Source: Agarivorans litoreus
Lineage (GTDB): Bacteria > Pseudomonadota > Gammaproteobacteria > Enterobacterales > Celerinatantimonadaceae
Direction: 5' to 3'
Length of the DNA: 64,000 nt
Assembly: GCF_019649015.1 (NCBI RefSeq)
Contig: NZ_BLPI01000001.1
Location: forward strand, 496,001-560,000
The translations under genes were made by a program, and so were the position numbers. Of the stretch, positions 1 through 64,000 are shown piece after piece. The number at the start of each line of letters is the position of its first letter. Within the stretch, counting starts at the first letter, position 1. A model generated the notes under the pieces. The model was not told the origin of the DNA and made no database searches. It saw only the letters and a list, made by a program, of their open reading frames with translations.

Positions 1-621
1 TAAGCTAAGAAGGATGTTACTGCCTGTAGGAAGAAGCCCCATTAGCAGCGCTAAACGCCAACCATTTCCATCACTTAAGCTCCAGGCCCAAGATAGCCCC
101 TTCCCCCTAATGCCAATAGCACTTGCAGGAAGAACCAAAGACCACCGCCCAACAAAATAATACACTGGGAAAGTAATCGCTAATGACACTATTTGAGCGA
201 CTAATTGCGGTGAGTTTTCTCCCAAAACCATGCTGCCAACAAGTACGCCACTTATACCAACCACTGGCAAAGATACCAAAGCAACACAAACTATTAGCAG
301 CAAGCTCCAACCTGCAAAGCGGATTTCATTGCCTGTCCAGTTAAGCACCCGCTCTTCGCTAGGCAGGCGCTTGTTAAGAAACAAACGATGAGCCCCAACC
401 AAGGCCTGCAGCGCCGCAGTTATATAAGCAATGCTCAAAAAAGCTATACCAATATTACTAAAGTAGCTGTCGCCAACTTCTAACGAAAGTAACGCAAACA
501 ACACTGCAATAAACATAACAAAAAGCAGCGGAGCGCCAATATTGAGAAGATCTCGAAAATAACGAAAAGGCAAAGTTACAGCATCGTATAAAATGGCAGT
601 AACAGGTAACTGTTGGTTCAA
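1..621 (-). CDS. Partial integral membrane protein, function unknown (3' end outside window)
   Basis: An open frame of 207 codons runs without a stop from a TTG codon at 619-621 to the left window edge. The TTG is preceded by AAGGA about 7 bases upstream, which supports it as the start. The protein begins NQQLPVTAILYDAVTLPFRY and then shows at least four hydrophobic stretches, for example around residues 23-38, 50-64, 98-117 and 130-145, separated by short polar loops. It has no cysteine or nucleotide motif that I can place. The layout (short cytoplasmic N-terminus, then paired helices) is like many uncharacterised multi-pass proteins. I do not recognise the family. The C-terminus is missing only because of the window edge. 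Confidence 0.7.
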   Translation of the reverse strand, partial: MNQQLPVTAILYDAVTLPFRYFRDLLNIGAPLLFVMFIAVLFALLSLEVGDSYFSNIGIAFLSIAYITAALQALVGAHRLFLNKRLPSEERVLNWTGNEIRFAGWSLLLIVCVALVSLPVVGISGVLVGSMVLGENSPQLVAQIVSLAITFPVYYFVGRWSLVLPASAIGIRGKGLSWAWSLSDGNGWRLALLMGLLPTGSNILLSL

Positions 622-823
622 AATAAATTCCTTGTTATTGATTCTGCTTCTTCCAACCCTATAGGTTGTACGAGCCAGCCATTAAAAGTGAAAAGCATCA
701 CAAATGCCATACTCCAAATTGGTGAATTTTTTTTGCTTTCGTAATATTTAGTGAGCTAAGCACTGTTAATAACCATCGCTTTACCGTATGTTGAAACAAA
801 TATGCTACGCAGCGAGATGATTA

Positions 824-1087
824 GTGAAAAAGTATAAACATGAAGCACAGTTGCTTAAAAAAGCCTTACAAATTGGTGAGGTATACGCACTGCAACGTGG
901 TTTTGCCAAGTTTCCACCTGGCATATCAGAGAAAGACAAAGTAGAAGCCTTATACATGTTGCTAGCCGAAGATAAACGGCTAACCCCACTGCCAAAAGAT
1001 AAAATCACCGGCCCAGAAATGCGCCATAAACTGGTGCTGTGGTTAGCTAACCAACTGCCTAAGGACCACGAACTTTTAGACGGTTAG
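824..1087 (+). CDS. Small conserved protein, DUF5062-like
   Basis: An 87-residue charged soluble protein with a GTG start; the only ATG just upstream (815) is out of frame. The sequence (EAQLLKKALQIGEVYALQRG near residues 7-26, then DKVEALYMLLAEDK and LPKDKI) matches what I remember of the DUF5062 family of Vibrio, Shewanella and relatives, whose function is unknown. It has no signal peptide or membrane segment. It is a monocistronic gene that ends in a clear intrinsic terminator 19 bases after the stop. The family assignment is from memory and moderately sure; that it is a real gene is well supported by frame length, composition and the terminator. Confidence 0.75.
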   Translation: MKKYKHEAQLLKKALQIGEVYALQRGFAKFPPGISEKDKVEALYMLLAEDKRLTPLPKDKITGPEMRHKLVLWLANQLPKDHELLDG

Positions 1088-1105
1088 CGATAAAGATATA
1101 CATCA

Positions 1106-1130
1106 AGCAGCACCTAGTGCTGCTTTTTTA
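1106..1130 (+). terminator. Intrinsic terminator after the DUF5062-like gene
   Basis: An 8-bp perfect stem AGCAGCAC/GTGCTGCT with a 3-base loop (CTA) is followed directly by T6 on the plus strand. Confidence 0.85.
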
Positions 1131-1215
1131 TTGCCCACTTTACTCAGATATAAGATTTGAACTAATCGCGAATAAATTCCGTAAGACTGTTAAGTTTTAA
1201 TAAACGAGTCATAAA

Positions 1216-1467
1216 ATGGAATTGTCAGCAGAACACAAATCAAGAATTATCGAAATGGCCTGGGAAGATAGAACGCCCTTTGAAGCAATACAACTACAAT
1301 TTGGCTTAAGCGAACCTCAGCTCATTCGCCTTATGCGGCACTCGTTAAAGCGCAGCAGCTTTAAGCTCTGGCGGGCCAGAGTCTCAGGGCGTGCAACCAA
1401 ACACCTAAAACTACGAAGTATTAAAGTTTCGCGCGGTTACTGCCCCACTCAGTACAAACATCGCTAG
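1216..1467 (+). CDS. TIGR03643/DUF2805 family small protein
   Basis: An 83-residue protein with the family hallmark RIIEMAWEDRTPFEAI at residues 10-25, followed by FGLSEPQLIRLMR and SSFKLWRARVSGR. This is the conserved TIGR03643 (DUF2805) core. The first part looks like a helix-turn-helix, so nucleic-acid binding is possible but unproven. The C-terminal 20 residues are very basic. Function is unknown. It is transcribed convergently with the allantoinase gene, whose stop lies 5 bases away, and no terminator is visible between them. Confidence 0.85.
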   Translation: MELSAEHKSRIIEMAWEDRTPFEAIQLQFGLSEPQLIRLMRHSLKRSSFKLWRARVSGRATKHLKLRSIKVSRGYCPTQYKHR

Positions 1468-1472
1468 CGTAT

Positions 1473-2369
1473 TTATCGATTAAGCCAATGCTCTGCAATC
1501 TGCTCTCTGGTGGCGTACCAAACACCTTCAAACTGTTGGGTATATTGAATAAACCGTTGTAACGCAGCAAACCTTGCTGGGCGGCCTATTATGCGGCAGT
1601 GCAAGCCAATGCTAAGCATTTTAGGCGTAGTTTCACCTTCAAAATACAACACATCAAAGCCATCTTTTAAATATTGGTAAAATTGCTCGCCGCTGTTAAA
1701 GCCCTGTGGGGTAGCAAAGCGCATGTCGTTGGTGTCTAAGGTATAGGGCACCATTAACAAGGGTTTGCTGTAGTTGTTGTCCCAATAAGGTAAGTCGTCG
1801 GCGTAGCTATCGGCGCAATAGAGAATATCGTCACGCTCGGCAATTAACTTTAAGGTATGCGGGCTGGTGCGGCCGGTATACCAGCCTTTAGGTTTGCTGC
1901 CAGTGGTTTGTTGATGAATAGCTATGGCTTGCTCTATATGTTCACGCTCTTGCTGCTCGCTAAAATCTTGATAGTGAATCCATCTTAAACCATGGCTGGC
2001 AATTTCCCAGTTGGCATCTAACATAGCTTTTACCGCTTCCGGGTTGCGCTGCAAGGCCATCGCAACAGCAAACACGGTAACTGGAATCCCTTGACTCACA
2101 AACAAACGATGCAAGCGCCAAAAACCCGCTCGGCTACCGTACTCGTATATGGATTCCATACTCATGTGGCGATCGGGATACGCCTCTGCCCCAACTATCT
2201 CCGATAAAAACTTCTCGGAATGACTATCACCATGTAATACACAGTTTTCGCCCCCCTCTTCATAATTAACCACAAATTGCAGGGCAACTTTGGCTTTGTT
2301 TGGCCAGTTGGCTTTAGGCGGGTTTTGGCCGTAACCGACTAGATCTCGAGGGTAGTTTTTGTTGCTCAT
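1473..2369 (-). CDS. puuE: Allantoinase PuuE, polysaccharide-deacetylase fold
   Basis: A 298-residue NodB/polysaccharide-deacetylase-like protein that starts YPRDLVGYGQNPP and carries FVVNYEEGGENCVLHGD near residue 33, SMESIYEYGSRAGFWRL near 70 and ASHGLRWIHY near 124. These are the signatures of PuuE allantoinases, which hydrolyse allantoin to allantoate without the usual amidohydrolase fold. It is cytoplasmic. The start is 8 bases after the stop of the 8-oxoguanine deaminase gene, so the two are probably translationally coupled. Its presence with HIU hydrolase and OHCU decarboxylase elsewhere in the window completes the urate-to-allantoate route. No allantoicase is seen here. Confidence 0.92.
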   Translation of the reverse strand: MSNKNYPRDLVGYGQNPPKANWPNKAKVALQFVVNYEEGGENCVLHGDSHSEKFLSEIVGAEAYPDRHMSMESIYEYGSRAGFWRLHRLFVSQGIPVTVFAVAMALQRNPEAVKAMLDANWEIASHGLRWIHYQDFSEQQEREHIEQAIAIHQQTTGSKPKGWYTGRTSPHTLKLIAERDDILYCADSYADDLPYWDNNYSKPLLMVPYTLDTNDMRFATPQGFNSGEQFYQYLKDGFDVLYFEGETTPKMLSIGLHCRIIGRPARFAALQRFIQYTQQFEGVWYATREQIAEHWLNR

Positions 2370-2377
2370 AGTTATCC

Positions 2378-3775
2378 TTAGTTCACCAATTGAATAGCTA
2401 ATTGGTGATGCTGTAATTTTAGTTGTTCTAGCTGGGCGCGGGTTTCATCGGCGTCTTCAATAATCCACTTACCCGCTACCATCAGTTTGCTCACTTGGCT
2501 TGCACCACATAAAATCAAAGCGGCTAATGGGTCGTGAGCGCCCGAAAAATTAAGTCCATCTAGCTTATACAAACCAATGTCTGCCTGCTTACCTGGCGCC
2601 AAAACGCCAATATCATCACGCCCCAATACCGCGGCGCTGCCTTGTGTTGCCCAATTAAGCACTTGGTGGTGAGTGATTTGATCGGCGCGATAACGCAAGC
2701 GCTGCTGCATTAGTGAATGGCGTAACTCTTGAATCATATTAGAGCTATCATTAGAGGCTGAGCCATCTACCGCCATGCCTAGCTTACAACCAGCTTTAGC
2801 TAAGTCTAAAGTTGGGCAAATGCCCGATGCCAATACCATGTTAGAGGTTGGGCAATGTGCTATTCCAACTTGTGCAGCACCTAAACGTTGAATTTCAGCT
2901 TGGTCAAAGTGAATGCCATGCGCTAACCACGTTTGTGGTCCTAGCCACCCGCAATGCTCCAAATAGTCTACTGGTCGCATGCCTAGCGTTCTCAAACAAA
3001 AGTCGTTTTCATCAATGGTTTCACCGAGGTGAGTATGCAGTCGTACACTTTGCTCTTTGGCTAAAGTAGCGGTGTCGCACATTAGCGATTCGGTCACCGA
3101 AAAAGGTGAGCATGGCGCAAGCGCCAAATTAAGCATGCTGCCTTCTTCAGCATTGTGATAGCGCTTAATTAAACGCAGGCTATCATCAAGAATTTGCTGC
3201 TCAGTTTGCACTACAGAATCTGGCGGCAAGCCGCCGTCTTTTTGTGACAAACTCATACTGCCGCGGGTTAAGGTTGCCCGCACTCCCAAGCGCCCTACTA
3301 CCTCGGCTTGAATATCTATCGCCTCGCTTAAGGCATGATTAAATACATAGTGATGATCGGCCACCGTTGTCGCGCCGCTCAACATTAGCTCCCAACAAGC
3401 AATCTCTGTAGCAACCTCGATGTGCTTAGCAGTAAGGCCAGCCCATACAGGGTAAAGCGTTTGTAACCAAGGAAATAACGGCTGATTAATTGCAGCCGGT
3501 AAGCAGCGCGTAAGGGTTTGATAAAAGTGGTGATGAGTATTAATTAAGCCAGGCAGCAACACCATATCACTGGCGTCGAGCTGTTGGTCTACTGCCGTAA
3601 CCGGCTGCTGCCCTGCTGCAATACATTCAATAATTTGGCTTCCTTGAATCACAATGCCACCGCGTAAATCACGCTCGGCATCGGGGCCGCTGATAGCTCC
3701 GCTAAATACGGTTAAAGGATTTTTAATCCAAAGAGTTTGGCTTGATTGTAGAGCTTGATTAGAGAGTGGCGACAT
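2378..3775 (-). CDS. 8-oxoguanine deaminase-like amidohydrolase
   Basis: A 465-residue amidohydrolase of the 8-oxoguanine deaminase / hydroxydechloroatrazine ethylaminohydrolase group. Metal and active-site motifs are in order: GLINTHHHFYQTLTR near 75-90, HTHLGETIDE near 246, LAHGIHFD near 284, GIAHCPTSNMVLASG near 304 and VDGSASNDSSNM near 336. The HHFYQTLTR segment after the metal-binding HxH-like pair is typical of enzymes deaminating 8-oxoguanine to urate, which would feed the pathway encoded around it; isocytosine or guanine-like substrates are alternatives. First gene of a two-gene operon with puuE. A RutR-like palindrome lies 50 bp upstream of the start. Confidence 0.88.
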   Translation of the reverse strand: MSPLSNQALQSSQTLWIKNPLTVFSGAISGPDAERDLRGGIVIQGSQIIECIAAGQQPVTAVDQQLDASDMVLLPGLINTHHHFYQTLTRCLPAAINQPLFPWLQTLYPVWAGLTAKHIEVATEIACWELMLSGATTVADHHYVFNHALSEAIDIQAEVVGRLGVRATLTRGSMSLSQKDGGLPPDSVVQTEQQILDDSLRLIKRYHNAEEGSMLNLALAPCSPFSVTESLMCDTATLAKEQSVRLHTHLGETIDENDFCLRTLGMRPVDYLEHCGWLGPQTWLAHGIHFDQAEIQRLGAAQVGIAHCPTSNMVLASGICPTLDLAKAGCKLGMAVDGSASNDSSNMIQELRHSLMQQRLRYRADQITHHQVLNWATQGSAAVLGRDDIGVLAPGKQADIGLYKLDGLNFSGAHDPLAALILCGASQVSKLMVAGKWIIEDADETRAQLEQLKLQHHQLAIQLVN

Positions 3776-3824
3776 TACTTAGTGCTTGTCCTGTTAGCGT
3801 AGTAGCTAAAGCATAAGCAAAAAT

Positions 3825-3840
3825 CTGACCAATCACTCAG
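3825..3840 (-). promoter_or_regulatory. RutR-like operator (site 1)
   Basis: The sequence CTGACCA-AT-CACTCAG lies between the 3' end of the TetR gene and the start of the deaminase-puuE operon. The left half matches the RutR half-site except at the first base; the right half is the most degenerate of the five sites in this window. It is followed by CTTTTTGCT, which also follows site 4. Confidence 0.5.
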
Positions 3841-3849
3841 CTTTTTGCT

Positions 3850-4479
3850 TTAGCTTTTTAAGCCAATCCCGCGAATAACTATATCAATCACGTTTTGTTC
3901 GGCCTTGGCAAAATCTTCTGCACTTAAGGTTTTACCGTTAATCATTCTAATTTCGGTATCAAAGTCGGCGTAAAATTGAGTAGCTCCCCAAATCAAAAAC
4001 AACAGGTATAAAGGTTCTATAGCTGCAATTTTTTCTTGGTCTACCCAAGCTTGAATCAAGCTACATTTGTTTTTAGTCCAATCTACAACAGGAAATTGCA
4101 AGTTGCCCTTTAGGTTAGGAGCACCTTGGATAATTTCCATGGCAAAGATCCGAGAGCTTTTAGGATGGCTACGGCTGTAACGCATTTTAGAGCGAATATA
4201 AGCACTAATTGCTTGCTCGGGATCGTCGTTAGCGGTGGTGTTTTCAAAGGCATCGTTCCACATATCTACAATATCTTCGAGCAAGGTTTTGTATAGGCCT
4301 TGTTTAGATTTGAAGTAATACAGAATGTTAGCCTTAGGCAACTCGGCTCTGTCGGCAATGGCTTGTAGGGAGGTGCCTTGGTAACCGTGTTTTACAAATT
4401 CATTGGTTGCCGCTTTAAGAATAAGCCGTTCATTCTTTTTCCTAATTGCGCCACTTTGCCCTGCCGTAGCTTTAGCCAT
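3850..4479 (-). CDS. TetR-family regulator, RutR-like, probable purine-catabolism repressor
   Basis: I place the start at the ATG at 4477-4479 (MAKATAGQSG) because AAGGAG lies 10 bases upstream; the frame stays open further but that extension encodes the ribosome-binding site. The 209-residue product has a TetR helix-turn-helix (FVKHGYQGTSLQAIADRA, then LPKANILYYFKSKQGLY) and a C-terminal ligand domain with LEDIVDMWNDAF and RIFAMEIIQGAP, as in the RutR/YcdC C-terminal family. RutR of E. coli responds to uracil/thymine and binds TTGACCA-NN-TGGTCAA. Five matching sites sit beside purine genes here, one of them between this gene and the divergent ABC genes, suggesting autoregulation. A purine or urate-type ligand is an inference. 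Confidence 0.88.
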   Translation of the reverse strand: MAKATAGQSGAIRKKNERLILKAATNEFVKHGYQGTSLQAIADRAELPKANILYYFKSKQGLYKTLLEDIVDMWNDAFENTTANDDPEQAISAYIRSKMRYSRSHPKSSRIFAMEIIQGAPNLKGNLQFPVVDWTKNKCSLIQAWVDQEKIAAIEPLYLLFLIWGATQFYADFDTEIRMINGKTLSAEDFAKAEQNVIDIVIRGIGLKS

Positions 4480-4676
4480 GCTAACCCACTCTCCTTGTTG
4501 AACTTTAATGCCGAAGCTTAATAGCAAAGTATTATTAATGATTAATATGTAAATCACTAGCGCTCAACAAAAAAAAGCGATAAACGCACCATAACGCGAC
4601 AAAACTTGCCATACTTCGCACCATCAAAGCACAACAAAAAACCAACAATTGCAACTTATTAGCTACAGCACTGAAC

Positions 4677-4692
4677 TTGAACAGTTGGTCAG
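4677..4692 (+). promoter_or_regulatory. RutR-like operator (site 2) in the divergent regulator/ABC promoter region
   Basis: TTGAACA-GT-TGGTCAG differs from the consensus TTGACCA-NN-TGGTCAA at one position in each half. It lies 56 bp upstream of the ABC ATPase ATG and about 200 bp upstream of the TetR start, so it could control both. Confidence 0.7.
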
Positions 4693-4747
4693 ATTTATGC
4701 AATAAGACCAGCCAAGCGGATAGAATGCAAAAACGAATGGACGCAAA

Positions 4748-6298
4748 ATGAAACCAGAGCAAAGCTTGTTGTCTTTATGGCGGGTGACAAAACGTTACCC
4801 CGGCGTAATTGCCAACGATAAAGTAAGCCTAGACTTAGCCGAAGGAGAAATCTTAGCGCTACTAGGTGAAAATGGCGCAGGGAAATCAACCCTGGTCAAA
4901 ATGATCTACGGAGTTATTCAGCCCGACGAAGGCGGCCTACTATGGAAAGGGAAAGAGCAATTAATACGCTCGCCTAACATGGCCAGAGCTATGGGTATTG
5001 GCATGGTATTTCAGCATTTCTCGGTATTTGAAACTCTCACCGTGCAAGAGAACATAGCGTTAAGCTTAGATGCTGGTGTAGTTAAAGATGCCGCAGCGCT
5101 ACGAGCAAAGATCGTTGAGCTAAGCAATGCCTACGAGCTAAAAGTTGAGCCCGACCGTTATGTGCATAACCTAAGCATTGGTGAACGCCAAAGGCTGGAA
5201 ATTTTGCGTTGCTTAATTCAAGACGTAAAACTGCTGATTTTAGATGAGCCCACCTCTGTACTCACCCCGCAAGAAGTGGCCGGTTTGTTTAAGGTATTGC
5301 GCACCTTGGCAAGCCAAGGCTGCAGTATTTTGTTTATTAGCCACAAGCTAAAAGAAGTCACCGAGCTGTGTGATCGCGCAGTTATATTACGTGGCGGTAA
5401 AGTGAGTGGAGAATGTATTCCTTCACAAGAAACGCCAGAGTCTATCGCTGGCATGATGGTAGGTAGCGACACCCAACTATCGGAACGCTACCAAAAACGC
5501 ATTGGCTCAGACGAATTAATGGTAGTGAGTAATTTAAGCGTGCCACCCACCAATCCCTTCGGTACAGGCCTAAATAAGGTGAACTTAAGTCTGCATCGCG
5601 GCGAAATTTTGGGTATTGCAGGGGTTGCAGGTAATGGCCAAGAAGATTTACTCGAAGCGCTTAGCGGCGAAGATACTCGAGCTGCCGCCGACAGCATTTT
5701 AATCGGTAAACGCAAAGTAGGTAAATTGCATGCTGGCGAGCGCCGCTTGTTAGGCATGAGTTATGTTCCCACCGACCGACTAGGCCAAGGGGCGGTGCCA
5801 GAAATGAGTTTGGCCGACAATACCTTGCTTACCAGCGCGCGCAAGGGCTTGGTAAGCAAAGGGCTAATTTTGCCGCACAAAGTGGTGGAGCTCGCCAAAA
5901 CCATTATTCATCGAAATGACGTTAAATGTCATAACGCCCACGCCCAAGCTAAAAGCTTATCGGGCGGCAACCTACAAAAATTTATTATTGGTAGAGAAGT
6001 AGACCAAAATCCAGAAATTTTGATTTGTGCTCACCCCACCTGGGGCGTAGACATTGGCGCAGCTAGCGCAATTCATCGCCAACTGATTGAACTTCGCGAT
6101 AAAGGTGCTGCTATTTTGGTGGTGTCAGAGGATATTGATGAGCTGTTTATGATCTCCGATCGCATTGCCGCCTTATATGAGGGGCAACTTTCTGAGGCGG
6201 TGCATACCGAGCAAACCAATATCGAAGAAATTGGCAAATGGATTGCCGGTGGATTTGTCCATAGCGATAGCGAGCAAGGAGGCCAAGCGTATGCTTAA
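4748..6298 (+). CDS. ABC transporter ATP-binding protein, BMP-type nucleoside/purine uptake
   Basis: A 516-residue double ABC ATPase of the simple-sugar/nucleoside (RbsA/NupA-like) class. The first half has Walker A GENGAGKST at 40-48, signature LSIGERQRLEI near 143 and Walker B LLILDEPTS near 160. The second half has a degenerate P-loop GVAGNGQED near 295, a good signature LSGGNLQKFIIGRE and the class-typical AHPTWGVD. It works with the two permeases downstream and presumably with the BMP-family binding protein at 16828-17907, which is not in this operon. It overlaps the next gene by 8 bases. Substrate is likely a purine nucleobase or nucleoside, judged from the neighbourhood. Confidence 0.93.
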   Translation: MKPEQSLLSLWRVTKRYPGVIANDKVSLDLAEGEILALLGENGAGKSTLVKMIYGVIQPDEGGLLWKGKEQLIRSPNMARAMGIGMVFQHFSVFETLTVQENIALSLDAGVVKDAAALRAKIVELSNAYELKVEPDRYVHNLSIGERQRLEILRCLIQDVKLLILDEPTSVLTPQEVAGLFKVLRTLASQGCSILFISHKLKEVTELCDRAVILRGGKVSGECIPSQETPESIAGMMVGSDTQLSERYQKRIGSDELMVVSNLSVPPTNPFGTGLNKVNLSLHRGEILGIAGVAGNGQEDLLEALSGEDTRAAADSILIGKRKVGKLHAGERRLLGMSYVPTDRLGQGAVPEMSLADNTLLTSARKGLVSKGLILPHKVVELAKTIIHRNDVKCHNAHAQAKSLSGGNLQKFIIGREVDQNPEILICAHPTWGVDIGAASAIHRQLIELRDKGAAILVVSEDIDELFMISDRIAALYEGQLSEAVHTEQTNIEEIGKWIAGGFVHSDSEQGGQAYA

Positions 6299-7397
6299 AA
6301 CTCAAGCCCGTTTAGAGTCATCAAAGTTGATGTCTTGGCTCTCACCACTCATCGCTATTGTTCTCACCATGTTGGTGTCTAGTGTGATGTTTTGGGCCCT
6401 AGATATAAACCCAGCCACCGCCTTTAAAGTGTTTATCATCGACCCGCTTAGTGATGGCTATAACTTAGGCGAGTTAATGGTGAAAACCACTCCGTTACTG
6501 CTTTGTGCTACGGGTTTAGCCTTGTGCTACAAAGCCAATATTTGGAATATTGGTGCAGAAGGCCAATTGCTGGTTGGCGCATTGGTGGGCAGCTATTTTG
6601 CACTGCAAGCCAATGAGCAAAGTGGCTATCTGTGGTTACTTGTCACCCTCGCAGCAGGGGCATTAGCCGGTATGATTTGGGCGGCCATCCCTACTCTGCT
6701 GCATCAGCTATTTCATACCAACCTTATTCTTACCACTATCATGCTCAACTACATTGGCTTGTATTTGCTGCTGTGGGGCGTGCATGGTCCCTTAATTGAC
6801 CCAGACGGATTTGGTTTCCCAGAGTCAGCCATTTTTGCCGATAGCGTATTGCTACCTACCATTATGGAAGACGGCCGCGCTTCCATTAGTATTCTCTTGG
6901 CGGTGGTATTTGCTATTGGCTCTGGGATCATTTTGTATCGCACCTTACCTGGGTTTCAGTTGCGAGTATTTGGCTCCGACCAACCTGCTGCACGTTACGC
7001 GGGTTATAGCAGCAAGTTTATTGTTTGGAGCGTAATGCTAAGCGCCGGCGCACTGGCAGGTTTTGCTGGGGTGGCAGAAGTGACAGGCCCAATTGGTCAG
7101 CTCATCCCACAAGTCTCTCCAGGTTATGGTTACGCCGCCATTATTGTGGCCTACCTTGGCAGGCTAAATCCCTTTGGCATCATTTTCGCCGCATTCTTCA
7201 TGGGTACTTTATACATGGGCAGCGATTTAGCCCAAATAGAACTCGGTATGCCCACTGCCATCACTGGTTTATTCCAAGGTGTACTGCTGTTTTTCTTACT
7301 CGCTTGTGACTTTCTCATTCATTACAAAATAGTCTGGCAGCCCAGCGCGGGCGTAGCGCAACCCTCTTCATCTAGTGCTAAGCAAGGAGCTGCATAA
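6291..7397 (+). CDS. ABC transporter permease (BMP-type, first subunit)
   Basis: The start is the ATG at 6291 (MLKTQARLES), preceded by AGGAGG 9 bases upstream inside the end of the ATPase gene; the frame is open upstream but that part overlaps the ATPase. The 368-residue protein is a BPD_transp_2-family permease with about ten membrane helices and the conserved ALCYKANIWNIGAEGQLLVG around residue 83 and GFQLRVFGSDQPAARYAGY around 222. It forms the transmembrane core with the next gene, whose ATG shares a base with this stop. Confidence 0.92.
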   Translation: MLKTQARLESSKLMSWLSPLIAIVLTMLVSSVMFWALDINPATAFKVFIIDPLSDGYNLGELMVKTTPLLLCATGLALCYKANIWNIGAEGQLLVGALVGSYFALQANEQSGYLWLLVTLAAGALAGMIWAAIPTLLHQLFHTNLILTTIMLNYIGLYLLLWGVHGPLIDPDGFGFPESAIFADSVLLPTIMEDGRASISILLAVVFAIGSGIILYRTLPGFQLRVFGSDQPAARYAGYSSKFIVWSVMLSAGALAGFAGVAEVTGPIGQLIPQVSPGYGYAAIIVAYLGRLNPFGIIFAAFFMGTLYMGSDLAQIELGMPTAITGLFQGVLLFFLLACDFLIHYKIVWQPSAGVAQPSSSSAKQGAA

Positions 7398-8326
7398 TGG
7401 ACATGGAACTACTGCAACAAATATTGGTAGCAGCAATTAAAACTGGAACCCCCTTGTTATTAGTAGCGCTAGGCGAGCTAATTTGTGAAAAATCTGGAGT
7501 ACTCAATTTAGGCCAAGAAGGTATGATGTTAATGGGCGCTATGGCTGGCTTTGCCGGTGCCTACTTTACTGGCAACTTAGCCTTAGGTTTATTGCTAGCG
7601 GTAATTGCAGGCATGTTAATGGCGGGCATATTTGGGCTACTCTCGTTAAACCTTAATACCAACCAAGTGGCAACTGGCTTAGCGCTTACTATTTTTGGCA
7701 CCGGTTTAAGTGCTTTCTTGGGTGCAAGCTTGGTTGGCTCTACCATTAACGGCTTTAAGGCGATTTCAATTCCTTTGTTAAGTAATATTCCAATGCTTGG
7801 GGCTTTGCTATTTCAGCATGACATTTTGGTATATGGTAGTTTTGCTTTAGTGGCAATAACTTGGTGGGTTGTGAATAAAACCCGCGCAGGTTTAACCTTG
7901 CGCGCCGTGGGCGAAAACCCTTATTCTGCCAATGCTCTTGGCATTAAGGTAATAAAAGTTCGTTATATTGCGGTGCTTTTTGGCGGCGCAATGGCAGGCT
8001 TAGCTGGCGCTTATATGTCGCTTTCTTATACCCCAATGTGGATGGAAAACATGACCGCTGGCCGCGGCTGGATTGCGTTATCGTTAGTGGTGTTTGCATC
8101 ATGGCGTGTAGGTTATTTAATGGTAGGCGCTTACCTGTTTGGCGCAGCCTCTATTTTGCACTTAGTGATGCAAGGCATAGGCTTTACCATATCGCCTAAC
8201 TTGCTAGCGATGATGCCTTACGTGGCAACTATTGTGGTAATGGTAATGATTAGTGCCAACCCAATTCGCCAGAAACTAGCGGCTCCAATGAGCCTAGCGA
8301 AACCCTTTGACGCTCGCCGCCATTAA
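7397..8326 (+). CDS. ABC transporter permease (BMP-type, second subunit)
   Basis: A 309-residue BPD_transp_2 permease with the characteristic LGELICEKSGVLNLGQEGMM near residue 25, LTLRAVGENPYSANALGI near 165 and AGRGWIALSLVVFASW near 217. The ATG overlaps the previous stop (TAATG), so the two permeases are coupled. It ends the ABC operon proper; the nucleotidase-like gene starts 84 bases later in the same direction with no terminator that I can see, so it may be cotranscribed. Confidence 0.92.
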   Translation: MDMELLQQILVAAIKTGTPLLLVALGELICEKSGVLNLGQEGMMLMGAMAGFAGAYFTGNLALGLLLAVIAGMLMAGIFGLLSLNLNTNQVATGLALTIFGTGLSAFLGASLVGSTINGFKAISIPLLSNIPMLGALLFQHDILVYGSFALVAITWWVVNKTRAGLTLRAVGENPYSANALGIKVIKVRYIAVLFGGAMAGLAGAYMSLSYTPMWMENMTAGRGWIALSLVVFASWRVGYLMVGAYLFGAASILHLVMQGIGFTISPNLLAMMPYVATIVVMVMISANPIRQKLAAPMSLAKPFDARRH

Positions 8327-8410
8327 TAAGCAGGCCAATTTATTGAAGCAAATACTTCAAGCTAGCCAGCAAACTAACGTATTATGCTTGCCCGCTAGTT
8401 TGGAGTAGTC

Positions 8411-10084
8411 ATGACTTATTCGCTGTACCTTGCTCACATCAACGATACCCACTCGCATTTTGAGCCTACTTTGGTTCATTTTGAAGTGACCATAAACCAA
8501 GAGGTTTACCAAGTAGACGCATACTGCGGCGGGTATGCACGATTAGCTACAGCGGTAAAACAACACCACGCCTTGGCAACACAAAATAATCGCTCAAGCC
8601 TGTTTTTACACGCTGGCGATAGCTTTCAAGGCAGTTTGTATTTTAGCCAGTTTAAAGGTGAAGCTAACGCTCATTTACTCAATTTGATGTCGGTAGATGC
8701 CATGACCATCGGCAATCATGAGTTTGATCTTGGCAATGCTCCGGTGTCTAAATTTGTTGATCAGGTTAACTTCCCCTGCCTTGCCGGCAACATGGATTTA
8801 AGCCAGGAAGATCAGCAAAAGCATTTACCTTTAGCTCCCCATAACAATCTGTATTACTACAACAACGAGCTGGCCATTGCTAACTATCTGCTTAAGCCCT
8901 TAGGCGACCAGCAATTAGCCATTGTAGGCATCACTCACGACCAGATGCACAACATTGGTTGCCCCGATGCCGACTGCCATTTTTTGAACGCCATCGAAAC
9001 CACTCAAGCTACGGTTAAGCACTTAAAGCAACAAGGCGTAAATCACATCGTCATACTTAGCCATTTAGGTTATGAAGGCGATATTGCCTTAGCCAAAGCC
9101 GTGACTGGCATAAGTGTGATTGTTGGTGGCCACTCACACACATTAACCGGCGAGTTTGGCCATTTAGGGCAAGCTTGTACCGGAAATGAAGGCCAATGGC
9201 AGAATGGCTGCTTGGTACTACAAGCTGGCAAACATGCAGAATCTATAGGTTTAAGCTGCTTACACTTTGATAAGAATGGCAAGGTTATTAAGCTTGAAGG
9301 CGGAACCCAATTTCTTATCGATGATAACTGGCAAGCCAAACAAAACGGGCAGATAGTTTGCAATGAAACTCGCCGTCTCATTAGCGACTATTTGGCTAGC
9401 GCCCCAGGGCTATTAAAGTGCTCTGATGATCAGCAAATCAGCGAGATCATCAATCAACAATATCGTCCAGCGGTTGAACAAATGAAAAGCCAAGTAGTGA
9501 CCAAACTCAGCCAGCCTTTACGCCATAGTAGAATGCCAAATAAAGAGCTACCCAATGGCAGTGAAATTGCGCCGCTAATTTGCCAAGGATTTTACCAAAC
9601 CTCTGCTGCCAAGCACCCTACCGATTTTGCCTTGCACAATGCTGGCGGCGTTCGCGTATCGCTAAAAGCAGGCCCTTTGAGTAAAGCAGATATTTGCGGT
9701 CGTTTGCTGCCCTTCGAAATAACCTTAATGAGTTATTTAATTAAGGGCGAAGATTTAGCCATGGCCATTGAAGGTGCCATTAACAATGCCACTAACAATG
9801 GCTTAATGGGTACTGGCGATGGCAGCTTTCCCTACTTTTACAAACTGCGTTATAGCTACCAAGCCCACAAACCTCTTGGGCAGCGCGTTAGCCACATACA
9901 ACTTGAAGATGAGCAAGGCTGGCAAGCTTTGCAGCTACAGCGGGTTTATCGTGGAGTGTCTTCTGCCTATACCTTGGCAGGTAAAGAAGGCTACGACGCA
10001 TTATTAAACAGCTGGGATCATCACGATTTAGAACTTAGCATGAGCGACAGTTTTATTGCTTTTGCCAACAACTGCGAATTGTAG
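8411..10084 (+). CDS. Bifunctional metallophosphatase/5'-nucleotidase (UshA/YfkN class), no signal peptide
   Basis: A 557-residue protein with an N-terminal calcineurin-like metallophosphatase domain (INDTHSHFEP at 10-19, HAGDSFQGS near 76, TIGNHEFDLGN near 99, LSHLGYEGD near 217, VGGHSHT near 238) and a C-terminal 5'-nucleotidase domain (ALHNAGGVRVSLKAGPL near 410, PYFYKLRYSY near 476). Most relatives are exported, but this one begins MTYSLYLAHINDTHSH with the first metal-binding motif at residue 9, leaving no room for a signal peptide. It is therefore probably cytoplasmic, where it could dephosphorylate nucleotides to nucleosides. Its place after the purine ABC operon suggests a salvage/catabolic role, which is inference. 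Confidence 0.9.
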   Translation: MTYSLYLAHINDTHSHFEPTLVHFEVTINQEVYQVDAYCGGYARLATAVKQHHALATQNNRSSLFLHAGDSFQGSLYFSQFKGEANAHLLNLMSVDAMTIGNHEFDLGNAPVSKFVDQVNFPCLAGNMDLSQEDQQKHLPLAPHNNLYYYNNELAIANYLLKPLGDQQLAIVGITHDQMHNIGCPDADCHFLNAIETTQATVKHLKQQGVNHIVILSHLGYEGDIALAKAVTGISVIVGGHSHTLTGEFGHLGQACTGNEGQWQNGCLVLQAGKHAESIGLSCLHFDKNGKVIKLEGGTQFLIDDNWQAKQNGQIVCNETRRLISDYLASAPGLLKCSDDQQISEIINQQYRPAVEQMKSQVVTKLSQPLRHSRMPNKELPNGSEIAPLICQGFYQTSAAKHPTDFALHNAGGVRVSLKAGPLSKADICGRLLPFEITLMSYLIKGEDLAMAIEGAINNATNNGLMGTGDGSFPYFYKLRYSYQAHKPLGQRVSHIQLEDEQGWQALQLQRVYRGVSSAYTLAGKEGYDALLNSWDHHDLELSMSDSFIAFANNCEL

Positions 10085-10227
10085 CGACCTAGCAATTAGG
10101 TCTACATATCAGTCTTAGTTGTTTTCTGTAGGTAGGCCAACTGCTAAGCATAATTTCCTTACTGGATGGGACGGTAAATTGGCTTGTGTTAAGCAAATGT
10201 GAGAGACTAAAGATTCTTTATCTCTAA

Positions 10228-10233
10228 AAGGAG
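10228..10233 (+). promoter_or_regulatory. Ribosome-binding site placed for an ATC start
   Basis: A perfect AAGGAG, 7 bases before ATC at 10241-10243. No ATG, GTG or TTG exists in the correct frame near it, so this site defines the proposed non-canonical start of the SRPBCC gene. Confidence 0.5.
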
Positions 10234-10240
10234 TCACGTA

Positions 10241-10711
10241 ATCTCACCTAAAAAAATTAGATGGCCTCAGTACTACCACCCCAAACACTCTCAAATACAC
10301 GTTAAGAATCAAATTGATATACCAGCCACTCCGGAAGAAGTTTGGTCTAGCTTGGTGCACGCCCCAAATTGGCCTAGCTGGAACCACAACTCAACCTCAG
10401 TGCACATTCTCGACGGCAAAGGGCACGCTTTATCTAAAGGCGCAAACTTTTACTTAAAAACAAAGCTAGCCACCATTAAAGGCACTGTTGTAGAGTTCAT
10501 CCCCAACAAACGGCTGGCATGGAAAGGTAAAGTCGGCACTGCAGATATGTATCACGCTTGGATTCTCCAGCCTTCGAACAAAGGGTGTAAAATCATCACA
10601 GAAGCCACTCGACGCAATGGTCTCACTTGGCTAAATAAATATATTATGTCAAACAAGATTCATTCACATCATCGTAAGTGGCTAAGATCAATACAAGAAC
10701 AGATTTGCTAA
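10241..10711 (+). CDS. SRPBCC (START-like) family protein with a non-canonical start
   Basis: The first ordinary start in frame is TTG at 10352, but coding similarity clearly begins earlier: the in-frame residues VKNQIDIPATPEEVWSSL directly before it form the first strand and helix of the SRPBCC fold, and NWPSWN after it completes the usual motif. The frame is open from 10211 with no ATG/GTG/TTG, while AAGGAG sits 7 bases before ATC at 10241. I therefore annotate ATC as the start (156 residues); a mutated ATG or a base-call error is an equal possibility. The rest (KGTVVEFIPNKRLAWKGKVG, then HAWILQPSNKGCKIITEATR) fits a polyketide-cyclase/lipid-transfer-like ligand-binding domain. Ligand unknown. 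Confidence 0.7.
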   Translation: MSPKKIRWPQYYHPKHSQIHVKNQIDIPATPEEVWSSLVHAPNWPSWNHNSTSVHILDGKGHALSKGANFYLKTKLATIKGTVVEFIPNKRLAWKGKVGTADMYHAWILQPSNKGCKIITEATRRNGLTWLNKYIMSNKIHSHHRKWLRSIQEQIC

Positions 10712-10743
10712 AATACTTGCCGGTTTGCGCCAATAAATAGTAG

Positions 10744-10772
10744 CTAACTAAATGGAAGATACATTTAGTTGG
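10744..10772. repeat. Inverted repeat upstream of the GNAT gene
   Basis: An 11-bp arm CTAACTAAATG pairs with CATTTAGTTGG (one G-T pair) around a 7-base loop. No T-run follows on either side, so this is not a standard terminator. It lies 28 bp before the acetyltransferase start. Confidence 0.4.
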
Positions 10773-10800
10773 CCGTCGATGAAGGGATCAAGGACAAAAA

Positions 10801-11286
10801 ATGATAAGAACCATGAGCCGAGCTGACTTTAAAAACTTTTGGCCTAGCTTTAAAGCAATTATCCAAGCCCAGCAAAGTTACGCTTTTGACCCAGACATGA
10901 GCGAACAACAAGCCTTTCAGCTTTGGTGCGAACTACCGCTGAAAAGCTTTGTGTTTGAACACAAGCAGCAAATTCTAGGGACTTATTACATCAAGCCCAA
11001 TGCCATGGGCCCCAGTAAACATATTTGCAATTGTGGCTACATGGTAAGCGAGGCGGCACGTGGCAAAGGTATTGCGCGTAAACTGTGTGAACATTCCCAA
11101 GGTATTGCATTAGAACTCGGTTTTAAAGCTATGCAGTTTAACTCAGTAGTATCTAGCAATACCGCAGCAATTTCGCTATGGCACAAGCTCGGCTTTGCGA
11201 CTATCGGCACCATTCCAAAGGCCTACTTACACCCCAAACTTGGCTATGTAGACAGCTTAATCATGTATAAACAACTTAGCGACTAA
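10801..11286 (+). CDS. GNAT family N-acetyltransferase
   Basis: A 161-residue protein with the acetyl-CoA-binding pattern GYMVSEAARGKGIARKLCEH at about residues 79-98 (R/Q-x-x-G-x-G/A) and the C-terminal NTAAISLWHKLGFATIGTIP around 119-138, where an acceptor-side strand and helix are typical. The stretch ILGTYYIKPNAMGPSKHICN is the central strand pair. Substrate unknown. It is a single gene with its own ribosome-binding site region; no partner in the same operon is evident. Confidence 0.88.
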   Translation: MIRTMSRADFKNFWPSFKAIIQAQQSYAFDPDMSEQQAFQLWCELPLKSFVFEHKQQILGTYYIKPNAMGPSKHICNCGYMVSEAARGKGIARKLCEHSQGIALELGFKAMQFNSVVSSNTAAISLWHKLGFATIGTIPKAYLHPKLGYVDSLIMYKQLSD

Positions 11287-11434
11287 GCGTTACTATTCTT
11301 AAACAAGTTGCTGGTTTAATCGTTTTTTGTTCCTTCTCTTCTGGTAACTCAACGTTGCACTTAAACAAGCAATTATTAACAAAATCTAAAAACTGTTTCT
11401 CACTAACCGCCGTTGTAGTTGCTAGATTCAACAC
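11276..11434 (-). CDS. Possible small or relic ORF (52 codons)
   Basis: On the minus strand a GTG/TTG-started frame gives a coding-like peptide with SEKQFLDFVNNCLFKC and ELPEEKEQKTIKPATC. It overlaps the last 11 bases of the convergent GNAT gene. There is no good ribosome-binding site and I recognise no family. It could be the C-terminal remnant of a lost gene. Confidence 0.18.
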   Translation of the reverse strand: MLNLATTTAVSEKQFLDFVNNCLFKCNVELPEEKEQKTIKPATCLRIVTLSR

Positions 11435-11500
11435 CTACTATTTGAAGCAGCTTAAGGCATTCGCTTTTAGGCTTTCAATTTTAAGATAGGTATCAAGCAC

Positions 11501-12289
11501 ATGAGCAAAACCATTTTAATTACCGGTGCAACCGACGGCATTGGTTTAGTTACCGCCAAGCAATTGCTAGAGCAGGGTCATAAGGTGCTGCTTCATGGCC
11601 GCAACCCAGCCAAACTCGAGTCTGTTAAAAATCAATTAAGCGTGAATGGCGCGCAAGTAGATACCTTTGTAGCCGACCTATCCAAGCTTGAGCAAGTTGA
11701 TGAGCTAGCCAAACAAGTAGCAAGCAAGTACAGCAGTTTAGATGTAGTGATTAACAATGCCGGAGTATTTAACATCCCCGAACCGCGCAATGCTCAAGGG
11801 CAAGATTTACGCTTTATAGTAAACACCCTCGCCCCATACAAGCTCACCAAAGCGCTACTGCCTTTAATGGGTAAAAGTGGCCGTGTTGTGAACCTATCGT
11901 CTGCAGCCCAAGCCACGGTAGATTTAGACGCGCTAAAAGGTAACCGCCAGCTTAGTGACAACTCTGCTTATGCGCAAAGCAAGCTGGCACTAACCATGTG
12001 GTCTCGCGAGTTGGGCTTAGCGCTCAAAGACAGTGGCCCAATCGTAGTATCGGTTAACCCTAAATCGCTACTTGGCAGAAAAATGGTGAAAGACGCCTAC
12101 GGTATTGCTGGCGGCGATTTAAGCATTGGTGCAGATATACTCGTAAGAGCCAGCTTATCAGAAGAATTTAATGATGCTGCAGGCCTATATTTTGATAACG
12201 ACATCGGCCAATTTGCCTCACCCCACCCCGATGCATTAAACGCCCAAAAATCCGGGCAAGTTGTTGAGTTGATAGAAGCGCTCATCTAA
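11501..12289 (+). CDS. Short-chain dehydrogenase/reductase (SDR)
   Basis: A 262-residue classical-type SDR. The cofactor motif TGATDGIGLVTAKQL is at residues 8-22, followed by the R in HGRNPAKLE that favours NADP(H), NNAGVFN near 85, the catalytic serine in VVNLSSAAQ near 130 and YAQSKLAL (Tyr-x-x-x-Lys) near 153. The C-terminal part is short, as in retinol-dehydrogenase-like members. Substrate cannot be told from the sequence. It is monocistronic. Confidence 0.9.
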   Translation: MSKTILITGATDGIGLVTAKQLLEQGHKVLLHGRNPAKLESVKNQLSVNGAQVDTFVADLSKLEQVDELAKQVASKYSSLDVVINNAGVFNIPEPRNAQGQDLRFIVNTLAPYKLTKALLPLMGKSGRVVNLSSAAQATVDLDALKGNRQLSDNSAYAQSKLALTMWSRELGLALKDSGPIVVSVNPKSLLGRKMVKDAYGIAGGDLSIGADILVRASLSEEFNDAAGLYFDNDIGQFASPHPDALNAQKSGQVVELIEALI

Positions 12290-12360
12290 TAGCTTAAGCG
12301 CTTCTAAACGTTACTAACACAGTGGCGTTTTACTTTTCAGTGTTTCGGTTTTATTAATTA

Positions 12361-12573
12361 CTAGCGGCGTAACTGGTAACAAAAACATTTCGCGATTTGA
12401 CGCAACAGCAACTCGTTGTCAGGTATTGCGTAGTTAGCCTCGGGCATAATTAATCGTTGATTTAGCAGAACACAAGGCTCATCGTTCGTACTTAAAGACG
12501 CCAGCTTAGAAACTTTGCTATAAGTACATAATAACGCATTACTAAACATACTAATTAACACAAATATAGCCAT
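12361..12573 (-). CDS. Doubtful short ORF, hydrophobic N-terminus
   Basis: A 70-codon frame starting MAIFVLISMFSNALLCTYSK with a possible signal or membrane segment, then a polar tail ending LLLRQIAKCFCYQLRR. No ribosome-binding site precedes the ATG and no family is recognised. Codon choice is not obviously random, so a small secreted peptide or a gene fragment cannot be excluded. Confidence 0.22.
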   Translation of the reverse strand: MAIFVLISMFSNALLCTYSKVSKLASLSTNDEPCVLLNQRLIMPEANYAIPDNELLLRQIAKCFCYQLRR

Positions 12574-12623
12574 TAGTGCGCTAACTTAGCCATAGTGTTT
12601 CTAAAACGACAAGAGAGTTAAGC

Positions 12624-13292
12624 ATGTCTACCCAAGCCATTCTGTTCGATATTAATGAGACTGTGCTCGACTTAAGTGCCTTAAGGCCAAAGTTTCGCCA
12701 CTACATGGGAAGTGAAAGCCATACAGATACGTGGTTCGCTATGCTCCTTCATTCCTCTAACGTGTGCTTAGTAACAGGCATAAATACTAACTTTAGGGAG
12801 TTGGCGCTGGCGGCTTTGCAATCAATTGCAGCACGTTTAGGTAAAAATCTCTCACACGAAAACTACCTTGATATTTTGAGTACATTTACCAGCTTACCCG
12901 CTCACAGCGACATAAAACCTGCGCTAACCATACTACGCAAGGCTGGATTTAAGCTTGCCGCTTTTTCAAACTCATCGTCAGAATTGCTTAAGTCTCAACT
13001 TAGCCACTCTGGCTTGTTGGCTCATTTCGATGATGTCATTTCAGTAGAAAGTGCTAATACCTTCAAACCATCAATAACCGCTTATAATTATGCAGTAGAA
13101 CGGCTGGCTCTTCCTCCGAACAATATCCGTTTGGTTGCCACTCACGATTGGGATACCCATGGAGCATTAAGTGCTGGCTTAAAAGCAGCCTATATCAATA
13201 GACTAAATGTCCCTTACAATCCACATTATGTAAAGCCTGATATCGCTGCTGGTAACATGCACGATATCACTAAACAAATCATTGAAAGGTGA
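12624..13292 (+). CDS. HAD-superfamily hydrolase, haloacid dehalogenase type II-like
   Basis: A 222-residue HAD protein. Motif I is FDINETVLDLS at residues 8-18, with the Asp nucleophile and the DxNETLLD form typical of the 2-haloacid dehalogenase type II subgroup; motif II is AFSNSSSELLKSQL near 113; motif III Lys is in ANTFKPSITAY near 149; motif IV is VATHDWDTHGA near 173. Substrate might be a 2-haloacid or a small phosphate ester; nothing nearby decides it. Single gene, plus strand. Confidence 0.87.
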   Translation: MSTQAILFDINETVLDLSALRPKFRHYMGSESHTDTWFAMLLHSSNVCLVTGINTNFRELALAALQSIAARLGKNLSHENYLDILSTFTSLPAHSDIKPALTILRKAGFKLAAFSNSSSELLKSQLSHSGLLAHFDDVISVESANTFKPSITAYNYAVERLALPPNNIRLVATHDWDTHGALSAGLKAAYINRLNVPYNPHYVKPDIAAGNMHDITKQIIER

Positions 13293-13872
13293 AGACAAAA
13301 GCACCAATTAATCCACTTAATTTAGCTGAGGAAAAAGTAATTGCAGCAATACTTGGTTCACTAAGCATTTTTTTATTTCAGCTACTTATGAGACTAACTG
13401 TGTTAACCAGTAAATGGACCTAGATGTCGCCAATTCACTACGACACCAATAGCAATGGGTTCTTTGTTGTTTGGTTTTGTGTCCGCAATCTAAACAGGAA
13501 TGAATGGCCGGCTTGGTTACTTTGCCATCCCTCACTCCATCTTGTTTAAAAGGTCAGTCTCAGATAGGCCTACCTGTTTCGACAATCACTCCGACATTGC
13601 TTAATTCGCTAGCCTAAGGTGTTGATTCACTCTTCCAAAAACTCGATACTTCTTGAGTTGTTATTCGCTCGAAACCGAGTTCTGTGTGCCTTTAGCAGCA
13701 TTCCTATCAATTTGACCAGCCTGAAACAAATCCCAAATAAAACCAAGCATACTAACTTCCGGTATTGCAAAACTATTTATCTAGTTATTCCAAACCTAGA
13801 ACTAAAAGCTATCACTTTGTATATCTATAACCAACGATAAAAGCGCCCTAAGCAATCTTTGTCTACTCAAGA
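13293..13872. other. 580-bp region without an intact gene
   Basis: Between the HAD gene and the convergent monooxygenase-like gene I see only the decayed zinc-ribbon gene at 13386-13597. The rest (13600-13870) has an open plus-strand frame with no ribosome-binding site and no recognisable protein, and I see no repeat or RNA gene. Confidence 0.5.
13386..13597 (-). pseudogene. Decayed small zinc-ribbon protein gene
   Basis: On the minus strand ATG at 13597 opens a frame with TGA at codon 4, then LSKQVGLSETDLLNKME. After a one-base frame change the peptide continues RDGKVTKPAIHSCLDCG, then HKTKQQRTHCYWCRSEL, and ends at 13386. The two CxxC pairs (CLDC and CYWC, 12 residues apart) look like a zinc ribbon. 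One in-frame stop plus one frameshift suggests decay; the length, 212 bases, is one short of 71 codons. I do not know the family. Confidence 0.4.
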
Positions 13873-14223
13873 CTAAGCAAATACTGGTGCGTCAAAATCT
13901 TCTGCTTCGTCGCTGTATACACAAACATTTGAATCTTCTACTAAGCCTGTTTCTGCAACACAATGGGTTTGAAAAAACTCACTAATTTCTTTGCGTTGGC
14001 AGTGTGCTTCAAAGCTTTCTTTATCCGCCCAAATCTCTTGAAAGGCGATGGGATAACCAGTGCCCTGAGCAAAGGGGTTGTCAATTTGGCGTGTAACCGT
14101 GTATTGAATACAGCCATCTTCGCGCAAGGTGTTTGGCTCTAACGCTTGCAATACTTTAAACAGCTCGTTTTGCTTACCAGCTTTAGGTTTAAACATGGCA
14201 ATACAATAGATCTTTTTAGACAT
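13873..14223 (-). CDS. Antibiotic biosynthesis monooxygenase (ABM) domain protein, YgiN-like
   Basis: A 116-residue single-domain protein of the dimeric alpha-beta barrel ABM type. It begins KIYCIAMFKPKAGKQNELFK, with the usual strand then helix, followed by LREDGCIQYTVTRQ near residue 33, QEIWADKESFEAH near 62 and the His-containing C-terminal helix. Such proteins include quinol monooxygenases and heme-degrading relatives; the exact activity is not predictable. The C-terminal acidic tail (SDEAEDFDAPVF) extends past the domain. It lies downstream of the 14319-14822 gene with a hairpin between them. Confidence 0.85.
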   Translation of the reverse strand: MSKKIYCIAMFKPKAGKQNELFKVLQALEPNTLREDGCIQYTVTRQIDNPFAQGTGYPIAFQEIWADKESFEAHCQRKEISEFFQTHCVAETGLVEDSNVCVYSDEAEDFDAPVFA

Positions 14224-14242
14224 TAGGCTTCCTTAATAAAGC

Positions 14243-14259
14243 GGCGAGCTGAGCTCGCC
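14243..14259 (-). terminator. Weak terminator-like hairpin
   Basis: Perfect GGCGAGC/GCTCGCC stem with a 3-base loop. On the minus strand it is followed by CGCTTTATT, a poor T tract, so it may be an attenuator between the two minus-strand genes. Confidence 0.4.
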
Positions 14260-14318
14260 ATTCTTAAAAAGATCAATAATAAGCCTTTGTGCGGGCAAAC
14301 GCTGCAACTAATTGGCTA

Positions 14319-14822
14319 TTAGCAAGCTCTATAGCGCTGGGTTTGCATCGCCAATAAGCGTTTGTAGGCTAACTCTTGACGCAGAGCTGGCGAGCCTTCG
14401 CACCAATTATATTCCAGCGGCTCCCAAAGTGGATCTTTAGGTGATAAACCCAAAGCCTCAATATAACTTGCCTTGGCCACTACATATTGGCTTTTGTAGG
14501 GGAGGATCACCCCACCCTGCTTGGCTTGCAGAGCCAGAGCCTCTGGATAATTGGCGCACCAATGATTAAGCAAGGCCATACAAGCAGGCGAGTACCAAAA
14601 CTTGCCGCTATCTTGTTGCATGGTTTGCTTGTGCTGACACGACAATACACTTTGGGCGTGTTGCCAGTCTTTAAAGCCCGCTTCTCGCGCTACATACAAC
14701 AAGGCATGTTTTAGTTGTGGTGATTTGTCTTTAGCTAAACTTGCCAATGGGGAATCGGCAGTATGGCGCTGTTTAAGCAAAATTTTACTGCGAATTTTAA
14801 GTTCTTCAACGGCAGATAACAT
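14319..14822 (-). CDS. Conserved hypothetical protein
   Basis: A 167-residue soluble protein with no recognised domain. N-terminal residues 6-20 (EELKIRSKILLKQRH) are a basic helix, followed by LYVAREAGFKDWQHAQSVL, a motif of the kind LAREAGFxxWxxLK found near the start of several uncharacterised proteins. The C-terminal half contains five Trp residues and SKASYIEALGLSPKDPLWE-like segments, suggesting a compact domain. It has no signal peptide. It is probably the first gene of a minus-strand pair with the ABM-domain gene. Function unknown. Confidence 0.7.
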   Translation of the reverse strand: MLSAVEELKIRSKILLKQRHTADSPLASLAKDKSPQLKHALLYVAREAGFKDWQHAQSVLSCQHKQTMQQDSGKFWYSPACMALLNHWCANYPEALALQAKQGGVILPYKSQYVVAKASYIEALGLSPKDPLWEPLEYNWCEGSPALRQELAYKRLLAMQTQRYRAC

Positions 14823-15028
14823 CTCTATGCTCCTAAATACTTAAGTTGTTCCCCGCAAAACAATATTCAGAATGACATACAGTGTCGTAATGATGTGTAA
14901 CTAAGCATGTGCTTACACACTTGGTATTTAGGGTGAGTTCCTCTTGGCGGGCAGGCGCCCCTTAGCACCTGCCAACATTCTGCCAAAGCTATTTTGATTA
15001 TACAAGTAAACTCTAAAGGCCATTAATT

Positions 15029-16417
15029 CTATGATTGTTGAGCACTTGGTTTGAATTGAGCCGCTGCTGAAGATTGCTGCTCAGGTAATAGTAAACTGAG
15101 TATGATTGCCACTAAACCACCTGAGGTAACAGCTGAACCAAAGATGTTTTGAACCAGTTTAGGCGCGTGTTGTAATAGGTCGGGTACCATTGTCACGCCT
15201 AAACCTACGCCAAAAGAAACGGCCATAATCAGCAATTTACGTCGACAAAGTGTTTCGCTAGCAATAATTTTAATTCCCGCTGCCGCCACTGTACCAAACA
15301 TTACCAAGGTGGCTCCGCCTAACACTGGTTTAGGAATTTGCTGTAAAACAGCGCCCAAAATAGGGAACAATCCCAACACCACCAGTATTAACGCAATGTA
15401 ATAACCGATGTACCGACTAGCTACGCCGGTTAGTTGAATCACTCCATTATTTTGGCTAAAAGTGGTGTTTGGAAAAGTGTTAAAAACAGCGGCAATTAAG
15501 GAGTTAACGCCATCGGCTAGCACTCCGCCACGTACTCGTTTTAAGTAGCGGTCTCCTTTAATCTCTTGCTGCGAGATAGCGCAGTTAGCGGTAATATCGC
15601 CCGCCGATTCTATTGCCGTAATAAAGTAGATAAGCGCAATAGGAAGAAAGGCCACCCAGTCAAAACTAAAACCATATTTAAAAGGAATAGGAATACTCAC
15701 CCAAGGTTGCGAGCCTAGCGAAGAAAAGTCTACTTTCCCCATAAATAGCGCGATTAACATACCAGCGAGCAAGCCAATAACAATTGATGAGAGGCGCAGC
15801 CAAGGATTTGCCGAACGGTTTAAAGCAATAATAATTGCCAACACAGTGAAGCCTAAGCCTAGGTTTTGTAAGCTACCAAAATCGGCAGCTTTAAAGCCCC
15901 CCGCCAAATCGGTCATGCCTACTTTTATCAGCGAAATACCAATAATAGTAATCACTATTCCGGTCACCAATGGAGTGATGATTTTCTTCATCTTAACCAG
16001 CATTTGCGATAAGAAAATCTCAATAAAAGCGCCTAAAAAGCAAATACCAAATATTAACGACAATATTTCTTCGGGACCGCCGCCTTGGCTTTTAGCAATA
16101 AAGCCTGCCGCCAATATAGAGCCTAAGAAAGCGAAACTGGTACCTTGCACACAAATCATGCCTGCGCCAACAGGGCCCAATTTTTTGGCCTGAATGAAGG
16201 TACCTACACCTGATACGATGAGCGCCATACTAATTAGGTAGGGAATATGCGCGCCTAAGCCTAATACGCCGCCAATAATCAAAGTTGGCGTTATCACACC
16301 AACAAAACATGCCAATACATGTTGTAGCCCAGCGAAAAAAGCTTCTGCTACTGGAGGCCTCTCGTCTAGGTGGTACAACAGCTCTTTTGGTATCGCTTTT
16401 TCCTTATTAGCGTTCAT
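15029..16417 (-). CDS. xanP: Xanthine permease XanP-like, NCS2 family
   Basis: A 462-residue nucleobase:cation symporter-2 protein, the same size as E. coli XanP. It has about 14 membrane segments, the family motif QNNGVIQLTGVASRYIG near residue 321, FFAGLQHVLACFVGVITP-like N-terminal helix with the conserved QH pair near residue 32, and ITAIESAGDITANC near 265 containing the substrate-region Glu. It imports xanthine (possibly urate) by proton symport. It is transcribed divergently from the BMP binding protein gene, with two RutR-like palindromes in the 410-bp space between them. Confidence 0.93.
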   Translation of the reverse strand: MNANKEKAIPKELLYHLDERPPVAEAFFAGLQHVLACFVGVITPTLIIGGVLGLGAHIPYLISMALIVSGVGTFIQAKKLGPVGAGMICVQGTSFAFLGSILAAGFIAKSQGGGPEEILSLIFGICFLGAFIEIFLSQMLVKMKKIITPLVTGIVITIIGISLIKVGMTDLAGGFKAADFGSLQNLGLGFTVLAIIIALNRSANPWLRLSSIVIGLLAGMLIALFMGKVDFSSLGSQPWVSIPIPFKYGFSFDWVAFLPIALIYFITAIESAGDITANCAISQQEIKGDRYLKRVRGGVLADGVNSLIAAVFNTFPNTTFSQNNGVIQLTGVASRYIGYYIALILVVLGLFPILGAVLQQIPKPVLGGATLVMFGTVAAAGIKIIASETLCRRKLLIMAVSFGVGLGVTMVPDLLQHAPKLVQNIFGSAVTSGGLVAIILSLLLPEQQSSAAAQFKPSAQQS

Positions 16418-16457
16418 GCTTTGCTCCCTATTATTAAGCTAAATCACAAGCAGATAT

Positions 16458-16473
16458 TTGACCACTAGGTCAG
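16458..16473 (-). promoter_or_regulatory. RutR-like operator (site 3), xanP promoter side
   Basis: TTGACCA-CT-AGGTCAG has a perfect left half and two changes in the right half relative to TTGACCA-NN-TGGTCAA. It lies 41 bp upstream of the xanP ATG. Confidence 0.7.
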
Positions 16474-16735
16474 CTTAATAACGCAAGTAACTTGCCAACT
16501 AGCATCACCTCCTCTAGTAAAACTTGGGTAACGCCCACTAATCACCACTTAGTAAGTAACATGCAATACACATATTCCTTACATCTACATTAAGAGCCAT
16601 AGGCTAAGCTAACTACACACGCTTAGCTTTGGTGCGTAGCGTTGATAAGTTGCACCAAAAAACGCCATAAATAAGCATAAGGCTGCTAACAATTAAGACA
16701 TCTATTTACAACAAAACTTGTATTCACTGTGTTCT

Positions 16736-16749
16736 TTGACTTAAATCAA
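16736..16749 (+). promoter_or_regulatory. FNR-like palindrome upstream of the BMP binding protein gene
   Basis: TTGAC-TTAA-ATCAA matches the FNR/Anr consensus TTGAT-N4-ATCAA with one mismatch. It is just upstream of RutR-like site 4. Chance occurrence is possible. Confidence 0.35.
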
Positions 16750-16754
16750 AAAAC

Positions 16755-16770
16755 ATGACCAAGTGGCCAG
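16755..16770 (+). promoter_or_regulatory. RutR-like operator (site 4), binding-protein promoter side
   Basis: ATGACCA-AG-TGGCCAG keeps the core GACCA-NN-TGG of the consensus. It lies 58 bp upstream of the BMP binding-protein ATG and is followed by CTTTTTGCT, as is site 1. Confidence 0.65.
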
Positions 16771-16827
16771 CTTTTTGCTACCACTAATCAAAACCCGAAA
16801 CACCGAACAATTGAAACGGAGTTCTTA

Positions 16828-17907
16828 ATGAAACTAAATAAATGGATAAGTGCTGCAGCCTTTGCTGTAACCAGCTTGATAACACCAGCCAGCATGGCCG
16901 CCGACGAGCCACTAAAAGTAGGCTTTGTATATGTAGGACCAGTGGGTGACCACGGTTGGAGTTATGAGCACGACCAAGGCCGGATTGAAATGGAACAGCA
17001 CTTTGGCGGTAAAGTAAGTACCACCTTTGTTGAGAATGTTCCCGAGGGCGCCGATGCAGAGCGAGTGATTACCCAATTGGCTAAATCGGGTCACGACGTC
17101 ATTTTCACTACATCCTTTGGTTTTATGAACCCAACTATCAAAGCCGCTAAACGTTTTCCTAAAGTTACCTTTGAACACGCTACCGGCTACAAACGCAGCA
17201 AAAACGTGTCTACTTATGTATTACGTACCTACGAGGGCCGCTATGTGTCTGGCGTAGCCGCTGGCATGACGACCAAAACCAATGTGATTGGTTACATTGC
17301 CTCGTTCCCTATTCCGGAGGTGATCCGTGACATTAACTCGGTGTACTTAGGCGCGAAAAGCGTAAACCCAGACGTGCAAATTAAGATTGTATGGGTAAAT
17401 ACGTGGTACGACCCAGGTAAAGAAGCAGACGCAGCCAACGCCTTAATGGACCAAGGTGTCGACATTATTTTGCAACACACCGACAGCCCTGCCCCACTTA
17501 TTGCTGCCGAGAAGCGCGGCGTAATGGGCATTGGTCAAGCATCAGATATGAGCCAATTTGCTCCTACTGCTCACATGTTCTCGGTTCGAGATGTATGGGC
17601 ACCCCACTACATTCGCACCGTAGAAGAAGTAATAGCGGGTTCTTGGAAGCCAGAAGATTACTGGGGTGGTTTTGCAGAAGACATTCTACAAATTGTTTCA
17701 GTTAACCCAGCCTTACCCGACGACGTAAAAACCGCCATTAGCGAAACCGAAGCCAAGATAAAATCAGGTGAATTTCATCCCTTTACTGGCCCTATGAAAG
17801 ATAACAGCGGCAAAGAGGTGATCCCAGCGGGTAAAACACTTAACGACCAAGAGCTAGCTGGCGTGATGTGGTACGTAGAAGGCATCGACGCTACGATTCC
17901 TAAGTAA
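16828..17907 (+). CDS. BMP-family ABC transporter substrate-binding protein
   Basis: A 359-residue periplasmic protein with a Sec signal peptide (MKLNKWISAAAFAVTSLITP..., cleavage likely after SMA, residue 24). The mature start PLKVGFVYVGPVGDHGWSYEHDQG is the BMP (PnrA-like) family signature, followed by NVPEGADAERVITQLAKSGHDVIFTTSFGF, FEHATGYKR near 115 and VWVNTWYDPGKE near 190. It is followed 26 bases later by a GC-rich hairpin that would favour high expression of this gene alone. Likely partner of the ATPase/permeases at 4748-8326; the family binds purine nucleosides or bases. Confidence 0.93.
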   Translation: MKLNKWISAAAFAVTSLITPASMAADEPLKVGFVYVGPVGDHGWSYEHDQGRIEMEQHFGGKVSTTFVENVPEGADAERVITQLAKSGHDVIFTTSFGFMNPTIKAAKRFPKVTFEHATGYKRSKNVSTYVLRTYEGRYVSGVAAGMTTKTNVIGYIASFPIPEVIRDINSVYLGAKSVNPDVQIKIVWVNTWYDPGKEADAANALMDQGVDIILQHTDSPAPLIAAEKRGVMGIGQASDMSQFAPTAHMFSVRDVWAPHYIRTVEEVIAGSWKPEDYWGGFAEDILQIVSVNPALPDDVKTAISETEAKIKSGEFHPFTGPMKDNSGKEVIPAGKTLNDQELAGVMWYVEGIDATIPK

Positions 17908-17933
17908 ACCTAGACCCTAAGTCCTAAATAAGT

Positions 17934-17950
17934 GCCCAGCTAAGCTGGGC
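17934..17950 (+). terminator. Hairpin / partial terminator after the binding-protein gene
   Basis: Perfect 7-bp stem GCCCAGC/GCTGGGC with a TAA loop followed by CTTTACT. The short T tract suggests partial termination before the dioxygenase gene, whose ATG is 18 bases further. Confidence 0.55.
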
Positions 17951-17968
17951 CTTTACTGCGAGAATGAG

Positions 17969-18925
17969 ATGAATTTAGCCCTACCCATTATTGATATTTC
18001 TACGCTAGATAATAGCGATAGTCAGCACTGGCAAGAAACCATTCAAGCCATTGATTCTGCCTGTCGTGACAAGGGCTTTTTTTATGTGACCGGTCATGGC
18101 ATTCCTGGCGAACAATTTGCTGCTATGCAAGCCATGGCTGCTAAGTTCTTTGCTCTTAGTGAACAAGAAAAACAAAAGATCAATATTCAGCACTCGGCCA
18201 ACCATAGAGGTTGGGGACAAGTAAGCGCCGAGCAACTAGACCCAAGCGGCCCTAAAGACTGCAAAGAGACCTTTGATATGGCTTTAGATCTTAGCCCTTA
18301 TCATCCACAAGTTGCGCGTTACCCACAGTTGTACGGACCAAACCAGTACCCAAATCTTGACGGCTTTATCCAACTTTTGCAGCAGCATTACGAACTCACT
18401 TTGCAAGTTGGCCTCAAAATACTTAAAGCCATGGCTTTAGCCTTGGGCCAAAGCGAAGACTTTTTTAGCAAGCATTTTAGCTGCCCGATTAGTGTGCTGC
18501 GCTTAATTCATTATCCACCTCAGCAACAAAATGATAACGGCGCTGGCGCACACACAGACTATGGCTGCATTACCTTGCTTTATCAGGATCAAACCGGTGG
18601 TCTACAGGTACAAGATCGCAACCAACAGTGGCTAGATGCTCCTCCAGTGGAGAATAGCTTTGTGGTAAATATTGGCGATTTAATGCAGCGCTGGACCAAT
18701 GGACATTACAAGTCTACGCCGCATAGAGTACTTAGTCCAAAACAGCAAACTACTCGCTTTTCAATGCCATTTTTTGTAGAGCCAGACTTTGATACTCCAG
18801 TGAATACTCTCGCGAGCTGTTTAGCTCCTGGGGAACAAAGTCAGTATCCCGAAATAACGGCTGGTGAATGGATACTATCGCGCTTTGCCGATACTTACGC
18901 TTATAGAAACGACCAGCAAGAATAA
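17969..18925 (+). CDS. 2-oxoglutarate/Fe(II) dioxygenase, isopenicillin-N-synthase-like family
   Basis: A 318-residue DIOX-fold enzyme: N-terminal LPIIDISTLD and GFFYVTGHGIP near 31-42, the metal pair in GAGAHTDYGCITLL (His-x-Asp) near 192, and the distal His plus 2-oxoglutarate-binding Arg in KSTPHRVLSPKQQTTRFSMP near 249-268. It sits between the purine binding-protein gene and the xanthine dehydrogenase operon, in the same direction. Relatives of this family include thymine 7-hydroxylase, so a hydroxylation of a methylated or other purine is plausible, but the substrate is unknown. It is unrelated to the TauD-type fungal xanthine dioxygenase. Confidence 0.88.
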   Translation: MNLALPIIDISTLDNSDSQHWQETIQAIDSACRDKGFFYVTGHGIPGEQFAAMQAMAAKFFALSEQEKQKINIQHSANHRGWGQVSAEQLDPSGPKDCKETFDMALDLSPYHPQVARYPQLYGPNQYPNLDGFIQLLQQHYELTLQVGLKILKAMALALGQSEDFFSKHFSCPISVLRLIHYPPQQQNDNGAGAHTDYGCITLLYQDQTGGLQVQDRNQQWLDAPPVENSFVVNIGDLMQRWTNGHYKSTPHRVLSPKQQTTRFSMPFFVEPDFDTPVNTLASCLAPGEQSQYPEITAGEWILSRFADTYAYRNDQQE

Positions 18926-18930
18926 AAAAT

Positions 18931-18958
18931 TTGACCAAAAAGCTGACCAAACAGTCAG
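18931..18958 (+). promoter_or_regulatory. RutR-like operator (site 5) with an extra half-site, xdh operon promoter
   Basis: The best match is CTGACCA-AA-CAGTCAG at 18943-18958. A further perfect left half-site TTGACCA lies at 18931-18937, 12 bp upstream. The pair lies 30 bp before the xdhA ATG, a position where a bound repressor would block transcription. Confidence 0.65.
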
Positions 18959-18988
18959 ATTAATGACTGCAAATTTTTCGGAGCAATC

Positions 18989-20404
18989 ATGTTACAACTT
19001 ATGATTAACGACCAAGCCATCACCTTAAGCCAGCAAGCGGCAGATACCATGCTGCTTAGCTTTTTACGCGAGCGACAAGGTTTAGTGGGCAGTAAAGAAG
19101 GTTGCGCCAGTGGCGATTGCGGTGCATGCACCGTAGTAATGGTGAGCCAAGATCAGCAACAACAACTTAGTTACAAACAAATAAACAGCTGCATTACGCC
19201 CTTACATTCTTTGCACGGTAAACAAATCATCACCGTTGAATACCTAAAGCAAGGCCAAGAGCTACATCCCGTTCAACAAGCCATAGTAGATAAACATGGC
19301 AGCCAATGCGGTTTTTGTACGCCTGGTTTTGTGATGTCTTTATATGCCTTATCCCGTCAAACAACTAAACCCGATCATCCCGAAGAATTTTTAGCTGGCA
19401 ACTTGTGTCGTTGCACTGGTTATGGGCCACTTATCGAAGCCGCCAAGCAAGTAGCTGCAGCGCCAGCGGCCAAGGATCATATCCAAGAAAATGAGTCCGC
19501 CGTGCAGTACTGGATGGGGCAATGTGACAAGTTAGAAAGTGAACACTACTGGCAGCCTACTAGCCGCAGTGAGCTAGCCAGCATTCGCGCAGAGCACCCT
19601 CACGCCAAATGGATAGGCGGCGGTACCGATTTAGCATTAGAAGTTACTCAACAGTATCAACGCATTGATGAAATTATCGACTTAACCGCCCTTCCAGAGC
19701 TCACTGGCATCGAGCGCATCAACAATGGCTGGCGCATAGGAGCAGCAGTAAGCTTAGATAAAGTTCATGCATTTATGGCACAGCACTACCCCACTACCGA
19801 CGAAATTTTTGCTCGCTTGGGCAGTATTACCATTCGTCACCGCGCTACCCTTGGTGGCAGTTTAGGCAATGCCTCACCCATCGGTGACATAGCTCCATTG
19901 CTAATTAGCCTAAACGGCAAAATTGAAGTAGATGATGGCACCACTACCGAGCTTTACGCACCGGAAGACTACATCACAGGCTACCGCGAAACGCGCTTAA
20001 AACCACAACAGTGGATTAGCGCCATTCACCTGCCAGATTTGTCTCCAACACTTAAACATCAAATCTACAAGGTGAGTAAACGTTATGAAGACGACATCGC
20101 CACCGTGGTATTGGCGGTAGCTATGGAGTGCGATAACCAAGGCAGAGTAAGCCACTGCGTTATCTCAGCAGGAGGCGTGGCGGCTAAGTCGGTGCGCTTA
20201 AGCCAGCTAGAAGACTGCATATTGGGTGAAGTCTTCAACAACAACAAACTCAAGCAGCTACAAGCCCTAGTGCCGCAGTATGTAAAACCCATTGATGATG
20301 TGCGAGCCAGCGCAGCTTATAGGGTGTTGCTGGTACAAAATCTATTAAAACGCTTCTACCTCTATAGCCAACAATTACCCACGAGGTTAGCCGCCCATGC
20401 GTAA
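18989..20404 (+). CDS. xdhA: Xanthine dehydrogenase small subunit (2Fe-2S and FAD)
   Basis: A 471-residue protein joining two [2Fe-2S] domains and a FAD domain. Cluster ligands are visible in GCASGDCGACTVV near residue 38 with the fourth Cys in SCITPLHSLHG near 67, and in CGFCTPGFV near 108 with NLCRCTGYGPLIEA near 139. The FAD part has KWIGGGTDLALEV near 207 and IRHRATLGGSLGNASPIGD near 286. This is the XdhA layout of bacteria with split xanthine dehydrogenase. It works with XdhB as a cytoplasmic enzyme oxidising hypoxanthine and xanthine to urate. First gene of the operon; overlaps xdhB by 8 bases. Confidence 0.96.
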   Translation: MLQLMINDQAITLSQQAADTMLLSFLRERQGLVGSKEGCASGDCGACTVVMVSQDQQQQLSYKQINSCITPLHSLHGKQIITVEYLKQGQELHPVQQAIVDKHGSQCGFCTPGFVMSLYALSRQTTKPDHPEEFLAGNLCRCTGYGPLIEAAKQVAAAPAAKDHIQENESAVQYWMGQCDKLESEHYWQPTSRSELASIRAEHPHAKWIGGGTDLALEVTQQYQRIDEIIDLTALPELTGIERINNGWRIGAAVSLDKVHAFMAQHYPTTDEIFARLGSITIRHRATLGGSLGNASPIGDIAPLLISLNGKIEVDDGTTTELYAPEDYITGYRETRLKPQQWISAIHLPDLSPTLKHQIYKVSKRYEDDIATVVLAVAMECDNQGRVSHCVISAGGVAAKSVRLSQLEDCILGEVFNNNKLKQLQALVPQYVKPIDDVRASAAYRVLLVQNLLKRFYLYSQQLPTRLAAHA

Positions 20405-22763
20405 ATTAACTACTCAGCACCTCGAGCAAACTGCGCCAAGCCAAGTAGTGGGTAAATCGATTCCCCATGAGAGTGCAGCCAAACAAGTCGCTGGCGAAGC
20501 GCAGTTCATCGACGACTATAACCTGCCAAGTGGTTGCTTGCATGCTGCAGTCATCACTAGCCAAGTAGCCAAAGGTAAAGTACTTGCGCAGCACTTAGAT
20601 TCGCTGCAACAACACCCCGATGTAGTTGCGGTAATTCGCTGCCAGGATATCCCCGGGCACCGGGATATTGGCCCGATATTTAAAGGCGACCCGCTGTTAA
20701 GTGAGAACGAGATTAGCTACTTTCAGCAGCCTATAGCCCTAGTTCTTGCTCATAGCCACCAACTCGCATGGCAAATTGCCCACCAAGCCAATCAAGAGCT
20801 AGTGCAATACCAAAGCGCCGATACGCTAGCGCTAAGTAAGCAAGATATTAGCGATTTAAGCCAGCCCAATGCAACGGTGCGCCCAAGCCATTGCATGGGT
20901 AAACAAATAGCTGATGCCGTGCTAGATCGCAGTGAACTGCAATTAGTTGGTGAACAACATATTGGCGGGCAAGAACACTTTTATTTAGAAGGACAAGTAA
21001 GCCTCGCCCAGCCAACCGAAGATGGCGGCATTATGCTTTACACCTCTTCACAGCACCCTAGCGAAGTACAAAAGTTAGTAGCTGAAGTATTAGGCATTGC
21101 GTTTCAACAAGTTACCGTAGACATGCGCCGCATGGGCGGCGGCTTTGGCGGTAAAGAAACCCAAGCCGCTCAATGGGCGTGCTTAGCCAGCCTTGCAGCC
21201 TGGCATTGCAATAAACCTGTGAAAATACGCCTACCGCGCAGTATAGATATGGCTGTAACCGGCAAGCGCCATCCTTTTTATAACCGATACCAACTAGGTT
21301 TAAGCGCCGAGGGAATCATTGAAAGTGCTAAGTTAGAAGTGAATGGCTTGTGTGGCCACTCGCCTGATTTATCCGACGCGATTGTGGATAGGGCGATGTT
21401 TCATAGCGACAACGCCTACAGCTTAGGCGAAGCCGAAGTCGTAGGTAATCGATTAAAAACCGATACCGTTTCACATACTGCCTTCCGCGGCTTTGGTGGC
21501 CCACAAGGCATGATCTTAATTGAACAAGCTATGCAAGACATCGCAATTGCTACCGGCCAAGATGCCTTAGATGTGCGTTACAAAAACCTCTATCGCGATG
21601 GACATGCCACCACCCACTACGGCATGCCGGTAGAGCAACATCAAGACCAGCTTAACTTAATTAAACAATTAGAAGTGAACGCAGATTACCGCGCGCGTCG
21701 TCAGCAAATAAATCAATGGAACAACTCTAACTCGCTGATCAAAAAAGGCCTTGCCTTAAGCCCTGTAAAATTTGGTATTTCATTTACCGCCAAACACCTT
21801 AACCAAGCAGGCGCGCTGCTGCATGTGTATACCGACGGCAGTGTTCAGCTAAACCATGGCGGGACCGAAATGGGCCAAGGTCTGCATACCAAGGTTCAGC
21901 AGATTGTGGCGCAAACTTTGGGCATTCCATTTAGCTATGTACTCATTACATCTACCCGCACCGACAAAGTACCGAATACCTCGCCCACGGCGGCTTCTTC
22001 AGGCAGTGATTTAAACGGGATGGCTGCGCATAATGCGGCGAAAGAAATCAAACAACGTCTGCTTGAATTTGCCCAGCAACATTACCAGCTTACAGCAGAG
22101 CAAATCACCATAAACCAAGGCCAAGTTAAAATCGCCGAGCAAACCATTAGCTGGGCGGAGTTAGTGCAACAAGCTTACATGCAGCGAGTGTCACTCTCAG
22201 CGACTGGCTTTTATAAAACACCTAAAATTTGGTACGACCGCGAACAAGCGCAGGGGCGGCCGTTTTTCTACTTTGCACTGGGCGCCTCCGTTAGCGAAGT
22301 GAGCATTGATACGCTAACTGGAGAAATGAGCGTGGATCGAGTAGACATTCTGCATGATGTAGGCACCAGCCTTAATCCGGCCATCGACATTGGCCAAATA
22401 GAAGGCGCTTTTATTCAAGGCCTAGGCTGGCTTACTAACGAAGAACTGGTATGGGACAAAAAAGGCAAATTGCTGAGTAATAGCCCGGCAAACTACAAAA
22501 TCCCTACTATTGGCGACTACCCCGAACAAATGAACATTACCTTGTTCGACCAAGCCAACCCTGAGCACAGCATCTACCGTTCTAAAGCAGTGGGCGAGCC
22601 ACCTTTTATGTTAGCCATTAGCGCTTGGTGTGCCATTTACGATGCAGTAACGTCAATCAGCCAACATAAGCTACCAGCGCAGTTAGATTCTCCTGCCACC
22701 AGCGAGCGCATTTTAATGGCTTGCCAAAAGCAATATGAGTTTATGGAGGTACAAGATGAGTGA
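20397..22763 (+). CDS. xdhB: Xanthine dehydrogenase large (molybdopterin) subunit
   Basis: A 788-residue molybdenum-cofactor subunit. It shows GKSIPHESAAKQVAGEAQFIDD near residue 18, GGQEHFYLEGQVSLAQP near 189 (conserved Gln), RRMGGGFGGKETQA near 244, TAFRGFGGPQGM near 360 with the substrate-binding Arg, TEMGQGLHTK near 494 and SKAVGEPPFMLA near 729 containing the catalytic Glu in GEPP. Length and motif order match XdhB. The start overlaps xdhA by 8 bases and the end overlaps xdhC by 8, indicating tight coupling. Confidence 0.96.
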   Translation: MRKLTTQHLEQTAPSQVVGKSIPHESAAKQVAGEAQFIDDYNLPSGCLHAAVITSQVAKGKVLAQHLDSLQQHPDVVAVIRCQDIPGHRDIGPIFKGDPLLSENEISYFQQPIALVLAHSHQLAWQIAHQANQELVQYQSADTLALSKQDISDLSQPNATVRPSHCMGKQIADAVLDRSELQLVGEQHIGGQEHFYLEGQVSLAQPTEDGGIMLYTSSQHPSEVQKLVAEVLGIAFQQVTVDMRRMGGGFGGKETQAAQWACLASLAAWHCNKPVKIRLPRSIDMAVTGKRHPFYNRYQLGLSAEGIIESAKLEVNGLCGHSPDLSDAIVDRAMFHSDNAYSLGEAEVVGNRLKTDTVSHTAFRGFGGPQGMILIEQAMQDIAIATGQDALDVRYKNLYRDGHATTHYGMPVEQHQDQLNLIKQLEVNADYRARRQQINQWNNSNSLIKKGLALSPVKFGISFTAKHLNQAGALLHVYTDGSVQLNHGGTEMGQGLHTKVQQIVAQTLGIPFSYVLITSTRTDKVPNTSPTAASSGSDLNGMAAHNAAKEIKQRLLEFAQQHYQLTAEQITINQGQVKIAEQTISWAELVQQAYMQRVSLSATGFYKTPKIWYDREQAQGRPFFYFALGASVSEVSIDTLTGEMSVDRVDILHDVGTSLNPAIDIGQIEGAFIQGLGWLTNEELVWDKKGKLLSNSPANYKIPTIGDYPEQMNITLFDQANPEHSIYRSKAVGEPPFMLAISAWCAIYDAVTSISQHKLPAQLDSPATSERILMACQKQYEFMEVQDE

Positions 22764-23640
22764 TTGGCAATCCCGCTTTTTACCCAATAACTGGTTAGAT
22801 GCCTGCAGCTATCTTAAGCAGCAACAGCAGCCATTTTGTATTGCGACCATTGTGGCCGAGGCTGGTTCTGTGCCGCGAGCAACAGGCGCTAAAATGGTGA
22901 TAAGTCAGCAACAACAATTCGATACCTTAGGTGGTGGAAATTTAGAGTTCTCGGTGATCAAGCATGCCCGTGAGCAATTAGAAAAGGGAACAAAATCTAA
23001 TCACATTGAACGCTTTTCCTTAGCTGCAGATCTAGCCCAATGTTGTGGGGGCGCAGTACAAGTATTGTTCGAATACTTCTTGGTTGATCAGCCACTTATC
23101 ACCATTTATGGGGCGGGACATGTAAGCCATTGTTTATGTGAAATACTGGCGAAACTACCGGTCCAAGTACAAGTCATTGATAATCGCCAGCAATGGCTAG
23201 ATTCAATTAGCCAATTTGGTGTGAACACCCACTATCACGCACAGCCAGAAAATAGCGTAGCAGAGTTAACAGCCAACTCTTATGTTGTCATTCTAAGCCA
23301 AGACCACAGCTTAGATTTCGCGCTTAGTTTAGCTGCGCTGCGCCGAGGAGATTTAGCCTTTGTAGGCGTGATTGGCTCTCAAACTAAAGCCCAACGATTT
23401 AAGTATCGCTTAGCCGAACAACTTAAAAATCCGGCACGCTGTGATCAACTCACCTGCCCTATTGGCCTAGCCGATGTAAGTGGGAAATTACCCATGCAAG
23501 TCGCGGTGTCGATTAGTGCCCAGCTGATCACGCTGCTAGAAAAACACGCTAAAACCAGTGGCAGGGACCAACAAAAACAACAATGGGAATCTAGCAATAC
23601 TCTGCGAAAACAACTTGCGGGAGAACAGCTCAATGAATGA
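22756..23640 (+). CDS. xdhC: Xanthine dehydrogenase accessory protein XdhC (Moco insertion)
   Basis: I take ATG at 22756 (MSDWQSRFLP) because GGAGG lies 6 bases upstream; an ATG 21 bases earlier is in frame but would precede that site. The 294-residue protein has the XdhC N-terminal motif EAGSVPRATGAKMV near 35, LGGGNLEFSVIKHA near 57, CCGGAVQVLFEYF near 96 and a Rossmann-like C-terminal part starting IYGAGHVSHCLCEIL near 115. It binds and sulfurates molybdenum cofactor for XdhB. It overlaps both neighbours by 8 bases. Confidence 0.94.
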   Translation: MSDWQSRFLPNNWLDACSYLKQQQQPFCIATIVAEAGSVPRATGAKMVISQQQQFDTLGGGNLEFSVIKHAREQLEKGTKSNHIERFSLAADLAQCCGGAVQVLFEYFLVDQPLITIYGAGHVSHCLCEILAKLPVQVQVIDNRQQWLDSISQFGVNTHYHAQPENSVAELTANSYVVILSQDHSLDFALSLAALRRGDLAFVGVIGSQTKAQRFKYRLAEQLKNPARCDQLTCPIGLADVSGKLPMQVAVSISAQLITLLEKHAKTSGRDQQKQQWESSNTLRKQLAGEQLNE

Positions 23641-24148
23641 TGACGAAAAACATCTTAAGCTGCTAAACAATCTTCCACACAGTCAATTCGTTAGCGAAAT
23701 GGCCAGTATTTGCAGTAGCAAAACATGGCAAACCACCATGGCAACATTGCGCCCCTTTCAATCGGTTGAGCAGTTTATCTCTATGGCGAAACAAGCCTTT
23801 AGTCAGCTAACAGAGAACGATTGGCTGGAGGCTTTTGCGGGTCATCCAATGATTGGTGATTTAACCAGCCTTCAAAAAAAGTACAGCCAAGCCAAGCACT
23901 TAAGCGAAGCAGAGCAAGCACAAGTTAACCATGCTCAACAAGCCACTCTTAGTGCTTTACTAGAACTTAATCAGCGTTATTTAAACCGATATGGCTTCAT
24001 TTTTATCGTATTTGCTAGCGGTAAATCCGCCGAGGAAATGCTGCACATATTGGAGCAGCGCTACGGGAATAGCCGCGAGCAAGAATTACACAATGCTGCC
24101 GAACAACAACAACGCATTAGCCTGCATAGAATGGAGAACTTATTTTGA
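23633..24148 (+). CDS. uraD: OHCU decarboxylase
   Basis: The ATG at 23633 (MNDDEKHLKL) overlaps the xdhC stop within ATGAATGA; an open extension upstream lies inside xdhC and is not used. The 171-residue protein has FAGHPMIGDLTS near residue 69 with the catalytic His, LNQRYLNRYGFIFIVFASGKSAEEML near 111 and a basic C-terminal helix, the UraD pattern. It converts 2-oxo-4-hydroxy-4-carboxy-5-ureidoimidazoline to S-allantoin, after HIU hydrolase. It overlaps the next gene by 4 bases. Confidence 0.94.
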   Translation: MNDDEKHLKLLNNLPHSQFVSEMASICSSKTWQTTMATLRPFQSVEQFISMAKQAFSQLTENDWLEAFAGHPMIGDLTSLQKKYSQAKHLSEAEQAQVNHAQQATLSALLELNQRYLNRYGFIFIVFASGKSAEEMLHILEQRYGNSREQELHNAAEQQQRISLHRMENLF

Positions 24149-24471
24149 GCACCTTAAGCTGTCATGTACTCGATACCACTTGTGGCCAGCCCGCAGCAGG
24201 TGTTGCGGTAGAAATTTATCGCTTTGGTGAAAGCCAAAGCTTAGCCAAAGGCTTAACCGACCAAGACGGGCGTTATAAGTTTGAACAATTAGACTTACCC
24301 AGCGATTGCTACTGCCTACGCTTTATTACCGAAGAATACTGCCTAGCGCACTTCCAGCAATGCTTTTTTCCTTTAGCCGATGTGGTGTTTATTAGTGATG
24401 AACAACAAGCCCATTACCACATCCCGCTGCTGTTGAGCACCTTTAGCTATTCCACTTATCGAGGCAGCTAA
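24145..24471 (+). CDS. hiuH: 5-hydroxyisourate hydrolase (transthyretin-like)
   Basis: A 108-residue protein starting at TTG (24145), which overlaps the uraD stop (TTGA) and has GGAG 7 bases upstream. It shows the HIUase signatures SCHVLDTTCGQPAAGVAVEI at residues 4-23, TDQDGRYKF near 45, YHIPLLLSTFSYSTYRGS at the end with the C-terminal YRGS tetrapeptide. It hydrolyses 5-hydroxyisourate, the product of urate oxidation by PuuD. No signal peptide, so cytoplasmic. Confidence 0.95.
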   Translation: MSTLSCHVLDTTCGQPAAGVAVEIYRFGESQSLAKGLTDQDGRYKFEQLDLPSDCYCLRFITEEYCLAHFQQCFFPLADVVFISDEQQAHYHIPLLLSTFSYSTYRGS

Positions 24472-24472
24472 A

Positions 24473-25792
24473 ATGACGCGACAGTTCCACCGCGGGAGTA
24501 TTTTACACTTTCCAAAGACCACTATTGCACCTAGCGATAATTACCAATATTTACATGATGGCATGTTGGTTGTTGAGGATGGTCTTGTTCAACACCTTGG
24601 GGATGCGCAAAATTACTTACGCAACAACCCCGAAATACAAGCGGCTGTTATTCAGCATCATGGCCTTGTTATTCCCGGGCTTATCGACAGCCACGTGCAC
24701 TACCCTCAGGTAGAGATTATTGCCAGCTATGGCAAGCAACTATTGGATTGGTTAAACACTTACACCTTTCCTACTGAGCAACAATTTGTTGAAGCCGCCT
24801 ATGCTCGTGCCCAAGCCGAGTTCTTTTTGCAACAACTGTTTGCCCACGGCACCACCACAGCTAGTGTATATGCAACCGTTCACCCGCAATCGGTAAGCAG
24901 CTTTTTTGAGGCGGCAGAAAGCTACAATGCACGAATGATTTGCGGCAAAGTATTGATGGACAGAAACTGCCCCACCGCGCTGCAAGATAGCGCTGAATCT
25001 GGCTATCGAGAGAGCAAGCAACTGCTGGAGCAATGGCACAAAAATGGTCGGCAACTTTACGCAATTACGCCGCGTTTTGCCCCCACCAGTAGCGAAGCGC
25101 AATTAGCTAAAGCGGGTCAATTAGCCAAAGAGCACCCAGATAGCTTTATTCAAACTCACTTGTCAGAAAACCCCAGAGAGGTACAGTGGATTAACGAACT
25201 GTTCCCCGATTACTCTGACTACCTGGCAGTGTACGAAGCGCATGACTTAGTGCGAGAGCGTTCGCTATTTGGCCATGGCATTCATCTTACCGACCGTGAG
25301 TATTTAGCCTTGGCAAGTTCAGGCGCAACCATCAACTTTTGCCCCTCATCTAACTTGTTTTTAGGTAGCGGTTTATTTAACTACCAACGCGCCCAAGCCA
25401 ATGGCGTGGCCGTAGCGCTTGCTAGTGATGTAGGCGGTGGCACCAGCTTAAGCATGTTTGCTAACCAAGCCGATGCCTACAAAGTTTGCCAACTGCAACA
25501 AGCCAGCTTAAGCCCCTTCGATTCATTGTATTTATGTACTCAAGGCGCAGCAGTGGCAATGGGTATTGAAAGGCAGGTGGGCAATTTAAATGTAGGCAGC
25601 GAAGCCGATTTTATTGAACTAGATATGCACCCTACTCCGATGCTTAGCCAGCGCTTAAATAAAGCCAGCAGCTTAAGTGAGAAATTATTTGCCATTAATA
25701 CCCTAGGTGATGACCGCGTAATAAACGCCACCTATGTAGCAGGTAAGCAAGTTTACAAAAAAGGACAACACTATGTGGCCACAGCTGTATGA
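24473..25792 (+). CDS. guaD: Guanine deaminase
   Basis: A 439-residue amidohydrolase with metal motif PGLIDSHVHYPQ at about residues 65-76, LFAHGTTTASVY near 122, QTHLSENPREV near 225, FGHGIHLTDREYLAL near 263, INFCPSSNLFLGSGLF near 288 and ALASDVGGGTSLSMF near 313. These are diagnostic of GuaD, which turns guanine into xanthine, the substrate of XdhAB. The start follows the hiuH stop by one base, and the 3' end overlaps puuD by 20 bases. Confidence 0.95.
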   Translation: MTRQFHRGSILHFPKTTIAPSDNYQYLHDGMLVVEDGLVQHLGDAQNYLRNNPEIQAAVIQHHGLVIPGLIDSHVHYPQVEIIASYGKQLLDWLNTYTFPTEQQFVEAAYARAQAEFFLQQLFAHGTTTASVYATVHPQSVSSFFEAAESYNARMICGKVLMDRNCPTALQDSAESGYRESKQLLEQWHKNGRQLYAITPRFAPTSSEAQLAKAGQLAKEHPDSFIQTHLSENPREVQWINELFPDYSDYLAVYEAHDLVRERSLFGHGIHLTDREYLALASSGATINFCPSSNLFLGSGLFNYQRAQANGVAVALASDVGGGTSLSMFANQADAYKVCQLQQASLSPFDSLYLCTQGAAVAMGIERQVGNLNVGSEADFIELDMHPTPMLSQRLNKASSLSEKLFAINTLGDDRVINATYVAGKQVYKKGQHYVATAV

Positions 25793-26972
25793 ATGGTTAG
25801 CCCTCTTTATTAAATGGTTTCATGTAATCGCTGGCATTGCATGGATAGGCGCTAGCTTTTATTTTGTTTGGTTAGATAACAACCTAAAAACGCCGCCAGA
25901 ATGGAAAAAGCAAAAAGGCATTAAAGGCGATTTGTGGGCGGTGCATGGCGGCGGTTTTTACGAAGTAGCCAAGTACCAAGTGGGCCCAGAAAAAATGCCA
26001 GAAAAACTGCATTGGTTTAAATGGGAAGCCTATAGCACTTGGCTTAGTGGCACATTGCTGCTTTTTTGGATCTACTACCTTCGCGCCGATGCCTATCTAA
26101 TTGATCCACAAGTTATGGCTTTAACCAGCTATCAAGCTATTGGCCTTGGAATTGGCGGCATTGCGCTTGGTTTTGCCATTTATGAAGGTTTACTGCGCTC
26201 ACCGATTGCTAACAAACCTTTGCCCTTAAGCCTTTGTTTAATCGTTATAGGTGCACTGTTTTGTTTTGGTTTTACTCAAGTATTTAGCGGTCGTGGTGCC
26301 TTTATCCACATGGGCGCATTAATTGGCACCATTATGGTGGCTAATGTGTGGATCAAGATTATCCCAGGACAGCGACAAATGGTGGCACAAGTTAGCGCTG
26401 GCGAGCCCGTTGACCCCGCGCCCGGTCTCGAAGCTAAAAAGCGCTCGGTGCACAATAACTACCTCACCTTGCCAGTCATTTTCTTGATGATTAGTAACCA
26501 CTATCCAATGATTTATCAGCACAGCCATAGTTGGTTAATCCTCTGTGCGCTGATCGGCTTAAGCGCTTGGATCCGCCATTACTTCAACCTAAAGCACCAA
26601 GGCGTTCAAAAGCCCAGTATTATTGTCAGCGGCGCTGCAGGTTTGCTGTTAATGGCGGTGTTTTTAAGCTGGAGTAACGCTAATCGCCCTGTGCAGGCTC
26701 AAGATCAAAACAACAATGAGCTAAACGCCGAGCAGGGCCAAGTAATGGCAATTATTCAGCAGCGCTGTACCACTTGTCACAGCCGCGTGCCTACAGACGA
26801 CACCTTCACCGCGGCACCAGGCGGGGTAAATTTAGATACTTGGCAAGATGTAGAGCGCTGGAAAGCACGGATTGTAGAACGCTCATTTGTTAGCCAAGAC
26901 ATGCCGTTTTTGAATAAAACACAAATTACTGTTGGCGAACGGCAACTACTTAATCAACATTTAAGCAACTAA
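25773..26972 (+). CDS. puuD: Urate hydroxylase PuuD, membrane protein with cytochrome c domain
   Basis: A 399-residue protein with an N-terminal urate-oxidase-like membrane domain (about eight helices; WFHVIAGIAWIGASFYFVWL at 16-35, then GDLWAVHGGGFYEVAKYQVG near 58, and WEAYSTWLSGTLLLFW near 93) and a C-terminal cytochrome c domain with CTTCH near residue 331 followed by a Met ligand candidate in SFVSQDMPF near 373. PuuD oxidises urate to 5-hydroxyisourate and passes electrons to the respiratory chain, replacing soluble uricase. Last gene of the xdh operon, followed by a hairpin. Confidence 0.95.
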   Translation: MWPQLYEWLALFIKWFHVIAGIAWIGASFYFVWLDNNLKTPPEWKKQKGIKGDLWAVHGGGFYEVAKYQVGPEKMPEKLHWFKWEAYSTWLSGTLLLFWIYYLRADAYLIDPQVMALTSYQAIGLGIGGIALGFAIYEGLLRSPIANKPLPLSLCLIVIGALFCFGFTQVFSGRGAFIHMGALIGTIMVANVWIKIIPGQRQMVAQVSAGEPVDPAPGLEAKKRSVHNNYLTLPVIFLMISNHYPMIYQHSHSWLILCALIGLSAWIRHYFNLKHQGVQKPSIIVSGAAGLLLMAVFLSWSNANRPVQAQDQNNNELNAEQGQVMAIIQQRCTTCHSRVPTDDTFTAAPGGVNLDTWQDVERWKARIVERSFVSQDMPFLNKTQITVGERQLLNQHLSN

Positions 26973-26995
26973 AGCTGCTCTCAACGAAGTTTATC

Positions 26996-27026
26996 AACCC
27001 AAGCTGTTGCAAATACAGCCTGGGTT
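26996..27026 (+). terminator. Probable terminator of the xdh-puuD operon
   Basis: 12-bp stem AACCCAAGCTGT/ACAGCCTGGGTT with one mismatch and a 7-base loop, followed by AATTTATT. The T tract is weak but the position just after puuD is right. Confidence 0.6.
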
Positions 27027-27043
27027 AATTTATTACTTTAGAT

Positions 27044-27306
27044 CTAAGCAAAGTGGTTTTGCCTCAACAACTGGCACATCGCTAAATGTCCCCCGCATAC
27101 ACCTGCCGGATTAGCCGCTTTGCCATCTTGCTCTCGCACCTTAGCATTGCTCACTCGCACAAATCGCCAATGCTGAATGTTGTAAAACGGGGCGATAACA
27201 GCACTGCCTTCATCATTTAAGGGAAATCTCGCTCAGTCATTTGTTCGCCTGAATCAAAATGTTTAACCGCGCGGCGTTGCTCAATGGCTGTAAATAGTTC
27301 AATGAT
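27044..27306 (-). pseudogene. Decayed nitroreductase-family gene
   Basis: On the minus strand, after AAGGA, the frame reads IELFTAIEQRRAVKHFD then SGEQMTERDFP and stops. A second frame then gives APFYNIQHWRFVRVSNAKVR, which is the FNIQNWRFV segment that follows about 20 residues later in intact nitroreductases. The part between is missing or shortened, the frame is broken and most of the C-terminal domain is gone. The expected ATG also reads ATC. The remnant ends 26 bp from the MITE copy. Confidence 0.75.
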
Positions 27307-27332
27307 TATTCCTTAAGCTTTATAGGTAACTA

Positions 27333-27607
27333 AGGTCTGTTGATCTTTGCTGATGGTTTTTGCAGCAATTTATTAGCCATTTAGGCAAGGCAGTGAGTGT
27401 GCAGTTAAGTAGGCTTAATAATCACTCGCTAACGCTGAATAAATGGCTAAGAAATGCTGCCCGAAGGCTTCGGATAAGCGAACTTTACTCTTTGTTAAGC
27501 ACTTCTTGCTTAGCCCACTAGGCTTCTAAGTGCTCGCCGCGATTAAAGCCCGCTTATCTCGAACAAAATTTCAACACCAAAGATCAACACCAAAGATCAA
27601 CAGACCC
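27333..27607 (+). mobile_element. MITE-like element, copy 1 (275 bp)
   Basis: Ends are 17-bp inverted repeats related to GGGTCTGTTGATCTTTG (the first base here is A), flanked by TA on both sides. The inside has two large imperfect inverted repeats (GCAGCAATTTATTAGCCA paired with its counterpart near 27440-27460, and GATAAGCG...TTTA paired with TAAAGCCCGCTTATC), so a transcript would form a two-armed structure. It has no ORF. Relative to copy 2 (39632-39893) it is inverted and carries a 13-bp tandem duplication, CAACACCAAAGAT, near its right end. Confidence 0.85.
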
Positions 27608-27851
27608 TAATTAAGACCTTGACTTACGTTGCCACCAGCTTAATTTCACAGGGTTTAAATGATAATCCCGTTTTTGCAAAAGAAACTGTTGATAAAAACT
27701 ACACAATAGTCTTAGAAAAGTGCGTTTAGCGTCCGTTATATTCAACAAAAAATTGTGAGCAATAACTGGAATTTTGATTGGCCTTTAGCAAAAATAATTC
27801 GCTAAAATACTTTGGCTTCTAGCCACTTTTCAGCAAACTAAGGTATAAGGC

Positions 27852-28349
27852 GTGAGCCAAGAACTGTATATAAGAAAACCCGAGCGCAGCGATTTAGAAG
27901 AGCTAAGCGAGTGCTATCAAAACAGTGAGATATTTCATCGCCCCTGGAGCTATCCACCAAAAAACGTGCGCGCTTATTTAGAAGAAGAACATCGCTATTT
28001 TGTTTGCCTGCAAGCAACGGGTGAAATAGTCGGTACTTTTAATATCTCGGCTATCATTCGCGGCCATTTTCAATCAGCTTACCTTAGTTACGAAGTCTTT
28101 CATCCTCACCAAGCCCAAGGCTATATGCGAACAGGCATTCGCTTAGTATTAAAAGAAGCCTTTGAAGAGCTCAATCTGCATCGCTTAGAAGCCAATATCC
28201 AACCTGCCAATAAAGCTTCAATAGCATTAGTAGCAAAAGCAGGATTCGTGAAAGAAGGTCTATCAAAAAGCTACTTAAACATTGGTGGTAAAGGATGGAA
28301 AGACCACGAACGCTGGGCGATTATCAATCCTAAATGGCGAAGTGAATAA
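27852..28349 (+). CDS. RimJ/RimL-type GNAT acetyltransferase
   Basis: A 165-residue GNAT with a GTG start (AAGG lies about 12 bases upstream). It has YFVCLQATGEIVGTFNIS near residue 50, LSYEVFHPHQAQGYMRTGI near 77 as the acetyl-CoA loop (Q-A-Q-G-Y-M), LHRLEANIQPANKASIALVA near 112 and KAGFVKEGLSKSYL near 132, all typical of RimJ-like enzymes. Compared with RimJ it may acetylate a ribosomal-protein or peptide N-terminus; the true substrate is unknown. Confidence 0.87.
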   Translation: MSQELYIRKPERSDLEELSECYQNSEIFHRPWSYPPKNVRAYLEEEHRYFVCLQATGEIVGTFNISAIIRGHFQSAYLSYEVFHPHQAQGYMRTGIRLVLKEAFEELNLHRLEANIQPANKASIALVAKAGFVKEGLSKSYLNIGGKGWKDHERWAIINPKWRSE

Positions 28350-28430
28350 ACCGCACAAGCACTGAAAACACCAATATGTATCCAGCTTGGTCTAAGATCT
28401 AGAAACCCTTTCAAATAACTAGGTTTTGGC

Positions 28431-29159
28431 ATGAGCATCATTAGCAATATTTTGAGTAATACCTCTCTTTGGGAGCTTATGGTACTAGCAGCTGTGATTT
28501 ACATTGCAACTCAACCAGAGCTTCGCAAGCGGATCACTAAGCTCAAGTTTGGCGAATTTGAACTAGAGCTACAAAGCCTAAAACAAGAAGTAGAGAAAGG
28601 TAAAGAAAAGATTGTTGAACTAGAAGCAGAGATCGAAAACGATAGACGCCAGTTCGAAGATATTCTGCAAAATTTTGACCCTCATGCCCCGGTTAGCCAA
28701 TTGGCTGAAGCTAGACAAGCAATCATCGCCGAAGCACGCAATTTATCGGAAACTGATTCCCTAGCAGATTATCTTCGCTTAAGCGCTTCAGCAAAAGAGC
28801 TTTACGTTGCCGCAGTAAGTATTAGGGAAAAAAGGCCAGTGTCGCTGTTGCCAGAGCTGATCCGTTTTTTAGATGAACTAGCCAGTGACAGCCAGCTTGG
28901 AGGATTTAGGCTAAACACCATTTGGACCTTAACCAGCGGCTTACATCGTACGCTAATTGCCTGTATTCGCGATGGTGTGACACCAATGCCTGATCAGCAA
29001 ACCTTAGCTTATGCTCAGCAAGTTTTACTTAAACTCAACAACCATCCAAAAGTAAGAGCCGACCGCCCCGACGCCCCACTAAAAGGCATACAAGGCCCAA
29101 TTAAACATGCACAATCTTGGTTAGAGAAAGCGATAGCAGGGGCTAATAACAGCGAGTAG
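28431..29159 (+). CDS. Membrane-anchored coiled-coil protein, function unknown
   Basis: A 242-residue protein with one N-terminal membrane segment (LWELMVLAAVIYIATQP, residues 13-29), a short basic stretch, then a charged coiled coil (residues about 45-80, rich in E, K and L). The remainder, RQAIIAEARNLSETDSLADY, LSASAKELYVAAVSI and WTLTSGLHRTLIACIRDGV, is helical and soluble. I do not recognise a family. Topology would put the coiled coil in the cytoplasm. It stands alone between the GNAT and hopJ-like genes. Confidence 0.75.
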   Translation: MSIISNILSNTSLWELMVLAAVIYIATQPELRKRITKLKFGEFELELQSLKQEVEKGKEKIVELEAEIENDRRQFEDILQNFDPHAPVSQLAEARQAIIAEARNLSETDSLADYLRLSASAKELYVAAVSIREKRPVSLLPELIRFLDELASDSQLGGFRLNTIWTLTSGLHRTLIACIRDGVTPMPDQQTLAYAQQVLLKLNNHPKVRADRPDAPLKGIQGPIKHAQSWLEKAIAGANNSE

Positions 29160-29195
29160 TAATTAGCTCAGCATTCACGCAAAACGATAGCAATA

Positions 29196-29250
29196 CACTT
29201 AGCCGCTAGCTGGGGTTAAGCTCCCAATAAGGCTGCTCTGCGGCTAAGTG
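29196..29250. repeat. Structured inverted repeat with nested stems
   Basis: An 11-bp perfect arm CACTTAGCCGC pairs with GCGGCTAAGTG, 33 bp apart. Inside, GGG/CCC and AGCAGCC/GGGAGCT-like pairings are possible. No T-run follows on the plus strand, so this could be a small structured RNA, a transcript-end structure, or a short palindromic element. Confidence 0.45.
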
Positions 29251-29449
29251 CACTATGGAAAAATTGACAAAAGCTCTCGCCTTGGCGGGCAAAAATTGAC
29301 GCTCTGAAAACACTGCATAAATGCCAGTATTTTTTGTGATGCTAATTATTCAAAATGACAATAATTGAATCGGCTGATTTTTTCTTGACCCGAGGCAATA
29401 CTCTCAAATAAGGTAAGCGCGAATAAACTAATACTACAGGATGTAATTC

Positions 29450-29803
29450 ATGGCACAGGCAGATATCGCTAACTTTGTTGAAGTTCTTACTAAAGATCCC
29501 GATCAAATTCGCTTTGAAGATAGTATGAAAATTATTGACGCAAACTACGAGTTCACGCCAAGTGCATTTAGTAACGGCAAGCAAAACAATGCCGAAGGTG
29601 AAAACTCAGGTTCATGCAAAGTATTTGCTTTTGGTCAATTAAACAGATTAAGTAAACAACAGACCCTAGCCTTGTTTGGTCAATACTACCAAGATGTATT
29701 GTCTACGCCATACGGTGACGACCACCAAAATATTCGCCAGTTTATTAAAAATGGTTGGGATGGCATTAGCTTCAGCCAAGTGGTCTTAACTGAGAAAAAA
29801 TAA
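29450..29803 (+). CDS. HopJ type III effector-family protein (HopJ-like)
   Basis: A 117-residue protein matching the HopJ family: FEDSMKIIDANYEFTPSAFS near residues 22-41, NGKQNNAEGENSGSCKVFAF near 42-61 and IRQFIKNGWDGISF near 95. The family name comes from a Pseudomonas effector, but the protein is common in marine gammaproteobacteria without type III secretion, and no secretion genes are present here. Role unknown; it is not evidence of virulence. Monocistronic. Confidence 0.88.
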   Translation: MAQADIANFVEVLTKDPDQIRFEDSMKIIDANYEFTPSAFSNGKQNNAEGENSGSCKVFAFGQLNRLSKQQTLALFGQYYQDVLSTPYGDDHQNIRQFIKNGWDGISFSQVVLTEKK

Positions 29804-29822
29804 CAACGTTATTTTGTTGACG

Positions 29823-30689
29823 CTAATAACTTAGAGGGTCAACCCATAGCTCCGAATTCTGATAAATAGGGTTTGGAGCTAACAGGTTATTTTCAATAAC
29901 AAATAGCCTTTTATTTTTAATATCAGAACGAATGATAGAGTTGCTATGATAAGAGTTAAATATACGGTCAAACTCTCCACTATGATGTAATTTCCAAAGC
30001 CCCGCCTCCAAGCGGCGTTTCAATTTAGGCTCACTAGCTGAAACAAAGAAAAAAACCGGTAACTGAATATAAAGGGCTTTGGTTTGCTCAATTTGCATAT
30101 TTGGATACCTGTCCGTTCTTTCTTCAAACTCATAAAAAATTTCATTAATGCCACGAATAAAATAATCAAAACGCTGAAGATGTAACATACCAAACAAGCC
30201 TTCGTATGAGCTGCTAGTGACTACCGTAAAACCTTGAGGCTTTAAAATTTTAGTGGTACTCCACTGTAAACCTAATCCAGCCCTTAATGGTTTTAACTCC
30301 TCTAAAGACTTAATGTCTGCAAATAGCTGAGTGTTGCTGCGATTAATGAGTAATAAGCGATAACCCAGCAACCCCCGGTATATAGGGAAATAGATGGGGG
30401 ATATGGCATTTTCCCACTCTATATTATTTGGCGCAGAGTATACGTTTATAAGTTTGCCAGTAGCTAATGCTTGCAACGCTCGGCTGCGCTTCAACAGCAA
30501 GGGAGAAAAGCTTATCTCATAATCCCCAAACTCCTCTTTAGTCGCTTCTAAAGCAGCAGTAATCAACTGTAATGGATAATCATCTCGTTTATCTAGCTCA
30601 GAGTGAGGTCGATTATAGCGTACGATATCAATAGCACTTGACTTAAACACCAATAAACACATGCTTAACGCGACTAAACGAAAAAGCAT
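29823..30689 (-). CDS. Orphan periplasmic solute-binding-like protein (SBP_bac_3 type)
   Basis: The chosen start is ATG at 30689 (MLFRLVALSMCLLVFKSSAI), with GTG two codons earlier as an alternative. The N-terminus is a Sec signal peptide ending near residue 20. The mature protein resembles extracellular solute-binding family 3 proteins: LDKRDDYPLQLITAALEAT, then LLKRSRALQALATGKLIN and VFFFVSASEPKLKRRLEAGL. It is encoded without permease or ATPase. Many such marine proteins act in signalling or are unassigned. Function unknown. Confidence 0.75.
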   Translation of the reverse strand: MLFRLVALSMCLLVFKSSAIDIVRYNRPHSELDKRDDYPLQLITAALEATKEEFGDYEISFSPLLLKRSRALQALATGKLINVYSAPNNIEWENAISPIYFPIYRGLLGYRLLLINRSNTQLFADIKSLEELKPLRAGLGLQWSTTKILKPQGFTVVTSSSYEGLFGMLHLQRFDYFIRGINEIFYEFEERTDRYPNMQIEQTKALYIQLPVFFFVSASEPKLKRRLEAGLWKLHHSGEFDRIFNSYHSNSIIRSDIKNKRLFVIENNLLAPNPIYQNSELWVDPLSY

Positions 30690-30864
30690 TAACACTTTAT
30701 TTTCATTTTTATTATTAATAGGTTATACCTAAAACTAAATTCACCCATTAAACCAAGTATAGCCAAATATAGCTCAGCTGAAATCTTTTATTTCCCTGCT
30801 AAAACTAGCAAACAGAAAAGCCGAGAAACTAGCCAAGCCGCCAGTATTGCCGGCAACTAAGTAT

Positions 30865-31395
30865 TTAATATTGTACTACTAACTTGCTGATGTATGGGAT
30901 GTTGCGATATTGATTATTCCACGGTAAACCATAACCCACCAGCATATCGTCGCTGTCCATTAAATAAGCAAAATATTGCTTTACAGGAATATCCACACGA
31001 CCCGGTTTTACCAGCAAACTAGCGATAGCCAATGATGAGGGTGAGAACTGACTACTTAGATGGGCAATGAGCCGCTGCATAGTGCCGCCAGACTCTATGG
31101 CATCATCAATTACAATCACTGGCTTATTGTTAATATCAATATTTTGATGATAAACAATGGTGGAGTTGTTCTGCCGGTCGCCAGGTGTATGTGGGCAAGA
31201 GATGTAATCCATTTCAACATCAAAGCTTAACTGGCGCACTAGATCAGCGGTGAATAAAATCCCCCCCGGAACTACCGTAATTAGCACAACAGTTTTACCT
31301 GCATACAAGTGATTTAGTTGCTTAGCTACCGTGCTTACTCCTTGGCTAATTTGTTGCTGGCTTAATACCAGCTCGCCGATGTGTTTGTTTCCCAT
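30865..31395 (-). CDS. Hypoxanthine/guanine phosphoribosyltransferase-like protein
   Basis: Start at ATG 31395 (MGNKHIGELV) because AAAGGG lies just upstream; a GTG five codons earlier precedes that site. The 176-residue protein has the PRTase type I fold: TVVLITVVPGGILFTADLVR near 35 (HPRT normally has LKGxxxF), the PRPP loop PVIVIDDAIESGGTMQRLIA near 97 (D-D-x-x-x-[ST]-G-x-T), and YGLPWNNQYRNIPYIS near 154, matching the GFG/YGLDxxxxYRxLPYI end of HPRT enzymes. It would salvage hypoxanthine or guanine with PRPP; the GGI replacement of KG in the first loop is unusual. Confidence 0.85.
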   Translation of the reverse strand: MGNKHIGELVLSQQQISQGVSTVAKQLNHLYAGKTVVLITVVPGGILFTADLVRQLSFDVEMDYISCPHTPGDRQNNSTIVYHQNIDINNKPVIVIDDAIESGGTMQRLIAHLSSQFSPSSLAIASLLVKPGRVDIPVKQYFAYLMDSDDMLVGYGLPWNNQYRNIPYISKLVVQY

Positions 31396-31448
31396 AAAAA
31401 CCCTTTGCACTTGAACTAAGTAATGGCTGGCTGATCGCTATTTGTAGG

Positions 31449-31532
31449 CTACGACTTCGGCCAGAGTTTCAGTCGCTCGGTGCTAAACATCATGAAACCA
31501 CTAAACATTAGCAATGCGATTGGCAGGACGAC
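31449..31532 (-). pseudogene. Displaced final helix of the MFS transporter
   Basis: After the T5 tract, the other frame reads VVLPIALLMFSGFMMFSTER then LKLWPKS and a TAG at 31449-31451. This is a hydrophobic segment and charged tail as expected at the end of an MFS protein. Confidence 0.7.
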
Positions 31533-32610
31533 AAAAAGAACTGGATGCAGCCAATAAGCCAATAAACGGAGGCATTAAGCTAGTACCAACATAAGCGCAG
31601 GCCATCGATAAACCAATAATAGTCTGCGATGCTTGCTTGCCAAATCTTTGTGGCGTGAGATGAATAGTATTTGGATAGATAGGCGCACAACCAAAACCGA
31701 TAACCATTAAGCCGATTTTAGCCAACATTGGCCAACTAGGTATCAGCAAAAACATAACACCAACAAAAATAGTCAATACACCACCACGAACAAGTTTATC
31801 TTCTGCAATTCGCTCAGAAACAAATCCACAGATAAAGCGCCCCAGCGTAATCCCCAAAAAGTACATAGCGGTCCAAAAAGCAGCATTAGCGGCACTTACC
31901 TGCTGCTGACTAATTAAGTAACTAGCGGCCCACAAGCCAGTCCCCGCCACTAAGGAGCAATAACAAAAAAAAGTAAGCAATTGCAGCTTAACGCCTTTCA
32001 TTTTAAAGGCTGTAACATTGCCTATCGGTGTATGCTGCTCGCCGCTTGCTGGCAATTTCTCGCTGGTTGCGCGTCGCCAAAGGGGCAAAGCCAACAGCAA
32101 TACAGCAACTAAGGCAAACTGAATATAAGAAATACTGGCGTAACCGTCGCGCCAACCTTGTTGCTGACTCAGATAAAGCGCCAAAATCAAAGGACCAGCG
32201 GTGGCACCAACAGCCCAGAAAGAGTGCAGGTAATTCATATGTTTGGCTTTGTAGTTTATTGCGACAAAGTTATTTAAAGCGGCATCAACGGCACCCGCAC
32301 CTAAACCCAAAGGCACAGCCAAAAGCACCAGTAACCAAGCGTTGTAAGTTAAGCTAAAGCCAAATAAAGCAATCGCAGTCATTAGTACGCTTACAGCTAC
32401 CACTTTACCAGTGCCAACGTAATGAGTAAGCCGAGTAGACAATAGACTCGACACCACTGTTCCCGCGCTAACAACAATAGAAATTACACCGGCAAATTCG
32501 AGGCTGGCGTCTAAGTCACCCCGCATGATTGGCCACGATGAGCCCAATAGCGAATCAGGCAAACCAAGGCTAATAAACGCAAGGTAAATAATCGCTAACA
32601 GCAATAGCAT
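31501..32610 (-). CDS. MFS transporter, 3' end shifted out of frame
   Basis: A 369-residue MFS protein, FucP/BMR-like in layout, with twelve-helix character: YLAFISLGLPDSLLGSSWP near residue 9, LGLGAGAVDAALNNFV near 99, TAMYFLGITLGRFICGF near 243 and IGFGCAPIYPNTIHLTPQRF near 302. The reading frame ends ASSSFCRPANRIANV, which is not a membrane helix. One extra T in a T5 run (31533-31537) explains this: removing it gives ASSSFVVLPIALLMFSGF, a normal last helix ending at a stop at 31449. So the last helix is probably lost by frameshift, or the base is an assembly error. Confidence 0.8.
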   Translation of the reverse strand: MLLLLAIIYLAFISLGLPDSLLGSSWPIMRGDLDASLEFAGVISIVVSAGTVVSSLLSTRLTHYVGTGKVVAVSVLMTAIALFGFSLTYNAWLLVLLAVPLGLGAGAVDAALNNFVAINYKAKHMNYLHSFWAVGATAGPLILALYLSQQQGWRDGYASISYIQFALVAVLLLALPLWRRATSEKLPASGEQHTPIGNVTAFKMKGVKLQLLTFFCYCSLVAGTGLWAASYLISQQQVSAANAAFWTAMYFLGITLGRFICGFVSERIAEDKLVRGGVLTIFVGVMFLLIPSWPMLAKIGLMVIGFGCAPIYPNTIHLTPQRFGKQASQTIIGLSMACAYVGTSLMPPFIGLLAASSSFCRPANRIANV

Positions 32611-32766
32611 TTCAGTTACTCACTAAGTAAGACAGATGAACATCAAAGTAACTGAACAATACTCTTCACTACGATTGCTTAATAGCGATTTTCTCTCCTA
32701 AAATACAATAAAACTCTCAGTTAATGATGAAAGGCAATTCTTTGCTCTTCAAATAGAGGTGAAGGC

Positions 32767-32985
32767 ATGAATACTTACAAGATTCATTTTTTTAATTCTG
32801 CCGGATATAGTGACAACCAAATCATCTGCACAAATTTTCAGATTGAAGAACGGAACAATAGCTTGGTGGTCTTAGAAGAAGGGGTTGTTGTTGGTAATGC
32901 CGAGATGGTTGAACAGCTGATTAATAAAACCCGCGGTTGGCAAGAAGCTAACACCGCTGTTAGAGCAGAAAAAGTCACAAGCTAA
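32767..32985 (+). CDS. Small hypothetical protein
   Basis: A 72-residue soluble protein (MNTYKIHFFNSAGYSDNQII, NNSLVVLEEGVVVGNAEMVE), with an upstream GAGGTGAAGGC ribosome-binding region that fits its ATG. It has alternating beta-like strands and a C-terminal helix. No family recognised; no signal peptide. Probably a real small gene, expressed alone and divergent from the MFS gene. Confidence 0.65.
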   Translation: MNTYKIHFFNSAGYSDNQIICTNFQIEERNNSLVVLEEGVVVGNAEMVEQLINKTRGWQEANTAVRAEKVTS

Positions 32986-33025
32986 GACGAGTAAGCTCCG
33001 TAACCAACTGAACCCAAGTTAGCTC

Positions 33026-33850
33026 TTAGTTACGCGGCGCATCACCATAGTTCGATTGCTGCAATAACCAAGCTTGCATGTGTTTGTCAAACAAGCGTTC
33101 GAAGGTATTAAACCTAGTGAGTTGAGTCACTCGTTCACTTAAATGACGCCTCAGCGCTTCGCTATTACAACCTGATTTTTTAGAAAAAGTGAAATACAAA
33201 CCTTCTACAGAAATGGGATTATCTAAAGCAACAACCTCAGATTTCAAACCGGCCGACTCCAAAATAGTTAAGCCTTGATATAACTCATAAAGTACATAAT
33301 CGAATCGATCGGCCAACAACATGGCGAAAGAGCGCTCTGCTGATGCACTGCTAAGGATCTTCAAATTCTTTTTGGCATAAGCATCAAAGTTTTGACCAAA
33401 GCTGTTATTTACTAAGGTGCCACCACGGCGGTCTAGTAAATCCTCCCACTTCTGATAGTTAAACTCATTACCTTTTTTTGTCCATACAACACTGGGGACA
33501 TCGGTAAACTGCGGCACAATATAGTCCATATATTGTTGCCGCTCATTGGTTAAAAAAGCGCCGGCCAGCATATCTATTTCGCCGTGTTTGGCTTCTTGTA
33601 ACGCTCTTGCCCATACCCCTCGGTCACGAGCATCGATACTAATTTCGGTGTCCATTAATGCCAGCTCAAGCAGCTCTATAGCAAGGCCTGTAAGCTTGCC
33701 TGGATTGTTTTGGTCTCGCCATAAAATAGGCGGATACTCGGCATTACCGGTTACTACTAAACGATTACAAATAGTCAACTCGGAAGCGACCACCCACTGA
33801 GAACTAGCGACCGCGGCAATTAAGAATAAGGGTTTGATAAACGCGAACAT
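33026..33850 (-). CDS. Periplasmic solute-binding family 3 protein, orphan
   Basis: A 274-residue protein with a signal peptide (MFAFIKPLFLIAAVASSQWV, cleavage after VVASE region near 24) and the SBP_bac_3 pattern: LVVTGNAEYPPILWRD near 31, LTGLAIELLELALMDT near 51, RALQEAKHGEIDMLAGAFLT near 84 and NNSFGQNFDAYAKKNLKI near 146. No transporter genes adjoin. These lone binding proteins often replace or feed other uptake systems or act as sensors. A close paralog type occurs at 58599-59327. Confidence 0.8.
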   Translation of the reverse strand: MFAFIKPLFLIAAVASSQWVVASELTICNRLVVTGNAEYPPILWRDQNNPGKLTGLAIELLELALMDTEISIDARDRGVWARALQEAKHGEIDMLAGAFLTNERQQYMDYIVPQFTDVPSVVWTKKGNEFNYQKWEDLLDRRGGTLVNNSFGQNFDAYAKKNLKILSSASAERSFAMLLADRFDYVLYELYQGLTILESAGLKSEVVALDNPISVEGLYFTFSKKSGCNSEALRRHLSERVTQLTRFNTFERLFDKHMQAWLLQQSNYGDAPRN

Positions 33851-34030
33851 TGTATATCTTCCTTAAATACGACTTATATTTAAGGTTAGCGCTAAGTGCT
33901 TAGTTATCAAGCTTGCTTGATGCTAAGCAACTGAAAGTTTTGTATTTAGTGACCAGACTCGAATTTAGCTGATGGAACATTGTCAGCAACAACTTTATAA
34001 ACTAGCCCTGCAAGCTGTGAATTAGGCCAA

Positions 34031-37000
34031 CTACTCTACTTGGCTATTTGCATCCACCTGTTTTGCTTGCTGCCAAGCTTGGCGACAAAGTTCGCTGCCA
34101 TCAGCATCCAGCGGCGCTTCCACAATCCAACGCAAAGGTGAAACCACCGGACTGGTCACAAAACGAATGGTGGTGCCAATTAACCCACCACTTGCAATAC
34201 CAATTTTAAAATCATCAAAACTCCCAGTAACTTTTACGGGTGTTGATAAACCAAATATTTGAGCACGTTTCGCTTTGGGTCGTAGCACCATCTTTACTTG
34301 ATGTTGCTTAAAATCTACCTCTGTTTCTCCTAGCACTCTCATGCGGGAGGTATCTGCCAGCAATACATTTTGTACCAATTGACCATCGTTACTATCAAAG
34401 GCCGCTACCACACAATTAAGTACCGATTTTTCGGAGTCATCCAGCTCGGGAATAACTGCACTGGCAAGGCTTACTGCCCACAAATCCATAATGCCAGCTT
34501 CAAACTCCAAAGGCCAAACCGCAAAACCAATCTTACCATTAGCACTTTCTAACCATTGATTTAGTTGGTCAAACTCACTGTTCACGTCTAAATGCAAACT
34601 AAAAGTCCCACGCATCTCAGTATCAGGTTTTATCCGCCTTGCTAACAAGCCATAATCAAAATTATCTATATCAGCCTTTAGCTGACTATAAAATCCTTCA
34701 TCTACAGCGCTTAATTCTCCACTAAGGTTTATTTCGCCTCCTGGTAGTGCTAACCACAAAGGAGCCAAGTGCAAACTACTATCGTGTAATTGCCAATATA
34801 GTTTGCCCTCACCTAGCCAATCATCACCCGATTTAACCCTCTCAACATCCAGAGAAAAATTAGCATTTAGACGCTGGAACACAGCTTGGCTTAACAAGGG
34901 TTGAGCAGCGTCTGTTGAGTCAGCGCCAACCTGAGTTTTATCGTTACTTTGCGCTTTATTCGTCGATGAAGAAAGGCTCTGCTCAAGCCCCTGCCACCCA
35001 TCAGTTCGAAAATCATCTAATTGGATGTTTTTGGCGCTAATTGCAATATCGAGCTGTGGTTTTGAATTTACTGTGTTTAAGTTAGCCAGGCCCGTAAGCT
35101 CGCTATTGGCTACAGCTAATAGCATGTTATTGATAGCATAACCTTGCTTATTTATCAGCAACTCACCAGCAAGTTCTATCGGACCAAACGGTGGTAATTG
35201 GATCCCATGTAAGCTATCTAACTGACTTAAGCTGGGGCTTTTTAATTGCACAGCAAGACTTAAATTGTCACTTGAAATAGGGCGTGGAAGTGTGGCTTTT
35301 GCTTGTAAGCTAACTTGGTTTACATCTAAGTTTAGTTGAATAGGTAACTCTCGAGGTTGTTGACTAAATTCGGCTAAACTAAGCGTGCTTAACTCTAAAC
35401 TTAACGGAAGTTCCTCTAACTGACCTGATAAATTTAAAGCCAAAGGCTGCTCAGGGTAGGCAGTCAAACTCCCTTCATCAAGTTCTATTCTAGCGCTGGC
35501 TTGTGTATTAGGATCAACTAAAACCCAATACCCGCCAATTAGCTTAGCAGAGAGCGATGTACTCGCGACTAATTGGGCTATATTGTCGCCTGTTAAAGAC
35601 AAATCTAGCTCTGCACGCTCTAAGGCCAAGTTGGCTTGTTCGGCAATCTTAAGTTGTTTAAGCAATTGAGGAATATTTGGCTGTTCACTTGCAATACTAA
35701 AATCAAGTTTTAATGGTGAACTGCGTAAATCTAACACCGCGTTACCGGCGATTTTACTTTGCGCAAACTCGCCACTAAATGGCGCTCTCTGCACCCAACC
35801 ATCTCGCGCCGAGGCCTGTAACTCCAAACGACTAAATTGATGCTCTCCCAATAGCAATTGTTCCACTTTAATATTAAGTTCGGCATCATTAATAGACACG
35901 CCTTGTGGCAATATAGGCACACGAATATCGATAGTGGTTCTATTCGCAGGCTGTTGATTCGCTTGCTTATTATCACTTTGAAGAGCGGAGGTTGATATCT
36001 CTTCATTAGGCATAAACGCAGTTAACTGAGCAAGATCAATACGTTGCCAAGCGGAATTGATGCTTACTAATCCTTGCTTCGTTTTGCTCCTATCCCAACT
36101 TGCTTGCAACGAGCCTTTGCTGTCAGCCAATTGTAGCCGACTAATATTGATTGATGAGCGCCCTTTTTCAGCCTGCAACGCTAGCTCGAGCTTAAATGGC
36201 CCTTGAGCGCCTTGGTCTACACCCAACCATGGCGCGAGTAAACCAATGCGTGGAGAATTTGCGTTTAGTTGCAAACTTGCCCCCTGCTGCCACACGCCAC
36301 TAGGAAGCTCACCATTTAAATCAAGCTCAATTGCTGGTGAGTCTAGCTGCATTCGAACTTGCCACGCTTGTTGATTAAACATAGCCCTTAGAGGGCTGGT
36401 ATGAATAACCGCACTAACCGGAATATCAAGTAATACACCATCAAGATTAACCTCTAACTCACTGGCTATACTGGCATGCAGGTCGGCACTCTTGATATCG
36501 AAACTAGTACCTGTAGGTAAAGTCATACGACTATCTTCAATTTTGTAATCAAATTGGCTATTTCTTAGTAGCTCAGTAACATCACTACCCGTAGCCTTGA
36601 TTCGTAATACCGAGCGACCAATGCTTCCAGTACTTCCAGCTAGCATTGGAATACGACTAGCCAGTTTATCTAATGGGGACTTTTGTGCGACCAACCGCAT
36701 TGAAGTCGTTAAACGATCGTCCTTCACATTTGCTTTTAAGTTACCGCGAAAGCGAATATCGTCAACCACTGCACGCAGCGGAGCCTTTAACTTTTCACCC
36801 TCAACTTTTAAACCCAAGCTAATTGATGATACCTCTTGCGGTAGTCCTAATATCTCGCCAATAGTTAATGACAAGTCTGCATCGGCTTGATTTAACCAGT
36901 AGCGCACAATCTGCAACAACGGTAACGCTTCCGCTTGCGCTTGCGCTTCTATATCTTGAACTTGTCCAATAACTTGCTTGTTTGATTGCGATTGGGAGTC

Positions 37001-38101
37001 TGCACTTATCAACGGTTCAGCTTTCGCTTCATCAGACTCCGAACTGGGAAGCCAAGCACTTAAATCAATCTCGCTTATGTCTAAATTACCACTAATGGCA
37101 ACAGGCTGTTTCCCTGTTAACGCCAATTCGCCGGAAAGCTCACTGCTGCCTAAAGTAGCGGTAATCGGGGATAAACTGTATGCACCTGGCTTTCCATCAA
37201 AACGCGTTGCCAATTTAATCGGAGCAATATTTGATAATTTGTTGCCTAATAAACGGGCAATAGAATTGGCATTTTGCCAATCAAGATTAAGTTCTAAGTA
37301 GCTGTTTATTTCTTTTTGCGGCGCCAGCTGCCCCGATAAACTTAACTTAGCATCGGCGACCTGCATGTTTAACTGCACATCGCCAGTACGTCCCTGTAGC
37401 AAGGGCTCTAGTTGCCAGCTGGAATCTAGTGCGTAGTGCTCATCTAACATACTCCCTTTAGCTGTCATCGCCAGCGTTTCACTGTCTAGAGAGGTCAGTT
37501 TTAGTTCTTCGAGCTGCCAGTCTAGCACCGCTTCGGCAGCGTGGTCGGTATAGTTAATCCTGGCGTCGCTAATCAATATTTGCTGTTTAATTTCAAAGCT
37601 ATAGTTAATACCTTGCCAAGTTAAATCATTATTATTTTTAGTATTACTGGGAGCCGAATGAGAGTCTATGTTGTTTGACTCTGCGGCACGACTAGTAAAC
37701 TGCCAGTTATTCTGCCCCTCTACATTTCTTATTAACTCTAAATAAAAACCATCTAACAGTACTTGCTCGATCTCTAAATGCTGCCTCAAAAGTGGCAGCA
37801 CCCGAACTTGGGCACTAGCCTTGCGCACTTGAGCAAAGTGTTGTTGACCAAAGCCATTTGGGTTAGCTATGTGGATATCTTCTACGGTTATGGCAGGACG
37901 CAAAGACAACTCGAGTTGTATATTGCCGTTAATGCTAACATCGCGCTGCAGTTGCTCGCTAAGTAGCTTAGTAACAACTTGACGGCTATCGCCAATTTCA
38001 ATATTGACACCTACTACCAACACTGCAATGGGTAACAGTATAATGGCGAACAATACTGTTAAACCAATTATGCTTCGCTTTAACCAAGGCTTCATTTTCA
38101 T
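34031..38101 (-). CDS. Large AsmA-family protein (1356 residues)
   Basis: A very long protein with an N-terminal membrane anchor (MKPWLKRSIIGLTVLFAIIL region) and the AsmA N-terminal domain: VGVNIEIGDSRQVVTKLLSE, RDVSINGNIQLELSLRPAIT and VEDIHIANPNGFGQQHFAQV, residues 30-100. The C-terminal AsmA-like domain near 1180-1300 contains LSGELSAVDEGFY and VDFKQHQVKMVLRPKAKRAQ. The middle is long beta-rich repeats, typical of AsmA/TamB-like lipid-transport proteins spanning the periplasm. It is nearly twice the size of E. coli AsmA. Start chosen at ATG 38101; other starts within 12 bases are equally open. Confidence 0.85.
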   Translation of the reverse strand: MKMKPWLKRSIIGLTVLFAIILLPIAVLVVGVNIEIGDSRQVVTKLLSEQLQRDVSINGNIQLELSLRPAITVEDIHIANPNGFGQQHFAQVRKASAQVRVLPLLRQHLEIEQVLLDGFYLELIRNVEGQNNWQFTSRAAESNNIDSHSAPSNTKNNNDLTWQGINYSFEIKQQILISDARINYTDHAAEAVLDWQLEELKLTSLDSETLAMTAKGSMLDEHYALDSSWQLEPLLQGRTGDVQLNMQVADAKLSLSGQLAPQKEINSYLELNLDWQNANSIARLLGNKLSNIAPIKLATRFDGKPGAYSLSPITATLGSSELSGELALTGKQPVAISGNLDISEIDLSAWLPSSESDEAKAEPLISADSQSQSNKQVIGQVQDIEAQAQAEALPLLQIVRYWLNQADADLSLTIGEILGLPQEVSSISLGLKVEGEKLKAPLRAVVDDIRFRGNLKANVKDDRLTTSMRLVAQKSPLDKLASRIPMLAGSTGSIGRSVLRIKATGSDVTELLRNSQFDYKIEDSRMTLPTGTSFDIKSADLHASIASELEVNLDGVLLDIPVSAVIHTSPLRAMFNQQAWQVRMQLDSPAIELDLNGELPSGVWQQGASLQLNANSPRIGLLAPWLGVDQGAQGPFKLELALQAEKGRSSINISRLQLADSKGSLQASWDRSKTKQGLVSINSAWQRIDLAQLTAFMPNEEISTSALQSDNKQANQQPANRTTIDIRVPILPQGVSINDAELNIKVEQLLLGEHQFSRLELQASARDGWVQRAPFSGEFAQSKIAGNAVLDLRSSPLKLDFSIASEQPNIPQLLKQLKIAEQANLALERAELDLSLTGDNIAQLVASTSLSAKLIGGYWVLVDPNTQASARIELDEGSLTAYPEQPLALNLSGQLEELPLSLELSTLSLAEFSQQPRELPIQLNLDVNQVSLQAKATLPRPISSDNLSLAVQLKSPSLSQLDSLHGIQLPPFGPIELAGELLINKQGYAINNMLLAVANSELTGLANLNTVNSKPQLDIAISAKNIQLDDFRTDGWQGLEQSLSSSTNKAQSNDKTQVGADSTDAAQPLLSQAVFQRLNANFSLDVERVKSGDDWLGEGKLYWQLHDSSLHLAPLWLALPGGEINLSGELSAVDEGFYSQLKADIDNFDYGLLARRIKPDTEMRGTFSLHLDVNSEFDQLNQWLESANGKIGFAVWPLEFEAGIMDLWAVSLASAVIPELDDSEKSVLNCVVAAFDSNDGQLVQNVLLADTSRMRVLGETEVDFKQHQVKMVLRPKAKRAQIFGLSTPVKVTGSFDDFKIGIASGGLIGTTIRFVTSPVVSPLRWIVEAPLDADGSELCRQAWQQAKQVDANSQVE

Positions 38102-38240
38102 CACTGCAACCACGTTTAAATAACAGAAAAAGCCACCAGCGCGCAGGCTAATAGCTTAGATTTAGTATTGACACAGTAAATCGACTAACAAACAGTAGTA
38201 TTTGATTATCAAGAAGATAATAGTCTCAAAGCAGTAATAG

Positions 38241-39404
38241 TTAAAGCGAAGTTGGGATTAAGCCTTCGATCAACGCTGGTCGCCACGCGCCAGCTTCTGG
38301 ATCGTAGGCACCAAAGCCAGAGGCGTACTCCCAGTAGGCCCAACTTATATTGCGCTTTTCTGCTTCGCGGGCAATAAACGCAGTCCAAGCGCGTTGATGG
38401 TCGGGATCAGAATGCAGTGAATACACGCCATATTCTCCCATGAATATCTCAAAGCCTCGCCCAGCTTGTTCATTCCAAGCCGTCACCCTGTCAAATAAAT
38501 TAATCAAAGGTTGTTGGTCTGAGGCAGTACCTAACCATGGTGTGCCAATCCAATCGTTAGAGCCCGATACCCAATCGGCACCTTGATGAGTAAAGTGGAA
38601 CGGTTCGTAATAGTGAACGGTAATAATGGTGTTATCAGCGTTAACACTGCTAGGTAATTGCAATTGGGTTAAGCCATCGGGGTGTCCCCAATTAGCAGTA
38701 CCAATCATAATCGTACGCTGCTCACTGCCATCATTTTGCTGATCGGCCATAGTGGTCCAAATCAACTGCGTTAGCCGAGCAATGATGTCATTCCAATCAT
38801 CGTAGCCAATGGTGCCATTTGGCTCATTAAGTAGCTCAAATACTACTTGCTCTTGGCCATACTCACTTAACGGAAACTCTTGGCTAATTTGTTGCCAGAT
38901 CCCCACTAAACGACGAATATGATTTTCTTGCATGCTCTCGCCGTCGTTCATCATTTCTTCGTAGTGGTGCACGTTTAACACCACTTGTAGATTTTCAGCC
39001 AAGCTCCAATTAACCACTTGCTTAACTCGGGCCATAAAGCTGGCGTCTATTTGATATGGAGAAGATTCAGCTGCATGATTTGACCAACGCACTGGGATGC
39101 GCACTGTTTTAAAACCAGCATCAGCAATAATCTGTAGATCTTCTTGAACCAGCAGTCTTCCACCCGTCCACTCTCCTTCATTAGGCGCTTCTAGGTAGTT
39201 TCCTAAGTTAAGTCCTCGGCCAAGTTGGGTTTGGTTAAGCCCACCGCTGGCATTCCAACCATAGACATCGCTGTAATAAGCACTGTCTAGCTCTACCTGC
39301 GCACCGCTGGCAGCTCCTGTTGAACTGCCACCGCCACAGGCTGCAAGCAAAATACCGCTAACGAGTATGACACTACCTTGAAGACTTTTTTTAATCACTT
39401 CCAT
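38241..39404 (-). CDS. Glycoside hydrolase family 5 endoglucanase, lipoprotein
   Basis: A 387-residue enzyme with a lipoprotein signal (SVILVSGILLAACGGGSS, lipobox LAAC, Cys at residue 23). The catalytic domain shows LGRGLNLGNYLEAPNEGEW at about 61-79, DAGFKTVRIPVRWSNHA near 95, QVVLNVHHYEEMM near 140, the acid/base in VFELLNEPNGT near 192 and the nucleophile in EIFMGEYGVYS near 318, with HYYEPFHFTH near 258 between. This is the GH5 cellulase order. There is no carbohydrate-binding module. It would act on beta-1,4-glucan at the cell surface; no other polysaccharide genes are nearby. Confidence 0.93.
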   Translation of the reverse strand: MEVIKKSLQGSVILVSGILLAACGGGSSTGAASGAQVELDSAYYSDVYGWNASGGLNQTQLGRGLNLGNYLEAPNEGEWTGGRLLVQEDLQIIADAGFKTVRIPVRWSNHAAESSPYQIDASFMARVKQVVNWSLAENLQVVLNVHHYEEMMNDGESMQENHIRRLVGIWQQISQEFPLSEYGQEQVVFELLNEPNGTIGYDDWNDIIARLTQLIWTTMADQQNDGSEQRTIMIGTANWGHPDGLTQLQLPSSVNADNTIITVHYYEPFHFTHQGADWVSGSNDWIGTPWLGTASDQQPLINLFDRVTAWNEQAGRGFEIFMGEYGVYSLHSDPDHQRAWTAFIAREAEKRNISWAYWEYASGFGAYDPEAGAWRPALIEGLIPTSL

Positions 39405-39585
39405 GCTTTTACCTTCTAAACAACTACCTATTACTACTTAGCAGGCTAACTGATTAGCCCGAGCTGACCTAGGCTAAAGCTTTGTTGAGTAATCAGAATT
39501 TGTAGGTTCTCACATTAATAAAGCATCAATGAAAATATGCCTAAATTTGTTTCAAACAAAACATCAAAGAATGTGAGAAAACAAC

Positions 39586-39611
39586 AAACCCGCAGTGTTA
39601 GTTGCGGGTTT
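39586..39611 (-). terminator. Terminator of the adhC-fghA operon, separated from it by a MITE
   Basis: 9-bp perfect stem AAACCCGCA/TGCGGGTTT with an 8-base loop. On the minus strand it is followed by TTGTTGTTTT, so it terminates transcripts coming from fghA through the MITE. Confidence 0.75.
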
Positions 39612-39631
39612 AGCGTAAAAGATAGTAGCTA

Positions 39632-39893
39632 GGGTCTGTTGATCTTTGGTGTTGAAATTTTGTTCGAGATAAGCGGGCTTTAATCGCGGCGAGCACTTAG
39701 AAGCCTAGTGGGCTAAGCAAGAAGTGCTTAACAAAGAGTAAAGCTCGCTTATCCGAACCCTTTGGGCAGCATTCCTTAGCCATTTATTCAGCGTTAGCGA
39801 GTGATTATTAAGCCCACTTAACTGCACACTCACTGCCTTGCCTAAATGGCTAATAAATTGCTGCAAAAACCATCAGCAAAGATCAACAGACCC
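39632..39893 (-). mobile_element. MITE-like element, copy 2 (262 bp)
   Basis: Perfect 17-bp terminal inverted repeats GGGTCTGTTGATCTTTG, flanked by TA at 39630-39631 and 39894-39895. It is the reverse complement of copy 1 over its length, with a few substitutions and without the 13-bp duplication. It encodes no protein and must depend on a transposase elsewhere. It lies 7 bases past the fghA stop, between that gene and its terminator. Confidence 0.87.
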
Positions 39894-39900
39894 TAGTTAA

Positions 39901-40746
39901 CTAAAAGTACTTAAAGTGGAAGCGCAGATGATCTTCAATAAAGCTAGCAATGAAGAAATAGCTATGGTCGTAGCCTTGCTGCATTCTAAAGTTTATTGCG
40001 TAATCACGTTGCTTAGCGGCATCAACAAGGGTTTCGGGCTTGAGCTGCTCGGCAAGAAAATTGTCATCGCTGCCTTGGTCAATCAACAGTGGCAAGTGCT
40101 GCTCGGGTTTTAATCGTTTTATTAACAAACTACTGTCGTACTCCTGCCAACGAAGTTGGTCATCACCTAAATAAGCCGCAAAAGCCTTTTGTCCCCAAGG
40201 ACAATTTGTAGGCTGACAGATTGGGCTAAATGCCGAAACCGACGAATAACGCTGGGGATTTTTAAAGGCTATAGACAAAGCGCCATGCCCGCCCATCGAG
40301 TGCCCAGCAATAGCTCGCTGCTGAGTAATGGGAAAATGCTGTTCTAACAATGCCGGTAACTCTTCACAAATATAGCTATACATTTGATAGTGTTTAGCCC
40401 AAGGCGCTTGGCTGGCATTAACATAAAAGCCAGCACCTAAACCTAAATCATAAGCGCCTTCTGGGTCATCAGTAACGCCTTCACCTCGTGGGCTGGTATC
40501 GGGGGCAACAATCGCCATACCTAGCTCGGCAGCCACTTTAAAAGCTCCGGCTTTTTGCATGAAATTTTCGTCGCTACAGGTTAAACCAGACAGCCAATAC
40601 AACAAGGGTACTGGTGTATCGTCAGCAGCTTGTGGCGGCATATAAACAGCAAAATTCATTTCACATTGCGTGGATTCTGATTGATGAGAATAACGCTGAT
40701 GGACACCACCAAACACTTTGTTGCTGGCAAGTAATTTAATTGTCAT
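39901..40746 (-). CDS. fghA: S-formylglutathione hydrolase
   Basis: A 281-residue esterase-D family protein: KVFGGVHQRYSHQSESTQCE near residues 10-29, PLLYWLSGLTCSDENFMQKA near 47-66, the nucleophile in AIAGHSMGGHGALSIAFKNP near 144-163 and the C-terminal His in QGYDHSYFFIASFIEDHLRF near 258-277. It hydrolyses S-formylglutathione to formate and glutathione. It follows the dehydrogenase gene by 11 bases and together they remove formaldehyde. Confidence 0.95.
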   Translation of the reverse strand: MTIKLLASNKVFGGVHQRYSHQSESTQCEMNFAVYMPPQAADDTPVPLLYWLSGLTCSDENFMQKAGAFKVAAELGMAIVAPDTSPRGEGVTDDPEGAYDLGLGAGFYVNASQAPWAKHYQMYSYICEELPALLEQHFPITQQRAIAGHSMGGHGALSIAFKNPQRYSSVSAFSPICQPTNCPWGQKAFAAYLGDDQLRWQEYDSSLLIKRLKPEQHLPLLIDQGSDDNFLAEQLKPETLVDAAKQRDYAINFRMQQGYDHSYFFIASFIEDHLRFHFKYF

Positions 40747-40757
40747 TGCACGCTACC

Positions 40758-41894
<1,137 letters not shown>

Positions 41895-41993
41895 TCACTA
41901 ATAGATAAGCAATTTAAACATGCAGTTACCAGAGCATAGCAGAGCCAATAGCCTTGGGCTTTATAAGCATTTTTTATTGAGGGGATAAAAAAG

Positions 41994-42011
41994 GCAGCCC
42001 GGAAGGGCTGC
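41994..42011 (-). terminator. Terminator after the AraC/GyrI regulator gene
   Basis: 7-bp GC-rich stem GCAGCCC/GGGCTGC with a GGAA loop. On the minus strand it is followed by CTTTTTT. Confidence 0.8.
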
Positions 42012-42063
42012 AAAACAAAATGAACTCAAAAACACGCTAAGCAACTTTTGTTGCTTGAACTAC

Positions 42064-42969
42064 TTACAACTTAATAGAGGTGCAAAAACTTACATCGGCA
42101 TGGTGAGTCTTTAAATCGTAGCTATGGTAAAGCTCAAAACATGGGCGGTTATCAACCGTTAACTCTGCGTCTACCACTTGGCTCATCAGCTTCTGCCAGT
42201 AAAGCGCATATTGTGATTTATCCGTTACCAGTTTACGCAAATTGGCATAACTCCCCGCAGGTAAGGTTTGCAACTCGATGCCTGCAGGTGGAGTAACCCC
42301 TGCAGGTATAGCCAAGCAGACGTCGGTACGGCATTTATCGGCTGGGGTTAACTCAGGGTTGTCGTGATAAATAAAAATACTCTCCCCCTCAGCTAAACCC
42401 ATTGGTCCCGCCCAGCCATAAAGGCGTTCACTGGCAACATCGTAACCTTCGCCATAGGGCCCGGTTACCCGAATGTAAGCCAAGTTCTTTTCTTCAAAAT
42501 GTTCGGTTTTCATGATTTCACTCCTTGTTTGATTTGCAGAGTCATCATATTGCGTGCCGTTTGCTAAAGCGTGTCCATTGTTGCGTAACAGGTGTCCAAT
42601 CTTGCTGTCTCTTAGCAATTGAGTGTAATGCTCCATGCTTTCACAATTTTTTACTTCGCTAGGGCTTAGTGCGAAGTAACCACGAAAAGCCTTAGCTAAG
42701 GCTTGCGAGCTAGAAAAGCCAAAATCTAAAGCCACCTTGGTGACCGCTTCTTTATGAAAAAATAGCTGGGTGGCGGCTTTCTCAAGTTTTAAGCGGCGAA
42801 TAAAATCGGCGGGAGTCTCTCCCGTTACCGCCTTAAACACACGGTGAAAATAGTAAGGAGATAAATGCGCCATCTCCGCCACTTCATTCAAATTAAGGTT
42901 CTTATCGTAGTTTTTTACTAAGTAACGAATCACCGGTACAAACTTACGGTGATAATTAGTTTTACTCAT
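42064..42969 (-). CDS. AraC-family regulator with C-terminal GyrI-like ligand domain
   Basis: A 301-residue protein of two parts. Residues 1-105 are an AraC helix-turn-helix pair (LNLNEVAEMAHLSPYYFHRV near 22-41, VTKVALDFGFSSSQALAKAF near 75-94). Residues about 145-301 are a GyrI/Rob-like small-molecule domain (IRVTGPYGEGYDVASERLYG near 161, VTPPAGIELQTLPAGSYANL near 226), like SbmC/Rob C-terminal regions. Such regulators sense hydrophobic or xenobiotic ligands. It overlaps the upstream DUF5329-like gene by 4 bases, so the pair is coupled. Confidence 0.9.
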   Translation of the reverse strand: MSKTNYHRKFVPVIRYLVKNYDKNLNLNEVAEMAHLSPYYFHRVFKAVTGETPADFIRRLKLEKAATQLFFHKEAVTKVALDFGFSSSQALAKAFRGYFALSPSEVKNCESMEHYTQLLRDSKIGHLLRNNGHALANGTQYDDSANQTRSEIMKTEHFEEKNLAYIRVTGPYGEGYDVASERLYGWAGPMGLAEGESIFIYHDNPELTPADKCRTDVCLAIPAGVTPPAGIELQTLPAGSYANLRKLVTDKSQYALYWQKLMSQVVDAELTVDNRPCFELYHSYDLKTHHADVSFCTSIKL

Positions 42970-43382
42970 TGTGCTCCCTGCTGCTGATCATATCGGGCGA
43001 GCTGTTGATATAGCCAAATGGATGAGTCTACTTGTTCGCCATTGGCAAACCGGATTTGATAAGGTTTGCCACTCAAAGAAGACTTACTGGCAAGCTTGTC
43101 GATGAACATTTCGGCGGTCCAGCTCTCTTTATCTGGCGCAAACCAACTGTTTTGCGCGCGCTTTAGCTTCATTCTTAAATGTTCGCCCGCTTGCTGAGGA
43201 TTGTGTTCAGAGCCATTGCGAACAAAAGTGAGATCGGCTTGTTCAATGGCTTGTAAAAGGGCTTCAATTCGTTGCTGCTGTTGCAACCAATTTGAGTCGC
43301 TTGCTGTTTCAGCTAAGGCAAACTGACTAAACATGCACAAACTAAACAACAGTAAACTAACACCGCATTTAAATAGCACCAT
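42966..43382 (-). CDS. DUF5329-like periplasmic protein
   Basis: Start at ATG 43382 (MVLFKCGVSLLLFSLC), after AAGGTG; a GTG 9 bases upstream is in frame. The 138-residue protein has a signal peptide ending about AETASDS (residue 27) and the pattern RIEALLQAIEQADLTFVRNG, EHLRMKLKRAQ and FIDKLASKSSLSGKPYQIRF, ending in a C-terminal helix. This is what I recall of DUF5329 proteins, which are secreted and uncharacterised. Its coupling to a ligand-sensing AraC regulator is unexplained. Confidence 0.75.
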   Translation of the reverse strand: MVLFKCGVSLLLFSLCMFSQFALAETASDSNWLQQQQRIEALLQAIEQADLTFVRNGSEHNPQQAGEHLRMKLKRAQNSWFAPDKESWTAEMFIDKLASKSSLSGKPYQIRFANGEQVDSSIWLYQQLARYDQQQGAQ

Positions 43383-43575
43383 TAAAAACACCTTTTATTG
43401 TAGGGGTTTGCGCCTAGTCTATGACTCATTTCCCTTAAGCTCAAGAAACAAAATAACTGTTGTTAATCGCTGAGTAACTTTAGCCAAGTAGTGTAAACTA
43501 AGCGTGGATATTCATTCGAATAATGACTATGATTTTTCATAAATACCAAACAATTAGCTGATGGAGCTGCGTTAA

Positions 43576-46371
43576 ATGCACTATTTCTGGGTACCGTTTT
43601 TACCCATGCTAGGAATTATTGTTCCTTTGCTAACCAACAAATTCAGCCGAAGTACTTGCGCACTGGCCACCGCCTTGCTACCTGCGCTTGCACTGGCCTT
43701 GATTTTGTTCGACATGCCCGCGGTATTGGGTGGCCAATTTTTCACCCAAAGTATCGCTTGGATCCCACAGCTAGGGCTTAACCTCTCTTTTCGCCTTGAT
43801 GGCTTATCAGTGCTGTTCAGCTTACTGATTTTGGGCATAGGCTTATTGGTCATTTTGTATGCTCGCTACTACTTGAGCGAAAAAGACCACATGGGCCGCT
43901 TTTATTGCTACCTAATTATGTTTATGACTGCAATGCTAGGCATTGTGATGTCGAATAACATGTTGCAGCTGTGGTTTTTCTGGGAGTTAACCAGCATCAG
44001 CTCCTTCCTGCTCATTAGTTTTTGGTCTCATAGCAGTGACGCAAGAAAAGGCGCTCGCATGGCGCTTACCATTACTGGCGCTGGCGGCTTAGCCCTGTTA
44101 GGTGGCATTGTGTTACTGGGCCAAGTTGTCGGTAGCTACGAACTTGATGTGGTGTTAAACAGCGGCGAATTAGTGCAGCAACACCCTTATTACTTTGCCA
44201 TTTTGGCTTTGTTTCTATTAGGCGCGTTCACTAAATCAGCACAGTTTCCGTTCCACTTTTGGCTACCACATGCCATGGCAGCCCCTACACCGGTAAGTGC
44301 TTATTTACACTCTGCCACTATGGTTAAAGCGGGTATCTTCCTATTAGCACGTTTTTACCCAGTGCTAGCAGGAACCGAAACCTGGTTTGCGGTTGTCTCT
44401 CTTACTGGCTTGTTCACGTTGTTACTGGGTGCTTACACAGCACTATTTAAGCACGACTTAAAAGGCTTACTGGCTTATTCAACCATTAGTCACTTGGGTT
44501 TAATTGTATTGCTGCTTGGCTTAAATACCCAACTGGCGGCAATTGCTGCAGTATTTCATATTATTAACCACGCCATTTTTAAAGCTTCACTATTTATGGC
44601 TGCAGGCATTATCGACCATGAGTCCGGTTCGCGTGATATGCGCAAACTTAATGGTTTATGGAAGTACATGCCAATCACCGCCACGCTGGCGATGGTAGCC
44701 TCAGCCTCGATGGCAGGTGTACCGCTGTTAAATGGTTTTCTTTCCAAAGAAATGTTTTTTGCCGAAACCCTCGACCAAAGCATTTTAGGCTCATTGTCTT
44801 GGCTTATTCCTGTTCTTGCCACCATTGGTGGTGCGTTTGCAGTAGCTTATTCATTACGCTTTATTCACGATGTATTTTTCAACGGAGAACCGAAAGGTTT
44901 AACCAAAACACCGCACGAGCCACCCCGTTACATGCGGGTGCCCGTCGAGATATTGGTTGCTCTGTGTTTAGTGGTGGGTATATTCCCTAGCTTTACTATT
45001 GGCCCCTTATTGGACAGCGCTTCGTTGGCCGTGTTAAACCATCCCTTACCTGAATTTAGCTTGGCAATATGGCATGGATTTAACATTCCATTATTGATGA
45101 GCGGCCTCGCTATTGCGGGCGGATTAGCCATTTATTTAAACCGCAAACCACTGTTTAGGTTTGAGGGCTTGTTCCCTGCGCTGGACGCAAAAATGATATT
45201 TGAAGGCGCCATTCAACGCTGCGTAATGTGGGCGCAAAAAGTGAATGGTTATTTAGAGTCTGGGTCTTTACAGCGCTACGCTTTTTGGCTGTGCTTTTTT
45301 GCTCTAGCCTTAACCGCACCACCGTTGTTAAATTTAGAATCGACTAAAGGCAGCTTGCCAAGCACGCCGCTTAATGGAGCGGTAGTGATTGCCGCGACAT
45401 TACTAATTGCAGGCTCTCTCGCTACCATTATCTGGAGCCACTACCGAATGATAGCGTTGCTGATGCTATCGTTAGTGGGTTTGGTGGTATCGATTACCTT
45501 CGCCTATTTCTCGGCGCCAGATTTAGCCTTAACACAGTTATCTGTAGAAGTAGTAACGGTAATCTTACTGTTGTTAGCTTTGTACTTTTTTCCTCAACAT
45601 ACTCCTACCAGCAAAAGCCGCCCCAGCCACTTTGTTCGAGACTTAGCGGTGGCTTCTGCAATTGGTTGTATTATTGGCAGTATTTGTTTTGCCCTACTAA
45701 CTCACCCGCTCGATAGCATTTCAGATTTCTTTATTGCTAACGCTAAAACTGGCGGCGGTGGTACCAACGTAGTTAACGTAATTTTGGTTGATTTCCGTGG
45801 TTTTGATACCTTTGGCGAAATTACCGTTTTGGGTATTGCGGCACTAGGTATTTATAAGCTGATCGCAAGAATGCGTTTATCAATGCGAACTAAAGATCAC
45901 GATGGTCGCTTATGGGCAAAAGACAAATACCCAATTCTGCTATCGGTAGTATCTCAAAGTTTACTGCCCTTATTCCTATTGGTATCGGCTTACATTTTCA
46001 TGCGCGGACACAACTTACCCGGAGGTGGCTTTATTGCAGGCCTAATAACCTCAATTGCATTGATTCAGCAGTATTTGGCTCACGGCGTAGATTGGATGAG
46101 TAAACGAGTGAGTGTTAGTTACCACTACTTTATCGCCATTGGATTAGTCACCGCAGCAATTACCGGTTTAGGCAGCTGGGCCTTTGGTCGCCCCTTCTTA
46201 ACCTCGTGGTTCGATTACTTCTCACTACCTTGGATAGGCAAGTTTGAGCTTACCAGCGCCTTGGTATTTGATTTAGGTGTTTACCTAACGGTTATCGGAG
46301 CAACCTTATTGATTTTGGCTAATCTAGGCAAACTCACCACCAAAGAACGGCTCACCGTAGGAGAAAGATAA
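43576..46371 (+). CDS. mrpA: Mrp Na+/H+ antiporter subunit A (fused with subunit B)
   Basis: A 931-residue polytopic membrane protein. Residues up to about 500 are the NADH-quinone-oxidoreductase NuoL-like antiporter core (SFRLDGLSVLFSLLILGIGL near 74-93, LKGLLAYSTISHLGLIVLLL near 295-314 and KFPFHFWLPHAMAAPTPVSAYLHS-like motif near 222). The C-terminal 300 residues are the MrpB/DUF4040 part: VVNVILVDFRGFDTFGEITV near 734 and LFLLVSAYIFMRGHNLPGGG near 797. The order A/B, C, D, E, F, G with A-B fusion is typical of proteobacterial type Mrp operons. First gene of the operon. Confidence 0.93.
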   Translation: MHYFWVPFLPMLGIIVPLLTNKFSRSTCALATALLPALALALILFDMPAVLGGQFFTQSIAWIPQLGLNLSFRLDGLSVLFSLLILGIGLLVILYARYYLSEKDHMGRFYCYLIMFMTAMLGIVMSNNMLQLWFFWELTSISSFLLISFWSHSSDARKGARMALTITGAGGLALLGGIVLLGQVVGSYELDVVLNSGELVQQHPYYFAILALFLLGAFTKSAQFPFHFWLPHAMAAPTPVSAYLHSATMVKAGIFLLARFYPVLAGTETWFAVVSLTGLFTLLLGAYTALFKHDLKGLLAYSTISHLGLIVLLLGLNTQLAAIAAVFHIINHAIFKASLFMAAGIIDHESGSRDMRKLNGLWKYMPITATLAMVASASMAGVPLLNGFLSKEMFFAETLDQSILGSLSWLIPVLATIGGAFAVAYSLRFIHDVFFNGEPKGLTKTPHEPPRYMRVPVEILVALCLVVGIFPSFTIGPLLDSASLAVLNHPLPEFSLAIWHGFNIPLLMSGLAIAGGLAIYLNRKPLFRFEGLFPALDAKMIFEGAIQRCVMWAQKVNGYLESGSLQRYAFWLCFFALALTAPPLLNLESTKGSLPSTPLNGAVVIAATLLIAGSLATIIWSHYRMIALLMLSLVGLVVSITFAYFSAPDLALTQLSVEVVTVILLLLALYFFPQHTPTSKSRPSHFVRDLAVASAIGCIIGSICFALLTHPLDSISDFFIANAKTGGGGTNVVNVILVDFRGFDTFGEITVLGIAALGIYKLIARMRLSMRTKDHDGRLWAKDKYPILLSVVSQSLLPLFLLVSAYIFMRGHNLPGGGFIAGLITSIALIQQYLAHGVDWMSKRVSVSYHYFIAIGLVTAAITGLGSWAFGRPFLTSWFDYFSLPWIGKFELTSALVFDLGVYLTVIGATLLILANLGKLTTKERLTVGER

Positions 46372-46724
46372 TGGAAGTAGTCTACTCACTGTGTGTCGGC
46401 TTTATGACCGCTTGTGGCATCTTTTTGATGCTACGAGGCCACACTTTTACCCTTGTTATTGGATTAACCTTGCTGTCTTACGCTGTTAACTTATTTTTGT
46501 TTGCCAGTGGCGGATTAACCATTGGCGCACCGGCGGTGCTAAATGGCGGAGACAATTACGCCGACCCACTCCCTCAAGCTTTAGTACTAACAGCGATTGT
46601 TATTGGATTTGCGATGACCGCTTTCGCCGTAATTTTGGCCATGCGTGGGCGTGCCGATTTGGGTAACGACCATGTTGATGGAGAAGAACCTATAGACCGT
46701 TTAGCGCGGGAGGATAAAGCCTAA
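46371..46724 (+). CDS. mrpC: Mrp antiporter subunit C (NuoK-like)
   Basis: A 117-residue three-helix protein starting MEVVYSLCVGFMTACGIFLM, with LTLLSYAVNLFLFASGG near 33 and DPLPQALVLTAIVIGFAMTA near 66-85, the MrpC/NuoK signature. The ATG overlaps the mrpA stop (TAATG), and its own stop overlaps the mrpD start in the same way. Confidence 0.94.
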   Translation: MEVVYSLCVGFMTACGIFLMLRGHTFTLVIGLTLLSYAVNLFLFASGGLTIGAPAVLNGGDNYADPLPQALVLTAIVIGFAMTAFAVILAMRGRADLGNDHVDGEEPIDRLAREDKA

Positions 46725-48235
46725 TGAGTTTGTTTGATCATTTAGTTGTTTTCCCTGTTCTTATCCCGTTTTTTGTGGGCGTAGTGTTGCTATTTCCAAG
46801 CCTAAGCGCTTCGTTAAGCAAACAACGTATTCTCACTATTGCAGCCAATTTGTTAATGGTTGTTGTGGCAATAGCCTTGCTTTTAAAAGTGCAACACCAA
46901 GGTATTCAAATGTATGCCTTAGGTGATTGGTCGGCGCCCTTTGGCATTGTATTAGTGGCTGATGCCTTTTCAGCATTATTGATTGCCTTGAGCGCCATAT
47001 TAGGCCTAACTGTCATTTTGTATGCCAGTGCCGGTGAAGATAAAAATGGAGCATTTTTTCATCCATTAATTATGTTCCAACTAATGGGCATTAACGGCGC
47101 CTTTTTAACTGGTGACGCGTTCAACCTGTTTGTATTTTTTGAGGTATTACTGATTGCTTCCTACTCCTTGATGATCCACGGAGGCGGCAAACAAAAAATT
47201 CAGGCCAACATCCATTATGTGTTTTTAAACTTAATTGGCTCATCGTTATTCTTGTTTGCCTTAGGCACCTTATACGGCACCTTAGGTACCCTTAACTTTG
47301 CCGATATGGCTGACAAAATTCCGCAACTGTCGCACAGTGAGCAGCTAATTACCAAGTCTGGTGCATTACTGTTACTTGCCGTGTTTGGTTTGAAAGCAGC
47401 AATGCTTCCGCTGCACTTTTGGTTGCCTAAGGCATATTCAAGCACCAGCTCCCCAGTAGCCGCGCTGTTTGCCATTATGACCAAAGTAGGTATCTACAGT
47501 ATATGGCGGATCCACGGAGTAATGTTTGGTGATCAAGCGGGCGAGCTGGCTAATATCGCACTTCCATGGCTATGGCCAATTGCCTTGTTGACCATCGCCA
47601 TTGGCGCGATATCAGTATTAGCGAGCCAAAGCCTAAGAGTACTGTGTAGCAACTTGGTGATTGTTTCGGTTGGTACTTTGTTGGTTACAATTAGCCTTAA
47701 TAGCGTACAAGCCAGCACTGCCGGTATTTATTATTTAGTACACAGTACCATCGCTTGTGCTGCGATGTTTTTGCTGGCGGGACTCATTCAGCAGCAGCGA
47801 GGAAAAGCAGAAGACCGCTTTGTAACAGCGAGAGCCATGCCTCAATCGGCTAAACTTGGCTTTGTGTTTGCCCTGCTTGCCATTGGTCTAATCGGCATGC
47901 CTCCGTTGTCTGGTTTTGTTGGCAAAGCCCTTATCTTGCAATCGGTCACAGATACTAATCAAATGGCGTGGATATGGTCTTTAATTTTAGGCGCAGGTTT
48001 GATTTCGCTAATTGCCTTATCTCGTGCTGGGACCTCTTTATTTTGGCGCACCAGTGGTGAAAACACCACTGCCTTACAAGGGCACCCTATTCAATATTTA
48101 GCCATCGCTATTTTAGTTAGCTTACTGCCTTTAATGGTGGTCTTTGGTGGTCCATTAACCGATTACGCTCAGCTTGCCGCAGAGCAACTCAATGCTGGCC
48201 TAAGCTTGCAACAACTTAACGAGGTAGCCAAATGA
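46724..48235 (+). CDS. mrpD: Mrp antiporter subunit D
   Basis: A 503-residue NuoM/NuoN-like membrane protein with about 14 helices. It shows MGINGAFLTGDAFNLFVFFE near residue 122, LKAAMLPLHFWLPKAYSSTS near 224 (H/P-rich channel motif with Lys) and LVHSTIACAAMFLLAGLIQQ near 336. It forms the second proton-channel subunit of the antiporter. It overlaps mrpE by 4 bases. Confidence 0.94.
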   Translation: MSLFDHLVVFPVLIPFFVGVVLLFPSLSASLSKQRILTIAANLLMVVVAIALLLKVQHQGIQMYALGDWSAPFGIVLVADAFSALLIALSAILGLTVILYASAGEDKNGAFFHPLIMFQLMGINGAFLTGDAFNLFVFFEVLLIASYSLMIHGGGKQKIQANIHYVFLNLIGSSLFLFALGTLYGTLGTLNFADMADKIPQLSHSEQLITKSGALLLLAVFGLKAAMLPLHFWLPKAYSSTSSPVAALFAIMTKVGIYSIWRIHGVMFGDQAGELANIALPWLWPIALLTIAIGAISVLASQSLRVLCSNLVIVSVGTLLVTISLNSVQASTAGIYYLVHSTIACAAMFLLAGLIQQQRGKAEDRFVTARAMPQSAKLGFVFALLAIGLIGMPPLSGFVGKALILQSVTDTNQMAWIWSLILGAGLISLIALSRAGTSLFWRTSGENTTALQGHPIQYLAIAILVSLLPLMVVFGGPLTDYAQLAAEQLNAGLSLQQLNEVAK

Positions 48236-48735
48236 TTAAAACTCAAAAGAAATTTGTTTGGTTTCCAACCCCATACCACAGCTTACTGTTGTGGTTAGTG
48301 TGGCAAATCTTACATGAGTTTAGCCGCGGGCATATGGTACTAGGTGCAATCTTTGCCATTGTAATCCCTTGGATCGTTGCGCCTCTAAGTGAAAAAGAAC
48401 CGGTTGCTAAAAACCCACTTAAAGTAATCTCTTACACTTTTCGTTTAATTGTCGATATTGTAGTTTCGAACTTCGATGTTGCGAAAAGGGTTTTGCAAAG
48501 TAACAAAAAGCTTAACCCTGCATTTGTCGCGGTACCTATCTCTTTTAGCGAACCCTTGCCATTAACCATTTTTACAAGCAGTGTGTCGTTAACCCCAGGA
48601 ACTTGCAGTGTCGAGCTATCTGACGACAAACAATGGCTGTATGTTCACGTGCTTCATCTAGAAGATGAGCAAGCGCTAATTACACAAATAAAACAGCGCT
48701 ATGAAGCCCCACTGAAGGAGATTTTCAAATGTTAG
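48232..48735 (+). CDS. mrpE: Mrp antiporter subunit E
   Basis: A 167-residue MrpE protein with two N-terminal helices (LLLWLVWQILHEFSRGHMVL near 18-37) and a soluble C-terminal domain with FRLIVDIVVSNFDVAKRVLQ near 68, TSSVSLTPGTCSVELSDDKQ near 115-134 and WLYVHVLHLEDE. It overlaps mrpF by 7 bases. Confidence 0.93.
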   Translation: MIKTQKKFVWFPTPYHSLLLWLVWQILHEFSRGHMVLGAIFAIVIPWIVAPLSEKEPVAKNPLKVISYTFRLIVDIVVSNFDVAKRVLQSNKKLNPAFVAVPISFSEPLPLTIFTSSVSLTPGTCSVELSDDKQWLYVHVLHLEDEQALITQIKQRYEAPLKEIFKC

Positions 48736-48998
48736 CTTATGCCACTCTCTTTGCTAGCGGCTTAATTTGTATAGCCTTGGCGCTCAATGCTTGGCGCTTA
48801 ATTATTGGGCCTACCGCGCCTGATCGCATTGTTGCGGTAGACACTATGTATATCAACAGCATCGCCTTAATTATATTGTTAGGCTTGTACCAAGGCTCGG
48901 TAAGTTACTACGAAAGCGCATTACTAATTGCCCTATTAGGCTTTGTTAGTACTGCTGCATTTTGTAAATACTTACTTCGCGGCGACATCATCGAATAG
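48729..48998 (+). CDS. mrpF: Mrp antiporter subunit F
   Basis: An 89-residue three-helix protein with RLIIGPTAPDRIVAVDTMYI near residues 23-42, the MrpF signature of a conserved Gly-Pro and Asp pair, then ALLIALLGFVSTAAFCKYLL. It is followed 9 bases later by mrpG. Confidence 0.93.
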   Translation: MLAYATLFASGLICIALALNAWRLIIGPTAPDRIVAVDTMYINSIALIILLGLYQGSVSYYESALLIALLGFVSTAAFCKYLLRGDIIE

Positions 48999-49007
48999 GA
49001 TTAGCAG

Positions 49008-49373
49008 ATGACCAGTTTATTAGAAATTGTTGTAAGCATTCTGCTTGTACTTGGCGCAGTAGTTATGTTGATTGGCTCAGTGGGTTTAGCCAAGTTGCCA
49101 GATTTTTTCACCCGCTTGCACGCACCAACCAAAGCCAGCACATTAGGTGTTGGCTGTATTTTGATTGCCTCAATGGTTTACTTTAGCTTTGAGTTAGGCA
49201 GGGTTAATTTAAAAGAAATACTGATTACCATGTTTTTGCTAATTACCGCGCCTATTGCAGCGCACATGCTAGCTAAAGCCGGTTTGCACTACAAAGTGAA
49301 GCTTAAGGACAATACTCATAAGCAACACTTAACCAACAAAGCTTATTTGCATCAAAACCCGAATGACGAGTAA
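49008..49373 (+). CDS. mrpG: Mrp antiporter subunit G
   Basis: A 121-residue protein with MLIGSVGLAKLPDFFTRLHA near 21-40 and PTKASTLGVGCILIASMVYF near 41-60, the MrpG pattern, and a longer polar C-terminal tail (KVKLKDNTHKQHLTNK). Its last 11 bases overlap the downstream methyltransferase gene. Confidence 0.93.
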   Translation: MTSLLEIVVSILLVLGAVVMLIGSVGLAKLPDFFTRLHAPTKASTLGVGCILIASMVYFSFELGRVNLKEILITMFLLITAPIAAHMLAKAGLHYKVKLKDNTHKQHLTNKAYLHQNPNDE

Positions 49374-49968
49374 TCAACATCCGGCGGCGTTTTTTAATCG
49401 CGCCGCCGACAATAACAAACAGGTAATCTTAGAGCAGCTCGCCCCTCGGCTAACATCATCGCGGTGTCTGCTTGAAATTGGCTCAGGCACCGGACAACAC
49501 GCTGCTTTTTTTGCTAAAGCCCTACCTCAGCTTCGTTGGCAGACCTCTGATCAACAAACCAATGACGCAGCCATTAGATATTGGCAAGAGTACATGCTGC
49601 TCAGTGAGCAACCGACGCCGCTTAACTATCAAGTAGGTAAAGATGTATGGCCATGTGATTGCGACGCGGTATATACCGCCAATACCGCACACATAATGCC
49701 TAAAGAGCTCGTAGAGCTAATGTATTCGAACATCGGTGACAATTTACCACCTAAAGGACAACTGTTTCACTACGGTCCGTTTAAGCAAGCAGGCCAATAC
49801 AGTAGCGACAGTAATCGCGAGTTCGATTTGATGCTGCAGGCTCAAGGCTACGGAGGCCTTCGAGACTTAGAACAATTGCAGGCTTGGGCAACCAAACATA
49901 GTTTGCATCTTAAAGAAACAATAGCTATGCCAGCTAACAACCTGTTGTTAGTTTGGCAAAAGGTCTAA
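49363..49968 (+). CDS. DUF938 family SAM-dependent methyltransferase
   Basis: A 201-residue protein beginning HPAAFFNRAADNNKQVILEQ, with the SAM-binding CLLEIGSGTGQHAAFF at residues 35-50 and AVYTANTAHIMPKELVELMY near 102, the DUF938 core; the later FKQAGQYSSDSNREFD is also typical. Substrate unknown. The start overlaps mrpG by 11 bases in another frame, so it is read with the Mrp operon, whose transcripts end at the terminator just after. Confidence 0.9.
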   Translation: MTSNQHPAAFFNRAADNNKQVILEQLAPRLTSSRCLLEIGSGTGQHAAFFAKALPQLRWQTSDQQTNDAAIRYWQEYMLLSEQPTPLNYQVGKDVWPCDCDAVYTANTAHIMPKELVELMYSNIGDNLPPKGQLFHYGPFKQAGQYSSDSNREFDLMLQAQGYGGLRDLEQLQAWATKHSLHLKETIAMPANNLLLVWQKV

Positions 49969-49981
49969 CTTACAAAAACAA

Positions 49982-50007
49982 AAAAGCCAGTCATTCGACT
50001 GGCTTTT
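49982..50007. terminator. Bidirectional terminator between the Mrp operon and clpX
   Basis: An 11-bp perfect stem AAAAGCCAGTC/GACTGGCTTTT with a 4-base loop (ATTC). T-rich on both strands, so it serves both converging transcripts. Confidence 0.9.
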
Positions 50008-50023
50008 CTAGCACTAGCACAAA

Positions 50024-51304
50024 CTAATCTGCGCTAGCAGCTTTATCTTCATTGCTGTAAATCAAGATTGGGTCACTCTCACCTTGAATCACCGTTTGGT
50101 CGATAACTACTTTTGAAATATTATCAATCGATGGTAAGTCGTACATTGTATTAAGCAATACGGCTTCGACAATTGAACGCAAGCCACGAGCACCTGTTTT
50201 ACGCTCCATCGCTTTGTGAGCGATAGCTCGAAGTGCATCTTCGCGGAACTCTAGCTCAACATCTTCAAGCTTGAACAAAGCACCGTACTGTTTAGTAAGG
50301 GCATTTTTAGGCTCGCTCAAAATCTGAATTAATGCGTCTTCATCAAGCTCTGTTAGCGTAGCCACTACTGGCAAACGCCCAATAAACTCAGGAATAAGAC
50401 CATACTTAACTAGATCTTCTGGCTCAACTTTAGAGAAGGTTTCGCTTAGCGAGTTTTTATCCGCTTCGCCCTTCACTTCAGCCCCGAAACCAATACCTGT
50501 TCCGGTAGAAGCTCGTTGCTCGATAACCTTATCTAAGCCTGCAAATGCACCACCGCAGATGAATAGGATTTTAGAGGTATCAACCTGTAAAAACTCTTGC
50601 TGAGGATGCTTACGTCCGCCTTGAGGAGGAACAGAAGCAACAGTACCTTCGATTAACTTAAGTAAGGCTTGCTGTACACCTTCACCAGAAACATCACGAG
50701 TAATTGACGGGTTATCTGATTTACGAGAAATTTTGTCAATTTCATCAATGTAAACAATACCGCGTTGCGCTTTATCAACGTCGTAGTCACATTTCTGCAG
50801 TAACTTCTGGATGATGTTTTCAACATCTTCGCCCACATAACCTGCTTCGGTTAAGGTGGTAGCATCAGCCATGGTAAACGGTACGTCGAGTAAACGAGCA
50901 AGCGTTTCCGCCAGTAGAGTTTTACCACTACCCGTTGGGCCAATAAGAAGAATATTACTCTTACCAAGCTCAATGCCATCAGCCACATCACCGTTACGAA
51001 GGCGCTTATAGTGGTTATAAACCGCTACTGCTAATACTTTCTTGGCGTGATCTTGACCAATTACGTAGTCATCAAGGTGTTCTCTAATTTCCTTGGGAAC
51101 CGGTAAGGCGTTGCCTTCTTTTTTATTCGGCGATATTTCTTTTATTTCTTCTCGAATGATGTCGTTACATAACTCAACACATTCGTCACAAATATAGACG
51201 GAGGGACCGGCAATCAGCTTTCTCACTTCATGCTGGCTTTTACCGCAGAAGGAGCAATACAACAGCTTACTGCTATCTCCATCACCCTTGCGCTTATCTG
51301 TCAT
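50024..51304 (-). CDS. clpX: ATP-dependent Clp protease ATP-binding subunit ClpX
   Basis: A 426-residue AAA+ unfoldase. The N-terminal zinc-binding domain has [11 protein letters not shown] and [10 protein letters not shown] (four Cys, residues 17-43). Walker A is [20 protein letters not shown] near 114, Walker [11 protein letters not shown] near 180, the pore/RKH region [14 protein letters not shown] near 225 and the IGF loop [10 protein letters not shown]-like segment TGIGFGAE near 270. It partners with the upstream clpP on the same strand, 110 bases away. Length matches E. coli ClpX. Confidence 0.97.
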
Positions 51305-51417
51305 TCGCTAACCTCAAACTATGTAGCATTCTACGCTTTTAACTACAGTGTAAATCAAACCGCGAAGAATGCTATTTTCTCTATGCTCTATCTGTACAGA
51401 CCGTGAATTGGAACTAA

Positions 51418-52041
51418 TTATTCACGACGCGCAAAGATATCATCGACAATACCGTATTCTTTAGCCTGTTCAGCTGTCATATAGTTATCGCGATCAGTGT
51501 CTGCAGCGATAGTATCAAAACTTTGACCAGTATGCTCGGCCAACAACTCGTTCATGCGACGTTTTGTTTTAATAATTTCGTTGGCGTGGATCTCAATGTC
51601 AGATGCTTGACCTTGATAACCGCCTAATGGCTGGTGAATCATCACTTTGGCGTTTGGCAAACAATAACGTTTGCCTTTAGCGCCACCAGCCAATAAAAAT
51701 GCGCCCATGCTTGCAGCCATACCCATGCACACGGTACTAATTTTGGGCTTAATAAACTGCATGGTGTCATAAATAGCCATACCAGCGCTAATTGAACCAC
51801 CAGGCGAATTAATGTAAATGAAAATGTCTTTCTCTGGGTTCTCTGATTCTAAAAACAACAACTGAGCAACCACTAGGTTGGCCATGTGGTCTTCCACTTG
51901 ACCTGTTAAGAAAATAACTCGGTCTTTTAATAGACGAGAGTAAATATCATAAGAGCGTTCCCCCTTAGAGGTTTGCTCAATAACCATTGGCACCAAAGCC
52001 GCCATGGGGTCGAATGCAGACTGATTAACTTCTTTAGACAT
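51418..52041 (-). CDS. clpP: ATP-dependent Clp protease proteolytic subunit ClpP
   Basis: A 207-residue serine protease. It has [20 protein letters not shown] near 28, [19 protein letters not shown] near 74, catalytic Ser in [19 protein letters not shown] near 105, catalytic His in [20 protein letters not shown] near 133 and Asp in [20 protein letters not shown] near 182. It assembles as a 14-mer with ClpX. The gene begins just past the tig terminator hairpin, so it may have its own promoter or rely on read-through. Confidence 0.97.
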
Positions 52042-52059
52042 TGATGCGCTCTTCCTTAA

Positions 52060-52094
52060 AAAAAATGGCTCGTATGTAGTACATACGAGCCATT
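52060..52094 (-). terminator. Terminator of tig with a 15-bp stem
   Basis: Arms AATGGCTCGTATGTA (52064-52078) and TACATACGAGCCATT (52080-52094) are perfect and separated by a single base; in RNA the innermost pairs would open to form the loop. On the minus strand it is followed by TTTTTTT, only about 13 bases before the clpP ribosome-binding site. Confidence 0.85.
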
Positions 52095-52130
52095 ATATGC
52101 GAGATAAAGGTGGCTAAGTCAAATTAGACC

Positions 52131-53432
52131 TTAGTTTGCACCTTGCTTGTTCATAATTTCATCAAAAGCTACTTCTTTTTCAGTCACTTTTGCTTTCCCA
52201 AGCACAAATTCAATCGCTTGCTCTTCTAGAACTACATTACGAACGTTGTTCATCAACTCTTCGTTTTTAGCGTAATACTCAAGAACTTCAGTTGGATCTT
52301 CGTAAGCTGATGCGAAAGAAGCGATGTGCTCTTTAACTTTCTCATCGTCAGCTTCTAGTTCGTTAACTTTAATTAACTCACCTAGTAGAAGACCAGTGCG
52401 AACGCGACGCTGTGCTTGTTCAGTGAATAACTCATCTGGAAGCTCTGGCGCGTTTTGTGCGTTTTCGCCAAAACGTTGCATAGCTTGCTTACGAAGTTGC
52501 TCAACTTCTTGAGAAACTAGAGCAGCTGGTACGTCAATTTGGTTTTGCTCGATAAGACCAGCTAAAACTTGCTCTTTAACACCCGCTTTTAGCGTTTGCT
52601 CAAGTTCACGTTCCATGTTCTTACGGATTTCAGCTTTGAGTGCGTCTAGTTCACCAGACTCGATACCGAACAATTTAACGAACTCTTCGTTAACTTCAGC
52701 TAGTTCAGGCTTCTCAACTTTGTTGATTTTGATATCAAAAGTCGCAGCTTTTCCTTTTAGGTTCTCTGCGTGGTAATCTTCTGGGAAGCTAACTTCAATA
52801 GTGAACTCTTCGCCAGTTTTCTTACCCATGATGCCGTCTTCAAAACCAGGAATCATGCGGCCAGCGCCCATAGCTAGGTCGAAACCTTCAGCTTTGCCGC
52901 CTTCAAATTCTTCACCGTCGATTTTACCTAAGAAGTCTAGGTTTACGCGGAATTCGTTTTTGATCATGCCCTTGGTTTCTTTCCAAGTAGCTTGCTGCTT
53001 ACGCAACGTGTCGATCATGTTGTCAACGTCTTTGTCGTTAACAGTAGCTATTTTCTTTTCTACTTCGATTGCCTCTAGACCAGCAACTTCTACTTCTGGG
53101 AAGATTTCGAAAGTAGCACTAAAGCTGAACTCGCCATCTTTAGTATCACCAGGCTGAAGTGCTGGAGCACCTGCTGGGTTTAGCTTCTCTTGCATAATAG
53201 CTTCGTAGAATGAACGCTGCATTGCTTGACCAGTTACATCGTGGCGAATAGCTGCACCGTAACGTTTCTTGATTACGCTTACTGGCACTTTACCAGGGCG
53301 GAAACCGTCGATGCGAGCACGACGTGATTCTTGCTTAAGCGCTTGCTCAATTTGCTGTTCGATTTGCGTAGCGTCAATCGAAATCGTAACACGACGCTCC
53401 AAGCCCTGAGTTGTTTCTACTGAAACCTGCAT
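52131..53432 (-). CDS. tig: Trigger factor
   Basis: A 433-residue ribosome-bound chaperone. The N-terminal domain has [18 protein letters not shown] and the ribosome-binding loop [19 protein letters not shown] near 41-59 (GFRxGKxP). The FKBP-like PPIase domain follows with [20 protein letters not shown] near 163 and the helical C-terminal domain near 250-430. Length equals E. coli trigger factor (432). Followed by clpP and clpX, the standard order. Confidence 0.97.
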
Positions 53433-53829
53433 TTTATTACCTCGGCTATAGTCAGCACCCTGCTGACAATTTACTTACGTAAACAATGGGAATTTAGCGG
53501 TTCGCACTGGCGAACTAGCTGTCCTTAGTTAAGGACCCATAATTTCAAAACGCCGCATTATAGCCATGGTTTTCGCCAAGGTCGAGACTGATTGCTAGAT
53601 AATCGCAGATATCGGGTAAATATTTGCTGCTACGCATACCTGTTTGGCGATTTCACTACATTAAGCTCCAAGCTCCCACTTAAATAAACAAGCCCTTGTT
53701 GATATAACGCTCGCTTATAATTAGCGCACCCGCACAAAATTAAACCTATGACTTTACAAAGCTAGGCAAGCGTTAAGCAAACTTTTATACTTCTGCGAAA
53801 ACGGATGCTGTAAAAATGTTTAGGGATTA
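53433..53829. other. 400-bp divergent region between tig and the prepilin gene
   Basis: Contains the promoters of both genes and an 18-bp palindrome with arms GTCCTTA/TAAGGAC at 53521-53536. I found no ORF or RNA gene. Confidence 0.5.
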
Positions 53830-54336
53830 ATGAAGAACCAAGGCTTTACTTTAATTGAACTAGTTGTAGTAATTATCGTACTAGGTATTCTAGCGATCAC
53901 CGCCGCACCTAAGTTTTTAGCCCTTTCAAGCGATGCCCGCGTTAAAACCATTGAACAGATTAGCGTTAGTGTAAAAGCCGCCAACGACCTCCTCACCCTT
54001 AAATCCCACATGCCAAGTTATGTGTCGCAACAGGTGCCTAATCGCGATGATTTAATCGACGTAGACATGGATGGAGATGGCATTTTTGATGTATTTAACC
54101 CTGATAGCCCTGATGTCAGATTAAAATGGCGTTACCTGGATAATACCGACATTACTAAACGCATCGATATTGACGATGTCTTTGTTTTACAAGAGCAAGG
54201 CATCGCTTTTACTTATTTGGGTTACGACAGAAACGGCAATGGCCAAGTAACCGACGACAACTGCTATTTTCAATATACCCAAGCTAGCAACGCAACCACA
54301 CCACCACAATACGAACTTGTCGACGATGGTTGCTAA
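53830..54336 (+). CDS. Type IV pilin-like protein (prepilin, MshA-like)
   Basis: A 168-residue prepilin. The short leader MKNQG is followed by FTLIELVVVIIVLGILAITA, the N-methylated hydrophobic helix, with Glu at mature position 5. The cleavage is at G-F. The remainder (KFLALSSDARVKTIEQISVS, DDLIDVDMDGDGIFDVFNPD, DRNGNGQVTDDNCYF) has acidic DxDxDG-type, calcium-binding-like loops and a C-terminal Cys pair (DDNC, DDGC). It is an orphan pilin outside a visible pilus cluster, with a short hairpin after the stop. Confidence 0.88.
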   Translation: MKNQGFTLIELVVVIIVLGILAITAAPKFLALSSDARVKTIEQISVSVKAANDLLTLKSHMPSYVSQQVPNRDDLIDVDMDGDGIFDVFNPDSPDVRLKWRYLDNTDITKRIDIDDVFVLQEQGIAFTYLGYDRNGNGQVTDDNCYFQYTQASNATTPPQYELVDDGC

Positions 54337-54337
54337 A

Positions 54338-54357
54338 AAGCCCCTAAGGCGGGGCTT
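54338..54357 (-). terminator. Hairpin between the prepilin gene and the Gfo/Idh/MocA remnant
   Basis: 7-bp stem AAGCCCC/GGGGCTT with a 6-base loop. The minus strand continues TTTTTAGC, so it terminates minus-strand transcripts best; on the plus strand it follows the pilin stop by one base. Confidence 0.7.
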
Positions 54358-54380
54358 ATGCTAAATGCATTCATGACCAA

Positions 54381-54640
54381 CTAAAGAAATGGGTAACTAA
54401 CGCCTACTTGGGCTAAGATTTCATCCATTACTCGCTGGGTGCCTAGGGTGTCTTGCCAAGTATTTAATTGGCTTTGCAACATCCCCTGACGAATGCAGCT
54501 CATCACCTCACTTGCTTGATATTCGAAACCGCTGGCTAAGTACGGCAGCTCTAATAGCTCTGGGCGCTTGTCGAACAAATGAAGCTCTACTTTGTTGCTA
54601 TCCCAGAAGTAAGCAGGTACTACAATATGAGCAAAACTTA
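54381..54640 (-). pseudogene. 3' remnant of a Gfo/Idh/MocA-family oxidoreductase
   Basis: On the minus strand about 85 codons read AHIVVPAYFWDSNKVELHLF, then LASGFEYQASEVMSCIRQGM and QDTLGTQRVMDEILAQVGVS, which is the C-terminal domain end of Gfo/Idh/MocA (dihydrodiol-dehydrogenase-like) enzymes. The N-terminal NAD domain is absent; upstream of about 54640 the frame gives no such sequence and the tRNA operon begins. The break point is therefore next to the tRNA terminator. Confidence 0.7.
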
Positions 54641-54697
54641 AAAGCGAACACCTGACTCTAAACCTGAGCCCTCTTCTTCGCAAAGTACAGATACAAA

Positions 54698-54725
54698 AAA
54701 GCCCCGTCATTACTGACGAGGCTTT
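54698..54725 (-). terminator. Terminator of the tRNA operon
   Basis: Stem AAAGCCCCGTCA/TGACGAGGCTTT with one mismatch and a TTAC loop; on the minus strand it is followed by T6 (TTTTTTGTATC). Confidence 0.85.
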
Positions 54726-54731
54726 ATGTAG

Positions 54732-54808
<77 letters not shown>

Positions 54809-54838
54809 AAATTTGACTTGGTATGTTTACCAGACCTT

Positions 54839-54898
54839 CTCTGGTCCCGCTCTTTATGAGCTTCGCGACGATGCGCTACCAAGCTGCGCTAATCACCG
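54839..54898 (-). pseudogene. tRNA-Pro-like relic 1 with replaced anticodon arm
   Basis: The first 29 bases (CGGTGATTAGCGCAGCTTGG and GTAGCGCATC) equal the tRNA-Pro 5' half. Then 21 unrelated bases containing AGCTC...GAGC replace the anticodon stem-loop, after which GGGACCAGAG resumes the anticodon-arm 3' side. The T arm and acceptor 3' half are missing. Confidence 0.75.
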
Positions 54899-54946
54899 AA
54901 AACATTTGTGGTATTTTTTTAGCGTTACCCACGCTTACACCAATAA

Positions 54947-55031
54947 TGGTGCGGAAGGAGAGACTTGAACTCTCACACCTTGCGATACTAGAACCTAAAT
55001 CTAGCGCGTCTACCAATTCCGCCACTTCCGC
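54947..55031 (-). tRNA. tRNA-Leu (anticodon TAG)
   Basis: An 85-base class II tRNA with acceptor GCGGAAG/CTTCCGC, D loop AATTGGTAGA, anticodon loop TTTAGGT (TAG), a long variable arm, T arm GTTCAAGTC and an encoded CCA. Confidence 0.95.
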
Positions 55032-55074
55032 AAAACTATTTTCGCAACATTGCTATGGCAATGTAGTCGAATAA

Positions 55075-55150
55075 TGGGGTGAGTAATGGGATTTGAACCC
55101 ACGACAACCGGAATCACAATCCGGGGCTCTACCAACTGAGCTATACCCAC
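55075..55150 (-). tRNA. tRNA-His (anticodon GTG)
   Basis: Acceptor GTGGGTA, D arm GCTCAGTTGGTAGAGC, anticodon loop TTGTGAT (GTG), T arm GTTCAAATC and an encoded CCA. A further G at 55151 gives the histidine-specific G-1. Confidence 0.95.
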
Positions 55151-55181
55151 CACAAACTTTTATGCTACTAGAGCATGTATT

Positions 55182-55258
55182 TGGCGCACCCTGTAGGACT
55201 CGAACCTACTACCTACGGCTTAGAAGGCCGTTGCTCTATCCAGATGAGCTAAGGGCGC
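55182..55258 (-). tRNA. tRNA-Arg (anticodon TCT)
   Basis: A 77-base tRNA with acceptor GCGCCCT, D arm GCTCATCTGGATAGAGC, anticodon loop CTTCTAA (TCT), T arm GGTTCGAGTCC and an encoded CCA. Confidence 0.95.
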
Positions 55259-55305
55259 ATCTTTAGCGTCAAACAACCCAGAGTAAACTCAAGGCTTTAA
55301 AAATT

Positions 55306-55382
<77 letters not shown>

Positions 55383-55409
55383 ATTGCTTTGATATTTTAG
55401 AAGGCTATA

Positions 55410-55471
55410 CCCTCTGGTCCCGCTCTTAGTGAGCTTCGCGACGATGCGCTATCAAACTGCGCTAATCACCG
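55410..55471 (-). pseudogene. tRNA-Pro-like relic 2 with replaced anticodon arm
   Basis: The same chimeric structure as relic 1: tRNA-Pro 5' half (two changes in the D arm), the same 21-base replacement with AGCTC-ACTA-AGAGC, then GGGACCAGAGGG. It lies between the operon promoter and the first intact tRNA, 27 bases upstream of tRNA-Pro copy 2. Confidence 0.75.
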
Positions 55472-55511
55472 ATTCGTTTTAAGCACTGTTTGTGCCCTTC
55501 AACGGAGGCGA

Positions 55512-55540
55512 ATACTACCCACTTGATTGGTCAGCGTCAA
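55512..55540 (-). promoter_or_regulatory. Promoter of the tRNA operon
   Basis: On the minus strand: -35 TTGACG, 17-base spacer, -10 TAGTAT, followed by TCGCCTCC, a GC-rich discriminator as in stringently controlled stable-RNA promoters. It lies 41 bp before relic 2. Confidence 0.75.
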
Positions 55541-55800
55541 ACAGTTTTTTACTGATATTTACCGATTGGTTACAGCATAGCCAAAATGGATGAATTTCAA
55601 CAATATCTAGCGCTATTTATCAGCAAACAAACGCCATGTGCCAATCAACAAGCTTTCACTTCCACATTTTTTACGTTGGCACTGTTTATTTAGATCATTG
55701 TTATTTATTAATCCAAATCAATAGTTAACTACGACTAAAGTAGTAGTCTCGTGCTGGTTATTTAAACACAAAATGTTTTTTACGATTGGAATGGAATCTC
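55541..55800. other. 260-bp region between the tRNA promoter and the yidE-type gene
   Basis: No ORF or repeat seen; AT-rich, presumably holding the promoter of the transporter gene. Confidence 0.45.
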
Positions 55801-57465
55801 ATGAGTGAAGTTGCGTTATCCATCTTAGTGCTATCAGCGGTGGCTGTTATAGGGCTATGGTTTGGTGGAATAAAGGTTCGTGGTGTTGGCTTGGGTATTG
55901 GCGGCGTATTGTTTGGAGGCCTGTTTGTTGGTCACTTCATCAAACAGTTTGGCTGGCACCTTGACCCTCACGCACTACATTTTATTAAAGAGTTTGGCCT
56001 TATCCTGTTTGTTTACACCATCGGTATCCAAGTCGGTCCTGGTTTTTTTGCCTCACTTAAAGCAAGCGGCTTACGACTTAACCTGCTAGCCGTGGGCATA
56101 GTAGTACTAGGTGGCGTGACTGCTGTTGCACTTCATTTCATTTTCGATCTGCCTTTAAACGTCTTTTTAGGCATCTACAGTGGTGCGGTTACTAATACTC
56201 CTTCCCTAGCAGCAGGTCAGCAAATTCTGCAAGAACTTGGTATGGCTACCGAAGAAACCACCGTACTCGGTTTAGGTTACGCCATGGCCTACCCTTTTGG
56301 TATTTTGGGCATATTGCTTACTATGTGGATTATTCGCCTAACCTTTCGAATTAACATTGAACAGGAAGCAGAAGACTTTGACAGCACCAAGGGCAAGAAC
56401 AAGCAGAGCTTAATCGATATCAACGTTATTGTTGAAAACCCCAACCTAAATGGTATAGCTTTTTCTGAGCTAAGCAAATTAATCGGTGAAGACGTAATTT
56501 GCTCTAGGGTAAAATCTGATGGAGAGCTAAAAGTACCCAGTGCCGATATGTTAATGCATTTAGGCGACTACCTGCACTTGGTTGGGCCTAACCGCAATAA
56601 ACTAGACCAAGCCACTTTAATTATTGGCCAAGAGATCAATGAGTCTCTTTCTACAAAAGGTACCTTACTTCGCAGTGAACGAGTCGTAGTTACCGAAGAG
56701 CGTATCTTAGGTAAGAAACTCAGTGAGTTAGATTTAAAGCATAGCTTTGACGTAATTATCTCGCGCCTAAACCGCGCCGGTGTTGAGCTGGTTGCAAACA
56801 AAGACACCATTTTACAGTTTGGCGATATTCTTAATATCGTGGGCCCTAGCCAAGACATTGAAAAAGTAGCTAAAAGCTTAGGCAACGTGCGTAGCAAGTT
56901 ACAGCATGTGCAAATGCTGCCTATTTTCATTGGTATTGGCTTAGGTGTTTTACTTGGTTCTCTGCCGTTAGCTATTCCAAGTTTACCTGCTCCGCTTAAG
57001 CTTGGCTTAGCTGGAGGCCCACTTATTGTAGCAATTATTCTTGCTAGAATAGGCAGCATTGGCCGCCTTTATTGGTTTATGCCACCAAGCGCTAACTTAG
57101 CACTTAGAGAGATAGGGATTGTGCTATTCCTGGCGGTTGTAGGTATTAACTCGGGTGCTAACTTCATTGAAACTTTAGTCGAAGGCGATGGCCTTAGCTG
57201 GATGTTCTATGGAGCCTTTATTACTCTTATCCCTCTGCTCATTATTGGTTTTATTGGGCGTTACGTTCTAAAAGTGAATTACCTAAGTCTATGCGGTTTA
57301 ATGGCAGGCTCAATGACCGATCCACCAGCCCTCGCCTTTGCCAACTCTATTCACAGTGCCAACGGAGCCCCCGCATTAGCTTACGCGACAGTTTACCCCT
57401 TGGTGATGTGTTTAAGGATTTTGTCACCGCAAGTGATCGCTGTTTTACTGTGGGTTGCAGCTTAG
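55801..57465 (+). CDS. yidE: Putative transporter of the AspT/YidE/YbjL family, YidE-like
   Basis: Start at ATG 55801 ([10 protein letters not shown]) after a GGAATGGAA stretch; a TTG 15 bases earlier is in frame but less likely. The 554-residue protein equals E. coli YidE in size. It has two membrane halves ([19 protein letters not shown] near 27-45 and [20 protein letters not shown] near 405) each with the duplication motif ([14 protein letters not shown] near 124; [13 protein letters not shown] near 501), and two TrkA-C domains between ([13 protein letters not shown] near 217; [17 protein letters not shown] near 297). Substrate unknown. Confidence 0.92.
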
Positions 57466-57471
57466 TTATAT

Positions 57472-57498
57472 AAAGGCCTGCGCAAGCAGGCTTTTTCT
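57472..57498 (+). terminator. Terminator after yidE
   Basis: Stem AAAGGCCTGC/GCAGGCTTTTT with a GCAA loop and a T5 tract. Confidence 0.85.
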
Positions 57499-57642
57499 TT
57501 ATCCTCCTTATAAATTTCACTATTTCACTCATTTTCTTTTTAAAACCACCCTTTTTGCTAAAAAAAAGATCTGACATTTATTCGCCTATCATGCCAAAAT
57601 AGCGCCCTCTAGCATGGTCAATCACTCGTTAAAGAAGAATCA

Positions 57643-58500
57643 ATGACTGCACAAATAATTGATGGAAAAAAAATCGCTCAACAAGTTCAAGATCAAGTTG
57701 CTGAGCGTGTTAAGCAAAGAGTCGCTGAAGGGAAACGTGCGCCAGGTTTAGCCGTGATTTTAGTAGGCGATAACCCAGCCTCTCAAGTTTATGTAGGCAG
57801 TAAACGCCGTGTATGTGAAGCCGTTGGTTTTATATCTAAGTCTATCGACTTAGATGACAACACCGATGAACAAACACTATTGGCTGAGATTGATAAATTG
57901 AATAACGACCCACTCATTGATGGGATCTTAGTACAATTGCCTTTACCAGAAGGTATCGATGAAACCAAAATTATTGAGCGCATTCGCCCAGACAAAGACG
58001 TAGATGGTTTTCACCCGTATAACATTGGTCGCTTGGCCCAGCGTATTCCAGCACTGCGCCCATGTACTCCTAAAGGCATTATTACCCTTATTGAATCAAC
58101 GGGAGTAAGCCCTTACGGCCTAGAAGCCGTGGTTGTAGGTGCCTCAAACATTGTTGGCCGACCAATGACCTTAGAGTTATTACTAGCAGGCTGCACCACT
58201 ACCACTTGTCACCGTTTTACTAAAGATTTAGAAGCGCATGTGCGTCGCGCCGACTTAGTAGTTGTGGCTGTAGGTAAACCACAATTTATTCCTGGCGAAT
58301 GGATTAAACCAGGCGCAATGGTGATCGATGTAGGCATTAACCGCTTAGACAACGGCAAACTAGCCGGCGATGTTGAATATGAAGTTGCTCGTCAAAATGC
58401 CGCGTTTATTACACCTGTACCAGGTGGTGTTGGCCCAATGACAGTTGCAACACTTATTCAAAACACCTTAGAAGCCTGTGAAGAGTTCCACGACAAATAG
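57643..58500 (+). CDS. folD: Bifunctional methylene-THF dehydrogenase / methenyl-THF cyclohydrolase
   Basis: A 285-residue FolD. Catalytic Tyr and Lys are in [17 protein letters not shown] near residue 46-62, then [13 protein letters not shown] near 93, [16 protein letters not shown] near 137, [20 protein letters not shown] near 164 (NADP-binding, Gly-rich) and [16 protein letters not shown] near 259. It makes 10-formyl-THF precursors in the cytosol. Single gene with its own terminator. Confidence 0.97.
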
Positions 58501-58507
58501 TCGTCTG

Positions 58508-58538
58508 GGCGAATACTAAGATCAAGTATTCGCCATTT
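58508..58538 (+). terminator. Terminator after folD
   Basis: 10-bp stem GGCGAATACT/AGTATTCGCC with a 7-base loop, then ATTTT. Confidence 0.85.
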
Positions 58539-58598
58539 TCACTGCAACTTAATCAAAAGTAAGCTAATTTTAACAAAGGGACTAGATTAGGATTACTT

Positions 58599-59327
58599 AT
58601 GCTCCGCCGTTACTTACTATTGCTATATTTAACATTACCTTTTGCCGCTCGTGCAGAAAGCATTAGCTTTGTAACAGAAAACCTACGCCCTTTTAACTAC
58701 GTAGAAAATGCGCACCTCACCGGTATCTCTGTAGAACTGCTGCGTTTAGTGTGGAAAGAAATGGGCGAAGATCCTCAACCTATTAAAGTGCAAACTTGGG
58801 AAAAAGCCTACTACTTACTACAACATCGACCCAATATGGCTTTGTTTCTTACCATGCGAAGCCCCCGCAGAGAAGACATGTTTAACTGGGCTTGTCCAAT
58901 AACTACCTCCAATATTAAGCTTATTGCTTTAAAATCCAGGGCTATTAAGATTGACCATATTGGGCCAAATTCAAAACTTCTCTTTGGTGCCATGAAGGCC
59001 GGTGTTGGCGAACAGCTCTTGTTATATAAAGGTGTTGAGTTTGAGCAAATATCACTTACCGAAGATTTAGAAAAAGCCTTGCGCATGTTAAAGCGCGAGC
59101 GTGTTGATGTAATCGCATCTGAACCCGAAGTGATCGAGCAAACGGCTAAAGCCTTGGGATTTGAAAGTGAGCTATTTGAATCTGTCTATCAACTAGGTAA
59201 GTTAGAGGGCTGTTATGCCTTTAGCCAAGGGACTGACCCTGATTATTTACAACGCTTTAGAACCGCACTAAGTAAAGTCACCTCTGGCGAGCAGTATCAA
59301 AGCTTATTAAAGAAATACGATATGTAA
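58599..59327 (+). CDS. Orphan periplasmic solute-binding family 3 protein
   Basis: A 242-residue protein with a signal peptide (LRRYLLLLYLTLPFAARAES, cleavage after ARA near residue 19). It has ISFVTENLRPFNYVENAHLT near 20, GISVELLRLVWKEMGEDPQP near 41, MRSPRREDMFNWACPI near 85 and RERVDVIASEPEVIEQ near 165, the SBP_bac_3 fold. There is no adjacent transporter. It is the third such orphan in this window. Ligand unknown; a sensory or hydrolysis role is possible. Confidence 0.82.
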   Translation: MLRRYLLLLYLTLPFAARAESISFVTENLRPFNYVENAHLTGISVELLRLVWKEMGEDPQPIKVQTWEKAYYLLQHRPNMALFLTMRSPRREDMFNWACPITTSNIKLIALKSRAIKIDHIGPNSKLLFGAMKAGVGEQLLLYKGVEFEQISLTEDLEKALRMLKRERVDVIASEPEVIEQTAKALGFESELFESVYQLGKLEGCYAFSQGTDPDYLQRFRTALSKVTSGEQYQSLLKKYDM

Positions 59328-59352
59328 AAAAGGCAGCCTAAGCTGCCTTTTT
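59326..59352. terminator. Bidirectional terminator between the binding-protein gene and cysS
   Basis: Stem AAAAAGGCAGC/GCTGCCTTTTT with a CTAA loop. T-rich in both directions; shared by converging genes. Confidence 0.85.
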
Positions 59353-59370
59353 GTTATCTGTAAGCCTTGC

Positions 59371-60750
59371 TTAGGCTTTACGCCAAGTTGTACCAGCCGC
59401 ACCGTCTTCCAACACAATACCCATTTCGGTTAAGCGATTACGCGCAATGTCTGCTGCAGCCCAATCTTTATCGGCTCGTGCTTGATTACGCGCAGCAATC
59501 AAAGCCTCAATCTCAGCCACTTCACTATCGTGCTCACCTTGCAAAAAGGTTTCGACATTTTGAGTCAAAATGCCAAGCACCGCGCTAAGTTCTATCAACA
59601 AGCTAGCATACTGGCCGGCTAACATTGCATTGCTTTCTTTAACCCGGTTAATTTCTTTGGCTAACTCGAATAAAACAGGCAAGGCTTCTGGCGTATTAAA
59701 ATCATCATCCATCGCAGCCTTAAACGGTTCGCGATAAGCAGCTGCTACTTGTTCGTCTACAGCCACCAGCTCAATACCACGCAAGGCAGTATACAAACGC
59801 TCAAGTGCCGAGCGAGATTGCTTTAAGTTGTCTTCAGAGTAATTTAACTGGCTGCGGTAATGGCCTGACAATAAGAAGTAACGCACTGTTTCAGGATCAT
59901 ACACTTCTAACACATCTTTGATGGTGAAGAAGTTACCTAAAGACTTAGACATTTTCTCTTTGTTTACTTGAACCATGCCAGAGTGCATCCAGTAGTTCAC
60001 GTAATTGGTTTTATGGGCGCAGCAAGATTGAGCAATTTCGTTTTCATGGTGTGGGAAAGCTAAATCTGAACCACCACCATGAATATCAAATACATCACCT
60101 AAATGCTTCATATTCATCGCAGAACATTCAATGTGCCAGCCAGGGCGGCCTTTACCCCATGGCGAATCCCACATAGGCTCACCAGGTTTGGCACTTTTCC
60201 ACAACACAAAATCAAGAGGATTACGCTTGTCTTCTTCTACTTCTACTCGCGCTCCTGCTTGTAGCATTTCTAAGTTTTGTAAGCTCAGCTTGCCGTAATC
60301 AGCGAAGGTGCTCACTTCAAACAGTACATCGCCGCTATCGGCAACATAGGCGTGGCCATTAGCAATTAGCTTTTCTATCACCTCAATGATTTCTGGCATA
60401 TGCGTTGTTACCCGAGGCTCAATATCTGGGCGCAGCATATTCAGTGCATCAAAGTCAGCATGCATTGCTTTAGTAAAACGCTCGGTTAAGGCATCGCAGC
60501 TTTCGCCGTTTTCGGCAGCTCGTTTGATAATTTTGTCGTCTACGTCGGTAATGTTGCGAACAAAATTAAGCTCGTAACCCGACCAACGTAAGTAGCGAGC
60601 AACCGTATCAAAAGCAACAAACGTACGCGCGTGGCCAATGTGACAATAGTCGTAAATGGTAACTCCACAAACATACATACCCACTTTCCCTTCTACTAAG
60701 GGCTTAAACGCTTGTTTCTTGCGGGTTAAAGTATTGTATATCTGTAACAT
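59371..60750 (-). CDS. cysS: Cysteinyl-tRNA synthetase
   Basis: A 459-residue class I synthetase. The zinc/ATP motif [20 protein letters not shown] is at residues 28-47 (HIGH at 37-40), WHIECSAMN near 206, [20 protein letters not shown] near 234-253 and [14 protein letters not shown] near 268 (KMSKS). Length matches E. coli CysS (461). Divergent from the ppiB gene. Confidence 0.97.
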
Positions 60751-60902
60751 CTAATTGGTTTCCTGTTCCATTTACTGACTATTGCTAAGGTTGGCTATTC
60801 TAACACTGCGCCTGAGGAAAAACAGCCGAATTAAGCGCTGTGACTAGTCAGTAGACATGGGAAAGTTTAGAATCGGTGCACTTACCAAAAAAGGGTGAAA
60901 CA

Positions 60903-61400
60903 ATGGTTACTTTACATACAAATTTTGGCGACATCGTGGTTAAACTAAACACCGCTGAAGCGCCTGAAACAGCGGCTAACTTCCTTGCTTATGCAAAAGA
61001 CGGTTTTTACAACGACACTATCTTCCACCGCGTAATTGATGGCTTTATGGTTCAAGGCGGTGGCTTTGCATCTGGCATGGAAGAAAAAGAAACCAAAGCG
61101 CCAATTAAAAACGAGGCGAACAACGGTTTATCTAACAAAACTGGCACCTTGGCAATGGCTCGCACCATGGATCCTCACTCAGCATCTGCCCAGTTTTTCA
61201 TTAACGTGAATGACAACACCTTCCTAGACTTTAAAGCAGAGACCACCGAAGGCTGGGGTTACTGCGTATTTGGTGAAGTGGTTGAAGGCATGGATGTAGT
61301 TAACAAAATCAAAGGCGTAGACACTGGTAACTTTGGTTACGTTCACTCAGACGTTCCACTAGAAGAAGTACTAATCACTTCTGTAAGTGTTGCGGAATAA
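60903..61400 (+). CDS. ppiB: Peptidyl-prolyl cis-trans isomerase B (cyclophilin type)
   Basis: Start at ATG 60903 ([10 protein letters not shown]): AAGGGTGA lies 5 bases upstream, so the longer GTG-started frame from 60876 is rejected. The 165-residue protein has [20 protein letters not shown] at 7-26, [15 protein letters not shown] near 44, [20 protein letters not shown] near 85 with the catalytic Arg and Gln/Phe residues. It is cytoplasmic (no signal peptide). It precedes lpxH by 6 bases, and both are likely cotranscribed. Confidence 0.96.
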
Positions 61401-61406
61401 GCTTAC

Positions 61407-62156
61407 GTGCACACCTATTTCATTTCAGATTTACATCTAAGTGAAGATCGGCCTGACATTATTCAGGCCTTTCTCGACTTTTTGCAGCAACAAGCCCCTA
61501 AGGCCGATGCCCTCTATATTTTGGGCGATTTATTCGAGTTTTGGATTGGTGATGACGATAAAACACCGGTGGCCAAGCAAGTAGAGCAAGCATTAAAAGC
61601 TTTATCTGATAAGGGTGTGCCAAGTTACTTTATTCATGGCAACCGAGACTTTATGGTAGGCAAGGCTTACGCAAAACGCTGCGGCATGACCTTGCTTGAA
61701 GAAGAAAAATTGGTAGATCTTTACGGTCATAAAGTCTTAATTTTGCATGGCGATACCTTATGCACTGACGATGTAGGTTATCAAGAGTACCGCGAGGTAA
61801 CTCAAAAGCTTTGGCTTAGGCGCTTATTCTTATTGCTGCCTCTATTTGTTCGGCAAAAAATTGCCAACAAGATCCGTAGTAAAAGTAAACAAGCCAATAC
61901 CAGCAAATCGCTTGGCATTATGGATGTTAACCAACAAGCCGTTGAACAACGCTTTGAAGACCAGGCTATTGACTACATGATCCACGGTCATACCCACCGA
62001 CCAGATATCCACTCTATTAAGCAAACCAATAATGCAACCAAGTATCGGGTAGTACTTGGAGATTGGTACCAACAAATGAGTGTATTAAAAATTGATCGAA
62101 ACGGTTTAGAACTTAGCGCTAAAGGCCAGCTACAGAAGCTTGAGCTTGGTCAATAA
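61407..62156 (+). CDS. lpxH: UDP-2,3-diacylglucosamine hydrolase LpxH
   Basis: A 249-residue metallophosphoesterase with a GTG start 6 bases after ppiB. Motifs: FISDLHLSEDRP at 5-16, LGDLFEFWIGDD near 42, IHGNRDFMVG near 73, ILHGDTLCTDDVGYQEYRE near 116 and MIHGHTHRPDIH near 191. It removes UMP from UDP-2,3-diacylglucosamine in lipid A synthesis. The order ppiB-lpxH is typical of gammaproteobacteria. Confidence 0.96.
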   Translation: MHTYFISDLHLSEDRPDIIQAFLDFLQQQAPKADALYILGDLFEFWIGDDDKTPVAKQVEQALKALSDKGVPSYFIHGNRDFMVGKAYAKRCGMTLLEEEKLVDLYGHKVLILHGDTLCTDDVGYQEYREVTQKLWLRRLFLLLPLFVRQKIANKIRSKSKQANTSKSLGIMDVNQQAVEQRFEDQAIDYMIHGHTHRPDIHSIKQTNNATKYRVVLGDWYQQMSVLKIDRNGLELSAKGQLQKLELGQ

Positions 62157-62348
62157 TTTAAACATTAAGTACTAGTACTTTGCTTAGGTAAATTGTTAAT
62201 AAACCAAGCCAAGCACTTGAATACTCTACTCTTACCCAAACCCTCAGCAGAATCGTTTAATTAATAAACTACTTGACGATTTCATAGACATCGCGCATAA
62301 CTTAATCATTAATGTTGCATTAATGTTAATTTTAGCGAGGACGCGCCT

Positions 62349-62945
62349 ATGTTATTTAGTCATGTTTGGGGACTAGCTTCACATACAAAAGAAGAATGGC
62401 AAGACATTGACAAGCACCACGAAGGGATAGGAGCGAGCTTGTCGCACTTATTACTTATGGCACTTATTCCTGCCATTTGTGGTTACTTTTCTACCGTGCA
62501 TATTGGTTGGAAGGTTGGAGCAAATAGTTTCTCTTTAACCAGCGACAGTGCCATCTTCATGTCTGTGGCAATGTATGCAGCCATGGTTACCGTAGTGTTG
62601 TGTTTAGCTTATGCGGCGCTATGGATGGCAAAAACCTTTAATACCGATACTACCTATCAGCAAACACTTGAGCTATCTGCTTACGTAGCCACGCCAATAT
62701 ATATGGTAGGTTTTGCCGCGCTTTATCCAGAACCTTGGTTTGTTATGGTTGCCGGCTTAGTTGGCGTCACTTACGCCGTATATTTGCTGTACACGGGTGT
62801 GCCGATCATTATGCACATCCCAGAAGAGCGAGGCTTCATCTTTGCCAGTAGTCTAGTTACTGTAGGCTTGGTGATGTTGGTGACTGTGCTCATCTCAACT
62901 GTTATTTTATGGTCTAGCGGCGCAGGCCCCATCTTTGCGAACTGA
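62349..62945 (+). CDS. Yip1-domain membrane protein (YohC-like)
   Basis: A 198-residue protein. A soluble start (HVWGLASHTKEEWQDIDKHH at 5-24) leads to five or six membrane segments: LSHLLLMALIPAICGYFSTV near 31-50, FMSVAMYAAMVTVVLCLAYA near 69-88, AYVATPIYMVGFAALYPEPW near 107-126 and the last near 165-190. This is the Yip1/YohC pattern of inner-membrane proteins of unknown function. Single gene ending in a clear terminator. Confidence 0.88.
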   Translation: MLFSHVWGLASHTKEEWQDIDKHHEGIGASLSHLLLMALIPAICGYFSTVHIGWKVGANSFSLTSDSAIFMSVAMYAAMVTVVLCLAYAALWMAKTFNTDTTYQQTLELSAYVATPIYMVGFAALYPEPWFVMVAGLVGVTYAVYLLYTGVPIIMHIPEERGFIFASSLVTVGLVMLVTVLISTVILWSSGAGPIFAN

Positions 62946-62960
62946 CGCAAGGCCACAACA

Positions 62961-62988
62961 AAAAAGCTCGCAACTAAGCGAGCTTTTT
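62961..62988. terminator. Bidirectional terminator between the Yip1 gene and rluB
   Basis: Stem AAAAGCTCGC/GCGAGCTTTTT with a 6-base loop (AACTAA), T-rich on both strands. Confidence 0.85.
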
Positions 62989-63001
62989 ATTGGCTAAAGG
63001 G

Positions 63002-63862
63002 CTATTTTAAACGTCTTCTTTTTGCCGCTTGGCTTTGCGTGCGAGAACGGTGTTTACGCACCGATTTGCGAATACGCTGGGCACTGCGAACGCGATCCTC
63101 CACCTTGATAATCGTATTCTCTTCTTTATTTAGCTGCACTAACTTACGCAAGTAGTTTACCTGATCTAAGGGCATTTCTTGCCAGCCGCTGCGCGGTAAA
63201 CCTTTAGGTAAAGGAATAAGCCCATAACGAACCCGAATCAAACGGCTCACCTGCATGCCTTGTGATTCCCACATTCTGCGCACTTCACGATTACGACCCT
63301 CGCTTAGTGTCACGGAGTACCACTGATTAATACCCTCGCCGCCTTGGCGCTTAACCGTGGTAAATGCAGCACGGCCATCTTCCAATTCAACACCGGTGCG
63401 TAAGTTACGAATGACTTCGTCATCTACATCACCAAATACCCGTACCGCGTATTCGCGCTCAACTTCGAAACTTGGATGCATTAAACGGTTGGCCAACTCG
63501 CCATCAGTAGTAAATAACAATAAACCTGAGGTATTGATATCTAATCGACCTACCGCTATCCAGCGACCATGTTGCAAACGAGGTAAACGGTCAAATACGG
63601 TTTCTCGTCCTTCTGGGTCATTGCGAGAACAGATTTCACCTTCCGACTTATGGTAAGCCAATACACGACAAATGGTATCTTCGACTTTTTGAATATCGAT
63701 GATGCGGCCATCCACCCTTACTTCAACCCCTTCTTCGATGCGATCGCCTAAGGTGGCAATACTCCCATCTACGCTTACTCTCCCTGCGTCAATTACAGCT
63801 TCCATCTCACGACGTGAGCCTAAACCGCTGCGGGCCAGGACTTTTTGAAGTTTTTCACTCAT
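63002..63862 (-). CDS. rluB: 23S rRNA pseudouridine(2605) synthase RluB
   Basis: A 286-residue protein with an N-terminal S4 domain ([20 protein letters not shown] at 3-22) and the RsuA/RluB catalytic domain: [20 protein letters not shown] near 102 (catalytic Asp), [20 protein letters not shown] near 128 and [20 protein letters not shown] near 183. A long basic C-terminal tail (residues 250-286) is typical of RluB. It is preceded by scpB 26 bases upstream. Confidence 0.95.
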
Positions 63863-63888
63863 ATTTCTTATCCGGGTGGTAAAGTGCG

Positions 63889-64000
63889 CTAAGTCTGAAA
63901 GTCTTGCGGCAGTTTTTCAAGTAAAGATTGATCTAATTCTGGCAAATCGGCCAGATCTTTCAAACCAAAGTAATCTAAGAAGCTTGTTGTAGTTGCAAAT
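63889..64000 (-). CDS. scpB: 3' end of scpB, segregation and condensation protein B (partial)
   Basis: The last 36 codons are inside the window: [20 protein letters not shown] then [16 protein letters not shown] and a TAG at 63889-63891. [20 protein letters not shown] is the conserved C-terminus of ScpB, the MukB/SMC partner. The rest lies beyond the right edge. The scpB-rluB order is standard. Confidence 0.9.

Follow-up and report, generated by a model that had tools for sequence, protein, structure and literature searches.

The window, i.e. the whole stretch of 64,000 nucleotides of Agarivorans litoreus DNA that was analysed, carries a cluster of purine genes with a RutR-like regulator of the TetR family and five candidate operators between the genes:

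1473–2369, minus strand: allantoinase PuuE (TIGR03212, 510 bits, cut-off 424.6)
2378–3775, minus strand: 8-oxoguanine deaminase-type amidohydrolase (NF006055, 642 bits, cut-off 532)
3825–3840, no strand assigned: candidate operator 1, CTGACCAATCACTCAG, read from the sequence; matrix rank 5
3850–4479, minus strand: RutR-like TetR regulator, 209 aa from the ATG at 4479 (profiles, trees, alignment)
4677–4692, no strand assigned: candidate operator 2, TTGAACAGTTGGTCAG, read from the sequence; matrix rank 2
4748–8326, plus strand: ABC transporter operon (ATPase 4748–6298, permeases to 7397 and 7397–8326)
8411–10084, plus strand: 5'-nucleotidase-like protein, 3' of the ABC genes (best NCBIfam nadN, 207 bits, below the cut-off of 436)
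15029–16417, minus strand: xanthine permease of the XanP/PbuX type (TIGR03173, 453 bits, cut-off 414)
16458–16473, no strand assigned: candidate operator 3, TTGACCACTAGGTCAG, xanP 56 bp away; matrix rank 1
16755–16770, no strand assigned: candidate operator 4, ATGACCAAGTGGCCAG, BMP gene 73 bp away; matrix rank 4
16828–17907, plus strand: BMP/PnrA-like ABC substrate-binding protein (PF02608, 172.7 bits)
17969–18925, plus strand: putative 2OG-Fe(II) oxygenase within the purine cluster (PF03171, PF14226)
18943–18958, no strand assigned: candidate operator 5, CTGACCAAACAGTCAG, xdhA 46 bp away; matrix rank 3
18989–23640, plus strand: xanthine dehydrogenase xdhABC (xdhA 18989–20404, xdhB 20397–22763, xdhC 22735–23640)
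within 23558–26972, plus strand: uraD to 24148 and hydroxyisourate hydrolase 24145–24471
within 23558–26972, plus strand: guanine deaminase 24473–25792 and PuuD-type urate oxidase 25773–26972

Genes xdhA and xdhC scored above profile cut-offs and xdhB was named from its position alone. The regulator reading frame is open up to 4557, but homologues in the genus start at the same place as the ATG at 4479. Homologues of the ABC operon adjoin the same regulator subfamily in relatives, and gene context suggests a nucleoside or purine specificity for the transporter.

A sequence-only reading had pointed out five palindromes at 3825, 4677, 16458, 16755 and 18943, in front of purine genes or the ABC operon. 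Direct reading of the sequence found them there, all intergenic, at distances of 46–73 bp to the start of the purine gene or ABC operon that each precedes. Operator 1 directly follows the regulator's stop codon, 65 bp 5' of the 8-oxoguanine deaminase gene. Operator 2 occupies the gap between the divergent regulator and ABC genes, at 71 bp from the ATPase and about 200 bp from the regulator. An additional TTGACCA half-site is present at 18931, near operator 5. The form given for the sites, TTGACCA-N2-TGGTCAA, was right in its half-site plan and its spacer of two; none of the five matched it exactly, the mismatches to TTGACCANNTGGTCAA being five at 3825, two at 4677, two at 16458, three at 16755 and four at 18943. 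The operator consensus over relatives was CTGACCANNTGGTCAG. By itself site 3825 is weak, with 9 of 14 matches, and its case rests on orthologues. No sigma-70-like promoter was found by a simple scan of three stretches containing four of the five sites (the 3825 gap lay outside the scan), so that an overlap of the sites with a promoter is only putative.

The RutR-like nature of the neighbouring protein, also proposed from the letters alone, was borne out: it contains TetR_N and TetR_C_3 domains (50.4 and 162.4 bits vs gathering scores of 24 and 25), its best matches among solved structures (PDB) are RutR (E 4e-41), and the sites stand beside its gene. It remains below both RutR cut-offs (TIGR03613/NF011584, 198 bits vs 368 and 168.4 vs 230). 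In a tree of 44 regulators, the clade of the window protein was distinct from both the rut and the pyd clades. Further clades, e.g. that of f2, f21 and f25, also had purine neighbours, as did one member of the pyd clade. A larger tree with 80 named relatives placed the window protein in a group of 102 rows, 81 of them labelled purine, 21 unlabelled and none rut or pyd, with a support of 93/92, not starred. Several branches of this tree are long and 24 of its forks are unresolved, and broad groups alone were used; the placement of the G175 regulator is unsure. By these comparisons, the window regulator is a member of a gammaproteobacterial RutR-like subfamily that occurs mostly beside purine genes.

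Six further genomes of the genus, three of them close to that of the window (regulator 97–99% identical), were examined for conservation. The sites before the ABC operon, the BMP gene and xdhA recurred in 6/6 each, the one before the deaminase in 5/6, and the xanP site in all five genomes with xanP found on the fetched stretch, at about equal position in the orthologous promoters. Invariant columns numbered 59 of 80 within the sites vs 210 of 670 in the flanks, with four or five genus members per promoter including the window; these alignments were made without G163 for the deaminase, without G093 for xanP and without the close G034 and G124 throughout. Operator 2 was invariant in 14 of 16 columns (five genus members, window included) and operator 4 in all 16 of the genus alignment. 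Counterparts of site 3825 read TTGACCAACTAATCAA in G009 and TTGAGCGCTTGGTCAG in G109. A clear counterpart was absent in G163, where the best candidate, TTAATCAAGTGTTAAA, reached 10/14 and other genes stand between regulator and deaminase. Outside the genus, TTGACCATATGGACAG or TTGTCCATTTGGTCAG is present in the promoter of xdhA in two further genera of the family.

The sites were ranked in the window with a symmetric matrix built from 58 distinct sites of the 80 named relatives, no title of which names the window's kin. The five sites took ranks 1–5 among 63,985 window positions, with scores of 19.05, 18.13, 17.21, 16.12 and 14.09; rank 6 scored 12.18 and is coding. At the threshold passed by the top four sites, 500 permuted matrices gave a mean of 0.03 and a maximum of two intergenic matches. 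Since the training sites were chosen with the E. coli consensus as guide, the matrix is blind to the window but not to the RutR idea. A consensus scan of the window with up to three mismatches returned nine matches (2.6 expected), a number reached by none of 100 shuffles, made up of three of the five sites and six others. The statement that no site of this quality occurs elsewhere in the window thus holds with the relatives' matrix and, because of these six, fails by the consensus test. Chance palindromes were rejected as an explanation in view of the genus conservation, the relatives' sites and ranks 1–5.

The neighbourhood of the regulator was examined in the 80 named loci, with neighbours labelled by tblastn in place of the labels of the ORF caller, which is poor in GC-rich Pseudomonas. 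At least two purine-cluster homologues were near in 53 loci, one in 14 and none in 13. At least one was therefore present in 67 of the 80, and no locus was labelled pyd or rut. Weak pyd/rut homologues (24–33% identity) occurred in four of the 80 (L174, L181, L194 and L197) and were not counted for the labels. An adenosine-deaminase-family gene was found in 10 of the 13 loci without purine-cluster homologues. Relatives of omega-aminotransferase and semialdehyde dehydrogenase were also found in 42 of the 80 loci, all but one titled Pseudomonas. Enzymes of these types suit beta-alanine, a pyrimidine product. The beta-alanine-type genes of Pseudomonas count against a purely purine reading.

Upstream of seven target genes in these 80 loci, a site matching at 11 or more of the 14 positions was present in 48 of 213 regions. 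When the half-sites were permuted, the mean was 1.5 and the maximum 30 (0/200 reached 48), and other spacers gave sites in 0 to 4 regions. By target, the sites were distributed as xdhA 18/21, BMP 8/15, regulator 10/80, ABC 5/27, xanP 3/19, deaminase 2/37 and puuE 2/14; among the xanP rows listed, 9 of 12 read CTGAGCANNTGGACAG, with 10/14 matches. The low counts at the deaminase, puuE, regulator and ABC genes weigh against the operator reading preferred below. The matrix was also applied to 13 further loci of the order with a purine context; in 11 the top or second match lay before xdhA, the ABC gene or the regulator, and L063 and L085 had no good site. A fourteenth locus, L055, left out of the 13, had no site of at least 11/14 before its regulator, which stands away from its cluster. 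The sequence-only reading had seen a RutR-like protein taken over locally for purine catabolism. As the set of regulator, operators and targets recurs in other genera, the purine assignment stands and the one-off local event does not. The derivation of purine from pyrimidine control is left unsupported, because both regulator trees are unrooted.

Regulator and pathway also co-occurred. Among 197 genomes of the order, a RutR-like protein (E 1e-30) was found in 66 and XdhB in 55, both together in 54, the regulator alone in 12 and XdhB alone in one (G167); these statistics ignore shared ancestry. The distance between XdhB and the regulator was at most 10 kb in 30/55 and at most 30 kb in 42/55. 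Two genomes of the family are without xdhA: G150 has no RutR-like match, and the sole one of G175 adjoins pyd genes. Taken with the operators, the regulator–operator pairing looks real and widespread.

Over the whole genome the motif was not enriched in number, with 68 cores of at most one mismatch vs 149 for the reversed control. Perfect TGACC-N4-GGTCA cores are just four, at xanP (operator 3), at a phosphoribosyltransferase pair, at pydX and, the fourth, inside an ORF. The scan for locations used a pattern drawn from the window sites and not the exact pattern of the earlier reading. With zero or one mismatch it marked 11 places, six inside ORFs and five intergenic (two of them window sites), and all five intergenic places adjoin nucleobase genes. 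Location, not number, marks the motif in this genome. The pattern was exact at three places, the two window sites and TTGACCAAAAGGTCAG, which lies between two divergent phosphoribosyltransferase-domain genes; the places with one mismatch lie before purH, between pydB and pydC, and, for six others, inside ORFs. Within the genus, G034, G093 and G124 carry TTGACCAAAAGGTCAG unchanged, G009 and G163 have altered forms of it, and in G109 it was not found. Of the local purine regulon that had been proposed, the purine targets remain and the confinement to this neighbourhood does not. Near-identical pyd operators and the distant sites at the phosphoribosyltransferase pair and purH make the regulon, which as a purine-directed one is well supported, not merely local.

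Another factor or an RNA switch could control these genes, with the palindromes being incidental. The lack of enrichment in the genome would agree with this, as would the control of purine oxidation genes elsewhere, which according to partly available literature can be exerted by a xanthine or urate riboswitch. Conservation, matrix ranking and recurrence across genera argue against chance, however, and no Rfam match reached the gathering score in window positions 1–28000, on which ground a riboswitch was rejected. We regard incidental palindromes as very improbable. A pyrimidine regulon at these promoters was rejected by context, there being no pyd or rut genes at the five sites.

Our preferred reading, to which we give a probability of about 0.8, is that the regulator encoded at 3850–4479 uses the five palindromes as its operators and is released from them by a nucleobase. 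As a dimer, the regulator would occupy sites close to the beginning of five transcription units, repressing purine uptake (xanP, BMP, ABC) as well as purine oxidation (deaminase-puuE and xdhABC onward). A nucleobase fitting the old uracil pocket would then release the repressor. The effector would most likely be a purine 2,6-dione, xanthine or urate, the six-membered ring of which would present the same dione face as uracil; the main alternative would be uracil itself. That the protein binds these sites, that it represses them and does not activate, and what its effector is are all inferred.

The residues of the pocket bear on this alternative. In E. coli, RutR binding is abolished by uracil (PMC6245113, available in part). 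According to the available part of PMC10891134, RutR uses K52 and K62 for its DNA contacts; in the pocket, uracil lies in a W77/W167 sandwich and is held further by Q171, by Y97 through a water and, from the partner chain, by Q179. By alignment the window protein keeps K52, K62, W77, Y97, W167 and Q171 (RutR numbering), and Q179 is replaced by E (E176), as in 8/8 rows of the window's family examined. At RutR position 137, L in RutR, W is found in 98% of the 102 subfamily rows. The purine clade f2/f21/f25 is without W77, with L in 4/4. The changes Q179E and L137W hint at a changed pocket. The regulator may still sense uracil, a surplus of which would serve as a general signal of nucleic-acid breakdown and open purine catabolism. 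The conservation of W77, W167 and Q171 in 94/94 other subfamily rows and of Q179 in 92/94 speaks in favor of it. We nevertheless consider it rather unlikely, since E replaces Q179 in all rows of the window's own family, W replaces L137 in the subfamily and the contexts are mostly purine genes, the beta-alanine genes of Pseudomonas and the cytidine deaminase of L070 excepted.

The kind of regulator proposed here is already known. PydR of Pseudomonas putida is reportedly a "RutR-like transcriptional regulator" of dihydropyrimidine dehydrogenase. Like PydR, the window protein would be RutR-like and would repress an operon for nucleobase degradation, and a paralogue in the same genome (L009 8861–9511, C1:4,292.9 kb) has a PydR-type context. 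Compared with PydR by description and not by sequence, the window protein differs in that it falls outside the pyd clade and that no pyd genes are near it. With E. coli RutR it shares TetR_C_3, the inverted TTGACCA with a spacer of two, the DNA contacts and most pocket residues. It differs in being 37% identical, outside the rut clade and with E for Q179 in the pocket. Unlike the RutR of rut operons, it is not beside rutABCDEFG, and its neighbours and targets are purine and transport genes. In the available text of PMC6790063, E. coli RutR is itself listed for the purine-degradation operon hyi-glxR-ybbVW-allB-ybbY-glxK. PA1504 of Pseudomonas aeruginosa, a YcdC/RutR-type TetR protein near allantoin and glyoxylate genes, is given as their possible regulator, a role still being studied (PMC12694930, in its accessible part), and is named once as a motility regulator in the accessible part of a ChIP-seq study (PMC13086498). 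Both PA1504 and the window protein are RutR-type and near purine genes, a likeness by description. Leyn et al. (2016; RegPrecise) reconstructed RutR sites for 13 groups comprising 68 genomes, with about 10.9 genes per genome and taxon-specific changes of the motif, and the part of their article available files the regulog as pyrimidine catabolism (PMC5343134). Purine targets may already figure in their RutR gene lists. In the literature searched, outside which lay subscription papers and the RegPrecise tables, we found no description of a purine RutR subfamily with conserved targets and, beyond the items named above, no RutR-type protein that had been tested as a regulator of purine catabolism. 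Purine catabolism appears to be without an assigned regulator in many Gammaproteobacteria, and a candidate is offered here. If the preferred reading is true, a function, a set of targets and a DNA code could be assigned to a subfamily overshadowed by the pyrimidine sensor, and the change of one ligand pocket from uracil to purines could be tested cleanly.

The paralogue adjoins genes for dihydropyrimidinase, an M20-family amidase and dihydropyrimidine dehydrogenase. Tested for PydR type, it lies in the pyd clade beside reductive pyrimidine genes, and the window protein in neither. Its sites are CTGACCGAGCGGTCAG, TTGACCAACTGGACAG and TTGTCCGCGTGGTCAG. With the purine matrix the pyd sites score 21.1, 15.4 and 15.3, and the highest of these scores exceeds that of every purine site of the window. 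In a hand-chosen set of 24 purine and 18 pyd sites, the commonest base of the half-site was the same at each of positions 1–7, and no base separating the two kinds of operator was found. The operators being alike by sequence, the assignment of each paralogue to its sites is drawn from neighbourhood and co-occurrence, and the pyd paralogue could bind the purine sites too. Both paralogues might thus bind both sets of sites, which would make purine and pyrimidine catabolism one cross-wired nucleobase regulon. The matrix scores and half-sites favor this, as do the similar recognition helices (PKAN[IV]LYYFK) and locus L088 of G076, where a perfect TTGACCAAGTGGTCAA is present and xdhA and BMP are neighbours of a pyd-clade regulator. 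Affinity can hinge on features that a matrix misses, however, and G109, whose one RutR-like match at E 1e-30 is of the purine type, keeps the sites at all five promoters. We would put such cross-wiring at somewhat under even odds. Since two paralogues with the same operators share one genome, cross-talk between the purine and pyrimidine pathways is directly testable.

A wider proposal, which we find doubtful at present, is that a single RutR-type operator code serves all nucleobase catabolism. The conserved pocket would read the dione face of uracil, xanthine or urate, the paralogues would be tuned by Q179E and L137W, and interchangeable operators would let a surplus of one base move the other pathway. 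As to the M20-family amidase beside the paralogue, its top name in NCBIfam is allantoate amidohydrolase, a purine step; its neighbours suggest that it is the N-carbamoyl-beta-alanine enzyme.

A regulator of the pyd clade adjoins BMP and xdhA in genome G076 (locus L088, 9656-11926), and a perfect TTGACCAAGTGGTCAA lies upstream of xdhA in this locus; this is a switch of pathway inside the pyd clade. In genome G163, a third RutR-like protein (locus L074) was placed with the rut clade in the tree, and its neighbours are homologues of pydA, pydB and pydC, not rut genes.

Members of the gammaproteobacterial subfamily that holds the window's regulator were also found in other surroundings. At three loci (L067, L069 and L070) such a member, accompanied by strong sites, adjoins a gene for a protein of 1042-1069 aa. 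L070, where gene families were assigned, additionally carries cytidine-deaminase-family, nuclease/phosphatase-family and alkaline-phosphatase genes, and L067 and L069 were judged by eye to be similar. The gene set of these loci looks like one for nucleic-acid scavenging. At two further loci, RutR-type sites (L065 12662 and L066 13022) were located upstream of a permease gene that is divergent from an adenosine-deaminase-family gene; the permease is a Xan_ur_permease in L065, the one locus of the two for which gene families were assigned.

The window's own purine cluster contains no gene named as an allantoate-splitting enzyme. Since this is so, the step might be supplied from the pyd locus of the same genome (L009), whose M20-family amidase (7555-8823) has allantoate amidohydrolase as its best NCBIfam name (635 bits, cut-off 452). 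The purine cluster further includes:

17969-18925, DIOX_N-type 2OG-Fe(II) oxygenase, between BMP and xdhA

Homologues of this oxygenase adjoin purine genes in several Pseudomonas loci.

Within the window, positions 32909-32924 deviate by three mismatches from the E. coli consensus and fall in a gap that precedes the gene for an MFS transporter (31501-32610); this match was absent from the top 20 of the window scan with the matrix trained on the relatives' sites. Elsewhere in the genome, a RutR-type site (L010 3737-3752; G000:C1:3354236) whose core is perfect was observed between two divergent phosphoribosyltransferase-domain genes. The phosphoribosyltransferase-domain gene was present in 7 of the 12 family genomes (E 1e-40), all seven belonging to the window's genus, and, together with its RutR-type site, it is possibly a salvage member of the regulon. 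Another RutR-type site (L012 3068-3083; G000:C1:1677567), with a matrix score of 16.1, was seen about 200 bp upstream of purH, a gene of purine synthesis.
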